Part shown: piece after piece, positions 1 to 41,705 of the stretch | Layout of the letters: every line of letters begins with the position of its first letter | Numbering within the stretch: position 1 is the first letter of the stretch | Source: a virus | IMG/VR virus record: IMGVR_UViG_3300044712_002070 | Span: 1-41,705 of that record | Direction: 5' to 3' (one strand) | Length of the DNA stretch: 41,705 nucleotides | Position numbers and translations under genes: made by a program | The notes under the pieces: model-generated | What the model saw: the letters and a program-made list of their open reading frames with translations, nothing else | Database searches by the model: none | Told to the model about the DNA's origin: nothing

Positions 1-1
1 T

Positions 2-496
2 GAATATTTGAGAGCTGATTATCGTGAACCTTTGGAGGGTAAACCTAATCCTGACTTAAAAATATTTGTAATAGTTGAAAATATTCCTGATTATAAGTCA
101 GATTTTGAAACAATTTCGGAATCTGATTTGCAAAAAACAACAGAAAAGTTTGAAGGCTTGGACCATTTATTAATAGCCTATCAGAATTACACTGTTAATA
201 GGTTCAGTAATGAGCAAATTATTACAAATCTAAATAATGCATTAGGACAGCATTTAGACCAAATACCAACCTGGAAAGAAACAAAATACAGCCAATATCT
301 TTTCGAGTTTATTCTTAAAATTAACTCAGGAGAAAGCTTGTCTGATGACGAACAAACCAGGTACGACTATTATAATTCGATAATAGCCTGGAAGCGGCGT
401 TGCAGAGACGAACGCGATTTAAGAGAAAAAAATCTAATTGAAAATAACATTTTGCCCTCACTAATTTTTGAGGAAATCCCAGTAAAAACTTTTTAA
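2..496 (+). CDS. Tail-region protein of unknown function (5' end cut by window edge)
   Basis: The frame is open to the left edge, so this is the 3' part of a gene. Its beginning is at 41492 if the genome is circular, giving a protein of about 181 aa. The sequence is acidic and soluble, with no signal peptide or membrane segment; the C-terminal half (about residues 60-150) looks helical and carries a charged WKRRCRDERD stretch. I do not recognise the family. It directly follows the fibre-like gene and precedes two more tail-tip genes by about 10 nt, so a role in fibre assembly or as a fibre chaperone is plausible but is inference only. Confidence 0.7.
   Translation, partial: EYLRADYREPLEGKPNPDLKIFVIVENIPDYKSDFETISESDLQKTTEKFEGLDHLLIAYQNYTVNRFSNEQIITNLNNALGQHLDQIPTWKETKYSQYLFEFILKINSGESLSDDEQTRYDYYNSIIAWKRRCRDERDLREKNLIENNILPSLIFEEIPVKTF
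38..164. repeat. Left copy of 127-bp terminal overlap
   Basis: Positions 38-164 are identical to 41579-41705. The 37 bases to the left differ from 41542-41578 at positions 19, 29, 31 and 37. An exact 127-bp overlap at contig ends matches the overlap left by a de Bruijn assembler run with k=127 on a circular molecule. Confidence 0.85.
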
Positions 497-506
497 AATT
501 TAAAGC

Positions 507-1061
507 ATGGCACAAGTAAAATACATAGTGTGGGACACTACATTGCAGAAGAATGTAAGCCCTGGAGGCGTTTCTGAAATTGATTCTGAATTATTGCCCA
601 TTACGGGACTTGATTCTAATTTAGAGTTGTATGCGTTTAATGAAATAACTCAACAACAAGAAATTAACGAAAGATTATACATTCAGCAAAAAGTTTATAC
701 ACGAAATAAAACTGCACATCCGCTTTATCCATCTATGTATAGTCTCGACATCACAAATGAAAGGTTAAGCAGAAGTGTTGACGAAATATTAAATGTAATT
801 GATAATATTGAGCAAACACACAATGAAGTAATGATACCGGCGAATAAGCTTTTAAAAATTTTTGCAAAAGCAATTGGCCTTACCTACAAAATTTCAATGG
901 GTAGTTCGATAACAGCAACTCAGCAAACCTGGATGGAAAATTTTCTGGCAAAAGCAATCAATGTTATCAAAAATGAAACTAATTCTGATAACCTTAAAGC
1001 TAAGGTTATAGCCAATGAAGATATCTCAACTTTAATCGACAGCAATTGGCATGAAAGCTAG
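507..1061 (+). CDS. Hypothetical tail-tip protein
   Basis: A 184-aa soluble protein starting at ATG 507, 10 nt after the previous stop. No signal peptide or membrane helix. The N-terminal half (1-85) looks beta-rich; the C-terminal half is helical, with many Asn/Ile residues and a central segment (about 90-150) likely to be alpha-helical. I do not recognise the family. Its position between the fibre-associated protein and a BspA-like surface protein, with an 11-nt overlap into the latter, argues for co-translation and a function at the distal tail. No enzymatic motif is visible. Confidence 0.7.
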   Translation: MAQVKYIVWDTTLQKNVSPGGVSEIDSELLPITGLDSNLELYAFNEITQQQEINERLYIQQKVYTRNKTAHPLYPSMYSLDITNERLSRSVDEILNVIDNIEQTHNEVMIPANKLLKIFAKAIGLTYKISMGSSITATQQTWMENFLAKAINVIKNETNSDNLKAKVIANEDISTLIDSNWHES

Positions 1062-1938
1062 AGAAATTCCAACTGAACTAGATTTAAATATTATGATTAA
1101 TCAACATAATTTTGGATATGGTAATGATTTCGTCATTACCATAAACACGGCATTAGGAACTGGAAATTCATTCACATTACCCCTTCGTTCTGGTTATTCG
1201 TATAATTTCGAGGTCTTTTGGGGGGATGGGTCTAGTTCAACTATTACAGCTTACAACGATGCTGACATCACCCATACATATAGTGCAGGGGGTGTGTATC
1301 AACTAAGAATGAGAGGTACGATACAAGCTTGGTATTTCAATAACGGGGGGGACAAACTCAAGATAACAAAAATAGATAATTGGGGGGATTGTGGATTTAC
1401 GTCACTAATAAGTGCCTTTTATGGCTGCTCTAATTTGTCTACATCCGTTGCAATAAAAGGTTTTTCGGGAAATAGCCTACAGACTGCGTTTTATGGTTGT
1501 TCTAGTTTTAATCCTCCATCTGATTTTTTCATCAATTTATCTGGTACAATTAATTTGCAATATACATTCCTAAATTGCATTTCATTAACTCGATGCCCTT
1601 CTATATCTACTATTTCTAATGCTATTTGTTACGGTGTTTATACGGGGTGTACATCGCTAAGAAGTGTACCCGAAGATTATTTCTACAACAATTCTACTTC
1701 GTCTTATCGTGAATGTTTTGCGAATTGTAGGAATATAGTTCTGCCGACAAGGTTGTTTAATCTGAGCTTAATAACAAGCGCTACAGAATTCTTCGATTTC
1801 ATGTATACGGGAAGCGCAAGTTATTCAAATACAGGCACTATACAGGATATATGGAATTACTCAACATCTGGAGGCAGGGCGTTCAGGAATCAAACAGCGC
1901 TGTCTAACTATGCAAGTATACCAACAGCTTGGAAATAG
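1051..1938 (+). CDS. BspA-like leucine-rich surface/receptor-binding protein
   Basis: A 295-aa protein. Residues about 28-85 form a PKD-like beta domain (GDGSS...THTYSAGG), typical of the segment before BspA/DUF285-type repeats. From about 115 to 250 there are irregular repeats with the signature FYGCSNL / FYGCSSF / FLNCISL / YTGCTSLRSVPEDYF / FANCRNI, which is the BspA-type leucine-rich repeat pattern. Such repeats mediate surface adhesion, so here a host-receptor-binding role is likely (inference). The start overlaps the previous gene by 11 nt; ATG 1093 is an alternative. The gene has G-runs of 6, 7 and 6 bases (1220, 1345, 1382) and base usage unlike its neighbours, suggesting recent acquisition. 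Confidence 0.75.
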   Translation: MKAREIPTELDLNIMINQHNFGYGNDFVITINTALGTGNSFTLPLRSGYSYNFEVFWGDGSSSTITAYNDADITHTYSAGGVYQLRMRGTIQAWYFNNGGDKLKITKIDNWGDCGFTSLISAFYGCSNLSTSVAIKGFSGNSLQTAFYGCSSFNPPSDFFINLSGTINLQYTFLNCISLTRCPSISTISNAICYGVYTGCTSLRSVPEDYFYNNSTSSYRECFANCRNIVLPTRLFNLSLITSATEFFDFMYTGSASYSNTGTIQDIWNYSTSGGRAFRNQTALSNYASIPTAWK

Positions 1939-1973
1939 TTGAAAAGCTCATTTCAAGCTTAAAATAGGATAAT

Positions 1974-2027
1974 ATGACCACAGAAGAAATATACACCGAA
2001 ATTGTAGCCGAGAAAGAAGTCATTTAA
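1974..2027 (+). pseudogene. 17-codon remnant of a small tail-region gene
   Basis: ATG 1974 to TAA 2025-2027 encodes only 17 residues (MTTEEIYTEIVAEKEVI). The opening resembles, from memory, the start of small proteins that follow tail-fibre genes in Bacteroidota phages. The frame ends three bases before a promoter motif. Most likely a truncated leftover rather than a working gene; a chance ORF cannot be excluded. Confidence 0.3.
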
Positions 2028-2029
2028 CT

Positions 2030-2064
2030 GTCCTTTACTAACTTTTCAAGCCTTATCAACTTTG
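2030..2064 (+). promoter_or_regulatory. Late promoter motif P1 (GTCCTTT-N20-CAacTTTG)
   Basis: GTCCTTT at 2030-2036, exactly 20 nt, then CAACTTTG at 2057-2064, resembling the Bacteroidota -7 element TAnnTTTG. The start codon of the capsid-maturation unit is 18 nt further on. Five other sites in the window share the motif and the exact spacing. Confidence 0.75.
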
Positions 2065-2082
2065 TGAAAAAGATTTACAAAG

Positions 2083-3183
2083 ATGATAAGGCCTTTTTAT
2101 TTCGAAGCTAAAAGCGAACAGGAAGCAGATTTGCATATTTACGGACCAATTGGCTCCAACAATGCCAATTATGGCGATGGTACCAACAATACTGCTTATG
2201 CGCTTGTATCGTTAATCAAGCGATTAGATAAGGTTTATTCAAGAATCAATATCCACATCAATAGCCCAGGAGGCGCAATTGATGAGGGTTTGGCAATTTA
2301 CAACACGATAAAACAGGCTAAGGCCGAAATCCATACTTTCAACTCGGGGTTAACAGCCAGTATGGCATCCATACTGATGCTTGCAGGTACCTCACACATG
2401 CCAAAGACTTCTATTTATCATTTGCACCGCGCCAGTACAATGGCATGGGGCAATGTTAATGATTTTGAGCAAACTATTGAAGCGCTTAAAACCTTTGAAT
2501 CAACATTAAAACAAGCCATTTCCGAAAAAACAGGGATGGAAATTAAGGATATAGAAAAAAAATGGTTCGACGGTAAAGAGCATTACATGACAGCCGAACA
2601 GGCTGCCGAATATGGTTTTGTTGACAATCTTGAAGAAACAAAGGCCAAAACCCCAGCAAGCCTCGAAAATTTACAAACAATGAAGTTTAACCAGGTAATG
2701 GAACTTTACAATGAAGTTTCGAACACCAACCAGGAACCAAAGTTCTGGGATAAAGTTAAATCGATGTTTATTGAACCAGCAAACAATTTAAAATCAGATA
2801 ATAATATGCCACAAAAATTAGCATTCAGGGCGAAGCTTACAATACTTCTTGCCCTTATTGGGCTTCAAGAGTTCATCTTGAATGCCGAAAATAAGGTTGA
2901 AATGGATTTGGACCATGCTTACAAAATCAACGATGAATTGGAAGCAAAAACCAATGAGATCAACAACCTTAAAGTTGAGAATGGCGTTTTACGCGAAGAG
3001 CAGGAACGCTTGCAAGCCAACATTTTAGAACTACAGGCAAAGCTCGATGGTAAACCATCCGATGGCGTTGTTACTACCAGAGCAGCAGATAACAGTACTG
3101 CTGATGATGCCAATGCCATAAAGGATCTTGACAAAGAAACCAGCGATAAGCTTAAGGCTTATAATAAGACAAAACGCTTTTAA
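2083..3183 (+). CDS. ClpP-like prohead protease with C-terminal scaffold-like coiled coil
   Basis: A 366-aa protein. Residues about 15-185 form a ClpP/S14-type fold: INIHINSPGGAIDEGLAIYNTI (54-76, split by the SPGG oxyanion loop), candidate nucleophile Ser93 in GLTASMAS, and candidate His113 in IYHLH. The acidic partner is less clear (around Glu166). Residues about 240-320 are a long charged coiled coil (LEAKTNEINNLKVEN onward), followed by a low-complexity tail. In many tailed phages this family cleaves the scaffold and capsid delta domain; here protease and scaffold appear fused in one chain. First gene of its unit, directly downstream of P1, and 23 nt ahead of the capsid gene. Confidence 0.88.
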   Translation: MIRPFYFEAKSEQEADLHIYGPIGSNNANYGDGTNNTAYALVSLIKRLDKVYSRINIHINSPGGAIDEGLAIYNTIKQAKAEIHTFNSGLTASMASILMLAGTSHMPKTSIYHLHRASTMAWGNVNDFEQTIEALKTFESTLKQAISEKTGMEIKDIEKKWFDGKEHYMTAEQAAEYGFVDNLEETKAKTPASLENLQTMKFNQVMELYNEVSNTNQEPKFWDKVKSMFIEPANNLKSDNNMPQKLAFRAKLTILLALIGLQEFILNAENKVEMDLDHAYKINDELEAKTNEINNLKVENGVLREEQERLQANILELQAKLDGKPSDGVVTTRAADNSTADDANAIKDLDKETSDKLKAYNKTKRF

Positions 3184-3206
3184 TTTAATCTCAAATAAAT
3201 AAAAAC

Positions 3207-4187
3207 ATGGCATTCGATTTAACAAGCCCTATTGATATTCAAGCGATTAATAACACAGCCAGAGAAATCCAGCCTAAGATTACCCGCCTGATGATGGAAA
3301 GTATTCGCGATTTACTTGCGAATTTCTACAAATATCCCGGTGATGTTCGTCAAAGTGTTGACCTTGTCACATTTAAACGCGGCTCAATTATGCAGCCTTA
3401 CGATCCGAACCTTACAACAGCAAAAACCCTTGGTATTCTTTCAAAGAGAACATTAAGCGTTAATGTTGGTATGTCGTTCATTAAAGATGAAGCTGAAAGG
3501 TACCGTGCTACCTATTTAGGTGCATTAGAAGATTTGAACATTTCTAATGAAGCTAAATTGCCATTTGCTAATTGGTTTTTAGAAACCATTGCTTTGGTTG
3601 GTTTAGCTGATATGGCCGATCTTCCTTACCGTGGTAAAAAAGACACCGGAACCGATGCAATAGACATTACCGATGGTTACCTGGAAATTATTAAGGATGC
3701 AATTACTGCAAACGAAATAACTACTGCACTTGGTAACTTGTTTACTTTATCAGGTTCAGCAACTGATTACACTGCAAGCACAATTGGAAAAGAATTGCAG
3801 GATCAATTTGCAAAATTACCGGCAATGACTCAAAAATATGGAGTAAACATCCATATCGATTACAGTTATTTGCAGATGTACAAGGAATGGTTTAAATCTG
3901 AATATTCAAACATTACCGATGGTGATGTTCCAACTGAGTATTTGGATGGTACCAATAAGAAAGCAAAATTCATCTGGACTACAGGACTTGCAGGAAGCAA
4001 ACGTGTAATTATGACCACTGCCGATAACCTTGTTTATGGTGTTGATCGCGACAATAAAGAATTCGGTAAAGTTCTTGTTTTCCATCATGGCACTCCTTAC
4101 ATTGTTGGTGCAACCAATAAAGTTGTAATTGGCTTCCAGATTCGCACACTCGATAAATCTGAATTTGTAGTTAATAACCTGGAGTAA
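3207..4187 (+). CDS. Major capsid protein
   Basis: A 326-aa protein with no signal peptide, lying directly after the prohead protease, the usual position of an HK97-fold capsid gene. The N-terminal 60 residues are helical; the centre and C-terminus alternate strands and helices (GSKRVIMTTADNLVYGVD around 265-285; VLVFHHGTPYIVGATNKVVIGF around 290-315) in the manner of phage capsid subunits. There is no long delta domain, consistent with a separate scaffold carried on the protease. Assignment rests on context and overall character; I see no diagnostic motif. No promoter motif lies between it and the protease, so the two are co-transcribed. Confidence 0.8.
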   Translation: MAFDLTSPIDIQAINNTAREIQPKITRLMMESIRDLLANFYKYPGDVRQSVDLVTFKRGSIMQPYDPNLTTAKTLGILSKRTLSVNVGMSFIKDEAERYRATYLGALEDLNISNEAKLPFANWFLETIALVGLADMADLPYRGKKDTGTDAIDITDGYLEIIKDAITANEITTALGNLFTLSGSATDYTASTIGKELQDQFAKLPAMTQKYGVNIHIDYSYLQMYKEWFKSEYSNITDGDVPTEYLDGTNKKAKFIWTTGLAGSKRVIMTTADNLVYGVDRDNKEFGKVLVFHHGTPYIVGATNKVVIGFQIRTLDKSEFVVNNLE

Positions 4188-4238
4188 TCCAGGTTTTTAA
4201 CCTTTTGATATAAATTTTAATTCTATAAAAAAATTACA

Positions 4239-5150
4239 ATGATAGAATATGATGATATTTTAAATCCAGTGCTCGAAAAGGGCAACATGGGAGGTATCTG
4301 GGAAGATGTATTCTTTGCCCCAAAAAGTCACTTTGCATCATTTGCTAAGGTTCCATCAGAAGATGGAGATCGCAATTTTGCAACATTGAACAAACTGGTA
4401 GACGGTGTAGATGCTTTGCTTCCAGGTAAAAAGCTTTTCAAACTTTACGGTACAATGGAAAAAGGCAGTTTAGTTGCTGCACGCCAGGGCGAAATTGATG
4501 GTGTAAGCCATAAAATTTCTCTTAAAATTTTCACTCCAGGATTAGAAAGTCAATCTTTGGCAATGCTTGCATTACCAAACCAGAACTGGATTTTCTACGT
4601 TCGCACAGGAAAGAAAATGTTCCGTATGGGAGGTGATATGTTTGCCGCTAAATTAGCAGCTGATGGCGAGGTTGGAACTGGTGACAGTACTGCAAGTGCA
4701 AAAGGCAATTCAATGACTTTCTTTACTTACGAAAATGGCTATTGCCCGGAAGTTGTGGACATTGATGCTATTCTTGCAAAAGTAAATGTTGCTGATGCTG
4801 GTTTAACCGTTGCATTTGTGCCAGCACATGGCGCAGTTGGCGTTTTAGTTGATGCTACACCAACCATCACTTTTGGTGAAGCTATTCTTGATGCCAATAC
4901 AATGGCCGCTTTCACAAGCCAATCGTTCCAGGATATCTGTACTTTAAACAGTTTGGATGTTGATGGAAATGTGGTTGCTGCTAAACCGTTTACAGCGGTT
5001 AAAAACAACCAGGTTGTAACCATCACGCCAACTACCGACTTTGCAGCAAACACAATTTACGAATTGAAATTTGATGCAACCAGGGTAATTAGTGCCGATG
5101 CACAGGGTGCCATAAGCGGACGCAACTCGGTAAGGTTTACAACAGCTTAG
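4239..5150 (+). CDS. Tail-tube-like structural protein with C-terminal Ig-like domain
   Basis: A 303-aa protein. The N-terminal 180 residues (VFFAPKSHFASFAKVP near the start, then LFKLYGTMEKGS and GKKMFRMGGDMFAAKL) resemble Bacteroidota phage tail-tube proteins that open with a YFAP/FFAP segment, from memory. Residues about 190-303 form an Ig-like beta-sandwich of the Big_5 type (VPAHGAVGVLVDATPTITF ... YELKFDATRVISADAQGAISG), a common decoration on tube or capsid subunits that projects from the virion surface. It closes the capsid unit and is followed by a strong terminator. A head decoration protein is the main alternative. Confidence 0.65.
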   Translation: MIEYDDILNPVLEKGNMGGIWEDVFFAPKSHFASFAKVPSEDGDRNFATLNKLVDGVDALLPGKKLFKLYGTMEKGSLVAARQGEIDGVSHKISLKIFTPGLESQSLAMLALPNQNWIFYVRTGKKMFRMGGDMFAAKLAADGEVGTGDSTASAKGNSMTFFTYENGYCPEVVDIDAILAKVNVADAGLTVAFVPAHGAVGVLVDATPTITFGEAILDANTMAAFTSQSFQDICTLNSLDVDGNVVAAKPFTAVKNNQVVTITPTTDFAANTIYELKFDATRVISADAQGAISGRNSVRFTTA

Positions 5151-5193
5151 AAACCATTCTTTTTTAAATAGATTCTTGTACTCATTTTTTGCT

Positions 5194-5218
5194 AAGCCCC
5201 ACGTGTGGGGCTTTTTTC
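5194..5218 (+). terminator. Intrinsic terminator after the capsid unit
   Basis: Perfect 9-bp stem AAGCCCCAC / GTGGGGCTT around a 2-nt loop, followed by a T-run. It ends the capsid transcription unit 44 nt after its last stop. Confidence 0.9.
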
Positions 5219-5223
5219 GTTTC

Positions 5224-5249
5224 GGTGACTTCGGCTACGCTCAGTCACC
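5224..5249. repeat. REP-like palindrome, copy 1
   Basis: A 26-bp unit with GGTGACT / AGTCACC arms around a TCGGCTACGCTC core. It is followed 25 nt later by an almost perfect inverted copy, so the pair can also fold into one long cruciform. Confidence 0.85.
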
Positions 5250-5274
5250 GAAGAAAGTCACCGGAGCGCGCATT

Positions 5275-5300
5275 GGTGACTGAGCGGAGCCGAAGTCACC
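5275..5300. repeat. REP-like palindrome, copy 2 (inverted relative to copy 1)
   Basis: Reverse complement of the 5224-5249 unit with one mismatch. It ends two bases before promoter motif P2. Confidence 0.85.
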
Positions 5301-5302
5301 AT

Positions 5303-5337
5303 GTCCTTTCCTTGATTTTTGGAAGTGGATATTTTTA
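5303..5337 (+). promoter_or_regulatory. Late promoter motif P2 (GTCCTTT-N20-TAttTTTA)
   Basis: GTCCTTT at 5303-5309 and TATTTTTA at 5330-5337 with the same 20-nt spacer as the other five sites. This is the only copy ending in A instead of G. The start codon of the packaging unit is 21 nt downstream. Confidence 0.7.
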
Positions 5338-5358
5338 CACGTAAATAATTCAAAGATT

Positions 5359-6150
5359 ATGAATGATATAAATGACAAAATAAAAACTTACCTGGCACAA
5401 GATGAACCAGAATTCTTCGAAGGATTGGAACTGTATCAAAACCATCCGGATGCACGGAAAAACCTGATTGTTAATTTCAGGCAAAACTCAAACCATGGCA
5501 GGATACACAATAAGTTAATCAACGAGCTTGAAAGAATTGTGAACGCTGTATATACAAACCGCAATGCAAAGTACATACACAGTCAGGCCAATGTTCCTTA
5601 CAAATTGGTAGAAAAAACAAAAGAACTGGCACCCGAAAACTTTGAATATAAAATTGCTTTTAACGATCTTCCGAAAGAACTTCAGGAAAAGGCAATCTTT
5701 AAAGGCCAGCTTTACAGCGAACTTGAAAAAGAAAAGCGCGAAATGGCCAATCTTGGTGATGCCAACGACGAAGAAACAATTGCCAAACGTCAGAAGCATT
5801 TAATGAAAATGCGCGATATGCAGGAAGGAATATTATCCATTCATGCCATTTTGCTGCATTACGATAAAACTCAGAACTACGATCCTTCAGTTGCAATCGA
5901 GAAAGAAGAAATTCCTGTTGTGAATGATTCTGATGAATTAGAGAATGAATTCCATTATAAAGAAATGGGCTATTACAAGCGCAAAGATTTATTAATAAAG
6001 CTTCGCTCATCGGTACCAAAGCAGGAACAAAGGGCCAATTCTTCAAAACCGGAAATTAAAAAGAAGAATCTTGAGAAAGCAGCTTTAGGCCGCGAAATGA
6101 TTGCAGTTCTTGAAAAGTATTTTAATGAAACACCAGAGCCAGAGAAATAA
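5359..6150 (+). CDS. Hypothetical protein opening the packaging unit
   Basis: A 263-aa, highly charged, mostly helical protein without signal peptide or membrane helix. Residues about 110-160 (ELEKEKREMANLGDANDEET) and 205-263 look like coiled coil or extended helix; the C-terminal 60 residues are Lys/Glu-rich. I do not recognise a domain. It is the first gene of the terminase operon, directly after promoter motif P2, and its stop overlaps the ATG of the next gene by one base. A role in packaging or in handling packaged DNA is suggested by context only. Confidence 0.7.
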   Translation: MNDINDKIKTYLAQDEPEFFEGLELYQNHPDARKNLIVNFRQNSNHGRIHNKLINELERIVNAVYTNRNAKYIHSQANVPYKLVEKTKELAPENFEYKIAFNDLPKELQEKAIFKGQLYSELEKEKREMANLGDANDEETIAKRQKHLMKMRDMQEGILSIHAILLHYDKTQNYDPSVAIEKEEIPVVNDSDELENEFHYKEMGYYKRKDLLIKLRSSVPKQEQRANSSKPEIKKKNLEKAALGREMIAVLEKYFNETPEPEK

Positions 6151-6725
6151 TGCTCATAGATTTTAATAAAGAAGTTGCTTCATCTGTAAATAATTCTGTT
6201 TTAAGTGAAAATCATCCTGCTGCTTTCATCAGTTCGCAGGATGATTATTTATCTAAACAATTGAGAGGAATTGATTTTACGGATAAAGATAAGACCTGGC
6301 ATTTTACCAGCAATGGCCGTTTTGCTTTGCATGATATATTGATTCATATTGCTGCCAGGATTGAAGGAATGGAATGTATTGTTACCAGCTTCAACCTTTC
6401 GGTTATTGCCGCAAAATTGTTTATTCGTGCCTGGGATACCGGCTTATTTAAAAGCCTTTCTTTTATCCTAAATGCACAGAAACGCCACAATTTTGAAGAT
6501 GCAGTAAAGCTGATAGATGGTAAATTTCCAATGATATTTACTTCCATCCATGCCAAAGTTGGGCTATTGTGGAACGAAAACCATTTTATAACCCTGGTTA
6601 CTTCAGGCAATTTAAGCAATAACAACAATATAGAGCGGGGCTTTATTTCAACATCTAAGGATGTTTTTTATTTTGATAAAATGTGGATAGATGGACTACT
6701 CAATAGAAATGCTAAACAAGATTGA
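6150..6725 (+). CDS. Phospholipase-D-like (HKD) domain protein
   Basis: A 191-aa protein. The segment around 130-165 reads SIHAKVGLLW ... LVTSGNLSNNNNIERG, matching the PLD-superfamily HxK motif (His-Ala-Lys) followed by the G-S/N-x-N-L/S element (TSGNLS). The region before it (70-125) shows the alternating helix/strand pattern of the PLD fold (IEGMECIVTSFNLSVIAAKLF). Only one HKD motif is visible, so an active enzyme would work as a dimer. PLD-fold proteins include nucleases and phosphodiesterases; a nuclease role in packaging or in attacking competing DNA is possible but unproven. It overlaps the next gene by 35 nt. Confidence 0.6.
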   Translation: MLIDFNKEVASSVNNSVLSENHPAAFISSQDDYLSKQLRGIDFTDKDKTWHFTSNGRFALHDILIHIAARIEGMECIVTSFNLSVIAAKLFIRAWDTGLFKSLSFILNAQKRHNFEDAVKLIDGKFPMIFTSIHAKVGLLWNENHFITLVTSGNLSNNNNIERGFISTSKDVFYFDKMWIDGLLNRNAKQD

Positions 6726-6975
6726 AGAATTTGCAAATCTTCTGGCATTGCCACAAGATATTGCAATGATTCTGGAAGTTGAACCGCGCGAATTTATTGA
6801 TGAATTGAAAGATATAAACAGCGCAGTTTATAAAGCATTTTACAAGGGTTACTTTACTTACGAACTAGATTTGCGCAAACGCAATAAAACCGCCATAGAT
6901 ATTGAAGCAATTGAAAATGAAAATCAAAACCTAAGAGATTTTAAATCTAAGTTAATCATACAACTTGAAGACTAA
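6691..6975 (+). CDS. Small HTH-like protein next to the terminase
   Basis: A 94-aa protein with a helix-turn-helix-like segment at about 12-45 (FANLLALPQDIAMILEVEPREF), followed by a basic helical region. This arrangement resembles the N-terminal DNA-binding part of terminase small subunits (LxxPxEIAxxLxI). It sits between a PLD-like gene and a second terminase-type small protein, overlapping both. It may be a DNA-recognition subunit of the packaging machine. I cannot assign a named family. Confidence 0.6.
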   Translation: MDYSIEMLNKIEEFANLLALPQDIAMILEVEPREFIDELKDINSAVYKAFYKGYFTYELDLRKRNKTAIDIEAIENENQNLRDFKSKLIIQLED

Positions 6976-7543
6976 GAAGGCTGAAGATATTACACTTGAT
7001 AGAATTCGTGCCTGGTTAAACGAACCTGGTGCGCCAGAACTTTCCGAAACCGACCGTAAGATATACGATAGATTGGATTATTGTTACGATCAACTTAAAA
7101 TCGAAAAGCCATCATCTGTCATCAGGCGTTTGATTAAGAAATTTGAAATTAGTCAGGCTCAAGCCTATAAAGATTTAACCAATTGCCAGAAACTACTCAA
7201 TCCCATTAACCGCCGCGAACTTGAATGGATTCGTAATTTTATTGTCGATGATGCCATTCTGCAAATGAAAGTAGCAAAAGACAGGGTTGATATGAAAGCA
7301 TGGGAAAAAGCCCGTGGTGATCTCATTCGCATATATGCAATTGAGAAAGAAGATAAGCAAGGAATAGATCCTGAACTTTTGGGACACAATCAATATTTTG
7401 TAGCCATCAATTTTGGCGAAAAAGCTGAAATGATTGATTTGAATAAACTACATCAACTCCCTGTTGAAAAAAGAGTTAAGCTTTCGGAGTTCCTTTATCC
7501 TGATATAGAAATTGAAGATGCTAAATTTATTATGGAATCATGA
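6965..7543 (+). CDS. Terminase small subunit
   Basis: A 192-aa protein immediately before the large terminase, overlapping it by 4 nt. Residues about 45-75 (SVIRRLIKKFEISQAQAYKDL) are a helix-turn-helix typical of small terminases, which recognise packaging sites on phage DNA. The first in-frame initiator is TTG at 6965, overlapping the previous gene by 11 nt; the next ATG is far inside the conserved part, so TTG is preferred. The C-terminal half (GHNQYFVAINFGEKAEMIDLNKLHQLP) likely contacts the large subunit. Confidence 0.75.
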   Translation: MKTKKAEDITLDRIRAWLNEPGAPELSETDRKIYDRLDYCYDQLKIEKPSSVIRRLIKKFEISQAQAYKDLTNCQKLLNPINRRELEWIRNFIVDDAILQMKVAKDRVDMKAWEKARGDLIRIYAIEKEDKQGIDPELLGHNQYFVAINFGEKAEMIDLNKLHQLPVEKRVKLSEFLYPDIEIEDAKFIMES

Positions 7544-9195
7544 ACCAGTTTCTATCCTTTAATGAATTGCAAACAGCCATTGCCATCCTGATGCCAAAGT
7601 ACAACTTTATGGTTTCGGGCCGTGGTTTTGGTAAATCAACATATTTTGGTTATCAAATGCATCAGATTGCTCAAGTGCTCCCGGGTGCAAGTGCAATTAT
7701 TGCCGCCAAAACTTACACCCATGTATTGACCTCTGTGCTCCCATCGGCGTTCGCACACCTCGAACGAATGGGATATATCAGGGATGTTCATTATGTTATT
7801 GGAAAGCAACCGCCAAAGGCATGGGGCGAATTGCCATATCACACGCCAATTAAAGATTTTAGTAATTACATTACTTTCTTTAATCCCAAACGTTTATCAG
7901 GTTTCTACCTTACCAGCCAGGAAAGAATTGGATCGGGACGTGGTCCAAATACCGATTTCCTGATGACAGATGAAACCCTGAATTTGAATAAGGAACGAAT
8001 TGATAATGAACTTTCGCCAACGCTTAGGGCGAATAAAGATAAATTCAGGCATATACCCTGGCATTTGGGCGAATACCATTCCACATCTATGCCTATTACC
8101 CAAAATGCACGGTGGATTTTGGAAAAAGGCGAATACTATATCCAGGAATATGGTATTGATTACTTTGGTTTGTGGCGCCAGGTTGTCAAAATGCAAATTG
8201 AATTGCTTGACATTACCGATGAAAAAGAATTTGTAAGGCAGTGGAACGAAATTCAACGTGTGCGCCGCTTGATGCGCCCGCTTTTGTCAAAGGATGGGAA
8301 AACACTGTTTACCTTATCGAATGCTTTCGACAATTATAAAAATGTTGGGCTTTCATATATAAAAGAACAGCAAAAGCGATTGCCAGAAATGATTTTCTTA
8401 ATCGAAATCATGAACATGGTTTTATCGATGAACGACAATTGTTTCTATGCCATTAATGAAGACAAGCACTTTTATTATGATAGCTATGATGATGATTTAA
8501 CAAATGAATTTGCCATTTCAACAAATTTTGATTTTGCAAAACTGAGCCAACGAAAAAGCAATATTCTCAATAGAAAATATTACAATCCGAATAAACCATT
8601 GTTCCTTTTCTTTGACTGGGGAGGAACTGTAAGCTTTTGCCTTGCTGCACAATTCGACCGCGAAAGAAATACGCTTTTCGTCCTTAAAGAGCATTATGTA
8701 ATGCCAGGAGGCGAAATGAGTACCAGGTTGATGCAGGAATTCTTGGAATTCTTTGAGGATCATACTTTCAAGACTGTTTATTATATCCGCGACCAATACG
8801 GAGATGCCCGAAGTATCCAGAAATCAAAATCTATAAACGAAGAGGCCATAAGTTACCTTCAGAAAAGAAAATGGAAAGTAATTCCACGCACACACCCACA
8901 TAAAGAGCCGCCGATGTTCGAGAAATGGCAATTGATGCAAAAAATTATGCTCGAAGCTGGCGAAAACCTTTTTAAGATAAGAATTGATGGAAATGGATGC
9001 AAATATCTGTCAATAGCCATGAGAGACACCAAAGTTAAGCAGGTTGGAGATGAACTTTCTAAAAATAAAAGCCTGGAGCGCAAAGAAAGTGCAGACCAGC
9101 GCAAAGCCCCTCACTCTACCGATGCACTTGATAAAGGTTGCTATTGGTTATTTAAGGAAAATAAGAATGATATGTTTATCCCTACCAAAATCTAA
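7540..9195 (+). CDS. terL: Terminase large subunit
   Basis: A 551-aa DNA-packaging motor. Walker A is at residues 26-34 (SGRGFGKST) and the Walker B/catalytic Glu region at about 138-146 (TDFLMTDET). The C-terminal RNase H-like nuclease shows Asp359 in LFFDWGG, Asp418 in YIRDQYGDA and Asp528 in STDALDKG. Length and motif order fit the family. The protein cuts concatemeric DNA and pumps it into the prohead through the portal. Its TAA stop abuts promoter motif P3 with no gap, so this unit ends exactly where the next begins. The gene is separated from the portal gene by about 3.7 kb, an unusual order. Confidence 0.93.
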   Translation: MNQFLSFNELQTAIAILMPKYNFMVSGRGFGKSTYFGYQMHQIAQVLPGASAIIAAKTYTHVLTSVLPSAFAHLERMGYIRDVHYVIGKQPPKAWGELPYHTPIKDFSNYITFFNPKRLSGFYLTSQERIGSGRGPNTDFLMTDETLNLNKERIDNELSPTLRANKDKFRHIPWHLGEYHSTSMPITQNARWILEKGEYYIQEYGIDYFGLWRQVVKMQIELLDITDEKEFVRQWNEIQRVRRLMRPLLSKDGKTLFTLSNAFDNYKNVGLSYIKEQQKRLPEMIFLIEIMNMVLSMNDNCFYAINEDKHFYYDSYDDDLTNEFAISTNFDFAKLSQRKSNILNRKYYNPNKPLFLFFDWGGTVSFCLAAQFDRERNTLFVLKEHYVMPGGEMSTRLMQEFLEFFEDHTFKTVYYIRDQYGDARSIQKSKSINEEAISYLQKRKWKVIPRTHPHKEPPMFEKWQLMQKIMLEAGENLFKIRIDGNGCKYLSIAMRDTKVKQVGDELSKNKSLERKESADQRKAPHSTDALDKGCYWLFKENKNDMFIPTKI

Positions 9196-9230
9196 GTCCT
9201 TTACTAAAATGGTAGGTTTTAAGAAATTTG
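9196..9230 (+). promoter_or_regulatory. Late promoter motif P3 (GTCCTTT-N20-GAaaTTTG)
   Basis: GTCCTTT at 9196-9202 starts on the base after the terminase stop codon; GAAATTTG at 9223-9230 follows after 20 nt. The ATG of the next gene lies 29 nt further on. Confidence 0.75.
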
Positions 9231-9259
9231 ATTAAAATTTAAACTTTATATTGATCAAT

Positions 9260-10615
9260 ATGAAAATTACAGGAAAAAACGCAGCTGTGGGCCAAACAGC
9301 TGAAGATATTATTAATGCCGGTGGAACATTGACTGAACCAACACAGGCACGCATACACGCATTGGTTTCTACAGATACCCAGGATGATGCTGGTGGAGTT
9401 TTACAGGTTGAAACAGCAACAGTTGTTGGTACCATTGTGGGTATCAACCAGGTTGAGACACAAACTATAGTTGGCACAATTGCTGCCGATGGCGCTGGCA
9501 ATGCCAAAGTAACCATATCAGGCGCATTGCTTGATGATGATATTGAAGTTCTGGTTGCGGTTGCAAACAACGATACTGCTTCGCAGGTTGCAACAAAAGT
9601 ACGTGCAGCTTTAAACCTGGTTTCGGCTATAACAACTAATTACACCATTGGTGGAACCGGTGCCGACGTAACTTTGACCACAAAAGTAAAGGCTGCCAAT
9701 GATACATCATTAAACATTGCCTTCGATAACGATACCTGTGCAGGATTAACCGGTGATACATCATCAGTAAACACCACTGCTGGACATGCTGGTACTGGTA
9801 ATGCCACTGTAGTTGTAACCGGGGCAGCTATCCAGGATTCGCCAATTACTTTATCAGTGCCTGTTGTAGCTGGTGACACTCCAACCCTGGTTGCTGGAAA
9901 AATAAGAAGTATAATTTTATTGGAAGATAAAATTACATCCTTATATAATGTAGGTGGAACTGGTGCAACTGTAACTTTAACAAAAAAAGTGCAGGCTGCA
10001 AATGATACTACATTGAATATTTCTATTGATAATGGCACTTGCAATGGTTTAACAACTGCTTCGTCAAGTGCTGATACAACTGCCGGTTTGGCTGGTACTG
10101 GTGCGCATCAAATTGAAATTATCGGAATTAACGAAAATGGCAAAGAAATTACCGAAATCGTTAATTTGAACGGAACCGCCAATGTAAACACCAAAAATTT
10201 GTTTAAAGCCATCAATTCAATGAGGGTTAAAACTGCCGGATCGGGTGGAAAAAATGTAGGAACAATAACCGCAACCGCCGCAACCGATAGCACAGTAACC
10301 AGTCAGATTGAAGCAGGCAAAAACAAAGCGCAATATGCTGTTTATTATACTGAAAGGAAGAAAAAAATAAAAGCTTTACACGCTGCTGTATACAATAGTA
10401 CAGCCGGAGCACAAACTACAATTGAATTACTTACAAAAAAAGCTGGTGAAGTCTGGAAGCCTGAAGCATCTTTTGATTTGAATAGTTCATTTCCATATCT
10501 TTTTGATAAGGAAGGTTCTTTATTTGAAGAATTGGAAGAAAACACAATGTTTAAATTCCAGGCCGTTGCCAGTGCTGGCAGTTCGGCAGTAATCATAAAC
10601 TTTGAAGTGAACTAG
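9260..10615 (+). CDS. Virion structural protein with two ~100-aa repeats
   Basis: A 451-aa Ala/Thr/Gly-rich protein. ATG 9260 is preferred over an in-frame TTG at 9251. Two tandem repeats of about 100 residues (79-178 and 179-279) share the pattern GNAxVxxxGA ... DTxxxVAxKxR ... GGTGAxVTLTxKVxAANDTxLNI, a module I recall from phage tail and head-fibre proteins. The C-terminal 160 residues form a different beta-rich domain (INENGKEITEIVNLNG; KALHAAVYNSTAGAQTTIEL). The protein probably decorates the virion as a head fibre or tail component. It forms a one-gene unit with its own promoter motif P3 and terminator, implying high-level independent expression. Confidence 0.7.
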   Translation: MKITGKNAAVGQTAEDIINAGGTLTEPTQARIHALVSTDTQDDAGGVLQVETATVVGTIVGINQVETQTIVGTIAADGAGNAKVTISGALLDDDIEVLVAVANNDTASQVATKVRAALNLVSAITTNYTIGGTGADVTLTTKVKAANDTSLNIAFDNDTCAGLTGDTSSVNTTAGHAGTGNATVVVTGAAIQDSPITLSVPVVAGDTPTLVAGKIRSIILLEDKITSLYNVGGTGATVTLTKKVQAANDTTLNISIDNGTCNGLTTASSSADTTAGLAGTGAHQIEIIGINENGKEITEIVNLNGTANVNTKNLFKAINSMRVKTAGSGGKNVGTITATAATDSTVTSQIEAGKNKAQYAVYYTERKKKIKALHAAVYNSTAGAQTTIELLTKKAGEVWKPEASFDLNSSFPYLFDKEGSLFEELEENTMFKFQAVASAGSSAVIINFEVN

Positions 10616-10648
10616 GTTTTGGTTAATTTTTTTTCATTTTTTGGTTGG

Positions 10649-10674
10649 AGCCCCTTTTTGGGGCTTTTTTGTTT
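10649..10674 (+). terminator. Intrinsic terminator
   Basis: Stem AGCCCC / GGGGCT with a T5 loop, followed by TTTTT-GTTT. It closes the one-gene unit 9260-10615. Confidence 0.9.
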
Positions 10675-10706
10675 GGAATAATTGATAAATGATTTTTTTA
10701 TATGGT

Positions 10707-10772
10707 GTTTCCTTGAAAAATATTTTCATTAAATGAATTAAAATCCTGGCTAGAAAAATTTTTCAAGGAAAC
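10707..10772. repeat. Perfect 15-bp inverted repeat with 36-nt spacer
   Basis: Arms 10707-10721 and 10758-10772 are exact reverse complements. There is no T-run directly after the right arm, so a simple terminator is unlikely; a protein-binding site or regulatory RNA stem is more likely. Confidence 0.7.
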
Positions 10773-10961
10773 TTCCCTATAAGGCGGTTTTTTGTGGTGA
10801 AAACCGCTAAAAATGGCCGTTTTGAGCATTTTATTAAGACTAAATACAAATTGTAAAATCATTGAAAAAAGTTGTAAAATACTGATTTTCAGTAAAAAAA
10901 GTATGCAATTAACTGTTAATCAATTAATTAAAAGTATTGTAATATATTGATAATCAATTAA

Positions 10962-10993
10962 TTTGCCTGTGTTTGCAAATATAAGTATCTTTA
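10962..10993 (+). promoter_or_regulatory. Probable host-type promoter for the cargo cassette
   Basis: TTTG at 10962-10965, a 20-nt spacer, then TATCTTTA at 10986-10993, close to the Bacteroidota consensus TTTG-N19/20-TAnnTTTG. It lacks GTCCTTT, so it would not belong to the late class. Confidence 0.45.
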
Positions 10994-11126
10994 TATTAGA
11001 AAGTTAAGCAAATGAGTACAATTTTTTTATAATAGTTTTTTGATGATCTCATACAAAACATGAAAAAACTTTCCAGCAATAGGAAAAAATGCCGGGAGTG
11101 AGAAACCCGAAAAAACCGACAATTAT

Positions 11127-11140
11127 TTAATATAAAATCT
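11127..11140 (+). promoter_or_regulatory. TTAATATAAAATC leader motif, copy 1
   Basis: TTAATATAAAATC at 11127-11139, 7 nt before ATG 11147. The same 13-mer precedes five other non-structural genes at nearly the same distance, suggesting a translation-initiation or regulatory element. Confidence 0.6.
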
Positions 11141-11146
11141 ATTATT

Positions 11147-11614
11147 ATGAAAACAAAAGTTTTGACAAACAAAGATTTAAACAAATCTAATGCAGAAATT
11201 AAAGAAGAAATTGTAAACGCTGAGAACGTTCCAACAATTGAAAAACCAGAAAACAATGAACTTTTAAAAGCGTTCAATGAACTTAAAGAAGAGAACGAAA
11301 AATTAAAAGCTAATAAGCCAGTTTTGGACTTTGAACAGGCCGCCGATCTATTTAGAAAAAAGGCCAAAATGTTGGATGAGATCGGGCAATTAGAAAGCAT
11401 TAAGATTAAGTTGTCAAACATTAATATAACAGAACAAACCCAGCCCGATGCCTTAGAATCGTATTACTATTCATTAGGATTAAACTATGGCAGCCGTGAC
11501 AATCTCATGTTTAAGATATCTAACTTAACAGTTATCTATGAGTTCATTGACTTTATATATACAAAGGTATGTACTAAGATAGAAGCACTTAAAGCGCAGG
11601 TACAGCAACTATAA
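11147..11614 (+). CDS. Hypothetical cargo protein, helical
   Basis: A 155-aa soluble protein. Residues 1-60 are charged and probably disordered or coiled coil (ELLKAFNELKEENEKLKANK). Residues 65-155 look like a compact helical domain (FEQAADLFRKKAKMLDEIGQLES; LESYYYSLGLNYGS). I recall similar proteins on Bacteroidota plasmids and integrative elements near ArdC-N proteins, but cannot name a family. It is paired with the ArdC-N-like gene, with an attenuator-like hairpin between them, and lies in an island bounded by terminators within the late region. Confidence 0.6.
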   Translation: MKTKVLTNKDLNKSNAEIKEEIVNAENVPTIEKPENNELLKAFNELKEENEKLKANKPVLDFEQAADLFRKKAKMLDEIGQLESIKIKLSNINITEQTQPDALESYYYSLGLNYGSRDNLMFKISNLTVIYEFIDFIYTKVCTKIEALKAQVQQL

Positions 11615-11618
11615 ACTA

Positions 11619-11661
11619 AATGCGGGCGCACTTCTGAGAAAAGTAACGCCCGCATTATTTA
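11619..11661 (+). terminator. Hairpin between the two cargo genes (attenuator/terminator)
   Basis: Perfect 10-bp stem AATGCGGGCG (11619-11628) / CGCCCGCATT (11647-11656) with an 18-nt loop, followed by a short T-rich stretch. The weak T-run suggests partial termination or transcript protection rather than full stop. Confidence 0.7.
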
Positions 11662-11695
11662 ATATAAAATCTGATACAAATTTAATATAAAATCT
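11659..11695 (+). promoter_or_regulatory. Tandem TTAATATAAAATC leader motifs (copies 2 and 3)
   Basis: TTAATATAAAATC begins at 11659 and again at 11682. The second ends 7 nt before ATG 11702, the common spacing; the first is an extra copy 23 nt upstream. Confidence 0.6.
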
Positions 11696-11701
11696 AATAC
11701 A

Positions 11702-12130
11702 ATGAACGATCAAATTATTGAAAAGCGCAATCTATTGCGCACCCTCAGCAATGCAGCCATACAAGCAGCAGAGGATCTAAACTTAGATCCCAATCAATTC
11801 AAAGTAAATGATCTCCTTATGATGTTTGTTTATAATCCTAATACATTACATACGTTTAATACGTTCATGGGTTGGAAGTATGAAGGATACACAGTAAAGA
11901 AAGGCGTTAAAGCTTATCTGCTTTGGGGTCAACCAATAAACAAAACAAGAACAGACAAGACCACAGGCGAAACAATACAGGGAAATGATGATGATCAAGA
12001 GCCTGCTTACTTTCCTTTAGCTTATCTTTTCAGGGAGGATCAAGTAAGTAAGATAGAAGCAAGAACAAAGCAAACAAAACAACTACCTACCAAGCAACCC
12101 ACACCCGAACCATTTGATATTAATGTATAA
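11702..12130 (+). CDS. ArdC-N-like (antirestriction-type) ssDNA-binding domain protein
   Basis: A 142-aa protein. Residues about 35-115 match the ArdC N-terminal domain pattern: FNTFMGWKYEGYTVKKGVKAYLLWG, then an acidic loop, then FPLAYLFREDQVSK. In ArdC this domain binds single-stranded DNA and contributes to antirestriction; the C-terminal metalloprotease of full ArdC is absent. A Pro/Thr/Lys-rich tail ends the protein. It could protect incoming phage DNA (inference). Expression signals are of the early type (leader motif, no GTCCTTT site), and terminators isolate the gene from the late genes around it. Confidence 0.65.
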   Translation: MNDQIIEKRNLLRTLSNAAIQAAEDLNLDPNQFKVNDLLMMFVYNPNTLHTFNTFMGWKYEGYTVKKGVKAYLLWGQPINKTRTDKTTGETIQGNDDDQEPAYFPLAYLFREDQVSKIEARTKQTKQLPTKQPTPEPFDINV

Positions 12131-12138
12131 TCATTCTA

Positions 12139-12166
12139 AATAGGCTACTATGTAGCCTATTATTAT
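12139..12166 (+). terminator. Terminator after the cargo cassette
   Basis: Perfect 10-bp stem AATAGGCTAC / GTAGCCTATT with a 3-nt loop, followed by TATTAT. It lies 9 nt after the stop of the ArdC-N-like gene. Confidence 0.75.
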
Positions 12167-12288
12167 ATAACAACACATGTAATTATATACATATGTTAAT
12201 ATATGCCTTAAAAATTCATTTGTCCGCTTCCATTTTCGATAGGCCACAGCGTGCCAAAAGGCGAGAAAAAGATAAAATTCATAAACCT

Positions 12289-12322
12289 GGGCTAAATATT
12301 TGGGTCATCAAATATTTAGGCC
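12289..12322. repeat. 14-bp inverted repeat containing AAATATTT
   Basis: GGGCTAAATATTTG and CAAATATTTAGGCC are complementary except at one position, with a 6-nt loop. No T-run follows. Function unknown; a regulator-binding site or recombination site is possible. Confidence 0.6.
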
Positions 12323-12397
12323 AAAATTGGTTAATGAGTTTTACTTTTTCTATTAAATAGAAATGAATGCAATATAGAATGATTCTAAATTGTGGCG

Positions 12398-12428
12398 CAA
12401 AAACGGCAAGCCGTTTTTGTTTTTTTTC
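12398..12428 (+). terminator. Strong intrinsic terminator
   Basis: 10-bp stem CAAAAACGGC / GCCGTTTTTG around AA, followed by eight T. Confidence 0.85.
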
Positions 12429-12430
12429 GC

Positions 12431-12499
12431 TCATACATTTTTTTTAAAGAATTTTTAAGGAGGTAATTAAAGACTTAAAAATTATTCTAAAAAATGTAT
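12431..12499. repeat. Long imperfect AT-rich inverted repeat
   Basis: ATACATTTTTT at the left end pairs with AAAAAATGTAT at the right end, and inner segments TTTTTAAG / CTTAAAAA also pair around a GGAGGTAATTAAAGA loop. It could be a cruciform or a binding site upstream of P4. Confidence 0.5.
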
Positions 12500-12536
12500 T
12501 CTCGAAAAAATAGGAATTGCAGCATTGTTTCAATAT

Positions 12537-12571
12537 GTCCTTTATGCTTTTTGATTGAATTGTCATCTTTG
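12537..12571 (+). promoter_or_regulatory. Late promoter motif P4 (GTCCTTT-N20-CAtcTTTG)
   Basis: GTCCTTT at 12537-12543 and CATCTTTG at 12564-12571. Only four bases separate the -7 element from ATG 12576, so the transcript would be leaderless or nearly so. Confidence 0.75.
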
Positions 12572-12575
12572 ACTT

Positions 12576-12869
12576 ATGATTAGAAGGCGAACTAATGAAC
12601 TAAATGCTGTGCTTGCTGACTGGGACGAAACGAAATTTCCATCAGGGAAAATTAAAACTTTTTCTGTGGGGTTTGTGAGTAAAAGTGGTGAGTTTAGGTA
12701 TGTGAAAAGAGGGATTAAAGCTGGATTGAAAATGAACATGAAGGATAATGATATGAAGGCTGTGCAACCTGTTGATGAGAATGGTAATGCTTATGGGCAT
12801 ATTTATCCTGTTTGGATTCATTCTATTTTAATCTATAGTGGAAATATTGAATTTAATTTACTCACATGA
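12576..12869 (+). CDS. Hypothetical phage protein preceding the portal
   Basis: A 97-aa basic protein (IRRRTNELNAVLADWDETKFPSGK at the start, then VGFVSKSGEFRYVKRGIKAGLKMNM). I recall similar small proteins in Bacteroidota phages near portal genes but know no function. It overlaps the portal gene by 4 nt, so the two are translationally coupled. The ATG lies so close to the P4 -7 element that a leaderless mRNA is predicted; the next in-frame ATG is about 50 codons further in, within the conserved-looking part, so a downstream start is unlikely. Confidence 0.7.
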   Translation: MIRRRTNELNAVLADWDETKFPSGKIKTFSVGFVSKSGEFRYVKRGIKAGLKMNMKDNDMKAVQPVDENGNAYGHIYPVWIHSILIYSGNIEFNLLT

Positions 12870-14173
12870 GAGAATTTGACAATAAAGGAAACTTAATATT
12901 ATCAATATCAGACAATAATGTTGTGATGTTGACTAAGGATCCGCAAGGCAGTATGCCAATTACTAAAAGTAATGCAGAGGTTGATCCGGTTACGGTTGGA
13001 TCCTTCAAGGCAATACCCTGGTATGATGATAATAATTTTCCGCAAGCTGCTGATTTGCTTATAAAAAACACTCCAGTTCTTAAACGCTCGCTTACTGATT
13101 TGTGTAAGATTACTCTAGGTCAGGGTGTATTTCCTTGCCTGGTTAATGATACGCTCCCAAATGGGCAGGAGGTTTTGAAAATGATTAAAGATCCGCTGAT
13201 TACTGCACAGATGCAATCCTATAAAATGCGCAGGTATATTGCCAATACCTTGTATGACTTGTACACTTACGGAAATGCATGGGTTCAGTTGGTGCCGAAT
13301 GTGGAAGGAACTAAGATTTTGACTTTGAATCCTGTATCTGCTTTGAAGTGCAGAAACGAAATGTTTGATAACAATGGTAATGTTAAGAATGTATTAGTCA
13401 GTGGTTATTGGCCTGATGCTGAACAAAAGAATACTAAAAAATATTTGCTCCTGGATGAGATTGATCCTATTGCTCATCTTGAGGAGCTTAAAACTAATGG
13501 TGGACTGAAAAATACAACTGTATTTATGCAGTTAAAGAATAGTTGGTCATCTAATGATAACTATGCCATGCCGAACTGGTATACTGCACTTGAGTGGGTT
13601 AATATCAGTAAGAAAGTTCCGAAGTTTATTAACGCGGGAATGGATAATATGCTTAATATTTTCTTCCTGGTTAAAATACCATATTCGTATTGGGAAAAGA
13701 AATATCCAAGGGATCAGTTTGAGAGTGATAGAGAAAGGCTGGCTAAGATTGAAGCTGATGTGACAATGCTTGAGACTAAGTTTACAACCGTGGAAAATGC
13801 ACGGAAAGCATTGATAACTCACTTTGATTCTGAAAATGGTGGAGAGAAATGGGAAATTGAAATCATACAACCAAAATTTTCTGAAGAGCAATTGAAACAT
13901 TCATCGGCAGCTGATACACAGATTGCCATTGCTGCTGGTATGTCACCTGATTTACTTGGTTTGATGTACGGAAATTCAAAAGGTGGATCTATGCAAAGGG
14001 AATTATTGTTGCTGCAATATGCTTTGAGCTGGCAAGAACGTGAACAGGCTGCCGAACCTATTGAAATGATGTTGAAATTTAATGGAGCTGATCCTAATTT
14101 ACAAATCAGGTATAGAAATACTTTCCTTACTACCCTTGACACCGGGGCAGGAACCGCAACCACTTTAAGCTAA
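12866..14173 (+). CDS. Portal protein
   Basis: A 435-aa protein of portal type. Its N-terminal part (PVLKRSLTDLCKITLGQGVF; ANTLYDLYTYGNAWVQLVPN; ILTLNPVSALKCRNEMFDNNG) follows the usual portal order of wing helices and a beta domain. The C-terminal part (AADTQIAIAAGMSPDLLGL ... GGSMQRELLLLQYAL) is the typical crown/stem region with a GxxP/xLG segment. Portals form the dodecameric DNA channel at the capsid vertex that binds terminase and the head-tail connector. It begins the large connector-tail unit under P4, far from terminase. Confidence 0.85.
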   Translation: MREFDNKGNLILSISDNNVVMLTKDPQGSMPITKSNAEVDPVTVGSFKAIPWYDDNNFPQAADLLIKNTPVLKRSLTDLCKITLGQGVFPCLVNDTLPNGQEVLKMIKDPLITAQMQSYKMRRYIANTLYDLYTYGNAWVQLVPNVEGTKILTLNPVSALKCRNEMFDNNGNVKNVLVSGYWPDAEQKNTKKYLLLDEIDPIAHLEELKTNGGLKNTTVFMQLKNSWSSNDNYAMPNWYTALEWVNISKKVPKFINAGMDNMLNIFFLVKIPYSYWEKKYPRDQFESDRERLAKIEADVTMLETKFTTVENARKALITHFDSENGGEKWEIEIIQPKFSEEQLKHSSAADTQIAIAAGMSPDLLGLMYGNSKGGSMQRELLLLQYALSWQEREQAAEPIEMMLKFNGADPNLQIRYRNTFLTTLDTGAGTATTLS

Positions 14174-14178
14174 TTATT

Positions 14179-15198
14179 ATGATAGTAAGAACTATTGACC
14201 ATATAAAAGAATATATCCCGGCCAATATGAGCCTGGAGTATGACAAAATAAAAACATTCATTGCTGATGCTGAACGAATTGTAAAAGAAACCATAAGCGA
14301 AGCTTTCTATGATGAGATTGATGCTTATATCACTTCGCTTATTCCTACAGATCCTCCAGCGGAGCCCCCAGCCGAACCTGAAACTGATGCTTACCTGGAT
14401 AAACTTATAGGCTTACTTCGCGATAGCATAACCTATATGACTTTCAATATTGGTTTTGATATACTGAATACCGTATTTTCTAACCAGGGATTTCACAGGG
14501 TGGAGGTTGAAGCTTCCGGAAAGAAAGCTTTATTTCAAAGGCAGGAAGAAAATTTGCGTAAAACATTCAGGCAGCAAGGTTGGAATAAGTTGGATCTGGC
14601 ACTTGCTTACATGGAAACAAACAAAGATGAGTTTGCAACCTGGACAGCCAGCGAAGAATATACCTTAACCAAGGATCACTTTATAAATTCTACCAAGGAA
14701 TTCAATCAGATTTATAATATCAATAACAATAGGCTTGTGTTTATGAAGCTTCGTAATTTCCAAACACTGGTTGAAGATTTTGACATTGCTCCACTAATTG
14801 GCATAGATTATTGTTCGGAACTTAAAGCACAGATTTTGGCTGATAATCTAAGCAATGCAAACAAAGCATTTCTTACTTATTTAAAAAAGGCTGTTGTATT
14901 TTGCACAATTGGCAGAGGTGGAATAGAGTTGATCACTATTCTTAACGAATATGGTATTTATGAAACACAGATTGAAAGCATTGAGCAAAATTTTAAAACA
15001 GAAAGTACGGTTAGAGAATCATTCTTTAACAAATTAATTGAAAGTGCAGTGATTTTAGGGAAATCATACCTTATGACCTGTGAAACTTTCCTGAAAAAGA
15101 ATATTGCAAACTATGCAACTTATGCTGCTTCGCCAGCTTATAACAGCGAAGGAAGTTCTTTTGTATTGAAAGGAACTGATAAAATTGGTATTATTTAA
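14179..15198 (+). CDS. Head-tail connector region protein (DUF6712-like)
   Basis: A 339-aa, largely helical protein directly after the portal. It opens with TIDHIKEYIPANMSLEYDKIKTFI, which together with the helical remainder resembles the DUF6712 family found in Bacteroidota phages behind the portal (recalled, not searched). A Pro-rich linker (DPPAEPPAEPE, about 54-67) separates two helical parts. A role in the neck or connector is inferred from position. It is followed by a foreign-looking two-gene insertion, after which the structural genes resume. Confidence 0.65.
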   Translation: MIVRTIDHIKEYIPANMSLEYDKIKTFIADAERIVKETISEAFYDEIDAYITSLIPTDPPAEPPAEPETDAYLDKLIGLLRDSITYMTFNIGFDILNTVFSNQGFHRVEVEASGKKALFQRQEENLRKTFRQQGWNKLDLALAYMETNKDEFATWTASEEYTLTKDHFINSTKEFNQIYNINNNRLVFMKLRNFQTLVEDFDIAPLIGIDYCSELKAQILADNLSNANKAFLTYLKKAVVFCTIGRGGIELITILNEYGIYETQIESIEQNFKTESTVRESFFNKLIESAVILGKSYLMTCETFLKKNIANYATYAASPAYNSEGSSFVLKGTDKIGII

Positions 15199-15210
15199 AC
15201 AACACTAAAC

Positions 15211-16056
15211 ATGATTGAATCTGTAAAGAAAAATGCGAATACTATTGTATTTATAATTGCAAGTATAGGTTTATTGTATATTATCACTAAATATGATTGG
15301 CAGACAATCAAAGATAATTCAGGATTTCTATCACCATTCATTCTGGCATTTGGTGTTCCTATAATGAATTCGAAGTTAAAAATACAGGAAAATAAGAATC
15401 AGTTAAAAATTGAAGAGAGAGATAAAATAAGGGACGATGAATTTAAGAAACAGATTGATACAATTTTAAACACTGTAATGAATATGTTAAATGGAATTCA
15501 TATAACACTTGGTGATTATGAAAAAATGATTGATGAAATAAAACAATTAATAATATCTCATATAGGAAAAGATGATTTCCTTGATAAATTTTCAAATGCT
15601 ATACGTGGCCGATCAAATTCTATTCTAATTGCAACAAAGAGGTGCGATCAAAATTACAAGACTGTTTTATCTTCATGGACAGAACTGATTATTTTATTTG
15701 GAATAATATATTACAAAGACAAAAATAAATACGACGATTCTGAAGAATTTAAAGAATATCTAGAACAGGAAATTAACAGCAAAATTGATTTGTTTTATAG
15801 CTCTTGCGATTTGAATGTAATGGGCTTAAGAATACACAACAATAAAGAAATAAGATTCTCTAAATTACTACAAACAAGCCAAATACATAATCGTACAAAT
15901 TATATGATTTCTATTTTGTCGGAAAATGGATTTGAAAAGCCTGAACAAATAACTTCAGTTTTCAAAAAATACATAAAAGACTTTTTCGAATTGTATTTTA
16001 CGGCAGTTACAACATGGGAATTATGTGAGAAAAGAAAATTAACCGATGCAGCATGA
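15211..16056 (+). CDS. Membrane-anchored coiled-coil protein, partner of SiaC-like protein
   Basis: A 281-aa protein. A hydrophobic helix lies at about 10-25 (IVFIIASIGLLYII) and a second hydrophobic stretch at about 35-50, followed by a charged coiled-coil region (about 55-90, LKIQENKNQLKIEERDKIRDDEF) and a helical soluble domain to the end. It is more AT-rich than the flanking virion genes. Together with the SiaC-like gene, whose start it overlaps by 4 nt, it looks like a moron inserted between connector genes. A membrane sensor, superinfection-exclusion protein or signalling regulator are possibilities; no catalytic motif is visible. Confidence 0.6.
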   Translation: MIESVKKNANTIVFIIASIGLLYIITKYDWQTIKDNSGFLSPFILAFGVPIMNSKLKIQENKNQLKIEERDKIRDDEFKKQIDTILNTVMNMLNGIHITLGDYEKMIDEIKQLIISHIGKDDFLDKFSNAIRGRSNSILIATKRCDQNYKTVLSSWTELIILFGIIYYKDKNKYDDSEEFKEYLEQEINSKIDLFYSSCDLNVMGLRIHNNKEIRFSKLLQTSQIHNRTNYMISILSENGFEKPEQITSVFKKYIKDFFELYFTAVTTWELCEKRKLTDAA

Positions 16057-16493
16057 GTATATTTAAAAAGAAAGAAGAATTTCCTTTTGAAAAAAAGAGA
16101 GACAAATTTGAAGAATTAAAAAAAGCGAATGAGAAACCTAAAGATGCTTTAATTATCGAGGTGAAAAATGGATGCATCGATATAACAGGAAAATCGGCGC
16201 ATGAAGATGACAGAGAGGAATGGAAAAGTTTTCTAAAAACGCTTGAAGAAAATTTGGTTGTAACATTAAAAGAAATTACTATCAACATTAAGGTTAATTT
16301 GTTCAACACATCACAAGGCCAGTACCCTACTATTATGTGTAATATTCTTTTAATAAATAACAGAAAATGCAAGTCAATAATAAATTGGCATTACGATAGC
16401 CAGGAAGATGATGACGAAGGAATATACGGACATGGATTAATTCTAAAGAACAATTATCCACAGTTGGAAATTAATCTTATTGAAGTAAAATAA
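16053..16493 (+). CDS. SiaC-like (DUF1987-type) regulatory protein
   Basis: A 146-aa protein. After a charged 30-residue N-terminal extension, the features follow the SiaC/DUF1987 pattern: GCIDITGKSAHEDDREEWKSF (40-60; family ISGxSxPEN...F), ITINIKVNLFNTSQGQ (75-90; family FKLxYFNTSS) and INWHYDSQEDDDEG (110-123; family NWYYxxDDEDM), ending NLIEV. In Pseudomonas, SiaC is a partner of a Ser/Thr kinase-phosphatase switch; the equivalent acceptor would be Thr86 in FNTS (from memory of the family). Its pairing with a membrane protein inside a virion operon suggests host-signalling interference. Assignment is from pattern only. Confidence 0.55.
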   Translation: MSIFKKKEEFPFEKKRDKFEELKKANEKPKDALIIEVKNGCIDITGKSAHEDDREEWKSFLKTLEENLVVTLKEITINIKVNLFNTSQGQYPTIMCNILLINNRKCKSIINWHYDSQEDDDEGIYGHGLILKNNYPQLEINLIEVK

Positions 16494-16645
16494 TGATAAA
16501 TATTGTTGCAAGCTGGATTGTTGTAATAAGTTATGTATTAATTCTAATAGCTATAATTATAAATTCCATTAAAAACCATGATAAGCCTAAAAATAGATTA
16601 CCAAACCAGGACAATACATCTATCACACCCGGAAACATTGAATGA
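16493..16645 (+). CDS. 50-aa single-pass membrane protein
   Basis: ATG 16493 shares a base with the previous stop, and the frame runs to TGA 16643-16645, overlapping the next gene by 68 nt. Residues 5-24 are strongly hydrophobic (VASWIVVISYVLILIAIIIN), followed by a polar tail. The one-base stop/start overlap argues for real translation. It may be a small tail or lysis-accessory protein; function unknown. Confidence 0.5.
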   Translation: MINIVASWIVVISYVLILIAIIINSIKNHDKPKNRLPNQDNTSITPGNIE

Positions 16646-17390
16646 ACTGGATGAACATCAGTTTCGTGCCGTGGTTGCTAATTGTTTTATGAACGAAACT
16701 TCGCTTATTACCAGGATAGATGACAGGATTAGATTGATGAATGTTTTGCTAAAAAAGTCAATAAACAAATATGTAAAAACACAGTGGTTTAAAGTGATTG
16801 AGAACATGGTAAACGAAGGACTTATGGAAGATTTATTTAAGCTTCAGGAGTTTATTTATGCTGATCAAACCTTTAATAACTGGATAATTGACAGGATTAG
16901 CATCAATAAAAAGACTTTATTTGGTCCACGCGACCGCTTTTCTTATATGAAATTTGGCGAATTTATATCGGCAGATATGCTTTTTATGGCTTATTTTGAG
17001 AGCAAAAATGAAGATTTGCTTAATAAATTCATAGCAGTCCTATATAGGAATGCAGATATTATGAAAAAAGGAGTTGACTGCAGGGAAGATTTTGACAGCT
17101 CAACGCTTGATGAACGAACCAAACTGGTCGCAAAACTTGACGAAGTAACAAAGCAAGCCATTGTTTATAATTATTCGGGCGTTCGGAAATACTTAACGGA
17201 TAAGTATTCTTTCGTGTTTAATTCTTCCGAAGAAAAAAACTCAAAGAACATACAGTTGGGCAAAAAACAAAATGGTTGGATGGACATTCGCCGCCATCTG
17301 GCAGGTGATGTGCTTAAACTTGAAAAAGTAGATAATGTATTTCTGCATGATGTTCTTGCAGACCTTAACGAAAAAATAAGTGAAGAATGA
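16578..17390 (+). CDS. Hypothetical tail-assembly-region protein
   Basis: A 270-aa helical, charged protein without membrane helices or signal peptide. Notable segments are LDEHQFRAVVANCFMN near residue 24 and DERTKLVAKLDEVTKQAIVYNYSG near 175-200. It lies between the connector genes and a tail-completion-like protein. Its size and position recall proteins in related phages that may act as tail-assembly chaperones, but I see no decisive motif. Confidence 0.65.
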   Translation: MISLKIDYQTRTIHLSHPETLNELDEHQFRAVVANCFMNETSLITRIDDRIRLMNVLLKKSINKYVKTQWFKVIENMVNEGLMEDLFKLQEFIYADQTFNNWIIDRISINKKTLFGPRDRFSYMKFGEFISADMLFMAYFESKNEDLLNKFIAVLYRNADIMKKGVDCREDFDSSTLDERTKLVAKLDEVTKQAIVYNYSGVRKYLTDKYSFVFNSSEEKNSKNIQLGKKQNGWMDIRRHLAGDVLKLEKVDNVFLHDVLADLNEKISEE

Positions 17391-17482
17391 AAAACCCTGA
17401 GCGATTCTTTAAAATAGTTATCATCATTAGCTCAATTGCATCATTGATACTTGCAGCAACGTTAATCTATTACATAGCATGA
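17387..17482 (+). CDS. 31-aa membrane peptide
   Basis: ATG 17387 overlaps the previous TGA; TGA at 17480-17482 overlaps the next ATG (17479). After a short basic head (MKNPERFF), residues 9-31 form one hydrophobic helix (KIVIIISSIASLILAATLIYY). Being nested exactly between two coupled genes supports translation. Function unknown; a spanin- or holin-like role cannot be shown. Confidence 0.45.
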   Translation: MKNPERFFKIVIIISSIASLILAATLIYYIA

Positions 17483-17955
17483 GCACATACACCGATTACA
17501 CAGCCTATTTTCAGAAGTTGGCCGAAACTTATCTTAATCATTCCACGAATGAAAAGCATTTCTTCCGGAAAGGCTTGGAAGAATTCCTTAACGGCTTATC
17601 TACAAATGTAAACTACCCTGCAATGCTGCTTGGTAAGTACGATTACAAGTATACCGACAATGGAGCTGACAATATAATGAAGCCCCGCACGGTTGCTTTT
17701 ATCATTTGTGACCATGTGGCAGATATGGAAGATTATGATTCTATTGATAAGGCAATGGATAGCACAGAATTGATAGTTGACAAGATTTACAACCAGATAC
17801 GTAAAGATATCAGACCGCCATATACTGATCCAAATTTTGAATTTGCGAAACTTGGTGAAGTTCAGGTTACACCTGTAAGCAACTATGCCGATGGCGCGCA
17901 TGGTTGGTTTGTTACAATTGAGATTTATTCACATCATGATGCTAGAGTAGTATGA
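17479..17955 (+). CDS. Head-closure/tail-completion-like protein
   Basis: A 158-aa protein with a helical N-terminus (TYFQKLAETYLNHST-like) and an alpha/beta core ending in a strand (WFVTIEIYSHHDARV). The size, the TDNGADNIMKPRTVAFIICDH centre and the position before two large tail proteins fit tail terminator or neck proteins of siphoviruses. This is assignment by context; no catalytic motif. It overlaps the next gene by 4 nt. Confidence 0.55.
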   Translation: MSTYTDYTAYFQKLAETYLNHSTNEKHFFRKGLEEFLNGLSTNVNYPAMLLGKYDYKYTDNGADNIMKPRTVAFIICDHVADMEDYDSIDKAMDSTELIVDKIYNQIRKDIRPPYTDPNFEFAKLGEVQVTPVSNYADGAHGWFVTIEIYSHHDARVV

Positions 17956-19436
17956 ATGTAACTTATTCTAAAACACCAAAAACCATTGACTTTACCGGAA
18001 ATGGTCTACCATTTGAAATTGCAGCGGATAATATTATTTATCCTGGAGTTTATGCACGTGCTACTTTAGAATTGTTTGAGGCTTTTACAGGAAATTTCAA
18101 ATTAATTGACATCAATACGGGTGAATATTTTACCGTTTATTCTGTCGCAAGCCCCAACCAAACAAATGAAATACAATCGGGTTTGGCTACCACAACATTA
18201 ATTGCCGAAGCTCTTAACGCAATAAAACAATTTAATGAAAGTTATTTTGCCTATGGTGTAGATGCTTATTTACATATTCATGCCAAACAGCATTATACTG
18301 CTTTTGCAAATGAGATTGCATATGAATTTCCTGATTGTTTCTATTTAGTTGTAAATGATGTAGGGAATACCCCGGTTTATTATGGCAATTATTCTCTTTA
18401 CGTTCGAATATCGGAAGTAATTTCAAGATTGGTGCAAAATAACCCGCCGCTTGGAGTTCCTTCGGAAGATGATTTGTGTGAATTAACACTAGTTCCGGAT
18501 GTAAACAAAGTCTCTGAATTCAGCATAGCTGAGATAGTTAAACCTTCTATTCCTATTGTATTGCCATCATTAAATCAAAATACCGATAGCTCTTTTGTAT
18601 TTCAATATAATATACGTGTTGGCGACATGCATTTTAATGAAGCGCAAACCGAATTTAATACATTCAAATCAGTTCTGCATACAGGTTATGCCATGCGTGG
18701 CAAAATTAACCTGGTTGATAATCCAAATTACGATCTGGTTGCTGATATTGCCGCCAATAAAATTTTCCTGAACAGTTTTAAGAAAATTGAAATATTTAAA
18801 GGGGCTAATTGTTTGCTTAACTTTCTTAGCACTGGTGCCGAAACTTATACTGTAAAAGCAAAAATATATTATACCGACCAGACAAATACTACTGAAAATA
18901 TATTTTCGATTGGAACACCGGCAGGTTTTTATAAAATTAATTCCTTTCATGCTTCAATAACTAAAATGAATCTTGAAAGCTATAATCCAACAAAAGAAAT
19001 TTATAAATATGAAGTTTGGGTTACTGATAGTCAGGCAGCAATTGTGTGCAATCCTGTAACTTTTAAAGTAATTGCAAAACCAATCTATTCAAAAGAATTC
19101 GCGTATGTGAATAAATTTGGAGTAATTGAAATTTACCAGGCTATTAGCAAAGAAGATATTTCGCTTGAGCTGGATAAGGTAATTACTCAATTGTCTGATT
19201 CTTCGATTTCGGATGCATTTATTAATGCTCATAATAAATTTAAAGTCTCTACAGGCAGTTTAAACCGGGCAAATGCACTTGAAATGCAACAGATGATAAT
19301 GTCAGAAGGCTTGTACGAAATCATTAATTCGACCTATGTAAAATGTATTATCGAGGCGGGATCGTTCAATATCGTTGACGAAAGCGCCGATATTTGCTCA
19401 ATTGATTTCACTTATCGGTTAAATTTCGACTTATGA
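17952..19436 (+). CDS. Large tail/baseplate protein 1
   Basis: A 494-aa beta-rich soluble protein. The N-terminal 200 residues contain LELFEAFTGNFKLIDINTGEYF and a YAYGVDAYLHIHAKQHY-like central segment; the middle resembles stacked beta domains (KAKIYYTDQTNTTENIFSIG). There is no signal peptide. It lies upstream of a second large tail protein with a 4-nt overlap, and both lie ahead of the tape-measure gene. The most likely role is a distal tail or baseplate component. I do not recognise the exact family. Confidence 0.6.
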   Translation: MNVTYSKTPKTIDFTGNGLPFEIAADNIIYPGVYARATLELFEAFTGNFKLIDINTGEYFTVYSVASPNQTNEIQSGLATTTLIAEALNAIKQFNESYFAYGVDAYLHIHAKQHYTAFANEIAYEFPDCFYLVVNDVGNTPVYYGNYSLYVRISEVISRLVQNNPPLGVPSEDDLCELTLVPDVNKVSEFSIAEIVKPSIPIVLPSLNQNTDSSFVFQYNIRVGDMHFNEAQTEFNTFKSVLHTGYAMRGKINLVDNPNYDLVADIAANKIFLNSFKKIEIFKGANCLLNFLSTGAETYTVKAKIYYTDQTNTTENIFSIGTPAGFYKINSFHASITKMNLESYNPTKEIYKYEVWVTDSQAAIVCNPVTFKVIAKPIYSKEFAYVNKFGVIEIYQAISKEDISLELDKVITQLSDSSISDAFINAHNKFKVSTGSLNRANALEMQQMIMSEGLYEIINSTYVKCIIEAGSFNIVDESADICSIDFTYRLNFDL

Positions 19437-21526
19437 ACCTGATTTCGCTTACTGTAAACGATCGCGATGTAGTATTAGGAACCGATTTCAATGTTCGGTT
19501 TACTTTCAGTTTTCCTTTGCCTTATAATAATAATGTGCCGGTTGCGTCAACTTATTGGTTTACACTTCCGGTTGAAGGGAATGAAATTACTTTTGCGCAT
19601 GTAAACCAGCTTAATTCTGCCAAAAATTTGAAGGCTTACAATATAAAAGCTATTGTTTCGGGGCTTTGTTTTGTAGGTAAAATATACGTGAAAAATGCCA
19701 GCAACCGCGAATACAAAGCATTTGCAGTTTTTAACGATTTATTTGAAACCCTTTCGAGTAAAAAAATAAGTGAATGTGTTGATGATGTTCATACCCTGGG
19801 CACCGATACCGCTTCCGTATTGGCCGCAGCAAAAACAATGAGCCAGCAAGCCTGGCCATTGGCCAAATATGCTTTTCCTTTTATTCTTAACGAATTGTTT
19901 TATGGCGATATAAACGAGCAATATGTCAACAATGGACAGTTTATGAATAATTACGACAGAAACGGGCAGGCATTTCGTAATAACTATTTGTTTGAAGGAA
20001 CGGTTTATAATAATAATGTGATGGTTCCTATGCCATACCTGTTTTTTATCATTGATCATATGATGAAAAAAGTAGGATGGACCGTGATAGGGAATGTTTT
20101 TAAGGATGAAAATTTTAAAAAGCTTGTTTTTTACAATAATTATTCGCTTGAGAATATTGCTGATCCTAATGCCATGCAAATTAAGATTGATGCTATGGTT
20201 CAGATGGGGCAAGGCAATACAAATATTAAAATTAATTTTAACCAGGAAGTTTTTGATAATGCCGACAATTTTATTGCTGCAAGCTCTGAATTTACTTGTA
20301 AAGAAGCTGGTACTTATAATTATTCTTTTTATTCATTTATAAGTTTTTGGAACGAATTGGGTAATACCGCAACTATTGTTATATATATATATGATGGAAG
20401 CACGTTTACAGAACTTCAATCGGTAGACTGGACAGATCCTGATTATTTAACTAAAGATTGCCAGATAAACGGTACTGTTGAACTGCTAGAAAACACAACC
20501 TATTCAATATATTATTCTTATAATTTTAGTTGGGGCGGTTGGATGGAAAAAACTTCATTCCAGGTATCACAGTTTAGCGATGGCATCAATAGGTTTTCGA
20601 ATAAAGTAAGACTAACCAATCATGTTCCAAATCTTACCACATCAGAATTTTTTACAGAATTGATGAAGAAATTTTCGTTTGCTATTTTCTTCGATTTCAT
20701 CAATAAAAAGATTGAACTCGAGCACTGGAATAATATTATAGACAGCAACAATTATCTTGATTTATCAACCAAAGTAGTTAAAGATAGCGAAGATTCGACT
20801 ATAGAAGAAAGAGATTATTCCTTTACAACAGAATGGGACAATGATGAGTTGATAGAAGAAAGCATTAAGAACAAATCCAAATACAGTGCTTATTCGAAAG
20901 TTGCTAATTATGCCAGTTTACCAACGCCCACAAGCATTGGTCAGGTAGTTCTTGTGGTTAATTTAAATAAATTCTACATCACTTATTTAAATGTAGAAAC
21001 CAATAGCCTGGAATGGAAATACAATTCGGACAATTTCGAAGATGTTGTAAGCGAAATGAAAGATCCTGTAACCATATCAACAAAAATAAATACCCTGTTT
21101 GAGCGCCAGGGAACCGTAGTTTATCCCGAAATTAAACAGCAGGGCACCACTCCCGAGCTGGGCAATAATGATCCTGGTTTTAAATTGCTGAACTATCATG
21201 GATTTGTTACTAACTATCCATTTGCCAGCAATACCAACTACAACCAGGCGGGCGCGAAAATTACAGGTGTGGCACTTCAGACACAAGGCAACGAAGGAAC
21301 CTACGAAACATACGGAAAGAAACTATATGACTACCTGCGCGCGTGCAAGCCCCTGGAAATTAATTTCGCTATTGATAACGATGATTTTATACAAATTTCT
21401 AAACTATTTGTAGCTGGCAATCAAATAAGGAAAGTGAGACTAAGTAACAAAAACTACATTCCAGAGAGCTTTGATATTACTATATCATCAAATAAAATTG
21501 AAAGTTGTAAAGCGAAATTGTTATGA
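19433..21526 (+). CDS. Large tail/baseplate protein 2
   Basis: A 697-aa protein. An N-terminal beta domain (about 1-110) is followed by an Asn/Tyr-rich region (MNNYDRNGQAFRNNYLFEG) and, from about 255 to 390, a beta-sandwich-like segment (TCKEAGTYNYSFYSFISFW) that may bind carbohydrate. The C-terminal part (about 560-697) has the mixed alpha/beta character of baseplate hub proteins. This family of very large tail proteins is typical in Bacteroidota siphophages. Role in the baseplate or tail tip is inferred from size and place; there is no enzymatic signature. Confidence 0.6.
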   Translation: MNLISLTVNDRDVVLGTDFNVRFTFSFPLPYNNNVPVASTYWFTLPVEGNEITFAHVNQLNSAKNLKAYNIKAIVSGLCFVGKIYVKNASNREYKAFAVFNDLFETLSSKKISECVDDVHTLGTDTASVLAAAKTMSQQAWPLAKYAFPFILNELFYGDINEQYVNNGQFMNNYDRNGQAFRNNYLFEGTVYNNNVMVPMPYLFFIIDHMMKKVGWTVIGNVFKDENFKKLVFYNNYSLENIADPNAMQIKIDAMVQMGQGNTNIKINFNQEVFDNADNFIAASSEFTCKEAGTYNYSFYSFISFWNELGNTATIVIYIYDGSTFTELQSVDWTDPDYLTKDCQINGTVELLENTTYSIYYSYNFSWGGWMEKTSFQVSQFSDGINRFSNKVRLTNHVPNLTTSEFFTELMKKFSFAIFFDFINKKIELEHWNNIIDSNNYLDLSTKVVKDSEDSTIEERDYSFTTEWDNDELIEESIKNKSKYSAYSKVANYASLPTPTSIGQVVLVVNLNKFYITYLNVETNSLEWKYNSDNFEDVVSEMKDPVTISTKINTLFERQGTVVYPEIKQQGTTPELGNNDPGFKLLNYHGFVTNYPFASNTNYNQAGAKITGVALQTQGNEGTYETYGKKLYDYLRACKPLEINFAIDNDDFIQISKLFVAGNQIRKVRLSNKNYIPESFDITISSNKIESCKAKLL

Positions 21527-21903
21527 GCGAAAATTTTAACCAGGATGTGCTGCAATGGTCACAGGAATCTGTGGCCATGATGAAACAACGGGTTTCGCAA
21601 CTTACCAATAAAAGCAAGCACGAATATTTAAAAGCAAAAGGCGCAAGCCTTGAACAAAGCATAAAAACCAGAAATACCAAACGGTTTGGCGATATAGAGC
21701 GCATTATGTTTCCATTTTTGCGACATGGTTTTTTTATTGCCATCGGTGCCAGCCGCAAGCATCCATATAAAAGCAACCCACGCCAAAAAATAGAGTGGTA
21801 CAATTTTATTTTTGATAAACGGATAGATACCCTTGCAGATATTGTCGCCGAACATTATGCCGATAAGGCTATGGCTAAGGCTAGTGATTTGGGCGTTAAA
21901 TAG
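21523..21903 (+). CDS. Small tail-completion-like protein
   Basis: A 126-aa basic helical protein overlapping the previous gene by 4 nt. The centre reads KRFGDIERIMFPFLRHGFFIAIGASRKHPYKSNPRQKIEWYNF, a pattern I recall from small neck or tail proteins of Bacteroidota phages. The C-terminus is Ala/Lys-rich and helical. It ends the large connector-tail unit, and its TAG is followed within two bases by a REP-like palindrome pair. Confidence 0.6.
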   Translation: MSENFNQDVLQWSQESVAMMKQRVSQLTNKSKHEYLKAKGASLEQSIKTRNTKRFGDIERIMFPFLRHGFFIAIGASRKHPYKSNPRQKIEWYNFIFDKRIDTLADIVAEHYADKAMAKASDLGVK

Positions 21904-21904
21904 T

Positions 21905-21930
21905 GGTGACTTCGGCTTCGCTCAGTCACC
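21905..21930. repeat. REP-like palindrome, copy 3
   Basis: GGTGACT / AGTCACC arms around TCGGCTTCGCTC; first half of an inverted pair right after the connector-tail unit. Confidence 0.85.
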
Positions 21931-21942
21931 GAAGCGCGCATG

Positions 21943-21967
21943 GGTGACTGAGCGTAGTCGAAGTCAC
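21943..21967. repeat. REP-like palindrome, copy 4 (inverted)
   Basis: Inverted partner of 21905-21930 with a 12-nt spacer (21931-21942). Its last arm base is changed. It ends 6 nt before promoter motif P5. The pair may act as a terminator between units, since no T-tailed hairpin is present there. Confidence 0.8.
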
Positions 21968-21973
21968 ATGAAT

Positions 21974-22008
21974 GTCCTTTTTGTTTGTTCTGGAAACTTC
22001 CAAATTTG
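21974..22008 (+). promoter_or_regulatory. Late promoter motif P5 (GTCCTTT-N20-CAaaTTTG)
   Basis: GTCCTTT at 21974-21980 and CAAATTTG at 22001-22008; the start codon is 42 nt further on. Confidence 0.75.
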
Positions 22009-22050
22009 TAATCTAAATTCATTTATAAATTTTAATTAAATCATTTTAAG

Positions 22051-22497
22051 ATGAAATTATTGTTAAACATTTTTTGTTTCCTCATCTTTTTGCTTACGGC
22101 ATTTAATGCCGGGGCATCGCCGCAAAAAGATGATGTAAAACAGGGTGTCTTCGGCTTACTTCGGCTTCGCTCAGTAACCGATATTCAGACACCGAAACAG
22201 TACAAGGTTGTAGACCAAATTCAAATTCAGGCATTCGATTTTAGTAATGAAAATCAATTAAATTGCAATTTTGTGGTAGATATTGGCTCACGAGCGGAAA
22301 GCTTGCCAATATTAACCGATTGGGGCAATTCTATAAAAACTGATAATGAATTTACGATACATAATAATTTAAGAAATTTTATTCCACATGCGAAAACTTT
22401 GATATATAAGTTGCAAGATGGAAATAATGACTTACTGACCCGATTAAACAAAGGACTATCTTGCGGCGCAATGGGAGATATGTATAGCCTAACATAG
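22051..22497 (+). CDS. Secreted/periplasmic protein of unknown function
   Basis: A 148-aa protein with a clear signal peptide: KLLLNIFCFLIFLLTAFNAGA, with cleavage likely near residue 23. It has two later cysteines (LNCNF and LSCGAM) that could form a disulphide. No enzyme motif is visible. Residues about 32-48 (GVFGLLRLRSVTDIQTPK) are encoded by a REP-like element inserted in frame. It forms a one-gene unit with its own late promoter motif P5 and a terminator, and precedes the tape-measure gene. Envelope-directed lysis or host-modification roles are possible but unproven. Confidence 0.65.
   Translation: MKLLLNIFCFLIFLLTAFNAGASPQKDDVKQGVFGLLRLRSVTDIQTPKQYKVVDQIQIQAFDFSNENQLNCNFVVDIGSRAESLPILTDWGNSIKTDNEFTIHNNLRNFIPHAKTLIYKLQDGNNDLLTRLNKGLSCGAMGDMYSLT
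22144..22193. repeat. Variant REP-like element inside the secreted-protein gene
   Basis: GGTGTCTTCGG at the left and CAGACACC at the right enclose a further CTTCGGCTTCGCTCAG core. Both arms changed together (GTC with GAC instead of GAC with GTC), keeping the stem. It lies in coding sequence and keeps the frame open. Confidence 0.65.
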
Positions 22498-22522
22498 CGA
22501 CTACTAAAAGCATAAATTTTCA

Positions 22523-22552
22523 AAAGCCTGGATTATTTTCGGGCTTTTTTTT
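22523..22552 (+). terminator. Intrinsic terminator after the secreted-protein gene
   Basis: Stem AAGCCTG / CGGGCTT (one G-T pair) followed by a run of eight T. Confidence 0.8.
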
Positions 22553-22577
22553 GTGACTTCGGCTTCGCTCAGTCACC
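22553..22577. repeat. REP-like palindrome between terminator and P6
   Basis: GTGACT / AGTCACC arms with the TCGGCTTCGCTC core. It lies directly after the terminator T-run and 7 nt before promoter motif P6. Confidence 0.8.
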
Positions 22578-22584
22578 GAATTAC

Positions 22585-22619
22585 GTCCTTTCGTACACCC
22601 CATAATAACCAGAAATTTG
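22585..22619 (+). promoter_or_regulatory. Late promoter motif P6 (GTCCTTT-N20-GAaaTTTG)
   Basis: GTCCTTT at 22585-22591 and GAAATTTG at 22612-22619; the tape-measure ATG lies 20 nt further on. Confidence 0.75.
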
Positions 22620-22639
22620 TCATATAAATTCAAAATTTT

Positions 22640-25630
22640 ATGGCAGATAACACAACTACACGCAAAATAAATATATGGATAAACGGTAAGGAAGTTGAGA
22701 ATAACTTCAAATCGATATCCAACTCCATGCGCCTTGCCAGGAACGAACTGGCTAAGATGGAAATTGGCAGCAAGGAATATATAGAGCAAACCAAGAAAAT
22801 TCGCCAATTGCAAGGCTACATGGATCAGCATATTGCAGCACAGCGAAATATTGCAACTGGATGGCAAAAGGTTAAGTCTAATATTATGCAGATTGGGGCA
22901 GGTAATTATCTTTCAAATGCATTTACAAGCGTTACAAGTGTTATTTCAAATGCTGTTAGCGATGCTTTTAATAAAATTAAGGAATTTGCTACAGGAATTT
23001 CACAATTAAAAGCAATTACAGGTCTTGAAGGCACAGCACTCGAAACTTTAAAGCAAAATGCTAAAAATCTTGCCTTTGAATTTGGCACATCTGCCCGAAA
23101 AATTGTTGATGCCATGAAAATGGTTGGATCTGCTAAACCTGAATTGCTTGGAAATGCCGATGCACTTACCAAAGTAACTAAAGCTGTACTTACTTTATCA
23201 AAAACTTCTGAGGTTTTGTCAGATGTTAAGTTAGCAACTGAAAGTTTAACCACTATTATGAACCAATTTGGCCACAGCGCAGGAATGGCCAATAATGATA
23301 TCAATATTCTTGCAGCAGGATCGAAGTATGGCGCTGTTGAGGTTGATTATCTGGCAGAATCTATAAGTAAAGTTGGTACAATTGCTAAAGCAGCCGGGTT
23401 AACGCTTGAACAAACCACGGCAGTAATGGAATTGTTTGGCGAAAAAGGTGTAAAAGCCGAAACTGCCGGGCGTGGATTTAAAACTATCCTGGTTGAACTC
23501 CAAAAAGATTCAAACAACTACACTAATGGCGTTTTTGATCTCAATAAAGCAATTGATAATAATCTTTCAATTTCGGGAGATAACCTTGCCTTGCAAAAGA
23601 AATTCGGACAAGAATTTTTCGGACTTGCGCAAATTTTATTTCAAAACAAAGATCGTTTTATGCAATTAAACGAACAAGTTACCGGAACCAATGTGGCATT
23701 TGAACAGGCTGCAATTGCAACCGATAATCTTGCAGGTTATTTGGATAAAACTGCAGGTGTTTATGATAAGTTTATTCTAAGTATCCAGGATGGAGATGGT
23801 GTTATAACTAAAGTTATAGGAGGAGCAATTAGATTGTTTAATGAATTTATCAATGTAGTTGCAATTCTTCAGGGGAAAAATACCGGAATGGAATTTATGA
23901 AGGAATATGGCGGTGTTAATGAAAAAATAAATGCCATTGTAGAAAAACAAGCTAAAGAAATTGCAGCATTAACAACCGAACAAGAAAAACACGCTTATAT
24001 TCAACAAAAAATTACCGAAGACAGTCAGAAACTTGCAATTGCAGAATATAAACTACAAGTAGGCCGCGAAAATGGAGCATCTATTTCAAAAAAACGCAGG
24101 ATTCAATTGGAAATGGAAGCAGAAATTTACCGGAAATTGATAGGTGAATTGAATGGGTTTAAAACACCCGCGAAAATTAAGGCCCCTTCTGTAGTTGGTG
24201 AAGATGATAAGAATAAAGACAAGGATAAAGTAGCAAAAGAAGAATTAAAAGTGCTCGAAGACTACAAAAAAGCGTCGGAAAGTATTGAAAAACAAATATT
24301 AGATTTAAGAAAAAAATACAATCTTCAAGATTTAAACGAAGAGGAAAAAGCGGTTCAGCAAGTAAAAGATAAATATGATGAGCAAATTGATGTAGTTGAT
24401 AAATTTATTAAAAAATTAGAAGCAAAACAACAATCAAAAAAAGGATTGAACCAGGATGAACTTGATTTGTTAAATAAATTTTATAATCAAAAATTAGATC
24501 TGGTTTCGCTTCGTGAAAATGAAATTGATGGGGTTGAGAAAGATTTTGCAAAGAAAAAACTCGAAGCAAAGAAAAAACTCGAAGATCAGATTTTAGAACT
24601 TTCAATGTCTGCTTCTGAAAAAGAACAGGCAGAGGTTGAGAAAAAATACACAGAATTGATTAAAGCTGCTGAATTGTATGGATTAGATACATCAGGACTT
24701 TGGATAAAAATGTATGATGAACTTTACGCTTTGCAGAATCCCGAAGTTGATGAGCCCAAAGATTTGTTTGGAATGACTGCAGAGGATTGGGAAAATTTCC
24801 ATAACAATTTTGCAAAAGCAGTAAAATTCGCATCAATGGCTAAAGATGCTTTATCTGCATTTTTCGAAATTCAATCAAATCGCGAACAGGCTGCATTAAC
24901 AGAATTTGAGTCAAATTCTGAAAAAAAGAAGCAAACTTTACAAAAGCAATTGGATGCTGGTAGAATTTCGCAGGAAAATTACAATTCTCAAATTGCTGCT
25001 TTAGATGCTAAACTCGAATTGAAGAAAAAAGAATTAGCTGTTAAAGATGCAAAAAGGCAGAAAGCAATAAGATTAATGGAAGCGGTTATAAATACTGCTT
25101 CAGCTATTGCAGAAGCGTTACCAAATATTCCACTTGCAATTATTGCAGGAATAATGGGAGCTGTGCAGATAGGTGTAATTGCATCACAGCCAATTCCAAA
25201 AATGGCAAAAGGCGCGCGCGTAAACAAACCAACCACAGCCTTAATTGGTGAAGCTGGTCCCGAAATCGTTCTTTCAAATAAAATAGTTTCAGATCCTGCC
25301 CTGGGACCATTGGCCGATGATTTGGCAAGAATCCAGGAAGGCAAGCAACCCAATTTTTTAAAAAAGCCTTCAACTCCAAACTACAGCGGCATGAATAAAG
25401 CCATTGGCGGAGGAACCGTAAACCAAGTAACAAGTACGACTATTGTGCAGCAAATAGATAATAAACCGATTGGTGAGATGAAAAATGAAATTATTGAAAT
25501 GAAAAATTCATTTAAGGAAGTTTCGGAATCTATCAAGCAAATCAAGTATTTGCGGGCAATTATCACAAATGATGATTTGAGGGATAATAATAAAGATGAG
25601 GAAATTCGCAAAAGGTATTCTGGATTTTGA
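22640..25630 (+). CDS. Tail tape-measure protein
   Basis: A 996-aa protein. Residues 1-60 are coiled coil. From about 130 to 330 there is the TP901-type tape-measure core (LKQNAKNLAFEFGTSARKIV; LATESLTTIMNQFG; AAGLTLEQTTAVMELFGEKGVKAETAGRGFKTIL). Residues about 530-720 are long charged coiled coils. Near 810-850 there is a hydrophobic segment (TASAIAEALPNIPLAIIAGIMGAVQIGVIA) typical of the part that enters the host membrane. The protein sets tail length and is ejected with DNA. With no contractile-sheath gene recognised, it points to a siphovirus. Its own late promoter precedes it, and its TGA stop borrows the first bases of a REP-like element. Confidence 0.92.
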   Translation: MADNTTTRKINIWINGKEVENNFKSISNSMRLARNELAKMEIGSKEYIEQTKKIRQLQGYMDQHIAAQRNIATGWQKVKSNIMQIGAGNYLSNAFTSVTSVISNAVSDAFNKIKEFATGISQLKAITGLEGTALETLKQNAKNLAFEFGTSARKIVDAMKMVGSAKPELLGNADALTKVTKAVLTLSKTSEVLSDVKLATESLTTIMNQFGHSAGMANNDINILAAGSKYGAVEVDYLAESISKVGTIAKAAGLTLEQTTAVMELFGEKGVKAETAGRGFKTILVELQKDSNNYTNGVFDLNKAIDNNLSISGDNLALQKKFGQEFFGLAQILFQNKDRFMQLNEQVTGTNVAFEQAAIATDNLAGYLDKTAGVYDKFILSIQDGDGVITKVIGGAIRLFNEFINVVAILQGKNTGMEFMKEYGGVNEKINAIVEKQAKEIAALTTEQEKHAYIQQKITEDSQKLAIAEYKLQVGRENGASISKKRRIQLEMEAEIYRKLIGELNGFKTPAKIKAPSVVGEDDKNKDKDKVAKEELKVLEDYKKASESIEKQILDLRKKYNLQDLNEEEKAVQQVKDKYDEQIDVVDKFIKKLEAKQQSKKGLNQDELDLLNKFYNQKLDLVSLRENEIDGVEKDFAKKKLEAKKKLEDQILELSMSASEKEQAEVEKKYTELIKAAELYGLDTSGLWIKMYDELYALQNPEVDEPKDLFGMTAEDWENFHNNFAKAVKFASMAKDALSAFFEIQSNREQAALTEFESNSEKKKQTLQKQLDAGRISQENYNSQIAALDAKLELKKKELAVKDAKRQKAIRLMEAVINTASAIAEALPNIPLAIIAGIMGAVQIGVIASQPIPKMAKGARVNKPTTALIGEAGPEIVLSNKIVSDPALGPLADDLARIQEGKQPNFLKKPSTPNYSGMNKAIGGGTVNQVTSTTIVQQIDNKPIGEMKNEIIEMKNSFKEVSESIKQIKYLRAIITNDDLRDNNKDEEIRKRYSGF

Positions 25631-25651
25631 CTTCGGCTTCGCTCAGTCACC
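25629..25651. repeat. REP-like element shared by two convergent stop codons
   Basis: GACTTCGG...GCTCAGTCACC lies between the convergent tape-measure and integrase genes. The plus-strand TGA of the tape measure (25628-25630) and the minus-strand TGA of the integrase (25645-25643) both fall in or on the edge of this element. Confidence 0.8.
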
Positions 25652-26806
25652 ATCGGTATCGAAATCTTTCATAGCTTTTTGAATGTCATCTTTAAGAACG
25701 TGCGAATAAACCATAGTAGTTTCAATATTGGAATGGCCCAATAATTCTTTAAGAATTATAATGCCATTGGCGTTTTTGCATTTTTTCAAAAACAAAGTGG
25801 CAAAGGTATGGCGGGCAGTATGGAAAGAAATATCTTTTTCAATGCCAGCATCTTCGGCAATATCTTTTAACCGGCGGTTAATTACCTGGTCGGCATAGCA
25901 CTCGAACAAAACGCCTTTAATCCTGTTCGGAAATTCATCTTTCATTAGCTGAATTGCCTTTTTTATTAAAGGAATTTCGACATATTTACCGTTTACATTT
26001 TCGGTTTTTAGCGGTTTAAACCTTAACAGAAATTTGTCAATATTTTCGTATTTAATTCGGCGAATATCGCTTATTCTTACACCAGTTGCACAGCTAAAAA
26101 GAAACCATCTTAAAACTTTTTGCAAATTTTCCTGCAGGCAATTTTTTTTATACAATTCTTCGAGCAAAAGCAATTCATCTTCGCTTAAGAACTCCGGACG
26201 GGTTTCGTTTCGCTTTACTTTATAGTATTTGAAAGGCGAAACTTTCATTAATTCCATACGAATAGCCTTGTTGATATAAATAGCCATCACTTTAAAATTG
26301 TTGTGAATGGTGTTCGATCCATTTTTGAGTTTATTTCGTAAATGATTTTCAAAACCACGGATGAAACTTTCATCAAGCTCATTCATCATCAAACTTGAAC
26401 GGTATTCCTTCAATTTAGCCAGACAAGTTCTGTGCTGCTTGCGCGAAGTTTCGGTTAACTCAGTTCGCATTTTTATCTGATCGGCCATAAATAGATAGAA
26501 ATCTGTTAAAACAGTCGGGTTCCTGAATTCTTTAACAAAAATGTCTTTCGTCAGTACTTTCTTATTAACCTGGTATCGAAGAATAATTTCGGAAGCGGTT
26601 CCCAGTGCAGTTTTTATCATGTGGTTATATACGTTTTTTTTAGGTCCACCAATAACCAGGTTCTTTTCTTTATCGTAATTTTCGGGCACCACTTCAATAT
26701 CAAGTGGTATGAATAAGTATTTTTTATTGATGAATACCCTTAGGTACAGCACACTTTTAGCGTTTGACTTTATATAATTGTCTCTAAAATAAATACTTAC
26801 TTTCAT
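25643..26806 (-). CDS. int: Tyrosine recombinase / phage integrase
   Basis: A 387-aa Bacteroidota-type integrase. An N-terminal arm-binding-like domain (1-95) is followed by a SAM-like core-binding domain (about 100-195) and a catalytic domain with Arg244 (GVRISD), His329 and Arg332 (HTARH), His358 (LLGHS) and nucleophile Tyr367 (MVYSHV). It integrates and excises phage DNA at att sites. The last two residues (Gly-Asp) and the stop come from a REP-like element, so the original C-terminus may have differed slightly. The upstream direct repeats and hairpin may form the arm or attP region. Confidence 0.93.
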   Translation of the reverse strand: MKVSIYFRDNYIKSNAKSVLYLRVFINKKYLFIPLDIEVVPENYDKEKNLVIGGPKKNVYNHMIKTALGTASEIILRYQVNKKVLTKDIFVKEFRNPTVLTDFYLFMADQIKMRTELTETSRKQHRTCLAKLKEYRSSLMMNELDESFIRGFENHLRNKLKNGSNTIHNNFKVMAIYINKAIRMELMKVSPFKYYKVKRNETRPEFLSEDELLLLEELYKKNCLQENLQKVLRWFLFSCATGVRISDIRRIKYENIDKFLLRFKPLKTENVNGKYVEIPLIKKAIQLMKDEFPNRIKGVLFECYADQVINRRLKDIAEDAGIEKDISFHTARHTFATLFLKKCKNANGIIILKELLGHSNIETTMVYSHVLKDDIQKAMKDFDTDGD

Positions 26807-27032
26807 AAAAAAACGTTGTTAAACTTTTGTTAAACTTTTTGCATAAAAAAACGAAAAACCGCCACACTGCAAAGTCTTGCAAATGGGCGGTTTTTCGTTA
26901 CGTAGTGCGCCTTTTGGGGCGGTTCGTGAATCCAGATGTTAATGAACTAAAATAATAACTTTCATTAAATCACCCATTTAAATCAAGTAATTGGTTTTTT
27001 GTGTAATTAATTTGTTGAGTTTTTTTATATAT
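26807..27032. other. Integrase upstream region; candidate attP/arm sites
   Basis: Two tandem TTGTTAAACTTTT repeats (about 26814-26840) sit just upstream of the minus-strand integrase. Next comes a 13-bp stem (ACGAAAAACCGCC / GGCGGTTTTTCGT, 26851-26898). No tRNA 3' end is recognisable, so an attP core cannot be defined. The region would suit integrase arm binding or terminator-type insulation. Confidence 0.4.
26851..26898. terminator. Strong hairpin upstream of integrase
   Basis: A 13-bp perfect stem with a 22-nt loop that itself contains TGCAA/TTGCA repeats. It is flanked by A-rich sequence on the left and only a short T-run within the arm, so it may be a bidirectional terminator or a recombination-related structure. 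Confidence 0.55.
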
Positions 27033-27062
27033 TTTGATTTATCATTTTTATATTTATATTTG
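27033..27062 (+). promoter_or_regulatory. Host-type promoter for the KilA-N unit
   Basis: TTTG at 27033-27036, 18-nt spacer, TATATTTG at 27055-27062, an exact TAnnTTTG -7 element. The first start codon is at 27112. Confidence 0.6.
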
Positions 27063-27111
27063 TCACACCAATCAGCCGCCCAGCTTTTTTAATATCATTA
27101 ATTTTACTTCA

Positions 27112-27333
27112 ATGAAGGAAAAAAGCTATATTATTATCGAAACTATTCAAAATCATTACCTTCCTGGAACAATTTCCAATTATGATTTAATCATTAAAAT
27201 GTCTGATCTGACTGATTTATTTGCCCCGGTTTTAAAAATTACTGCATTTGATATTTCGCTAGCATTGCCTATGCTTAATTTCTTAGAAGAAAGTAAGATT
27301 GATGATGGTTATTTCGTTAAAATTTGTTTGTAA
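27112..27333 (+). CDS. Small hypothetical protein
   Basis: A 73-aa protein from ATG 27112. The frame is open further upstream (27034), but that would place the start inside the predicted promoter, so the later ATG is preferred. The sequence (EKSYIIIETIQNHYLPGTIS ... LALPMLNFLEESKIDDGYF) looks like a small soluble alpha/beta protein, perhaps with a winged-helix-like end. Family not recognised. First gene of a three-gene rightward unit with a membrane peptide and the KilA-N protein. Confidence 0.5.
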   Translation: MKEKSYIIIETIQNHYLPGTISNYDLIIKMSDLTDLFAPVLKITAFDISLALPMLNFLEESKIDDGYFVKICL

Positions 27334-27348
27334 CTAAAATTTATTGAT

Positions 27349-27525
27349 ATGACTATTAATCTAATTAAGCAATTAATTTATTGGATAAAATTCCAATATT
27401 TATGTGGAGCTATTAAATTTTACTCATTTGCGCTATTCATGATTTTATATTTTTCTATTTATGTAGTATTGTTTGCATTAATAATTTTAAAATTTTTTAA
27501 CAAGTTAGATTTAATAATAAATTGA
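27349..27525 (+). CDS. 58-aa membrane protein
   Basis: ATG 27349 to TGA ending at 27525, one base before the KilA-N ATG. One or two hydrophobic helices are visible (AIKFYSFALFMILYFSIYVV and LFALIILKFF, about 21-50), with a basic N-terminus. The tight spacing on both sides supports a real gene. Function unknown; superinfection exclusion by a small membrane protein is one option. Confidence 0.5.
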   Translation: MTINLIKQLIYWIKFQYLCGAIKFYSFALFMILYFSIYVVLFALIILKFFNKLDLIIN

Positions 27526-27526
27526 T

Positions 27527-28081
27527 ATGGAAATAGTAAAATTTGTTTATTCAGAACAGGAAATTGATTTCGATTTATCGAAACAAGAAATTATGGTAAA
27601 TGCCACTGAAATGGCTAAAATTTTTGGGAAAGAAGTATCCGGATTTTTGAAAATTGAACAAACGGATAAATTCATAAAAGCATATTGTCAAACGGAAGAT
27701 CTTCCGTTTGAGAATGAATTTTCTCCAACTGGAAATTTGATTAAAATTATAAAAGGGCATGCAACCATAAACGGTACCTGGATGCATCGAGTTGTAGCTT
27801 TAAAATTCGCAGCATGGCTCGATCCAATGTTTGAAGTTTGGGTTTTTAAAACCATTGACAAATTAATAAACCAGAATTTCAAAGAACAGCGCGATGCATT
27901 GGTTGAAAGGCTTACAGCCAAACAGAAAAAAGCCCTTAAAAAAGAAGAAATTATTAAAAAATATGACCATATTCCCGAAATTAAAGAATATTTTGACCTG
28001 GAAGATTTAGAAAAAACTGCCAAAAAGAAACAATTGGCTGCCGTGCGCGACCAGGTGAAACAACTTCAAATCAATTTTTAA
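27527..28081 (+). CDS. KilA-N domain protein (antirepressor-type)
   Basis: A 184-aa protein. Residues about 18-120 match KilA-N: VNATEMAKIFGKEVSGFLKIEQTD and GTWMHRVVALKFAAWLDPMFEVWVFKTIDKLI. The C-terminal 60 residues are Lys/Glu-rich and helical. KilA-N is a DNA-binding domain common in phage antirepressors and regulators. It lies next to, and converges on, the repressor/membrane-protein pair, separated by a terminator. A role in the lysis-lysogeny decision is inferred. Confidence 0.85.
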   Translation: MEIVKFVYSEQEIDFDLSKQEIMVNATEMAKIFGKEVSGFLKIEQTDKFIKAYCQTEDLPFENEFSPTGNLIKIIKGHATINGTWMHRVVALKFAAWLDPMFEVWVFKTIDKLINQNFKEQRDALVERLTAKQKKALKKEEIIKKYDHIPEIKEYFDLEDLEKTAKKKQLAAVRDQVKQLQINF

Positions 28082-28107
28082 GTTTTTACCATTTCCATTT
28101 TTTGCTT

Positions 28108-28136
28108 AAGCCAGCTTTGTTTGCTGGCTTTTTTTA
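28108..28136. terminator. Terminator between convergent units
   Basis: 8-bp stem AAGCCAGC / GCTGGCTT with a 7-nt loop, followed by six T. It ends the KilA-N unit and lies just outside the minus-strand membrane-protein stop. Confidence 0.85.
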
Positions 28137-28143
28137 TCATCGT

Positions 28144-28836
28144 TCAATTTCCAATATTGTTTTCCAAAACATAAGTAAAAACAGCAGCCATTTCTCTTGT
28201 TAAATTTTGGTTATCTTTTGGAATGGTACCAGTTGCTTTTTTACCATTTGTATTTGATATATATCTCCATTTTAAACAATTAAGTTCCTTAAACTTTACA
28301 ATAAATTCATCTGAAATTTCTGAAAAACTTTCAATGATAATTCCTTCATTATCCCTATCATTACGATATCCATTTTCAAGTAGTTTAAATTCAATTTTTT
28401 CTTCATTTTCGAATAAAAACATGATTGAATCATTCTTTTTGAATTTTATAGTTTTTTGGTGAGTTTCGAAATACATAAAATTTTTACCATTTACATTCCT
28501 AAGACCAAAATGCATGGTTATAAAATCATCACCATCGCCATAAGTCAATATTTTATCATAAATATAAGCTGATATCTGTCTGAATTTTATAATTTTTTCA
28601 TCTGTAAATCCATCTTTTATTATCGATACTACATATGATTTTCTGCTTGTAGAAATTAATTCAATATCAGTTTGAAATTGACTTATTTTTGAAGTTCCTT
28701 TAACATATAATTCACTATTAAAATTTTCGATAATTGGTTTTACTGTTTTGTTTTTATCCATCATTTTATATAAATAGAAAAAAGCCAATACAATAATTAA
28801 TAGTGCTAAAATTGTTAAATAAAATGATTCTTGCAT
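28144..28836 (-). CDS. Membrane-anchored protein co-transcribed with the repressor
   Basis: A 230-aa protein with one N-terminal membrane helix (YLTILALLIIVLAFFYLY, about 5-22) and a large soluble beta-rich domain (SYVVSIIKDGFTDEKIIKFR; NFMYFETHQKTIKFKKNDSIMFLFEN). It starts 5 nt after the repressor stop, so it is expressed from the prophage together with the repressor. Genes in this position often confer superinfection exclusion or other lysogenic benefits. No known domain is recognised. It is more AT-rich than the virion genes. Confidence 0.65.
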   Translation of the reverse strand: MQESFYLTILALLIIVLAFFYLYKMMDKNKTVKPIIENFNSELYVKGTSKISQFQTDIELISTSRKSYVVSIIKDGFTDEKIIKFRQISAYIYDKILTYGDGDDFITMHFGLRNVNGKNFMYFETHQKTIKFKKNDSIMFLFENEEKIEFKLLENGYRNDRDNEGIIIESFSEISDEFIVKFKELNCLKWRYISNTNGKKATGTIPKDNQNLTREMAAVFTYVLENNIGN

Positions 28837-28841
28837 AGTTA

Positions 28842-29180
28842 TTAGGGTTTGATAGTATTTTTTTCTAATAATTCAATAATTCGATCTAGTCTTGAAATCA
28901 CTTTTATAAGTAAATCATCAGTGCTTATTTTAGGGTAAGTTACTTTATTCTCATTACCTATACTTAAGTCATTATTTATAAACTTATAGGTTTTTTCAAA
29001 GAAATAATCACGATCTACCCCTAGTATTTCCGTTAATTTTAATAATGCTTCAGCTTTGAAACTATTTTCTTTAATAGCTTTATTAAATCCTGACAGAGAA
29101 TAACCAACCTGTTTAGGAATATCAGTTTTTTTCAAACCTTTTTTTTTAATTAAATAATCTATATTGCTGATATTTATCAT
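28842..29180 (-). CDS. C1-type HTH repressor
   Basis: A 112-aa protein with an N-terminal XRE/Cro-C1 helix-turn-helix (residues about 5-60; LIKKKGLKKTDIPKQVGYSLSG, then LLKLTEILGVDRDYFFE) and a C-terminal helical tail (DDLLIKVISRLDRIIELLEKN) likely for dimerisation. It is transcribed leftward, away from the early operon, with three 20-nt-spaced operator-like repeats in the divergent gap. It probably holds the early promoter shut in lysogeny. No LexA-type self-cleavage domain is present, so induction must work differently, for example through the KilA-N or Bro-N antirepressor candidates. Confidence 0.85.
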   Translation of the reverse strand: MINISNIDYLIKKKGLKKTDIPKQVGYSLSGFNKAIKENSFKAEALLKLTEILGVDRDYFFEKTYKFINNDLSIGNENKVTYPKISTDDLLIKVISRLDRIIELLEKNTIKP

Positions 29181-29208
29181 TTTATATTTAGAATTTTTCT
29201 AAATTACT

Positions 29209-29256
29209 ACTTTAGTAACTATTTTAACACTTTAGTGGTTGTTTTTGTACTTTTGT
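29209..29256. promoter_or_regulatory. Three operator-like repeats, 20-nt period
   Basis: ACTTTAGT at 29209 and 29229 and ACTTTTGT at 29249, exactly 20 nt apart. The first two are ACT-NN-AGT dyads extended by one pair on each side. They sit in the repressor/early-operon gap, the third inside the spacer of the early promoter, fitting cooperative repressor binding. Confidence 0.6.
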
Positions 29257-29268
29257 GATATATATTTG
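29239..29268 (+). promoter_or_regulatory. Early rightward promoter
   Basis: TTG at 29239-29241, a 19-nt spacer and TATATTTG at 29261-29268, an exact Bacteroidota promoter. Overlap with the operator-like repeats predicts control by the adjacent repressor. Confidence 0.75.
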
Positions 29269-29285
29269 TGTGAACATTTCACACA
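29267..29285. promoter_or_regulatory. Perfect 8-bp palindrome at the early transcription start
   Basis: TGTGTGAA-CAT-TTCACACA straddles the predicted start of early transcription. Its sequence differs from the ACTTTAGT repeats, so it may be a site for a second regulator. Confidence 0.65.
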
Positions 29286-29300
29286 TTAATTATTTACAGT

Positions 29301-29654
29301 ATGAACAAAGATAATGAAAAAGTAATTAAGTATGATCTCGATGAAAAAACCTCACTGAGATTAATCAAAGATGGCTTCAAAGCTTTGCCAGCAAACCGTT
29401 CGGTTAATTATAGAAATAAGCTTTATATCCATTTAAATAAAATAGTAAAACCTAAGGTAAAGGATCTTACCTGGAAAAAAAGGTTTTTGAAGCCTGATTC
29501 TATTCCTCAAAAAAATGAATTAATACCAATTATGGTTGAAGCAGTAATGCTTTTTGTTCAGATTTACAGGAATGATTGCAATGCTCAAATTTGTTCGCTT
29601 CAGAACGATATGAAATTATTAGATGAAATCTTATTTGTTTATACAAATGAGTAA
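29301..29654 (+). CDS. First early gene, hypothetical
   Basis: A 117-aa charged, mostly helical protein (DEKTSLRLIKDGFKALPANRSVNYRNKLYIHLNKIV in the N-terminal half). It contains no clear HTH, zinc or membrane motif. It resembles small DNA-binding regulators in charge pattern only. As the first gene behind the repressed early promoter it may have a Cro- or activator-like function, but this is inference. It overlaps the next gene by 8 nt. Confidence 0.6.
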   Translation: MNKDNEKVIKYDLDEKTSLRLIKDGFKALPANRSVNYRNKLYIHLNKIVKPKVKDLTWKKRFLKPDSIPQKNELIPIMVEAVMLFVQIYRNDCNAQICSLQNDMKLLDEILFVYTNE

Positions 29655-30210
29655 AAAAGACAAAAAACACAAAAACGAACAGGTATGTTCGTATTGTGGC
29701 CAAAGCCCAGCTTATTGGCAGCGTGCTGCCCAAAAATATCTTTGCACAAAACATGCAAGTAGGTTTTTAAAAATCAATAAAGTTTTATTAACCGTTACTG
29801 TTGTTGCTACGATATTCTTTGTTTTTTTCTACAACCCCAAACTCCAGGGCCCCGTTCAATTTGATGTGGTTAACATTAAAGGAAGCCTGGTTGCAGTTTT
29901 AATCGATTCTTCGGATAACATTCGTCTACAATATTTCGATAAGCTGAACAAAAAGAAAGTTCGCAGCTTTATCGATAGCAATGTAAAGGAAAAAAGCCAG
30001 ATAACTACAGACTGTAATACTTATGATTTTTTGGCCGATAAATATCAAATTTCTGTATCAAAAACAGACCGCACTTTTAAGGTTTATTCATTATTGCTTA
30101 AAACCGTTGGTAAGCAGAAAATAAACAACTTAGATAAGTACCTGCAATCTTTTACCAGGGTTTATAACAAAAAGCAGGATAAACGAAAAACGCTGCTTTC
30201 TTCTTTTTAA
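29647..30210 (+). CDS. Zinc-ribbon membrane protein
   Basis: A 187-aa protein if started at ATG 29647, which overlaps the previous stop; an ATG at 29623 would add eight residues inside the upstream gene. A treble Cys/His cluster (CSYCGQSPAYWQRAAQKYLCTKH, about 14-36, split here by its CxxC and CxxxH pairs) suggests a small zinc-binding domain. A single membrane helix follows (VLLTVTVVATIFFVFFY, about 46-62), then an extracytoplasmic or cytoplasmic beta-rich domain. Family not recognised. A membrane-anchored early protein could act in host takeover. Confidence 0.55.
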   Translation: MSKKDKKHKNEQVCSYCGQSPAYWQRAAQKYLCTKHASRFLKINKVLLTVTVVATIFFVFFYNPKLQGPVQFDVVNIKGSLVAVLIDSSDNIRLQYFDKLNKKKVRSFIDSNVKEKSQITTDCNTYDFLADKYQISVSKTDRTFKVYSLLLKTVGKQKINNLDKYLQSFTRVYNKKQDKRKTLLSSF

Positions 30211-30219
30211 TATAAAATC
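30207..30219 (+). promoter_or_regulatory. TTAATATAAAATC leader motif, copy 4
   Basis: TTAATATAAAATC overlaps the previous stop and lies 10 nt before ATG 30230 of the Bro-N gene. Confidence 0.55.
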
Positions 30220-30229
30220 TACGCAAAAA

Positions 30230-30763
30230 ATGGAACAAAATTTAATCTATGAGAAACTTCAGGTAAGGTTAATTACCGATGATAATGAGCAAACATGGTT
30301 TGCTGGTATTGATGTTTGCAAAATTTTAGGATATCAAGATCCCGATGCTGCAATCAGAAAATTGGATGAAGATGAACGTACCCTGACCCGAGTCCTACAC
30401 GGTTCAGGTCAGACAAGAAAGACCTGGACTGTAAATGAAAGCGGACTTTATAGTCTTATTCTAACTTCCTTAAAACCAGAAGCAAAAGCCTTTAAAAAGT
30501 GGGTTACTCAAACTGTACTTCCAGCAATTAGAAAAGCTGGAAAGTATAGTACCGAACACACCCAACGTAAAGAGGCTCAATTACAAGAACTTAGAAAACT
30601 GATTGACGCGAAAAAAAGCGAGCTATCTAAAAGAAAATCAGATACTAAAGAGCTGGAATCACAGATTAAGAAATTGGACAAACAATTTTGGGAAACTTTT
30701 AACACCCGCGCCGATCAGCTTTCAATTTTTCCTGCCGAAGTTATGGAATCTTTAAAACAATAA
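30230..30763 (+). CDS. Bro-N domain protein (antirepressor-type)
   Basis: A 177-aa protein. Residues about 5-105 are a BRO N-terminal domain: VRLITDDNEQTWFAGIDVCKILGYQDPDAAIRKLDEDE, split around the GIDVCKILGY signature, and SGLYSLILTSLKPEAKAFKKW. The C-terminal 65 residues are a coiled coil (KEAQLQELRKLIDAKKSELSKRK, broken at Lys128). Bro-N proteins are phage and virus DNA-binding regulators, often antirepressors. Together with the KilA-N protein this gives the phage two such regulators on opposite sides of the repressor. Confidence 0.88.
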   Translation: MEQNLIYEKLQVRLITDDNEQTWFAGIDVCKILGYQDPDAAIRKLDEDERTLTRVLHGSGQTRKTWTVNESGLYSLILTSLKPEAKAFKKWVTQTVLPAIRKAGKYSTEHTQRKEAQLQELRKLIDAKKSELSKRKSDTKELESQIKKLDKQFWETFNTRADQLSIFPAEVMESLKQ

Positions 30764-30766
30764 CCC

Positions 30767-30958
30767 ATGTGCCAAAACTGTAATTGCGAAAAATCTGTAC
30801 AAGATTATGTGACTGAATTTCAAAATCTTGATTTGATTACACTTTTTCAATTAAAAAATGAAATATCAAAAATTACAATTAAAAAGGCGATTGATGATGA
30901 TATTTCTGATATCGATTTTAGAATGATGTTGCATAAAGCGCTTAATAACAATGGGTAA
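30767..30958 (+). CDS. Small Cys-rich-headed hypothetical protein
   Basis: A 63-aa protein whose first seven residues include three cysteines (MCQNCNC), a possible metal-binding start, followed by two amphipathic helices. It lies 3 nt after the Bro-N gene and overlaps the next by 8 nt. No family recognised. Confidence 0.55.
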   Translation: MCQNCNCEKSVQDYVTEFQNLDLITLFQLKNEISKITIKKAIDDDISDIDFRMMLHKALNNNG

Positions 30959-31175
30959 AAGTTGGAAACAAGCCATGCCCGATCATCACAATCTATATTG
31001 GGCATGGGACGGCAACATAACTTCAATTGTGGTTCCGGTTGACGAAGATTGTGGTTTGTTTGTGCTTTGGAACTCTGACCAAAGCCTTGCAAACCAAACT
31101 GAATGGACTGCCAGCAAACATAAACCAGGCTGGTTTTATCGCGAAGAGTTTAAGGAAAATTTAATTTTTAAATAA
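30951..31175 (+). CDS. Small hypothetical early protein
   Basis: A 74-aa Trp-rich protein (six Trp; HHNLYWAWDGNITSIVVPVD, LFVLWNSDQS, HKPGWFYREEF), probably a small beta fold. Overlaps the previous gene by 8 nt and lies 3 nt before the DnaA-like gene. I do not recognise the family; high aromatic content could suit nucleic-acid or protein binding. Confidence 0.55.
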   Translation: MGKSWKQAMPDHHNLYWAWDGNITSIVVPVDEDCGLFVLWNSDQSLANQTEWTASKHKPGWFYREEFKENLIFK

Positions 31176-31178
31176 GTT

Positions 31179-31640
31179 ATGGACTACTTAAAATGGATTT
31201 CAAATAATCTCAAAAAATTTGATAATCATAAATTATCATTTAAAGATATGGTTGATAGGATTTTGAGGCATGATAAACTTAAATTAATATCAATCAATGA
31301 ATTTGAAGCAGAATTTGGAATAAATGATATAAAATATTCGACATTTTCCATTAAAAACAAGAACAAACCTATTGATGCAGTTCACATACTTCAAAGGGTT
31401 TCAGCAATTAGTAATATTTCTATTGATGCTTTGAAAGGAAAATCCAGAAAAAGAGAAAATTCTGATGCAAGATTTGTTTTTTTCTTACTCTGTTTAGAAA
31501 ATAAAAGCAAGTTGAATTTAACTACAAATCAAATAGGTAGTATGGTTAACAGGCATCATTCAACAGTTATACATGCACTAAATGTTCAGGAATGCAAAGA
31601 AATTAACCAATTATTCATCCAAGTTAAAAGAAGTTTATGA
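31179..31640 (+). CDS. DnaA domain IV-like DNA-binding protein
   Basis: A 153-aa protein. Residues about 70-140 match the C-terminal DnaA-box-binding domain: AISNISIDALKGKSRKRENSDAR, then FFLLCLENKS and the signature NRHHSTVIHA at 124-133 (host DnaA: GRDHSTVLHA). The AAA+ ATPase of DnaA is absent; the N-terminal 65 residues are unrelated. It overlaps the primase-helicase start by 4 nt, so it probably binds the phage origin and recruits the replicative protein, or competes with host DnaA. No classical DnaA boxes were noticed in the window. Confidence 0.75.
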   Translation: MDYLKWISNNLKKFDNHKLSFKDMVDRILRHDKLKLISINEFEAEFGINDIKYSTFSIKNKNKPIDAVHILQRVSAISNISIDALKGKSRKRENSDARFVFFLLCLENKSKLNLTTNQIGSMVNRHHSTVIHALNVQECKEINQLFIQVKRSL

Positions 31641-34600
31641 TAGCCGCCCAAACCATCGAAAAAGTTCAAAACCTTAACATTGTTGATGTGGTTGAAAAAT
31701 ACCACGAACCAACAAAAAAAGCCGGGGTAAACCATCAGTGTCATTGCCCATTTCCGGGACATAAAGACACTCATGCCAGCTTTATGGTTTCTCCTAGCAA
31801 GAATATTGCACGTTGTTTTGTTTGCGACCGAACCATTAACGGCATTGGCCTGGTTATGGAACTTAAAAATATGAACTATCCTGATGCCATCAGGCAGATT
31901 GCACGTGATTTCAATATTCAAATTATTGAAAGCGCGCAAAAAGAGAGAAGTAAGGAAGATGAGGAAAAATATAAAGAAATGGAAAGCCTGGTTATTGCCA
32001 ACAGCTGGGCGGCTGATTGGTATCATAACCAGTTGCTTTCCAAATTAGATGAATTCGGTTTTGGTGACTTCGACTCCGCTCAGTCACCAGGAGATCCATC
32101 GGTGCCTTCGACTCCGCTCAGTCACCAGGGAAGTACTTCTAAAATTCCTTACGGGTGTCTGAGCGTAGCCGAAGACACACCATTTAGCTATACCGACAAG
32201 CTAAAGCAAACCATTCATTACATTTTTACCCGGTTTAAATCCAATATCGATTTAATCAAAAAATTCAAGATTGGATTTGCACCCGAAGGCTTTTCAAACT
32301 TATATGATGCTGCAATAAAGGCTGGTTTTAAGCTCGATACTTTAATGAAAGCAGGTTTGGTTGTAAATAAGGATGGAAAAATAAGGGATTATTTCATTTT
32401 TAGGCCATTGATTATACCAATCCATTCTGCCAAAGGCCGCATTGTTGGCTTTACTGCCCGCCAAATGCCTTGGAATAGTGCTGGCAAGGATGGAAAGGAA
32501 TTTCCAAAATACATCAATACTTCAGATACATTAATTTTCAAAAAAGGAAATGTTCTTTTTGGCCTTGATAATGATACGCAGGCGGCCATCCGCAAGGCTG
32601 ATAAAGTATACCTGGTCGAAGGCAATTTGGACAAAACCGGACTTTGGCATATTGGCATTCATAATGTGCTTACAAAATCAGGTACAGCCTTAACCGATGA
32701 GCAAATTGGCATTATCCTTAAACTTACGAAAAACGTTTGTCTTCTGGATGATGGAGATAATGCCGGTCAGCTTTCGATGATGAAAACTGGTGAAGTACTG
32801 GTAATGGAAGGCGCAAACGTAACTGTGATTACCTTGCCAGATAAGCAGGATCCGGATAGTTTTTTCATATCAAAAGAGCAATTTATTGATTTTGAAAAGG
32901 AAAATGAACGGGATTATATTATTGATATCCGCGCCATTGATGAGTACAACAATGCCAATACCGTAAACCTTAAAAAGAAGGTTAAACAGGCTGTGGCTGA
33001 TATGCTGCTTGTAAAATCGAAGGATGACAGGGAAGAATACATCAAAGCCATTTGCAAAGAAACCGAAACCAATCGCCAGGAATGGGACCAGGCTATTAAG
33101 CAGGCTGTTTTTAAGCAGAAAAACAAAGGGATTAACCTTTCGGAAGAAAATGAGCAGGAAGTCATCCAAACCGACCAAAGCCCAGACAATCGCAGCAAGC
33201 ACGATTTTTATGTGGTAAAAACCAACAAAGATGGAAGCCCGTCAGGATTGGAAATTGATGAACGAAAATTCCTTCTTAAACTAAAAAGTACAAAGGAATG
33301 GGAATTCGAAAATAACGGCACTTCCAAATTTATCTATTTCGGTTTTTTTACCTACAATTTAAGTGTTGATGAAAGTGAAATTATCTTTGTGCAGCTTCGT
33401 GATGGCCGCATAAAAAAGGTTTCAATCAACTTTATTAAACGTACATTTTTTATTTACGTAAGACACTTGAAACCATACGAATACAATGGATATGGTAAAG
33501 ATGCCATGCCCTGGACAAAAATTGTCACTTATAAGGAAATTGAAACCATCCTGATAAAGAAAATTACCACACTTTTTGAGGAAAAAAGACTTATTCTTTT
33601 CCCGGACAAACCGATAACAATTCTTCAGGATAGTATGGACAAACACTATACTTTCTTTAAAAATTGCTTTATTGTTTCTTCCAAAAATGGCAAAAGCAGG
33701 CACGAATATGAAGAATTAAAGGAAGGTTATGTTTGGGATGATGCCGTTTTGGACAGAGAATACCAGGAACCAACCGACACCAAGCCAGGAGTTTTTGAAA
33801 AATTCGTTTGTGATATTACAGGAAACGAATGGGATTTGGCCGAAAATAAAAGCAATTTTCCTGAAAAGTTAAGATATCGTGCTTTGCTTATTGCTGGCGG
33901 TTATCTTCTGCACAATTACACCGAAATTCAGCGCAAAGCAGTTATACTTACGCAAGGTAGAATATCAGAAGATGATACATCAGAAGGCCGCGAGGGAAAA
34001 ACGCTTTTCGTGCAAAGCCTTGGTAAATACTGCCTAAACAAGCATCCCGAAGAATCAAAGACTTATGTGTATGTTCCTGGTAAAGATTTAAAATCGGATG
34101 ATAAGCATAAGTGGATGGATCTTGAGCTGAACACCACGTGTGTTCTTTATGATGATCCGCCGCCATACATCCAGTTCGAAGATTTATACAACCTTGCCGA
34201 AAATGCTTTTAAGGTTGAGAAAAAAAGGCAGGAAAACATTTACGTAAAAGCCCGTATAGCCATTACAACCAACCGCCCACTAGAGCGCGACAGTGGAAGC
34301 AGCAAGGCACGAAGCTGTGTTATTGAATTAGATAGTATTTTCCACGCCGATTACACGCCAGAAGATAAATACAAACACAGGTTTTTCAGGGATTGGACTG
34401 GCGAAAGGCAGGAAGAGTGGAACAAGTTTTTTAGTTACGTGATGGGAACCATGCTCCCGGAATACTTTAAGGCAAATTGCATGTTGTTTGAACCTCCATC
34501 AAAAAACCTTTACCGGAACGAATTACTGCAGAAAGCAAGACGTTTGTGTGGAAATACCGATATCATTTTTTGGCTCGATTCGCTGGTAAAAGGAACTGCA

Positions 34601-35029
34601 ACCGAAAATCAATATTTCAAGTTATCCGAAACCTATCGCAGTTATGAACTGTATGATAAGCTTTTGCAGGACAATAAGAATTACCAGGATAACAAGAAAC
34701 TGAAAAGCAATTTTTCGAAAATAGTAAGCAGCTATTTCGAGAAAGAAGGCATAAGTTTTACAGCCGACCGCGACACAAAAGGGAAAACATGGCAAATAAC
34801 AGGTGGACTAAAGCAATATGCCAATCTAAACCGACAATTTATATCCGATTTCTTTAGCAATGGAAGCGGTTTTGTTCTCGATGATGTTGACAACCTAGAA
34901 AAACTGCCACAAATACTAAAAGCATTTAATTTAAAATTCAATACCAATGCCACAACCGAGCAATTTAAGCGCGAAGTTGATGCACTCACGGGCGTTGCAG
35001 TTGATGATCAAAGTGAAATACCTTTTTAA
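31637..35029 (+). CDS. Primase-helicase with CHC2 zinc finger, TOPRIM and SF3-like helicase domains
   Basis: A 1130-aa replication protein. CHC2 zinc finger: Cys37, His42, Cys60, Cys63 (CPFPGH ... CFVC). TOPRIM: Glu328 (LVEGN) and Asp372-Gly-Asp374 (LLDDGDNAG). The C-terminal helicase (about 770-960) has a P-loop-like SEGREGKT (782-789, Ser in place of the first Gly), a Walker B-like VLYDDPPP and ITTNRP. It makes primers and unwinds the phage origin. Residues about 143-181, between zinc finger and TOPRIM, are encoded by three REP-like elements (GDFDSAQSP, PSTPLSHQ, GCLSVAED) inserted in frame, probably as a tolerated linker. The gene overlaps the DnaA-like gene. Confidence 0.88.
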   Translation: MIAAQTIEKVQNLNIVDVVEKYHEPTKKAGVNHQCHCPFPGHKDTHASFMVSPSKNIARCFVCDRTINGIGLVMELKNMNYPDAIRQIARDFNIQIIESAQKERSKEDEEKYKEMESLVIANSWAADWYHNQLLSKLDEFGFGDFDSAQSPGDPSVPSTPLSHQGSTSKIPYGCLSVAEDTPFSYTDKLKQTIHYIFTRFKSNIDLIKKFKIGFAPEGFSNLYDAAIKAGFKLDTLMKAGLVVNKDGKIRDYFIFRPLIIPIHSAKGRIVGFTARQMPWNSAGKDGKEFPKYINTSDTLIFKKGNVLFGLDNDTQAAIRKADKVYLVEGNLDKTGLWHIGIHNVLTKSGTALTDEQIGIILKLTKNVCLLDDGDNAGQLSMMKTGEVLVMEGANVTVITLPDKQDPDSFFISKEQFIDFEKENERDYIIDIRAIDEYNNANTVNLKKKVKQAVADMLLVKSKDDREEYIKAICKETETNRQEWDQAIKQAVFKQKNKGINLSEENEQEVIQTDQSPDNRSKHDFYVVKTNKDGSPSGLEIDERKFLLKLKSTKEWEFENNGTSKFIYFGFFTYNLSVDESEIIFVQLRDGRIKKVSINFIKRTFFIYVRHLKPYEYNGYGKDAMPWTKIVTYKEIETILIKKITTLFEEKRLILFPDKPITILQDSMDKHYTFFKNCFIVSSKNGKSRHEYEELKEGYVWDDAVLDREYQEPTDTKPGVFEKFVCDITGNEWDLAENKSNFPEKLRYRALLIAGGYLLHNYTEIQRKAVILTQGRISEDDTSEGREGKTLFVQSLGKYCLNKHPEESKTYVYVPGKDLKSDDKHKWMDLELNTTCVLYDDPPPYIQFEDLYNLAENAFKVEKKRQENIYVKARIAITTNRPLERDSGSSKARSCVIELDSIFHADYTPEDKYKHRFFRDWTGERQEEWNKFFSYVMGTMLPEYFKANCMLFEPPSKNLYRNELLQKARRLCGNTDIIFWLDSLVKGTATENQYFKLSETYRSYELYDKLLQDNKNYQDNKKLKSNFSKIVSSYFEKEGISFTADRDTKGKTWQITGGLKQYANLNRQFISDFFSNGSGFVLDDVDNLEKLPQILKAFNLKFNTNATTEQFKREVDALTGVAVDDQSEIPF
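32063..32178. repeat. Three REP-like elements inside the primase gene
   Basis: Units at 32063-32088 (GGTGACT arms), 32101-32126 (GGTGCCT left arm) and, inverted, 32154-32178 (GGTGTCT / AGACAC arms, paired changes). They form one in-frame insert in the primase-helicase coding region. Confidence 0.8.
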
Positions 35030-35032
35030 ATA

Positions 35033-35045
35033 TTAATATAAAATC
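35033..35045 (+). promoter_or_regulatory. TTAATATAAAATC leader motif, copy 5
   Basis: TTAATATAAAATC, 7 nt before ATG 35053. Confidence 0.6.
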
Positions 35046-35052
35046 GAAAATT

Positions 35053-35313
35053 ATGGAAAATGAAAAAAATGCAACAATTAAAATTGAATTAAAAGCTGAT
35101 AGTGGATATAAATCAGGAATTAATGGTAGAATATCCGCTTTTCAGTGGGGTTTGATAAACAAAGTTTTAGGAAATGAAAAAAACGTTCCTCAGTATTCAA
35201 ATCAAAATATGATTGATTTTGGAGTTTTCTGTATGATTGAGGTTAAACAGGAAGATGGAACTGTTAGTGATTTTTTTGAAAGATTTATTAAAGAACGAAT
35301 TAATAATGTTTGA
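35053..35313 (+). CDS. Small hypothetical early protein
   Basis: An 86-aa protein (KIELKADSGYKSGINGRISAF near the start; NMIDFGVFCMIEVKQEDG near the end), probably a small alpha/beta fold. No motif recognised. Starts 7 nt after a TTAATATAAAATC leader, which suggests re-initiation after the long primase gene. Overlaps the next gene by 8 nt. Confidence 0.55.
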   Translation: MENEKNATIKIELKADSGYKSGINGRISAFQWGLINKVLGNEKNVPQYSNQNMIDFGVFCMIEVKQEDGTVSDFFERFIKERINNV

Positions 35314-35572
35314 TATGAAAAACGGAAGAAAAGTACAAGTACCAACCATGAAGGTTGTAAAAAAAGAAGAAACCGAAAAATTACCAGAACTGGTAAATAT
35401 TGTCATCCTGGGCAAGTTTGCTGATGGAAAAGTAAGGCAAATAATTGCCAATAAATAAACTCAGGCCGTAGTTGTAAGCACATTGAGATTATGTAGTAAA
35501 GATGGCCTAAAAGCAATAGAAGAGCCTATTGAAAGCGCATCATGGGAAGATACTGTTGATTTACGCAAATAG
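35306..35572 (+). pseudogene. Small gene interrupted by an in-frame TAA
   Basis: ATG 35306 (or 35315) reads through a 50-codon Lys/Val-rich frame to TAA at 35456-35458. The same frame then continues without a break for 37 more codons (TQAVVVSTLRLCSKDGLKA, then IEEPIESASWEDTVDLRK) to TAG at 35570-35572, with protein-like composition. One change from CAA or another sense codon would explain the TAA. The product is thus either a short protein followed by dead sequence or one affected by readthrough. Family not recognised. Confidence 0.5.
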
Positions 35573-35576
35573 GCTA

Positions 35577-35612
35577 AGTTCTAATTTCTAAGTTCTAACA
35601 TCTAATTTCTAA
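35577..35612. repeat. Degenerate TTCTAA tandem repeats
   Basis: AGTTCTAATTTCTA occurs in two partly overlapping, degenerate copies ahead of ATG 35617. A short AT-rich repeat of the kind common between Bacteroidota genes; possibly a translation spacer. Confidence 0.45.
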
Positions 35613-35616
35613 AATA

Positions 35617-35853
35617 ATGATAATAGAAGTCCCAGCAGAAGTAAGAAAAGAAATCATTGTCAATGTGCATATTGATGATGTAATTCAAGAAATTAACAAA
35701 CTGAAAATTGAAACGCGCTTTAACTACGTTGCCAAACTGCTGAATGAAATTTACAGCAAAGACCTGGCAACTATGACAGACAATCACAAGGATATTATTG
35801 TGAAATACCTAACCATGCAACTTAACCGCTTCCAAAAACCGATTGAAAAATGA
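35617..35853 (+). CDS. Small hypothetical protein
   Basis: A 78-aa helical protein (VPAEVRKEIIVNVHIDDVIQ, then helical to the end). Overlaps the following membrane protein by 4 nt. No family recognised. Confidence 0.55.
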   Translation: MIIEVPAEVRKEIIVNVHIDDVIQEINKLKIETRFNYVAKLLNEIYSKDLATMTDNHKDIIVKYLTMQLNRFQKPIEK

Positions 35854-36032
35854 AAACAGAAACTCAAATGATAATTATCGTGTCAATAATTGTGTGGATG
35901 GTACTAAGTTGCTTGTTTCTGGTTGTATTGTGCACTTTTAAAATTGACATGAACGAAATCTGGCAAGCCTGTTCGGTTGCAGTAATAGCCTATTTCAGCA
36001 TTTTAATTGCAATAAAAATATCAAGATACTGA
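35850..36032 (+). CDS. 60-aa two-helix membrane protein
   Basis: Two predicted membrane helices (MIIIVSIIVWMVLSCLFLVV, about 7-28, and VAVIAYFSILIAIKIS, about 43-58) joined by a short polar turn (KIDMNEIWQ). The size and topology would fit a small holin, but its place in the early operon argues for another role. It overlaps the upstream gene by 4 nt and is followed one base later by another small gene. Confidence 0.55.
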   Translation: MKTETQMIIIVSIIVWMVLSCLFLVVLCTFKIDMNEIWQACSVAVIAYFSILIAIKISRY

Positions 36033-36033
36033 A

Positions 36034-36201
36034 ATGCCGGTTTTTGAAGTAACATATAGCCGAAAATACAAAAGCAATACCCTTACTGATACAGTTAAAG
36101 TGAGGGCCATTGGCGAAACTCATGCAAGGAAAATTTTCTTTGAATACGCGAAAAATGTACTTAAGAAATTTGTGAAAATAATCTCAATAATTGAAAAGTG
36201 A
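36034..36201 (+). CDS. 55-aa basic hypothetical protein
   Basis: ATG 36034 to TGA 36199-36201, sharing its last base with the next ATG. Sequence (VFEVTYSRKYKSNTLTDTVK, then VRAIGETHARKIFFEYAKN) suggests a beta-beta-alpha fold rich in Lys/Arg, maybe nucleic-acid binding. Tight packing supports a real gene. Confidence 0.5.
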   Translation: MPVFEVTYSRKYKSNTLTDTVKVRAIGETHARKIFFEYAKNVLKKFVKIISIIEK

Positions 36202-36314
36202 TGTGGACAGTTGTAGTAATAATAGTGGTAATTGCATTGTTTTATGCTGGTTATAGGCTTATTGATTTCTTGATGAAAGAAATGGTAAACGATTCGCAGA
36301 TAGAGATAGATTAA
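36201..36314 (+). CDS. 37-aa membrane peptide
   Basis: ATG 36201 shares a base with the previous TGA. Residues 3-18 are hydrophobic (TVVVIIVVIALFYAGY), the rest acidic. Translation is supported by the stop/start overlap only. Confidence 0.4.
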   Translation: MWTVVVIIVVIALFYAGYRLIDFLMKEMVNDSQIEID

Positions 36315-36472
36315 AATATACAACTAGTGGCTAAAGTCCGTGTGTCATGCCGAAATTTAGGGAAAGTTGGATTAGGTAAATTAAGGAGTAACAATACCTT
36401 ACTGAATGAAAATCAACCCCGGAACGCCACACCGAGAATCAGGATCGGAGTTGACCGATTATTTTAAACAAC

Positions 36473-36494
36473 GGGATGGGAATAGGCCCATCCC
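36473..36494. terminator. GC-rich hairpin without T-run
   Basis: Perfect 8-bp stem with a 6-nt loop, ending 4 nt before a TTAATATAAAATC leader. It may protect the downstream transcript or terminate weakly. Confidence 0.5.
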
Positions 36495-36498
36495 ACAA

Positions 36499-36511
36499 TT
36501 AATATAAAATC
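36499..36511 (+). promoter_or_regulatory. TTAATATAAAATC leader motif, copy 6
   Basis: TTAATATAAAATC, 8 nt before ATG 36520. Confidence 0.6.
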
Positions 36512-36519
36512 GAAAAAAA

Positions 36520-36744
36520 ATGTATACAAAAATTAGAAACTTTTTATCGGATAAATTCAATGCTGATATCATTCTTATTGGTGATATTCATGAAAATGGG
36601 GAAAAAATAAATTTTAACGTTCAAATTAAAGATGCTGATATTGATATTCCCGAATCATGCCAGGTTTTAAATATTGATGCTTCATTAGGTTTGGGAACTT
36701 ATATAAAAATTCAAATTAATAAAAGTGAATTACCTGATTATTAA
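36520..36744 (+). CDS. Small hypothetical protein
   Basis: A 74-aa acidic protein with alternating strands (ADIILIGDIHENGEKINFNV; YIKIQINKSELPDY at the end). Single-gene translation unit with its own leader motif. No family recognised. Confidence 0.55.
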   Translation: MYTKIRNFLSDKFNADIILIGDIHENGEKINFNVQIKDADIDIPESCQVLNIDASLGLGTYIKIQINKSELPDY

Positions 36745-36761
36745 CTATAAGAAAAAAAAAA

Positions 36762-36774
36762 TTAATATAAAATC
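36762..36774 (+). promoter_or_regulatory. TTAATATAAAATC leader motif, copy 7
   Basis: TTAATATAAAATC, 7 nt before ATG 36782. This supports 36782 over an in-frame GTG start at 36725 lying upstream of the leader. Confidence 0.6.
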
Positions 36775-36781
36775 GAAAAAA

Positions 36782-37216
36782 ATGAAAAAGTTAACTTACG
36801 TAATTATGATTTCAAAAACCTTTCCTTCGTATCATTCCAGGAAAGGAGAGCCAACCAACTTTAAAGAGAAAATATTAGAAGGTGAAAAAATTCACACCAT
36901 CAGGCAAAACTATGCCTTGTGGGAAAAACGCGCTAAGAAAGTTAATGCAGGCCTGGCAGTTGTTTCACTCCGTGAATGGGAAGGAATGCCCCGGCGAAGC
37001 AAGCAGGTTGAAATTATGCAGTTGGAAAAAATTGGAGTTCAATCCATTGAAAATCCTAATAGTACAATTCTGATTGATAACGTAGGTAAACCATTACTGA
37101 GATGGGATAAAATAAGTAAAAACGATGGTCTTGAACTTGAAGATTTTCAAGAGTGGTTTAAAGAATGTACTAAAAAACTAAACGCTATCATTTATTTTAC
37201 AGATTTTAGGTACTAA
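36782..37216 (+). CDS. ASCH-like (PUA-fold) domain protein
   Basis: A 144-aa protein. TNFKEKILEGEKIHTIRQNY, WEKRAKKVNAGLAVVSLREW and RRSKQVEIMQLEKIG match, from memory, the ASCH/PUA-like pattern of small phage proteins in Bacteroidota (GEKIHTIR, then a W-rich strand, then SKQVEI). ASCH-type domains bind RNA or modified nucleotides, so an RNA-related role early in infection is plausible. ATG 36782 is chosen because the leader motif stands 7 nt before it; the frame is open further upstream. It lies one base before the next gene. Confidence 0.6.
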   Translation: MKKLTYVIMISKTFPSYHSRKGEPTNFKEKILEGEKIHTIRQNYALWEKRAKKVNAGLAVVSLREWEGMPRRSKQVEIMQLEKIGVQSIENPNSTILIDNVGKPLLRWDKISKNDGLELEDFQEWFKECTKKLNAIIYFTDFRY

Positions 37217-37217
37217 A

Positions 37218-37415
37218 ATGGATACCCTGATAGAAATAATAAAGAAGATACAAGCAAGTAAGCAGGGACAAAACAAGTTTCCTTCCTATGCGCTTAAAAA
37301 CGAAATTTGGATAGAGCTTTTCCACCAGATGGAAATTGAACTTGAACTGCTTTGCCAGGATGGCAAAATTACTATGGGAAATTCTGGTAATCATCAATAT
37401 TTTGAAATTATATGA
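37218..37415 (+). CDS. Small hypothetical protein after the ASCH-like gene
   Basis: A 65-aa helical protein (LIEIIKKIQASKQGQNKFPS, then EIWIELFHQMEIELELLCQD) with a possible winged-helix arrangement. I recall similar small proteins beside ASCH-like genes in Bacteroidota prophages. Overlaps the next gene by 4 nt. Confidence 0.55.
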   Translation: MDTLIEIIKKIQASKQGQNKFPSYALKNEIWIELFHQMEIELELLCQDGKITMGNSGNHQYFEII

Positions 37416-37687
37416 AATATTTATACTGTGGTTTTAAAGAGCAAAAATATCAAAATACAGAACCTAAGGAATGGATAAAATTTCATCACTTCAATTTGAG
37501 AGTAACAATGCTTATGTTAGTTAGTGAAAAATTTGCATTGTATTATCTATATGAAGTTTACGGATGGTATTTTGAAACTAATTTAAAAACTTTATTCTTT
37601 TCAATTTGTTGGGCAAGAATATTCCATGATTTTAAAAAATTGTTTATTCGAAAGAAAAAGCCAAATAACGATGATTTACCATTTTAA
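37412..37687 (+). CDS. Small hydrophobic hypothetical protein
   Basis: A 91-aa protein with aromatic-rich, partly hydrophobic segments (VTMLMLVSEKFALYYLYEVY; LKTLFFSICWARIFHDF), possibly membrane associated, and a basic tail. Last gene of the early operon; a terminator follows about 130 nt later. Confidence 0.5.
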   Translation: MKYLYCGFKEQKYQNTEPKEWIKFHHFNLRVTMLMLVSEKFALYYLYEVYGWYFETNLKTLFFSICWARIFHDFKKLFIRKKKPNNDDLPF

Positions 37688-37698
37688 GGTTGATTCAA

Positions 37699-37800
37699 TT
37701 AATTAAAAACAGAAATAACATAAATTCCCAACTTAACCAGGCAAGCAATTGCGATGATGATTGCTGCTAATATTATATCACGTTTTAATCTTTGTTTCAT
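37699..37800 (-). CDS. Possible 33-aa membrane peptide on the minus strand
   Basis: ATG at 37800-37798 to TAA at 37701-37699. After a basic head (MKQRLKRD) there is one hydrophobic helix (IILAAIIIAIACLVKLGIYV). It reads away from the terminator at 37816-37844. Shape favours a real small membrane peptide; no other support. Confidence 0.3.
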   Translation of the reverse strand: MKQRLKRDIILAAIIIAIACLVKLGIYVISVFN

Positions 37801-37820
37801 TTTATAAAATTACAAAAAAG

Positions 37821-37844
37821 CCTCCACTTCGGAGGTTTTTTTTT
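37821..37844 (+). terminator. Terminator of the early operon
   Basis: 5-bp stem CCTCC / GGAGG with nine T after it and an A-run before it, which also allows function on the minus strand. Confidence 0.85.
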
Positions 37845-37847
37845 GCC

Positions 37848-37879
37848 GGTGACTGAGACTTCGGCTTCGCTCAGTCACC
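37848..37879. repeat. REP-like palindrome after the early operon
   Basis: GGTGACTGAGACTTCGG...GCTCAGTCACC; the left arm carries a small insertion compared with the common unit. Confidence 0.8.
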
Positions 37880-37930
37880 AGTCAAAAACAAGAATTTAAG
37901 CAAAAAACAACAATTAATCTATAAATATAA

Positions 37931-38156
37931 CAACATAACAACATTTTAAATATATAATATATTGATTTTCATTATTTTATTTCTATGTTGATACACTTTT
38001 CTTATCAACATATTGCAACATTAACAACATAACCATGACTTTTGTCATGTTTTTTTATGTTGGTTATGCTGATCCCATGTTGATTCGAATTTGTATCAAC
38101 ATAGTCCAGACACCGCACTATTATTGCCTTAGCTGGTTTTTTATGTTGCTATGTTG
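37931..38156. repeat. Cluster of 11 CAACAT/ATGTTG hexamers (iteron-like)
   Basis: CAACAT at 37931, 37939, 38006, 38016, 38025 and 38097; ATGTTG at 37985, 38057, 38077, 38143 and 38151. Two pairs form dyads: TATGTTGATA / TATCAACATA (37984-37993 and 38003-38012, spacer 9) and ATGTTGAT / ATCAACAT (38077-38084 and 38095-38102, spacer 10). Density and symmetry suggest repeated binding sites for one protein. Confidence 0.7.
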
Positions 38157-38198
38157 CAATTTTCGGAAAAAATTAAAAAATGAAATTTGAATTTTTTT

Positions 38199-38225
38199 GT
38201 GATACTTCGGCTTCGCTCAGTTACC
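38199..38225. repeat. REP-like palindrome, diverged
   Basis: GTGATACTTCGG...GCTCAGTTACC; both arms carry changes relative to the common unit. Confidence 0.65.
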
Positions 38226-38250
38226 CAAAAAAATCAAAAAAAATATCTTC

Positions 38251-38299
38251 GGTGACTTCGGCTTATTTCGACTTCGCTCAATAACCGACCGCAGTCACC
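38251..38299. repeat. Nested, expanded REP-like element
   Basis: Outer arms GGTGACTTCGG and GCAGTCACC enclose a second, diverged unit (TTCGACTTCGCTCAATAACC), as if one copy had inserted into another. Confidence 0.65.
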
Positions 38300-38342
38300 T
38301 GAAATCATATGAATTATATTTACATATGTACATAATTATATA

Positions 38343-38350
38343 TATATTTG
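38343..38350 (+). promoter_or_regulatory. Host-type -7 element before the tail-tip unit
   Basis: TATATTTG matches TAnnTTTG exactly. There is no GTCCTTT 20 nt upstream and no clear TTG, so the -33 part is unclear. It lies 18 nt before ATG 38369. Confidence 0.4.
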
Positions 38351-38368
38351 TAAAAACCCGTAAAACAT

Positions 38369-38866
38369 ATGCCGTCACCAATTTGCGTGTATATCGAAAT
38401 GCCAGTTTACCTAAAAAAATACTTGCTTTCGCAATCCGAAAATCATAACGAACCTATTGAATTTATACCCGAACACGATTATTCCTTATTACTCACACGT
38501 TTAACAACTAATAGGCCGGTTGAAAGCATTGAAAAAAATGAAGCAACGGTAAAAATCAAACTTCCTTTCAACCGGGGTAAGGACGTTTACTTTTACAATA
38601 AAATAGGGATTAACAAACGGAAGTACTTCCGCGAGCAGGTAAGGCTCGATTTCTATTATGATTTTCGGTTGTTTTTAAAGGAAAGAATAATGGCAGGCAT
38701 TCAACGTAATATTGCCACTGAACAATTCTTCGAATTGCATGGAATTACCGAAGATGACATCAAGTTTGAAAGTTTTTACCGGAATTATACCCGTTACATA
38801 GATAAAAAAATAAGGAAATTCAACAATAACAACACTTCACAACATGAGCGTTCAATCTGTCAATGA
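38369..38866 (+). CDS. Basic protein of unknown function opening the tail-tip unit
   Basis: A 165-aa, strongly basic, alpha/beta protein. Residues about 60-90 (TVKIKLPFNRGKDVYFYNKIG) look like strands; residues about 110-155 (MAGIQRNIATEQFFELHGIT, then a basic helix) have an HTH-like spacing. It could be a DNA-binding regulator as well as a tail protein. It overlaps the following gene by 23 nt. I recall similar proteins in Bacteroidota phages but not a function. The gene lacks the late promoter motif. Confidence 0.6.
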   Translation: MPSPICVYIEMPVYLKKYLLSQSENHNEPIEFIPEHDYSLLLTRLTTNRPVESIEKNEATVKIKLPFNRGKDVYFYNKIGINKRKYFREQVRLDFYYDFRLFLKERIMAGIQRNIATEQFFELHGITEDDIKFESFYRNYTRYIDKKIRKFNNNNTSQHERSICQ

Positions 38867-39359
38867 AACCACAAACCTGGGAGGTGTAAATCAGTTTTCA
38901 TTCATTTTCGAAAACCAATTGGCTTCCGAAATTGAAATTATAAAAGGTCAGGCAATTGATATAGATATTTTATATCCTGATTTTACAACTCCAGATTTGG
39001 TTTTGGAATCTGGAAAATTTACGGAAAACAAAAAAGGCATGAACCTTTTTGAATACAAATACACAGGGAAACTGGCAAAAGACAATTATCAAAAATTGCT
39101 CGATTGCAATTTGCTTGACAATAACCGCATAATTGCGCTTGTAAAAGACAATAACAATCAAACCAGGTTGCTGGGGCAAAAAAATAACCCTGCCGAAATT
39201 GTAATTGAGTTCGATAAAGGCCAAAATGTTTCAGATTTAAACCATTACAAGCTCGAACTTACCTGGCTATCGAAATACAGGGCAGCATTTATGAATGCAA
39301 CCTATACCATACCGGATTACCTGGAAACCGAAGATGGTGACTTTTTAGAATTAGAATAA
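38844..39359 (+). CDS. Hypothetical tail-tip protein
   Basis: A 171-aa acidic beta-rich protein (FSFIFENQLASEIEIIKGQA; NLFEYKYTGKLAKDNYQKLL) without signal or membrane helix. It lies between the basic protein and the fibre-like gene, whose ATG shares a base with its stop. Likely a virion component connecting fibre and tail, by context only. Confidence 0.6.
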   Translation: MSVQSVNETTNLGGVNQFSFIFENQLASEIEIIKGQAIDIDILYPDFTTPDLVLESGKFTENKKGMNLFEYKYTGKLAKDNYQKLLDCNLLDNNRIIALVKDNNNQTRLLGQKNNPAEIVIEFDKGQNVSDLNHYKLELTWLSKYRAAFMNATYTIPDYLETEDGDFLELE

Positions 39360-41488
39360 TGGGACGAAAAAAAGTAAGTGCCTTAACCAATACTGATAGC
39401 ATAGAAGGCGGCTATTCTTACATTATACTTCCTGATCCTCAGAATCCGGGAAAATTTAAACCATTTAAATTTAAACCTGAAGATTTTTTACAGGGTCTTA
39501 TTGAAGAGGAAGATCCTGTATTTGAGGCATGGTTGCTTACAAACCCACTTGCGAATAAAGCCGACCTTGTCAATGGTATAGTACCATCAGATCAGCTACC
39601 TCCTTCATCAAGCTCAAAGATTGAAAAAACAGGTATACGCGAACTACTATTTGAGGAGACGGGCGTAAATCAATCATACCCTGGTTATGATGCAAGAAAA
39701 CTAACAACATTTACCATTCGTCCACAAACCAGGCAGGCCGTTGATGAACTCGAAATCGCTGTAAATTTCCCTGATGATGATATTATCATCGATGTTTTTG
39801 AAGACTTACCAGATTCGACACCTACAGCTATTGCTGCTGCAGCCGATACGCTATTAACAGGTCAGGCATTGCGGATAACAAAAAATGAATATACGATTGA
39901 AAACGGAAATTATAAATTCCCTTCAATATCAATGCAGCCAGGTACTGCTTATACATTTATAATTTATTACGAAAATGGAATTTGGGACCCGCTTTCGGCA
40001 GGAACGAAAAAAGATATGTTGGTACAAACCAGCGATTTGGAAAATACATTAAAAAAATTCTATTTATTTTATGATGCTCAAAATGATGTATTGATCCATT
40101 CCAGCGAATTTGCTAATATATCGGCAGCATACAAACTTTACAATAACAACTCAAACAGGGTAGAAACTACATCTGCAGGCATAGAAATGGCAATTTCGGG
40201 CTTAAAAGTCTTTGAAATTGATGCTGATGGATTGTTAAAATCATTAACTGAGAATTATGAAAATTTAGTTTTAGGTGATAATGACATTACGAACAAAAAA
40301 TATGTCGATGGCGCGTTGGCTATGGTATATCCAACATTTGCAGACCTGCCGCCAATTGGAAGCGCAAAAATATTATACTATGTAATTGATACGAACACAT
40401 TTTATCTGTACAGAACCACTAACCGTGGGCCAATATATGTCCCTGCAAGTTTCAGCATACCATCCGGCGCGCTGGTAAATGATATTACATTAGGAACCGG
40501 TTGGGATGCTACAACAAACACACCTACAATTGTAAGCGGCGTTGGTACAATAGGCGATTTTGCAGAAGTAACAACAGCAGGTACAACCGAAATTGATGGA
40601 ATAACAAGCTGGGCAGTTGGAGACATCATTTGGTATGATTCAGACAATTTAGTTTGGAAAAAAATTGATAACCAGGTTGGGGCTCCAAGTTCAGAAACAA
40701 CGCAATCAATACTAGAGAAAATTGGAGATGGTTCGAAAATTAGTGCGAATTATATACCCGATGACGCTAACCATAGGATGGTTACCGATGCCCAAATAAG
40801 CAAATGGGACGGTAATAAAACGACTTATGTAGTTGCCTCGCAAACGGCAATGAATGCACTTACAAATGTGCTAACAGGCGAGCAAGCAATTGTATTGGAT
40901 GATGGTGATGGAAAGCGCGCAGGTTATTGGTACAACGGCTCATCCTGGGAAAAAGATTTCGATCCGGATTGGGCTAATATTGTGCCCGATTGGAGCACAA
41001 TTACCAATATTCCATCAAATATTGTTTTTGACAATAGTGTTTTTAATGCCCTAAATACAACTAATAAGACACTGGTTGCGGCAATTAACGAAATATTGGC
41101 ACTTGCGAAAATTTTCTACAAAGAATTTGCCCTATCTCAAATTAATACCGATGCATCGGCAAGCACATCTGTAATAGTTGCTGACATTATTTTCCAGGAA
41201 AATGTTACAATTGATAATAATTCAATTGTAATTGCTGCGGGTGTAGCCCCGGCAGGAAGCACGTTAATTGTTAATTTCTATAACAACGCCGGGACTTCTT
41301 TATTTTCAACTCCAATTTCAATAGATTCAACTGAAAAGACAAACTTAACGGCTGCCACTCCATACGCTCTAACAACTTCACCAATGTCATTCAATGCTGG
41401 TGATCGGATATATGCTAAAATTACACAAATTGGGGCTACAACTCCGGGGCAGAATGTTACTGGTTATATTAAAGGAACTAAAGTTTAA
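39359..41488 (+). CDS. Tail-fibre-like / receptor-binding protein
   Basis: A 709-aa protein with the architecture of a fibre. The N-terminal tail-attachment segment (about 1-90) has IILPDPQNPGKFKPFKF and NKADLVNGIVPSDQLPPSS, the latter a hallmark of fibre linkers. Beta-rich repeats follow, with a YATFADLPPIGSAKILYYVI-like segment near 325 and DANHRMVTDAQISKWDGN near 470, typical of phage fibre shafts. A C-terminal beta domain of about 110 residues probably binds the host. It precedes the gene cut at the window edge, and the BspA-like protein lies further on if the genome is circular. Confidence 0.78.
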   Translation: MGRKKVSALTNTDSIEGGYSYIILPDPQNPGKFKPFKFKPEDFLQGLIEEEDPVFEAWLLTNPLANKADLVNGIVPSDQLPPSSSSKIEKTGIRELLFEETGVNQSYPGYDARKLTTFTIRPQTRQAVDELEIAVNFPDDDIIIDVFEDLPDSTPTAIAAAADTLLTGQALRITKNEYTIENGNYKFPSISMQPGTAYTFIIYYENGIWDPLSAGTKKDMLVQTSDLENTLKKFYLFYDAQNDVLIHSSEFANISAAYKLYNNNSNRVETTSAGIEMAISGLKVFEIDADGLLKSLTENYENLVLGDNDITNKKYVDGALAMVYPTFADLPPIGSAKILYYVIDTNTFYLYRTTNRGPIYVPASFSIPSGALVNDITLGTGWDATTNTPTIVSGVGTIGDFAEVTTAGTTEIDGITSWAVGDIIWYDSDNLVWKKIDNQVGAPSSETTQSILEKIGDGSKISANYIPDDANHRMVTDAQISKWDGNKTTYVVASQTAMNALTNVLTGEQAIVLDDGDGKRAGYWYNGSSWEKDFDPDWANIVPDWSTITNIPSNIVFDNSVFNALNTTNKTLVAAINEILALAKIFYKEFALSQINTDASASTSVIVADIIFQENVTIDNNSIVIAAGVAPAGSTLIVNFYNNAGTSLFSTPISIDSTEKTNLTAATPYALTTSPMSFNAGDRIYAKITQIGATTPGQNVTGYIKGTKV

Positions 41489-41491
41489 GCT

Positions 41492-41705
41492 ATGAAATTT
41501 CTATTTGAAGATACAAAAACGGGTAAAATCAGGATTTCAAATGAATATTTGAGAGCTGACTATCGTGAAGCCTTGGAAGGTAAACCTAATCCTGACTTAA
41601 AAATATTTGTAATAGTTGAAAATATTCCTGATTATAAGTCAGATTTTGAAACAATTTCGGAATCTGATTTGCAAAAAACAACAGAAAAGTTTGAAGGCTT
41701 GGACC
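41492..41705 (+). CDS. 5' part of the gene that continues at the left edge
   Basis: ATG 41492, 3 nt after the fibre stop, reads KFLFEDTKTGKIRISNEYLR, then the same protein as the frame at 2-496. The overlap shows one amino-acid difference (Ala here, Pro in the left copy) and two silent changes. If the molecule is circular this is one 181-aa gene, not two. Confidence 0.8.
   Translation, partial: MKFLFEDTKTGKIRISNEYLRADYREALEGKPNPDLKIFVIVENIPDYKSDFETISESDLQKTTEKFEGLD
41579..41705. repeat. Right copy of 127-bp terminal overlap
   Basis: Identical to positions 38-164. See the left copy for the interpretation as assembly overlap of a circular genome. Confidence 0.85.

Follow-up and report, generated by a model that had tools for sequence, protein, structure and literature searches.

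The DNA analysed here, called the window throughout (the whole stretch of 41,705 nt), is a temperate siphovirus genome (41.7 kb, 35% GC, no tRNAs) in which a two-part motif recurs upstream of the protease, portal and tape-measure genes, among others. This raises the question of whether the repeated sites are promoters of the late genes and, if so, which factor reads them.

Organization of the window genome

The genes of the window include those collected in Table 1, among them the head protease, portal and tape-measure genes, and code further for a Bro-N protein and a DnaA-C-type HTH protein. An early operon (29.3-38 kb) is followed by the genes of two protein families, referred to as A and B, and then by a late block spanning the record ends to 25.6 kb, a gene order which suggests that the record is circularly permuted. 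Two candidate host-type promoters (TTG-N18/19-TAnnTTTG) precede early genes, that at 29239 being divergent from the repressor-like gene; thus, early and late units would differ in their type of promoter.

Several other features of the genome were recorded. Between family B and the late block lies a 709-aa ORF (39359-41488) with weak similarity to a tail protein (phrog_31460) and with no counterpart in the genomes compared. The 551-aa protein at 7540-9195, conserved in all complete relatives, had no PHROG match, nor did a relative have a Pfam match. To judge from its place in the genome, it may be the large terminase; no other gene for that enzyme turned up. Moreover, a hairpin repeat (GGTGACTTCGGCT..CGCTCAGTCACC and its reverse), possibly terminator-like or REP-like, is dispersed in the genome (5224-5300, 21906-21967, 22553-22576 and near 32064, 37868 and 38252), three of its copies sitting immediately 5′ of putative late promoters. 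The two inverted repeats of Table 1 are possible transcript boundaries.

Table 1. Coordinates of the features of the window; promoters and the role of family A are predicted
Feature	Position	Strand	Description
Putative late promoter 1	2030..2064	+	GTCCTTT-N20-CAACTTTG; 5′ of head-maturation protease (ORF 2083-3183; PHROG matches)
Putative late promoter 2	5303..5337	+	GTCCTTT-N20-TATTTTTA; 5′ of ORF 5359-6150 (conserved 263-aa gene), then the 551-aa gene
Putative late promoter 3	9196..9230	+	GTCCTTT-N20-GAAATTTG; 5′ of ORF 9260-10615 (454 aa, without assigned identity)
Putative late promoter 4	12537..12571	+	GTCCTTT-N20-CATCTTTG; 5′ of ORF 12576-12869 (97 aa) and portal (12866-14173)
Putative late promoter 5	21974..22008	+	GTCCTTT-N20-CAAATTTG; 5′ of ORF 22051-22497 (148 aa)
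Putative late promoter 6	22585..22619	+	GTCCTTT-N20-GAAATTTG; 5′ of tape-measure gene (22640-25630)
Inverted repeat, 26 nt (GGTGACTTCGGCTACGCTCAGTCACC)	5224..5300		Directly 5′ of promoter 2
Inverted repeat, 31 nt	21906..21967		Directly 5′ of promoter 5
Integrase	25643-26806	minus	
Candidate host-type promoter	27034..27062	+	TTG-N18-TATATTTG; consensus match only; 5′ of small early ORFs
Repressor-like gene	28842-29180	minus	
Candidate host-type early promoter	29239..29268	+	TTG-N19-TATATTTG; consensus match only; 5′ of ORF 29301
Primase	31637-35029		
Family A, candidate late activator	38369..38866	+	165 aa, pI 9.1, helix-turn-helix-like C-terminus
Family B	38844..39359	+	Overlaps family A at the latter's 3′ end; paralogous to late ORF 4239-5150

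A two-part motif in the window

The word GTCCTTT was found on the plus strand at the six starting positions of Table 1 and once on the minus strand (22450). These 7 copies compare with 5.66 expected, so that the word is not enriched and is meaningless by itself. The combination GTCCTTT-N20-NANNTTTG had five matches in the window vs. 0.01 in shuffled sequences (0 of 100 shuffles reached five) and no match on the minus strand. The -7 element NAnnTTTG was present at five of the six sites, the remaining one (5303) ending in TTTA, and no extra sites were found in the window when one mismatch was allowed. At all six sites an ATG followed the -7 element within 4-42 nt, so that the positions, 8-mers and start codons reported in the preliminary description were all reproduced. 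Of the names it had given to the units, 'packaging' (5303) and 'secreted protein' (21974) are confirmed by no profile.

The motif in related phages and prophages

Single-protein scans with the window portal, protease, primase and ORF 17952 returned no relatives. Relatives were obtained by alignment-based searches alone, giving a total of 222 portal-related loci from IMG/VR and GTDB genomes (3.3 Mb). The nearest portals were those of L090 (69% identity) and L170 (64%), followed by most of the others at 32-38%, which belonged to Bacteroidales phages and prophages, and the portals of Leef (Helgolandviridae), Ingeline and laban (Duneviridae) were ~24% identical to that of the window. Two portal relatives appeared on short contigs labelled as non-Bacteroidota (L105, with a Candidatus Falkowbacteria title, and L113, with a Sulfuricurvum MAG title); mis-binned Bacteroidota phage contigs are a more likely explanation for them than a host jump.

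In the 222 loci, GTCCTTT appeared exactly 20 nt 5′ of the -7 element (matched as A..TTTG) at 124 distinct sites on the late strand, compared to 0-1 sites at each other spacing and 0 on the opposite strand (50 vs. 0 in the first 80 loci). The preliminary description had made its proposal depend on enrichment of the motif upstream of late genes in relatives, and this one-strand excess at the exact spacing bears it out. The consensus constructed from 220 sites consists of a T-rich tract, TGTCCT(T/A)T, N20, TAnnTTTG and an A-rich stretch. The upstream element first described as GTCCTTT is better given as a T-rich tract with TGTCCT(T/A)T, and the loss of the first T of TAnnTTTG is more marked in the window genome than in the family, 65% of the sites in relatives having it. 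Furthermore, out of 181 GTCCTTT or GTCCTAT sites, 9 (5%) were inside ORFs, and the next start codon followed at a median of 18.5 nt (within 30 nt for 133 sites).

Some sites also keep their places. L090 and L170 each have one that matches the portal-unit promoter 4 of the window, and the nearest relatives have, in addition, a site matching its protease promoter 1. The divergent phage G006 presents sites before the protease, before the 263/274-aa gene (site 35022 and gene 35086, homologue of ORF 5359-6150) and before the tape-measure gene (site 13526 and gene 13579). Leef and Ingeline, whose genomes are complete, carry TGTCCTTT at 6:0 and 7:1 in favour of the late strand (0.4-0.5 expected); the 20-nt register is kept, and the -7 element reads TAATATTG, TAAAATTG, TATACTTG or CATCTTGC. 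Other phages vary the letters: TGTCACA in laban and its relatives, in the same register, TGTAACA in L088, CGTCCTA in L048 and TGTCC(C/T) in L224. Two lineages have variants in the same register, with TGTCACA upstream or TAnn(A/C)TTG at -7, and a register kept while the letters drift by clade would be expected of a co-evolving binding protein. Apart from the motif, further plus-strand dyads were seen in the portal loci (GGAT/TGGA at 17/18), which may be conserved coding sequence.

Probable promoters of the late genes

Taken together, the sites are very probably late-gene promoters, whose lateness and start points we deduce from the position of the genes. The Bayley et al. type consensus for the promoter of the Bacteroidota primary sigma reportedly combines -33 TTTG with -7 TAnnTTTG. 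As the -7 element of the motif is identical to the host consensus, host sigma probably opens the promoter. The motif sites lack a host -33 TTTG/TTG at about 19 nt.

The frequency of the motif in host genomes bears on whether these could be ordinary host promoters, with TGTCCTTT as a version of the host -33 read without phage help. Same-strand clusters aside, the motif matched its reversed control in frequency, both in 13 whole genomes and in a later set of 149 from Bacteroidales, and outside prophages it remained at background; in G037, 6 of 8 sites were in one 22-kb prophage stretch. A host-promoter reading would account for CTTT overlapping the expected -33 position and for a -7 element equal to the host consensus, with T often first in relatives, but it is improbable given the control-level rate outside prophages, the spacing rigid at 20, a TGTCC that is under much tighter constraint than the host TTG, and variants at the same place which differ by phage clade. 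Even less probable is a signal other than a promoter, such as one for packaging, replication or a translation leader repeated before late genes: start codons do follow the sites at some tens of bases, but their -7 element matches the host promoter consensus, they have a single fixed spacing, they are numerous and all on the same strand, and several are preceded by a terminator-like T-tract or hairpin.

Family A as candidate activator

The whole-genome comparison returned family A (156-199 aa across the lineage) as the one non-virion, non-replication and non-integrase family common to the lineage. Its gene lies shortly 5′ of the late block, and the first late site is found ~500 nt after its stop codon in several phages and at 2-4 kb in most others having one, while in Ingeline the first well-formed late site lies ~90 nt after it. 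Upstream of family A, there is one weak degenerate match to the motif only. The family was detected in 26 of 32 phage records. Among 13 prophage-bearing genomes it was present in 12, in one of these at E 0.04 only; absences from the whole-genome search are soft, as it missed family A in G001, yet L303, taken from the same contig, has it. The member in the window is divergent (~13-20% identity to most others) and was placed in the family by its profile and its fold.

The protein is basic, with a pI of 8.6-9.8 in 12 members. It had no match in NCBIfam, nothing meaningful in Pfam or among PDB sequences, and only matches of unknown function in PHROGs; sigma profiles in Pfam, NCBIfam and PHROGs gave no match, nor did known regulators by sequence or fold. 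Weak matches for residues 97-147 (gyrase/topoisomerase IV and a TrpR-like protein) were at chance level in PDB searches and were discarded. For a central member, the AlphaFold prediction (pLDDT 83) has a C-terminal helical bundle, in which helices 115-126 and 135-145 are arranged around the invariant R144, and the model of the window member shows the same order of elements. This predicted fold suggests a helix-turn-helix, with no database match behind it. When compared with a library of viral structures, the window and L290 models each had one significant match, to the same Leef protein (157 aa), which was in neither alignment and lies directly before the first late promoter of Leef.

The linkage between family A and the motif was examined in the 149 genomes, with the family A profile and the strict motif searched separately. 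A total of 19 out of 95 strict sites were on seven family-A contigs, all 19 downstream of family A and on its strand, when well under one would be expected by chance (from background density and ~18 such regions). Five of the six multi-site clusters were accompanied by family A. Among 14 other genomes chosen without clusters, family A appeared in G101 alone, where the sole site on the contig is ~200 nt after the family A gene. As one of the core genes of the lineage, family A may owe this linkage to shared descent. In G058 and G101, family A and motif sites occur with no recognisable portal relative (contigs C11 and C46, respectively; loci L344 and L345), so the link is not carried solely by the portal lineage, which suggests use of the switch by phages with different virion modules as well. 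On the other side, ~11 of the 18 family-A contigs have no strict site; some of these are contig fragments, and some may carry variants. Moreover, G012 and G025 have five and three sites and no detectable family A, G025 being a 34-kb piece.

Other candidate factors

That the sites are late promoters read by another factor, either a phage protein (for example an early LuxR/GerE-type one or a small early protein) or a phage sigma or co-sigma factor, seems rather unlikely, although with more to recommend it than the readings as host promoters or as signals of another kind. An early LuxR/GerE-type protein was present in 8 of 16 related phages (e.g. L233 716-1270, which is G006 20716-21270, Leef1_22 and Ingeline1_18), and this GerE-domain protein has weak similarity to sigma region 4; the sites of G012 without detectable family A also fit this alternative. 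LuxR proteins were put forward as switches in these families by the founding paper of Helgolandviridae and Duneviridae (PMC8776804), in which the word 'promoter' is absent. However, the window lacks the GerE protein, as do several motif-rich genomes (G003 and G005), and being missing from half of the genomes compared it was discarded as a general factor. No sigma factor match was found for the window proteins scanned, and, leaving aside primase, integrase and family B with its virion-like character, family A was the sole non-virion family found across the set.

Family B, next to family A, is probably a virion protein rather than a regulator, and it was discarded as the activator for being acidic in the window and in most relatives, a paralogue of a late gene, and preceded by a late promoter of its own in Ingeline. 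One of the two paralogues in the window, that of the late block, has an Ig-like (Big_5) domain; most relatives have two copies.

Proposed mechanism

According to the proposal favoured here, the sites would be the late promoters of a large temperate siphovirus lineage of Bacteroidota. Host RNA polymerase with the host primary sigma would read the TAnnTTTG-like -7 element, and TGTCCTTT would sit at the host -33 position, where host sigma should read it poorly. The small basic family A protein, produced from the early operon, would bind TGTCC(T/A)T, fix the polymerase at a set distance from the -7 element and, by recruiting it to a weak -7, switch on all late units together. We infer promoter activity, DNA binding by family A and its contact with the polymerase, and consider it fairly probable that family A is the late activator working with host sigma. 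The wider proposal, a phylum-wide late-transcription system of temperate Bacteroidota phages in which a new activator family A, with no sequence relationship to known activators, co-evolves with a TGTCC-type element held at a fixed register and captures the divergent host primary sigma, is put forward with a little less assurance, as slightly favoured. The preliminary description had read the sites as late promoters which combine a -7 resembling that of the host with a new -33 and require a phage activator or an altered sigma; this reading is supported, and a candidate activator can now be named.

Bacteroidota phages rank among the most abundant viruses in both gut and sea. The motif is usable to find late operons and prophages in raw sequence, supplies a named candidate activator, and could yield an expression switch under phage control for laboratory strains of Bacteroides and Flavobacterium. 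If true, the mechanism would reveal in what way a phage factor cooperates with the unusual sigma of Bacteroidota.

Comparison with known systems

A literature search covering few subscription-journal papers and no preprints returned no description of late-gene control in Bacteroidota phages and no earlier description of a late-promoter family of this form, in agreement with the preliminary description. Leef, Ingeline and laban (Helgolandviridae/Duneviridae) have in common with the window the portal, tape-measure protein, primase, family A and the TGTCC-type element; the window differs in its portal, at only ~24% identity. Middle promoters of T4 combine a MotA box with the host -10 and depend on MotA/AsiA. 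The likeness to them is in architecture only, with the host -7/-10 kept and an upstream box at rigid spacing (124 sites), while the host phylum and the sites are different; no MotA match was found for family A in sequence searches or for the scanned proteins, and fold searches had no significant PDB match. In phage Mu, the middle and late promoters use the activators Mor and C next to a weak -35. A phage activator produced before the late genes would be the likeness, and the site is different; the three family-A proteins scanned had no match to the Mor family or to another Pfam activator. Finally, the promoters of the Bacteroidota primary sigma share with the phage sites the same -7 element and an upstream part at about the same distance, but the phage sites use TGTCCT(T/A)T at a fixed 20 nt, a set found only in phages. 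An activator-dependent phage promoter is of a known kind, while the motif, its broad distribution within the phylum and the candidate protein appear to be new.
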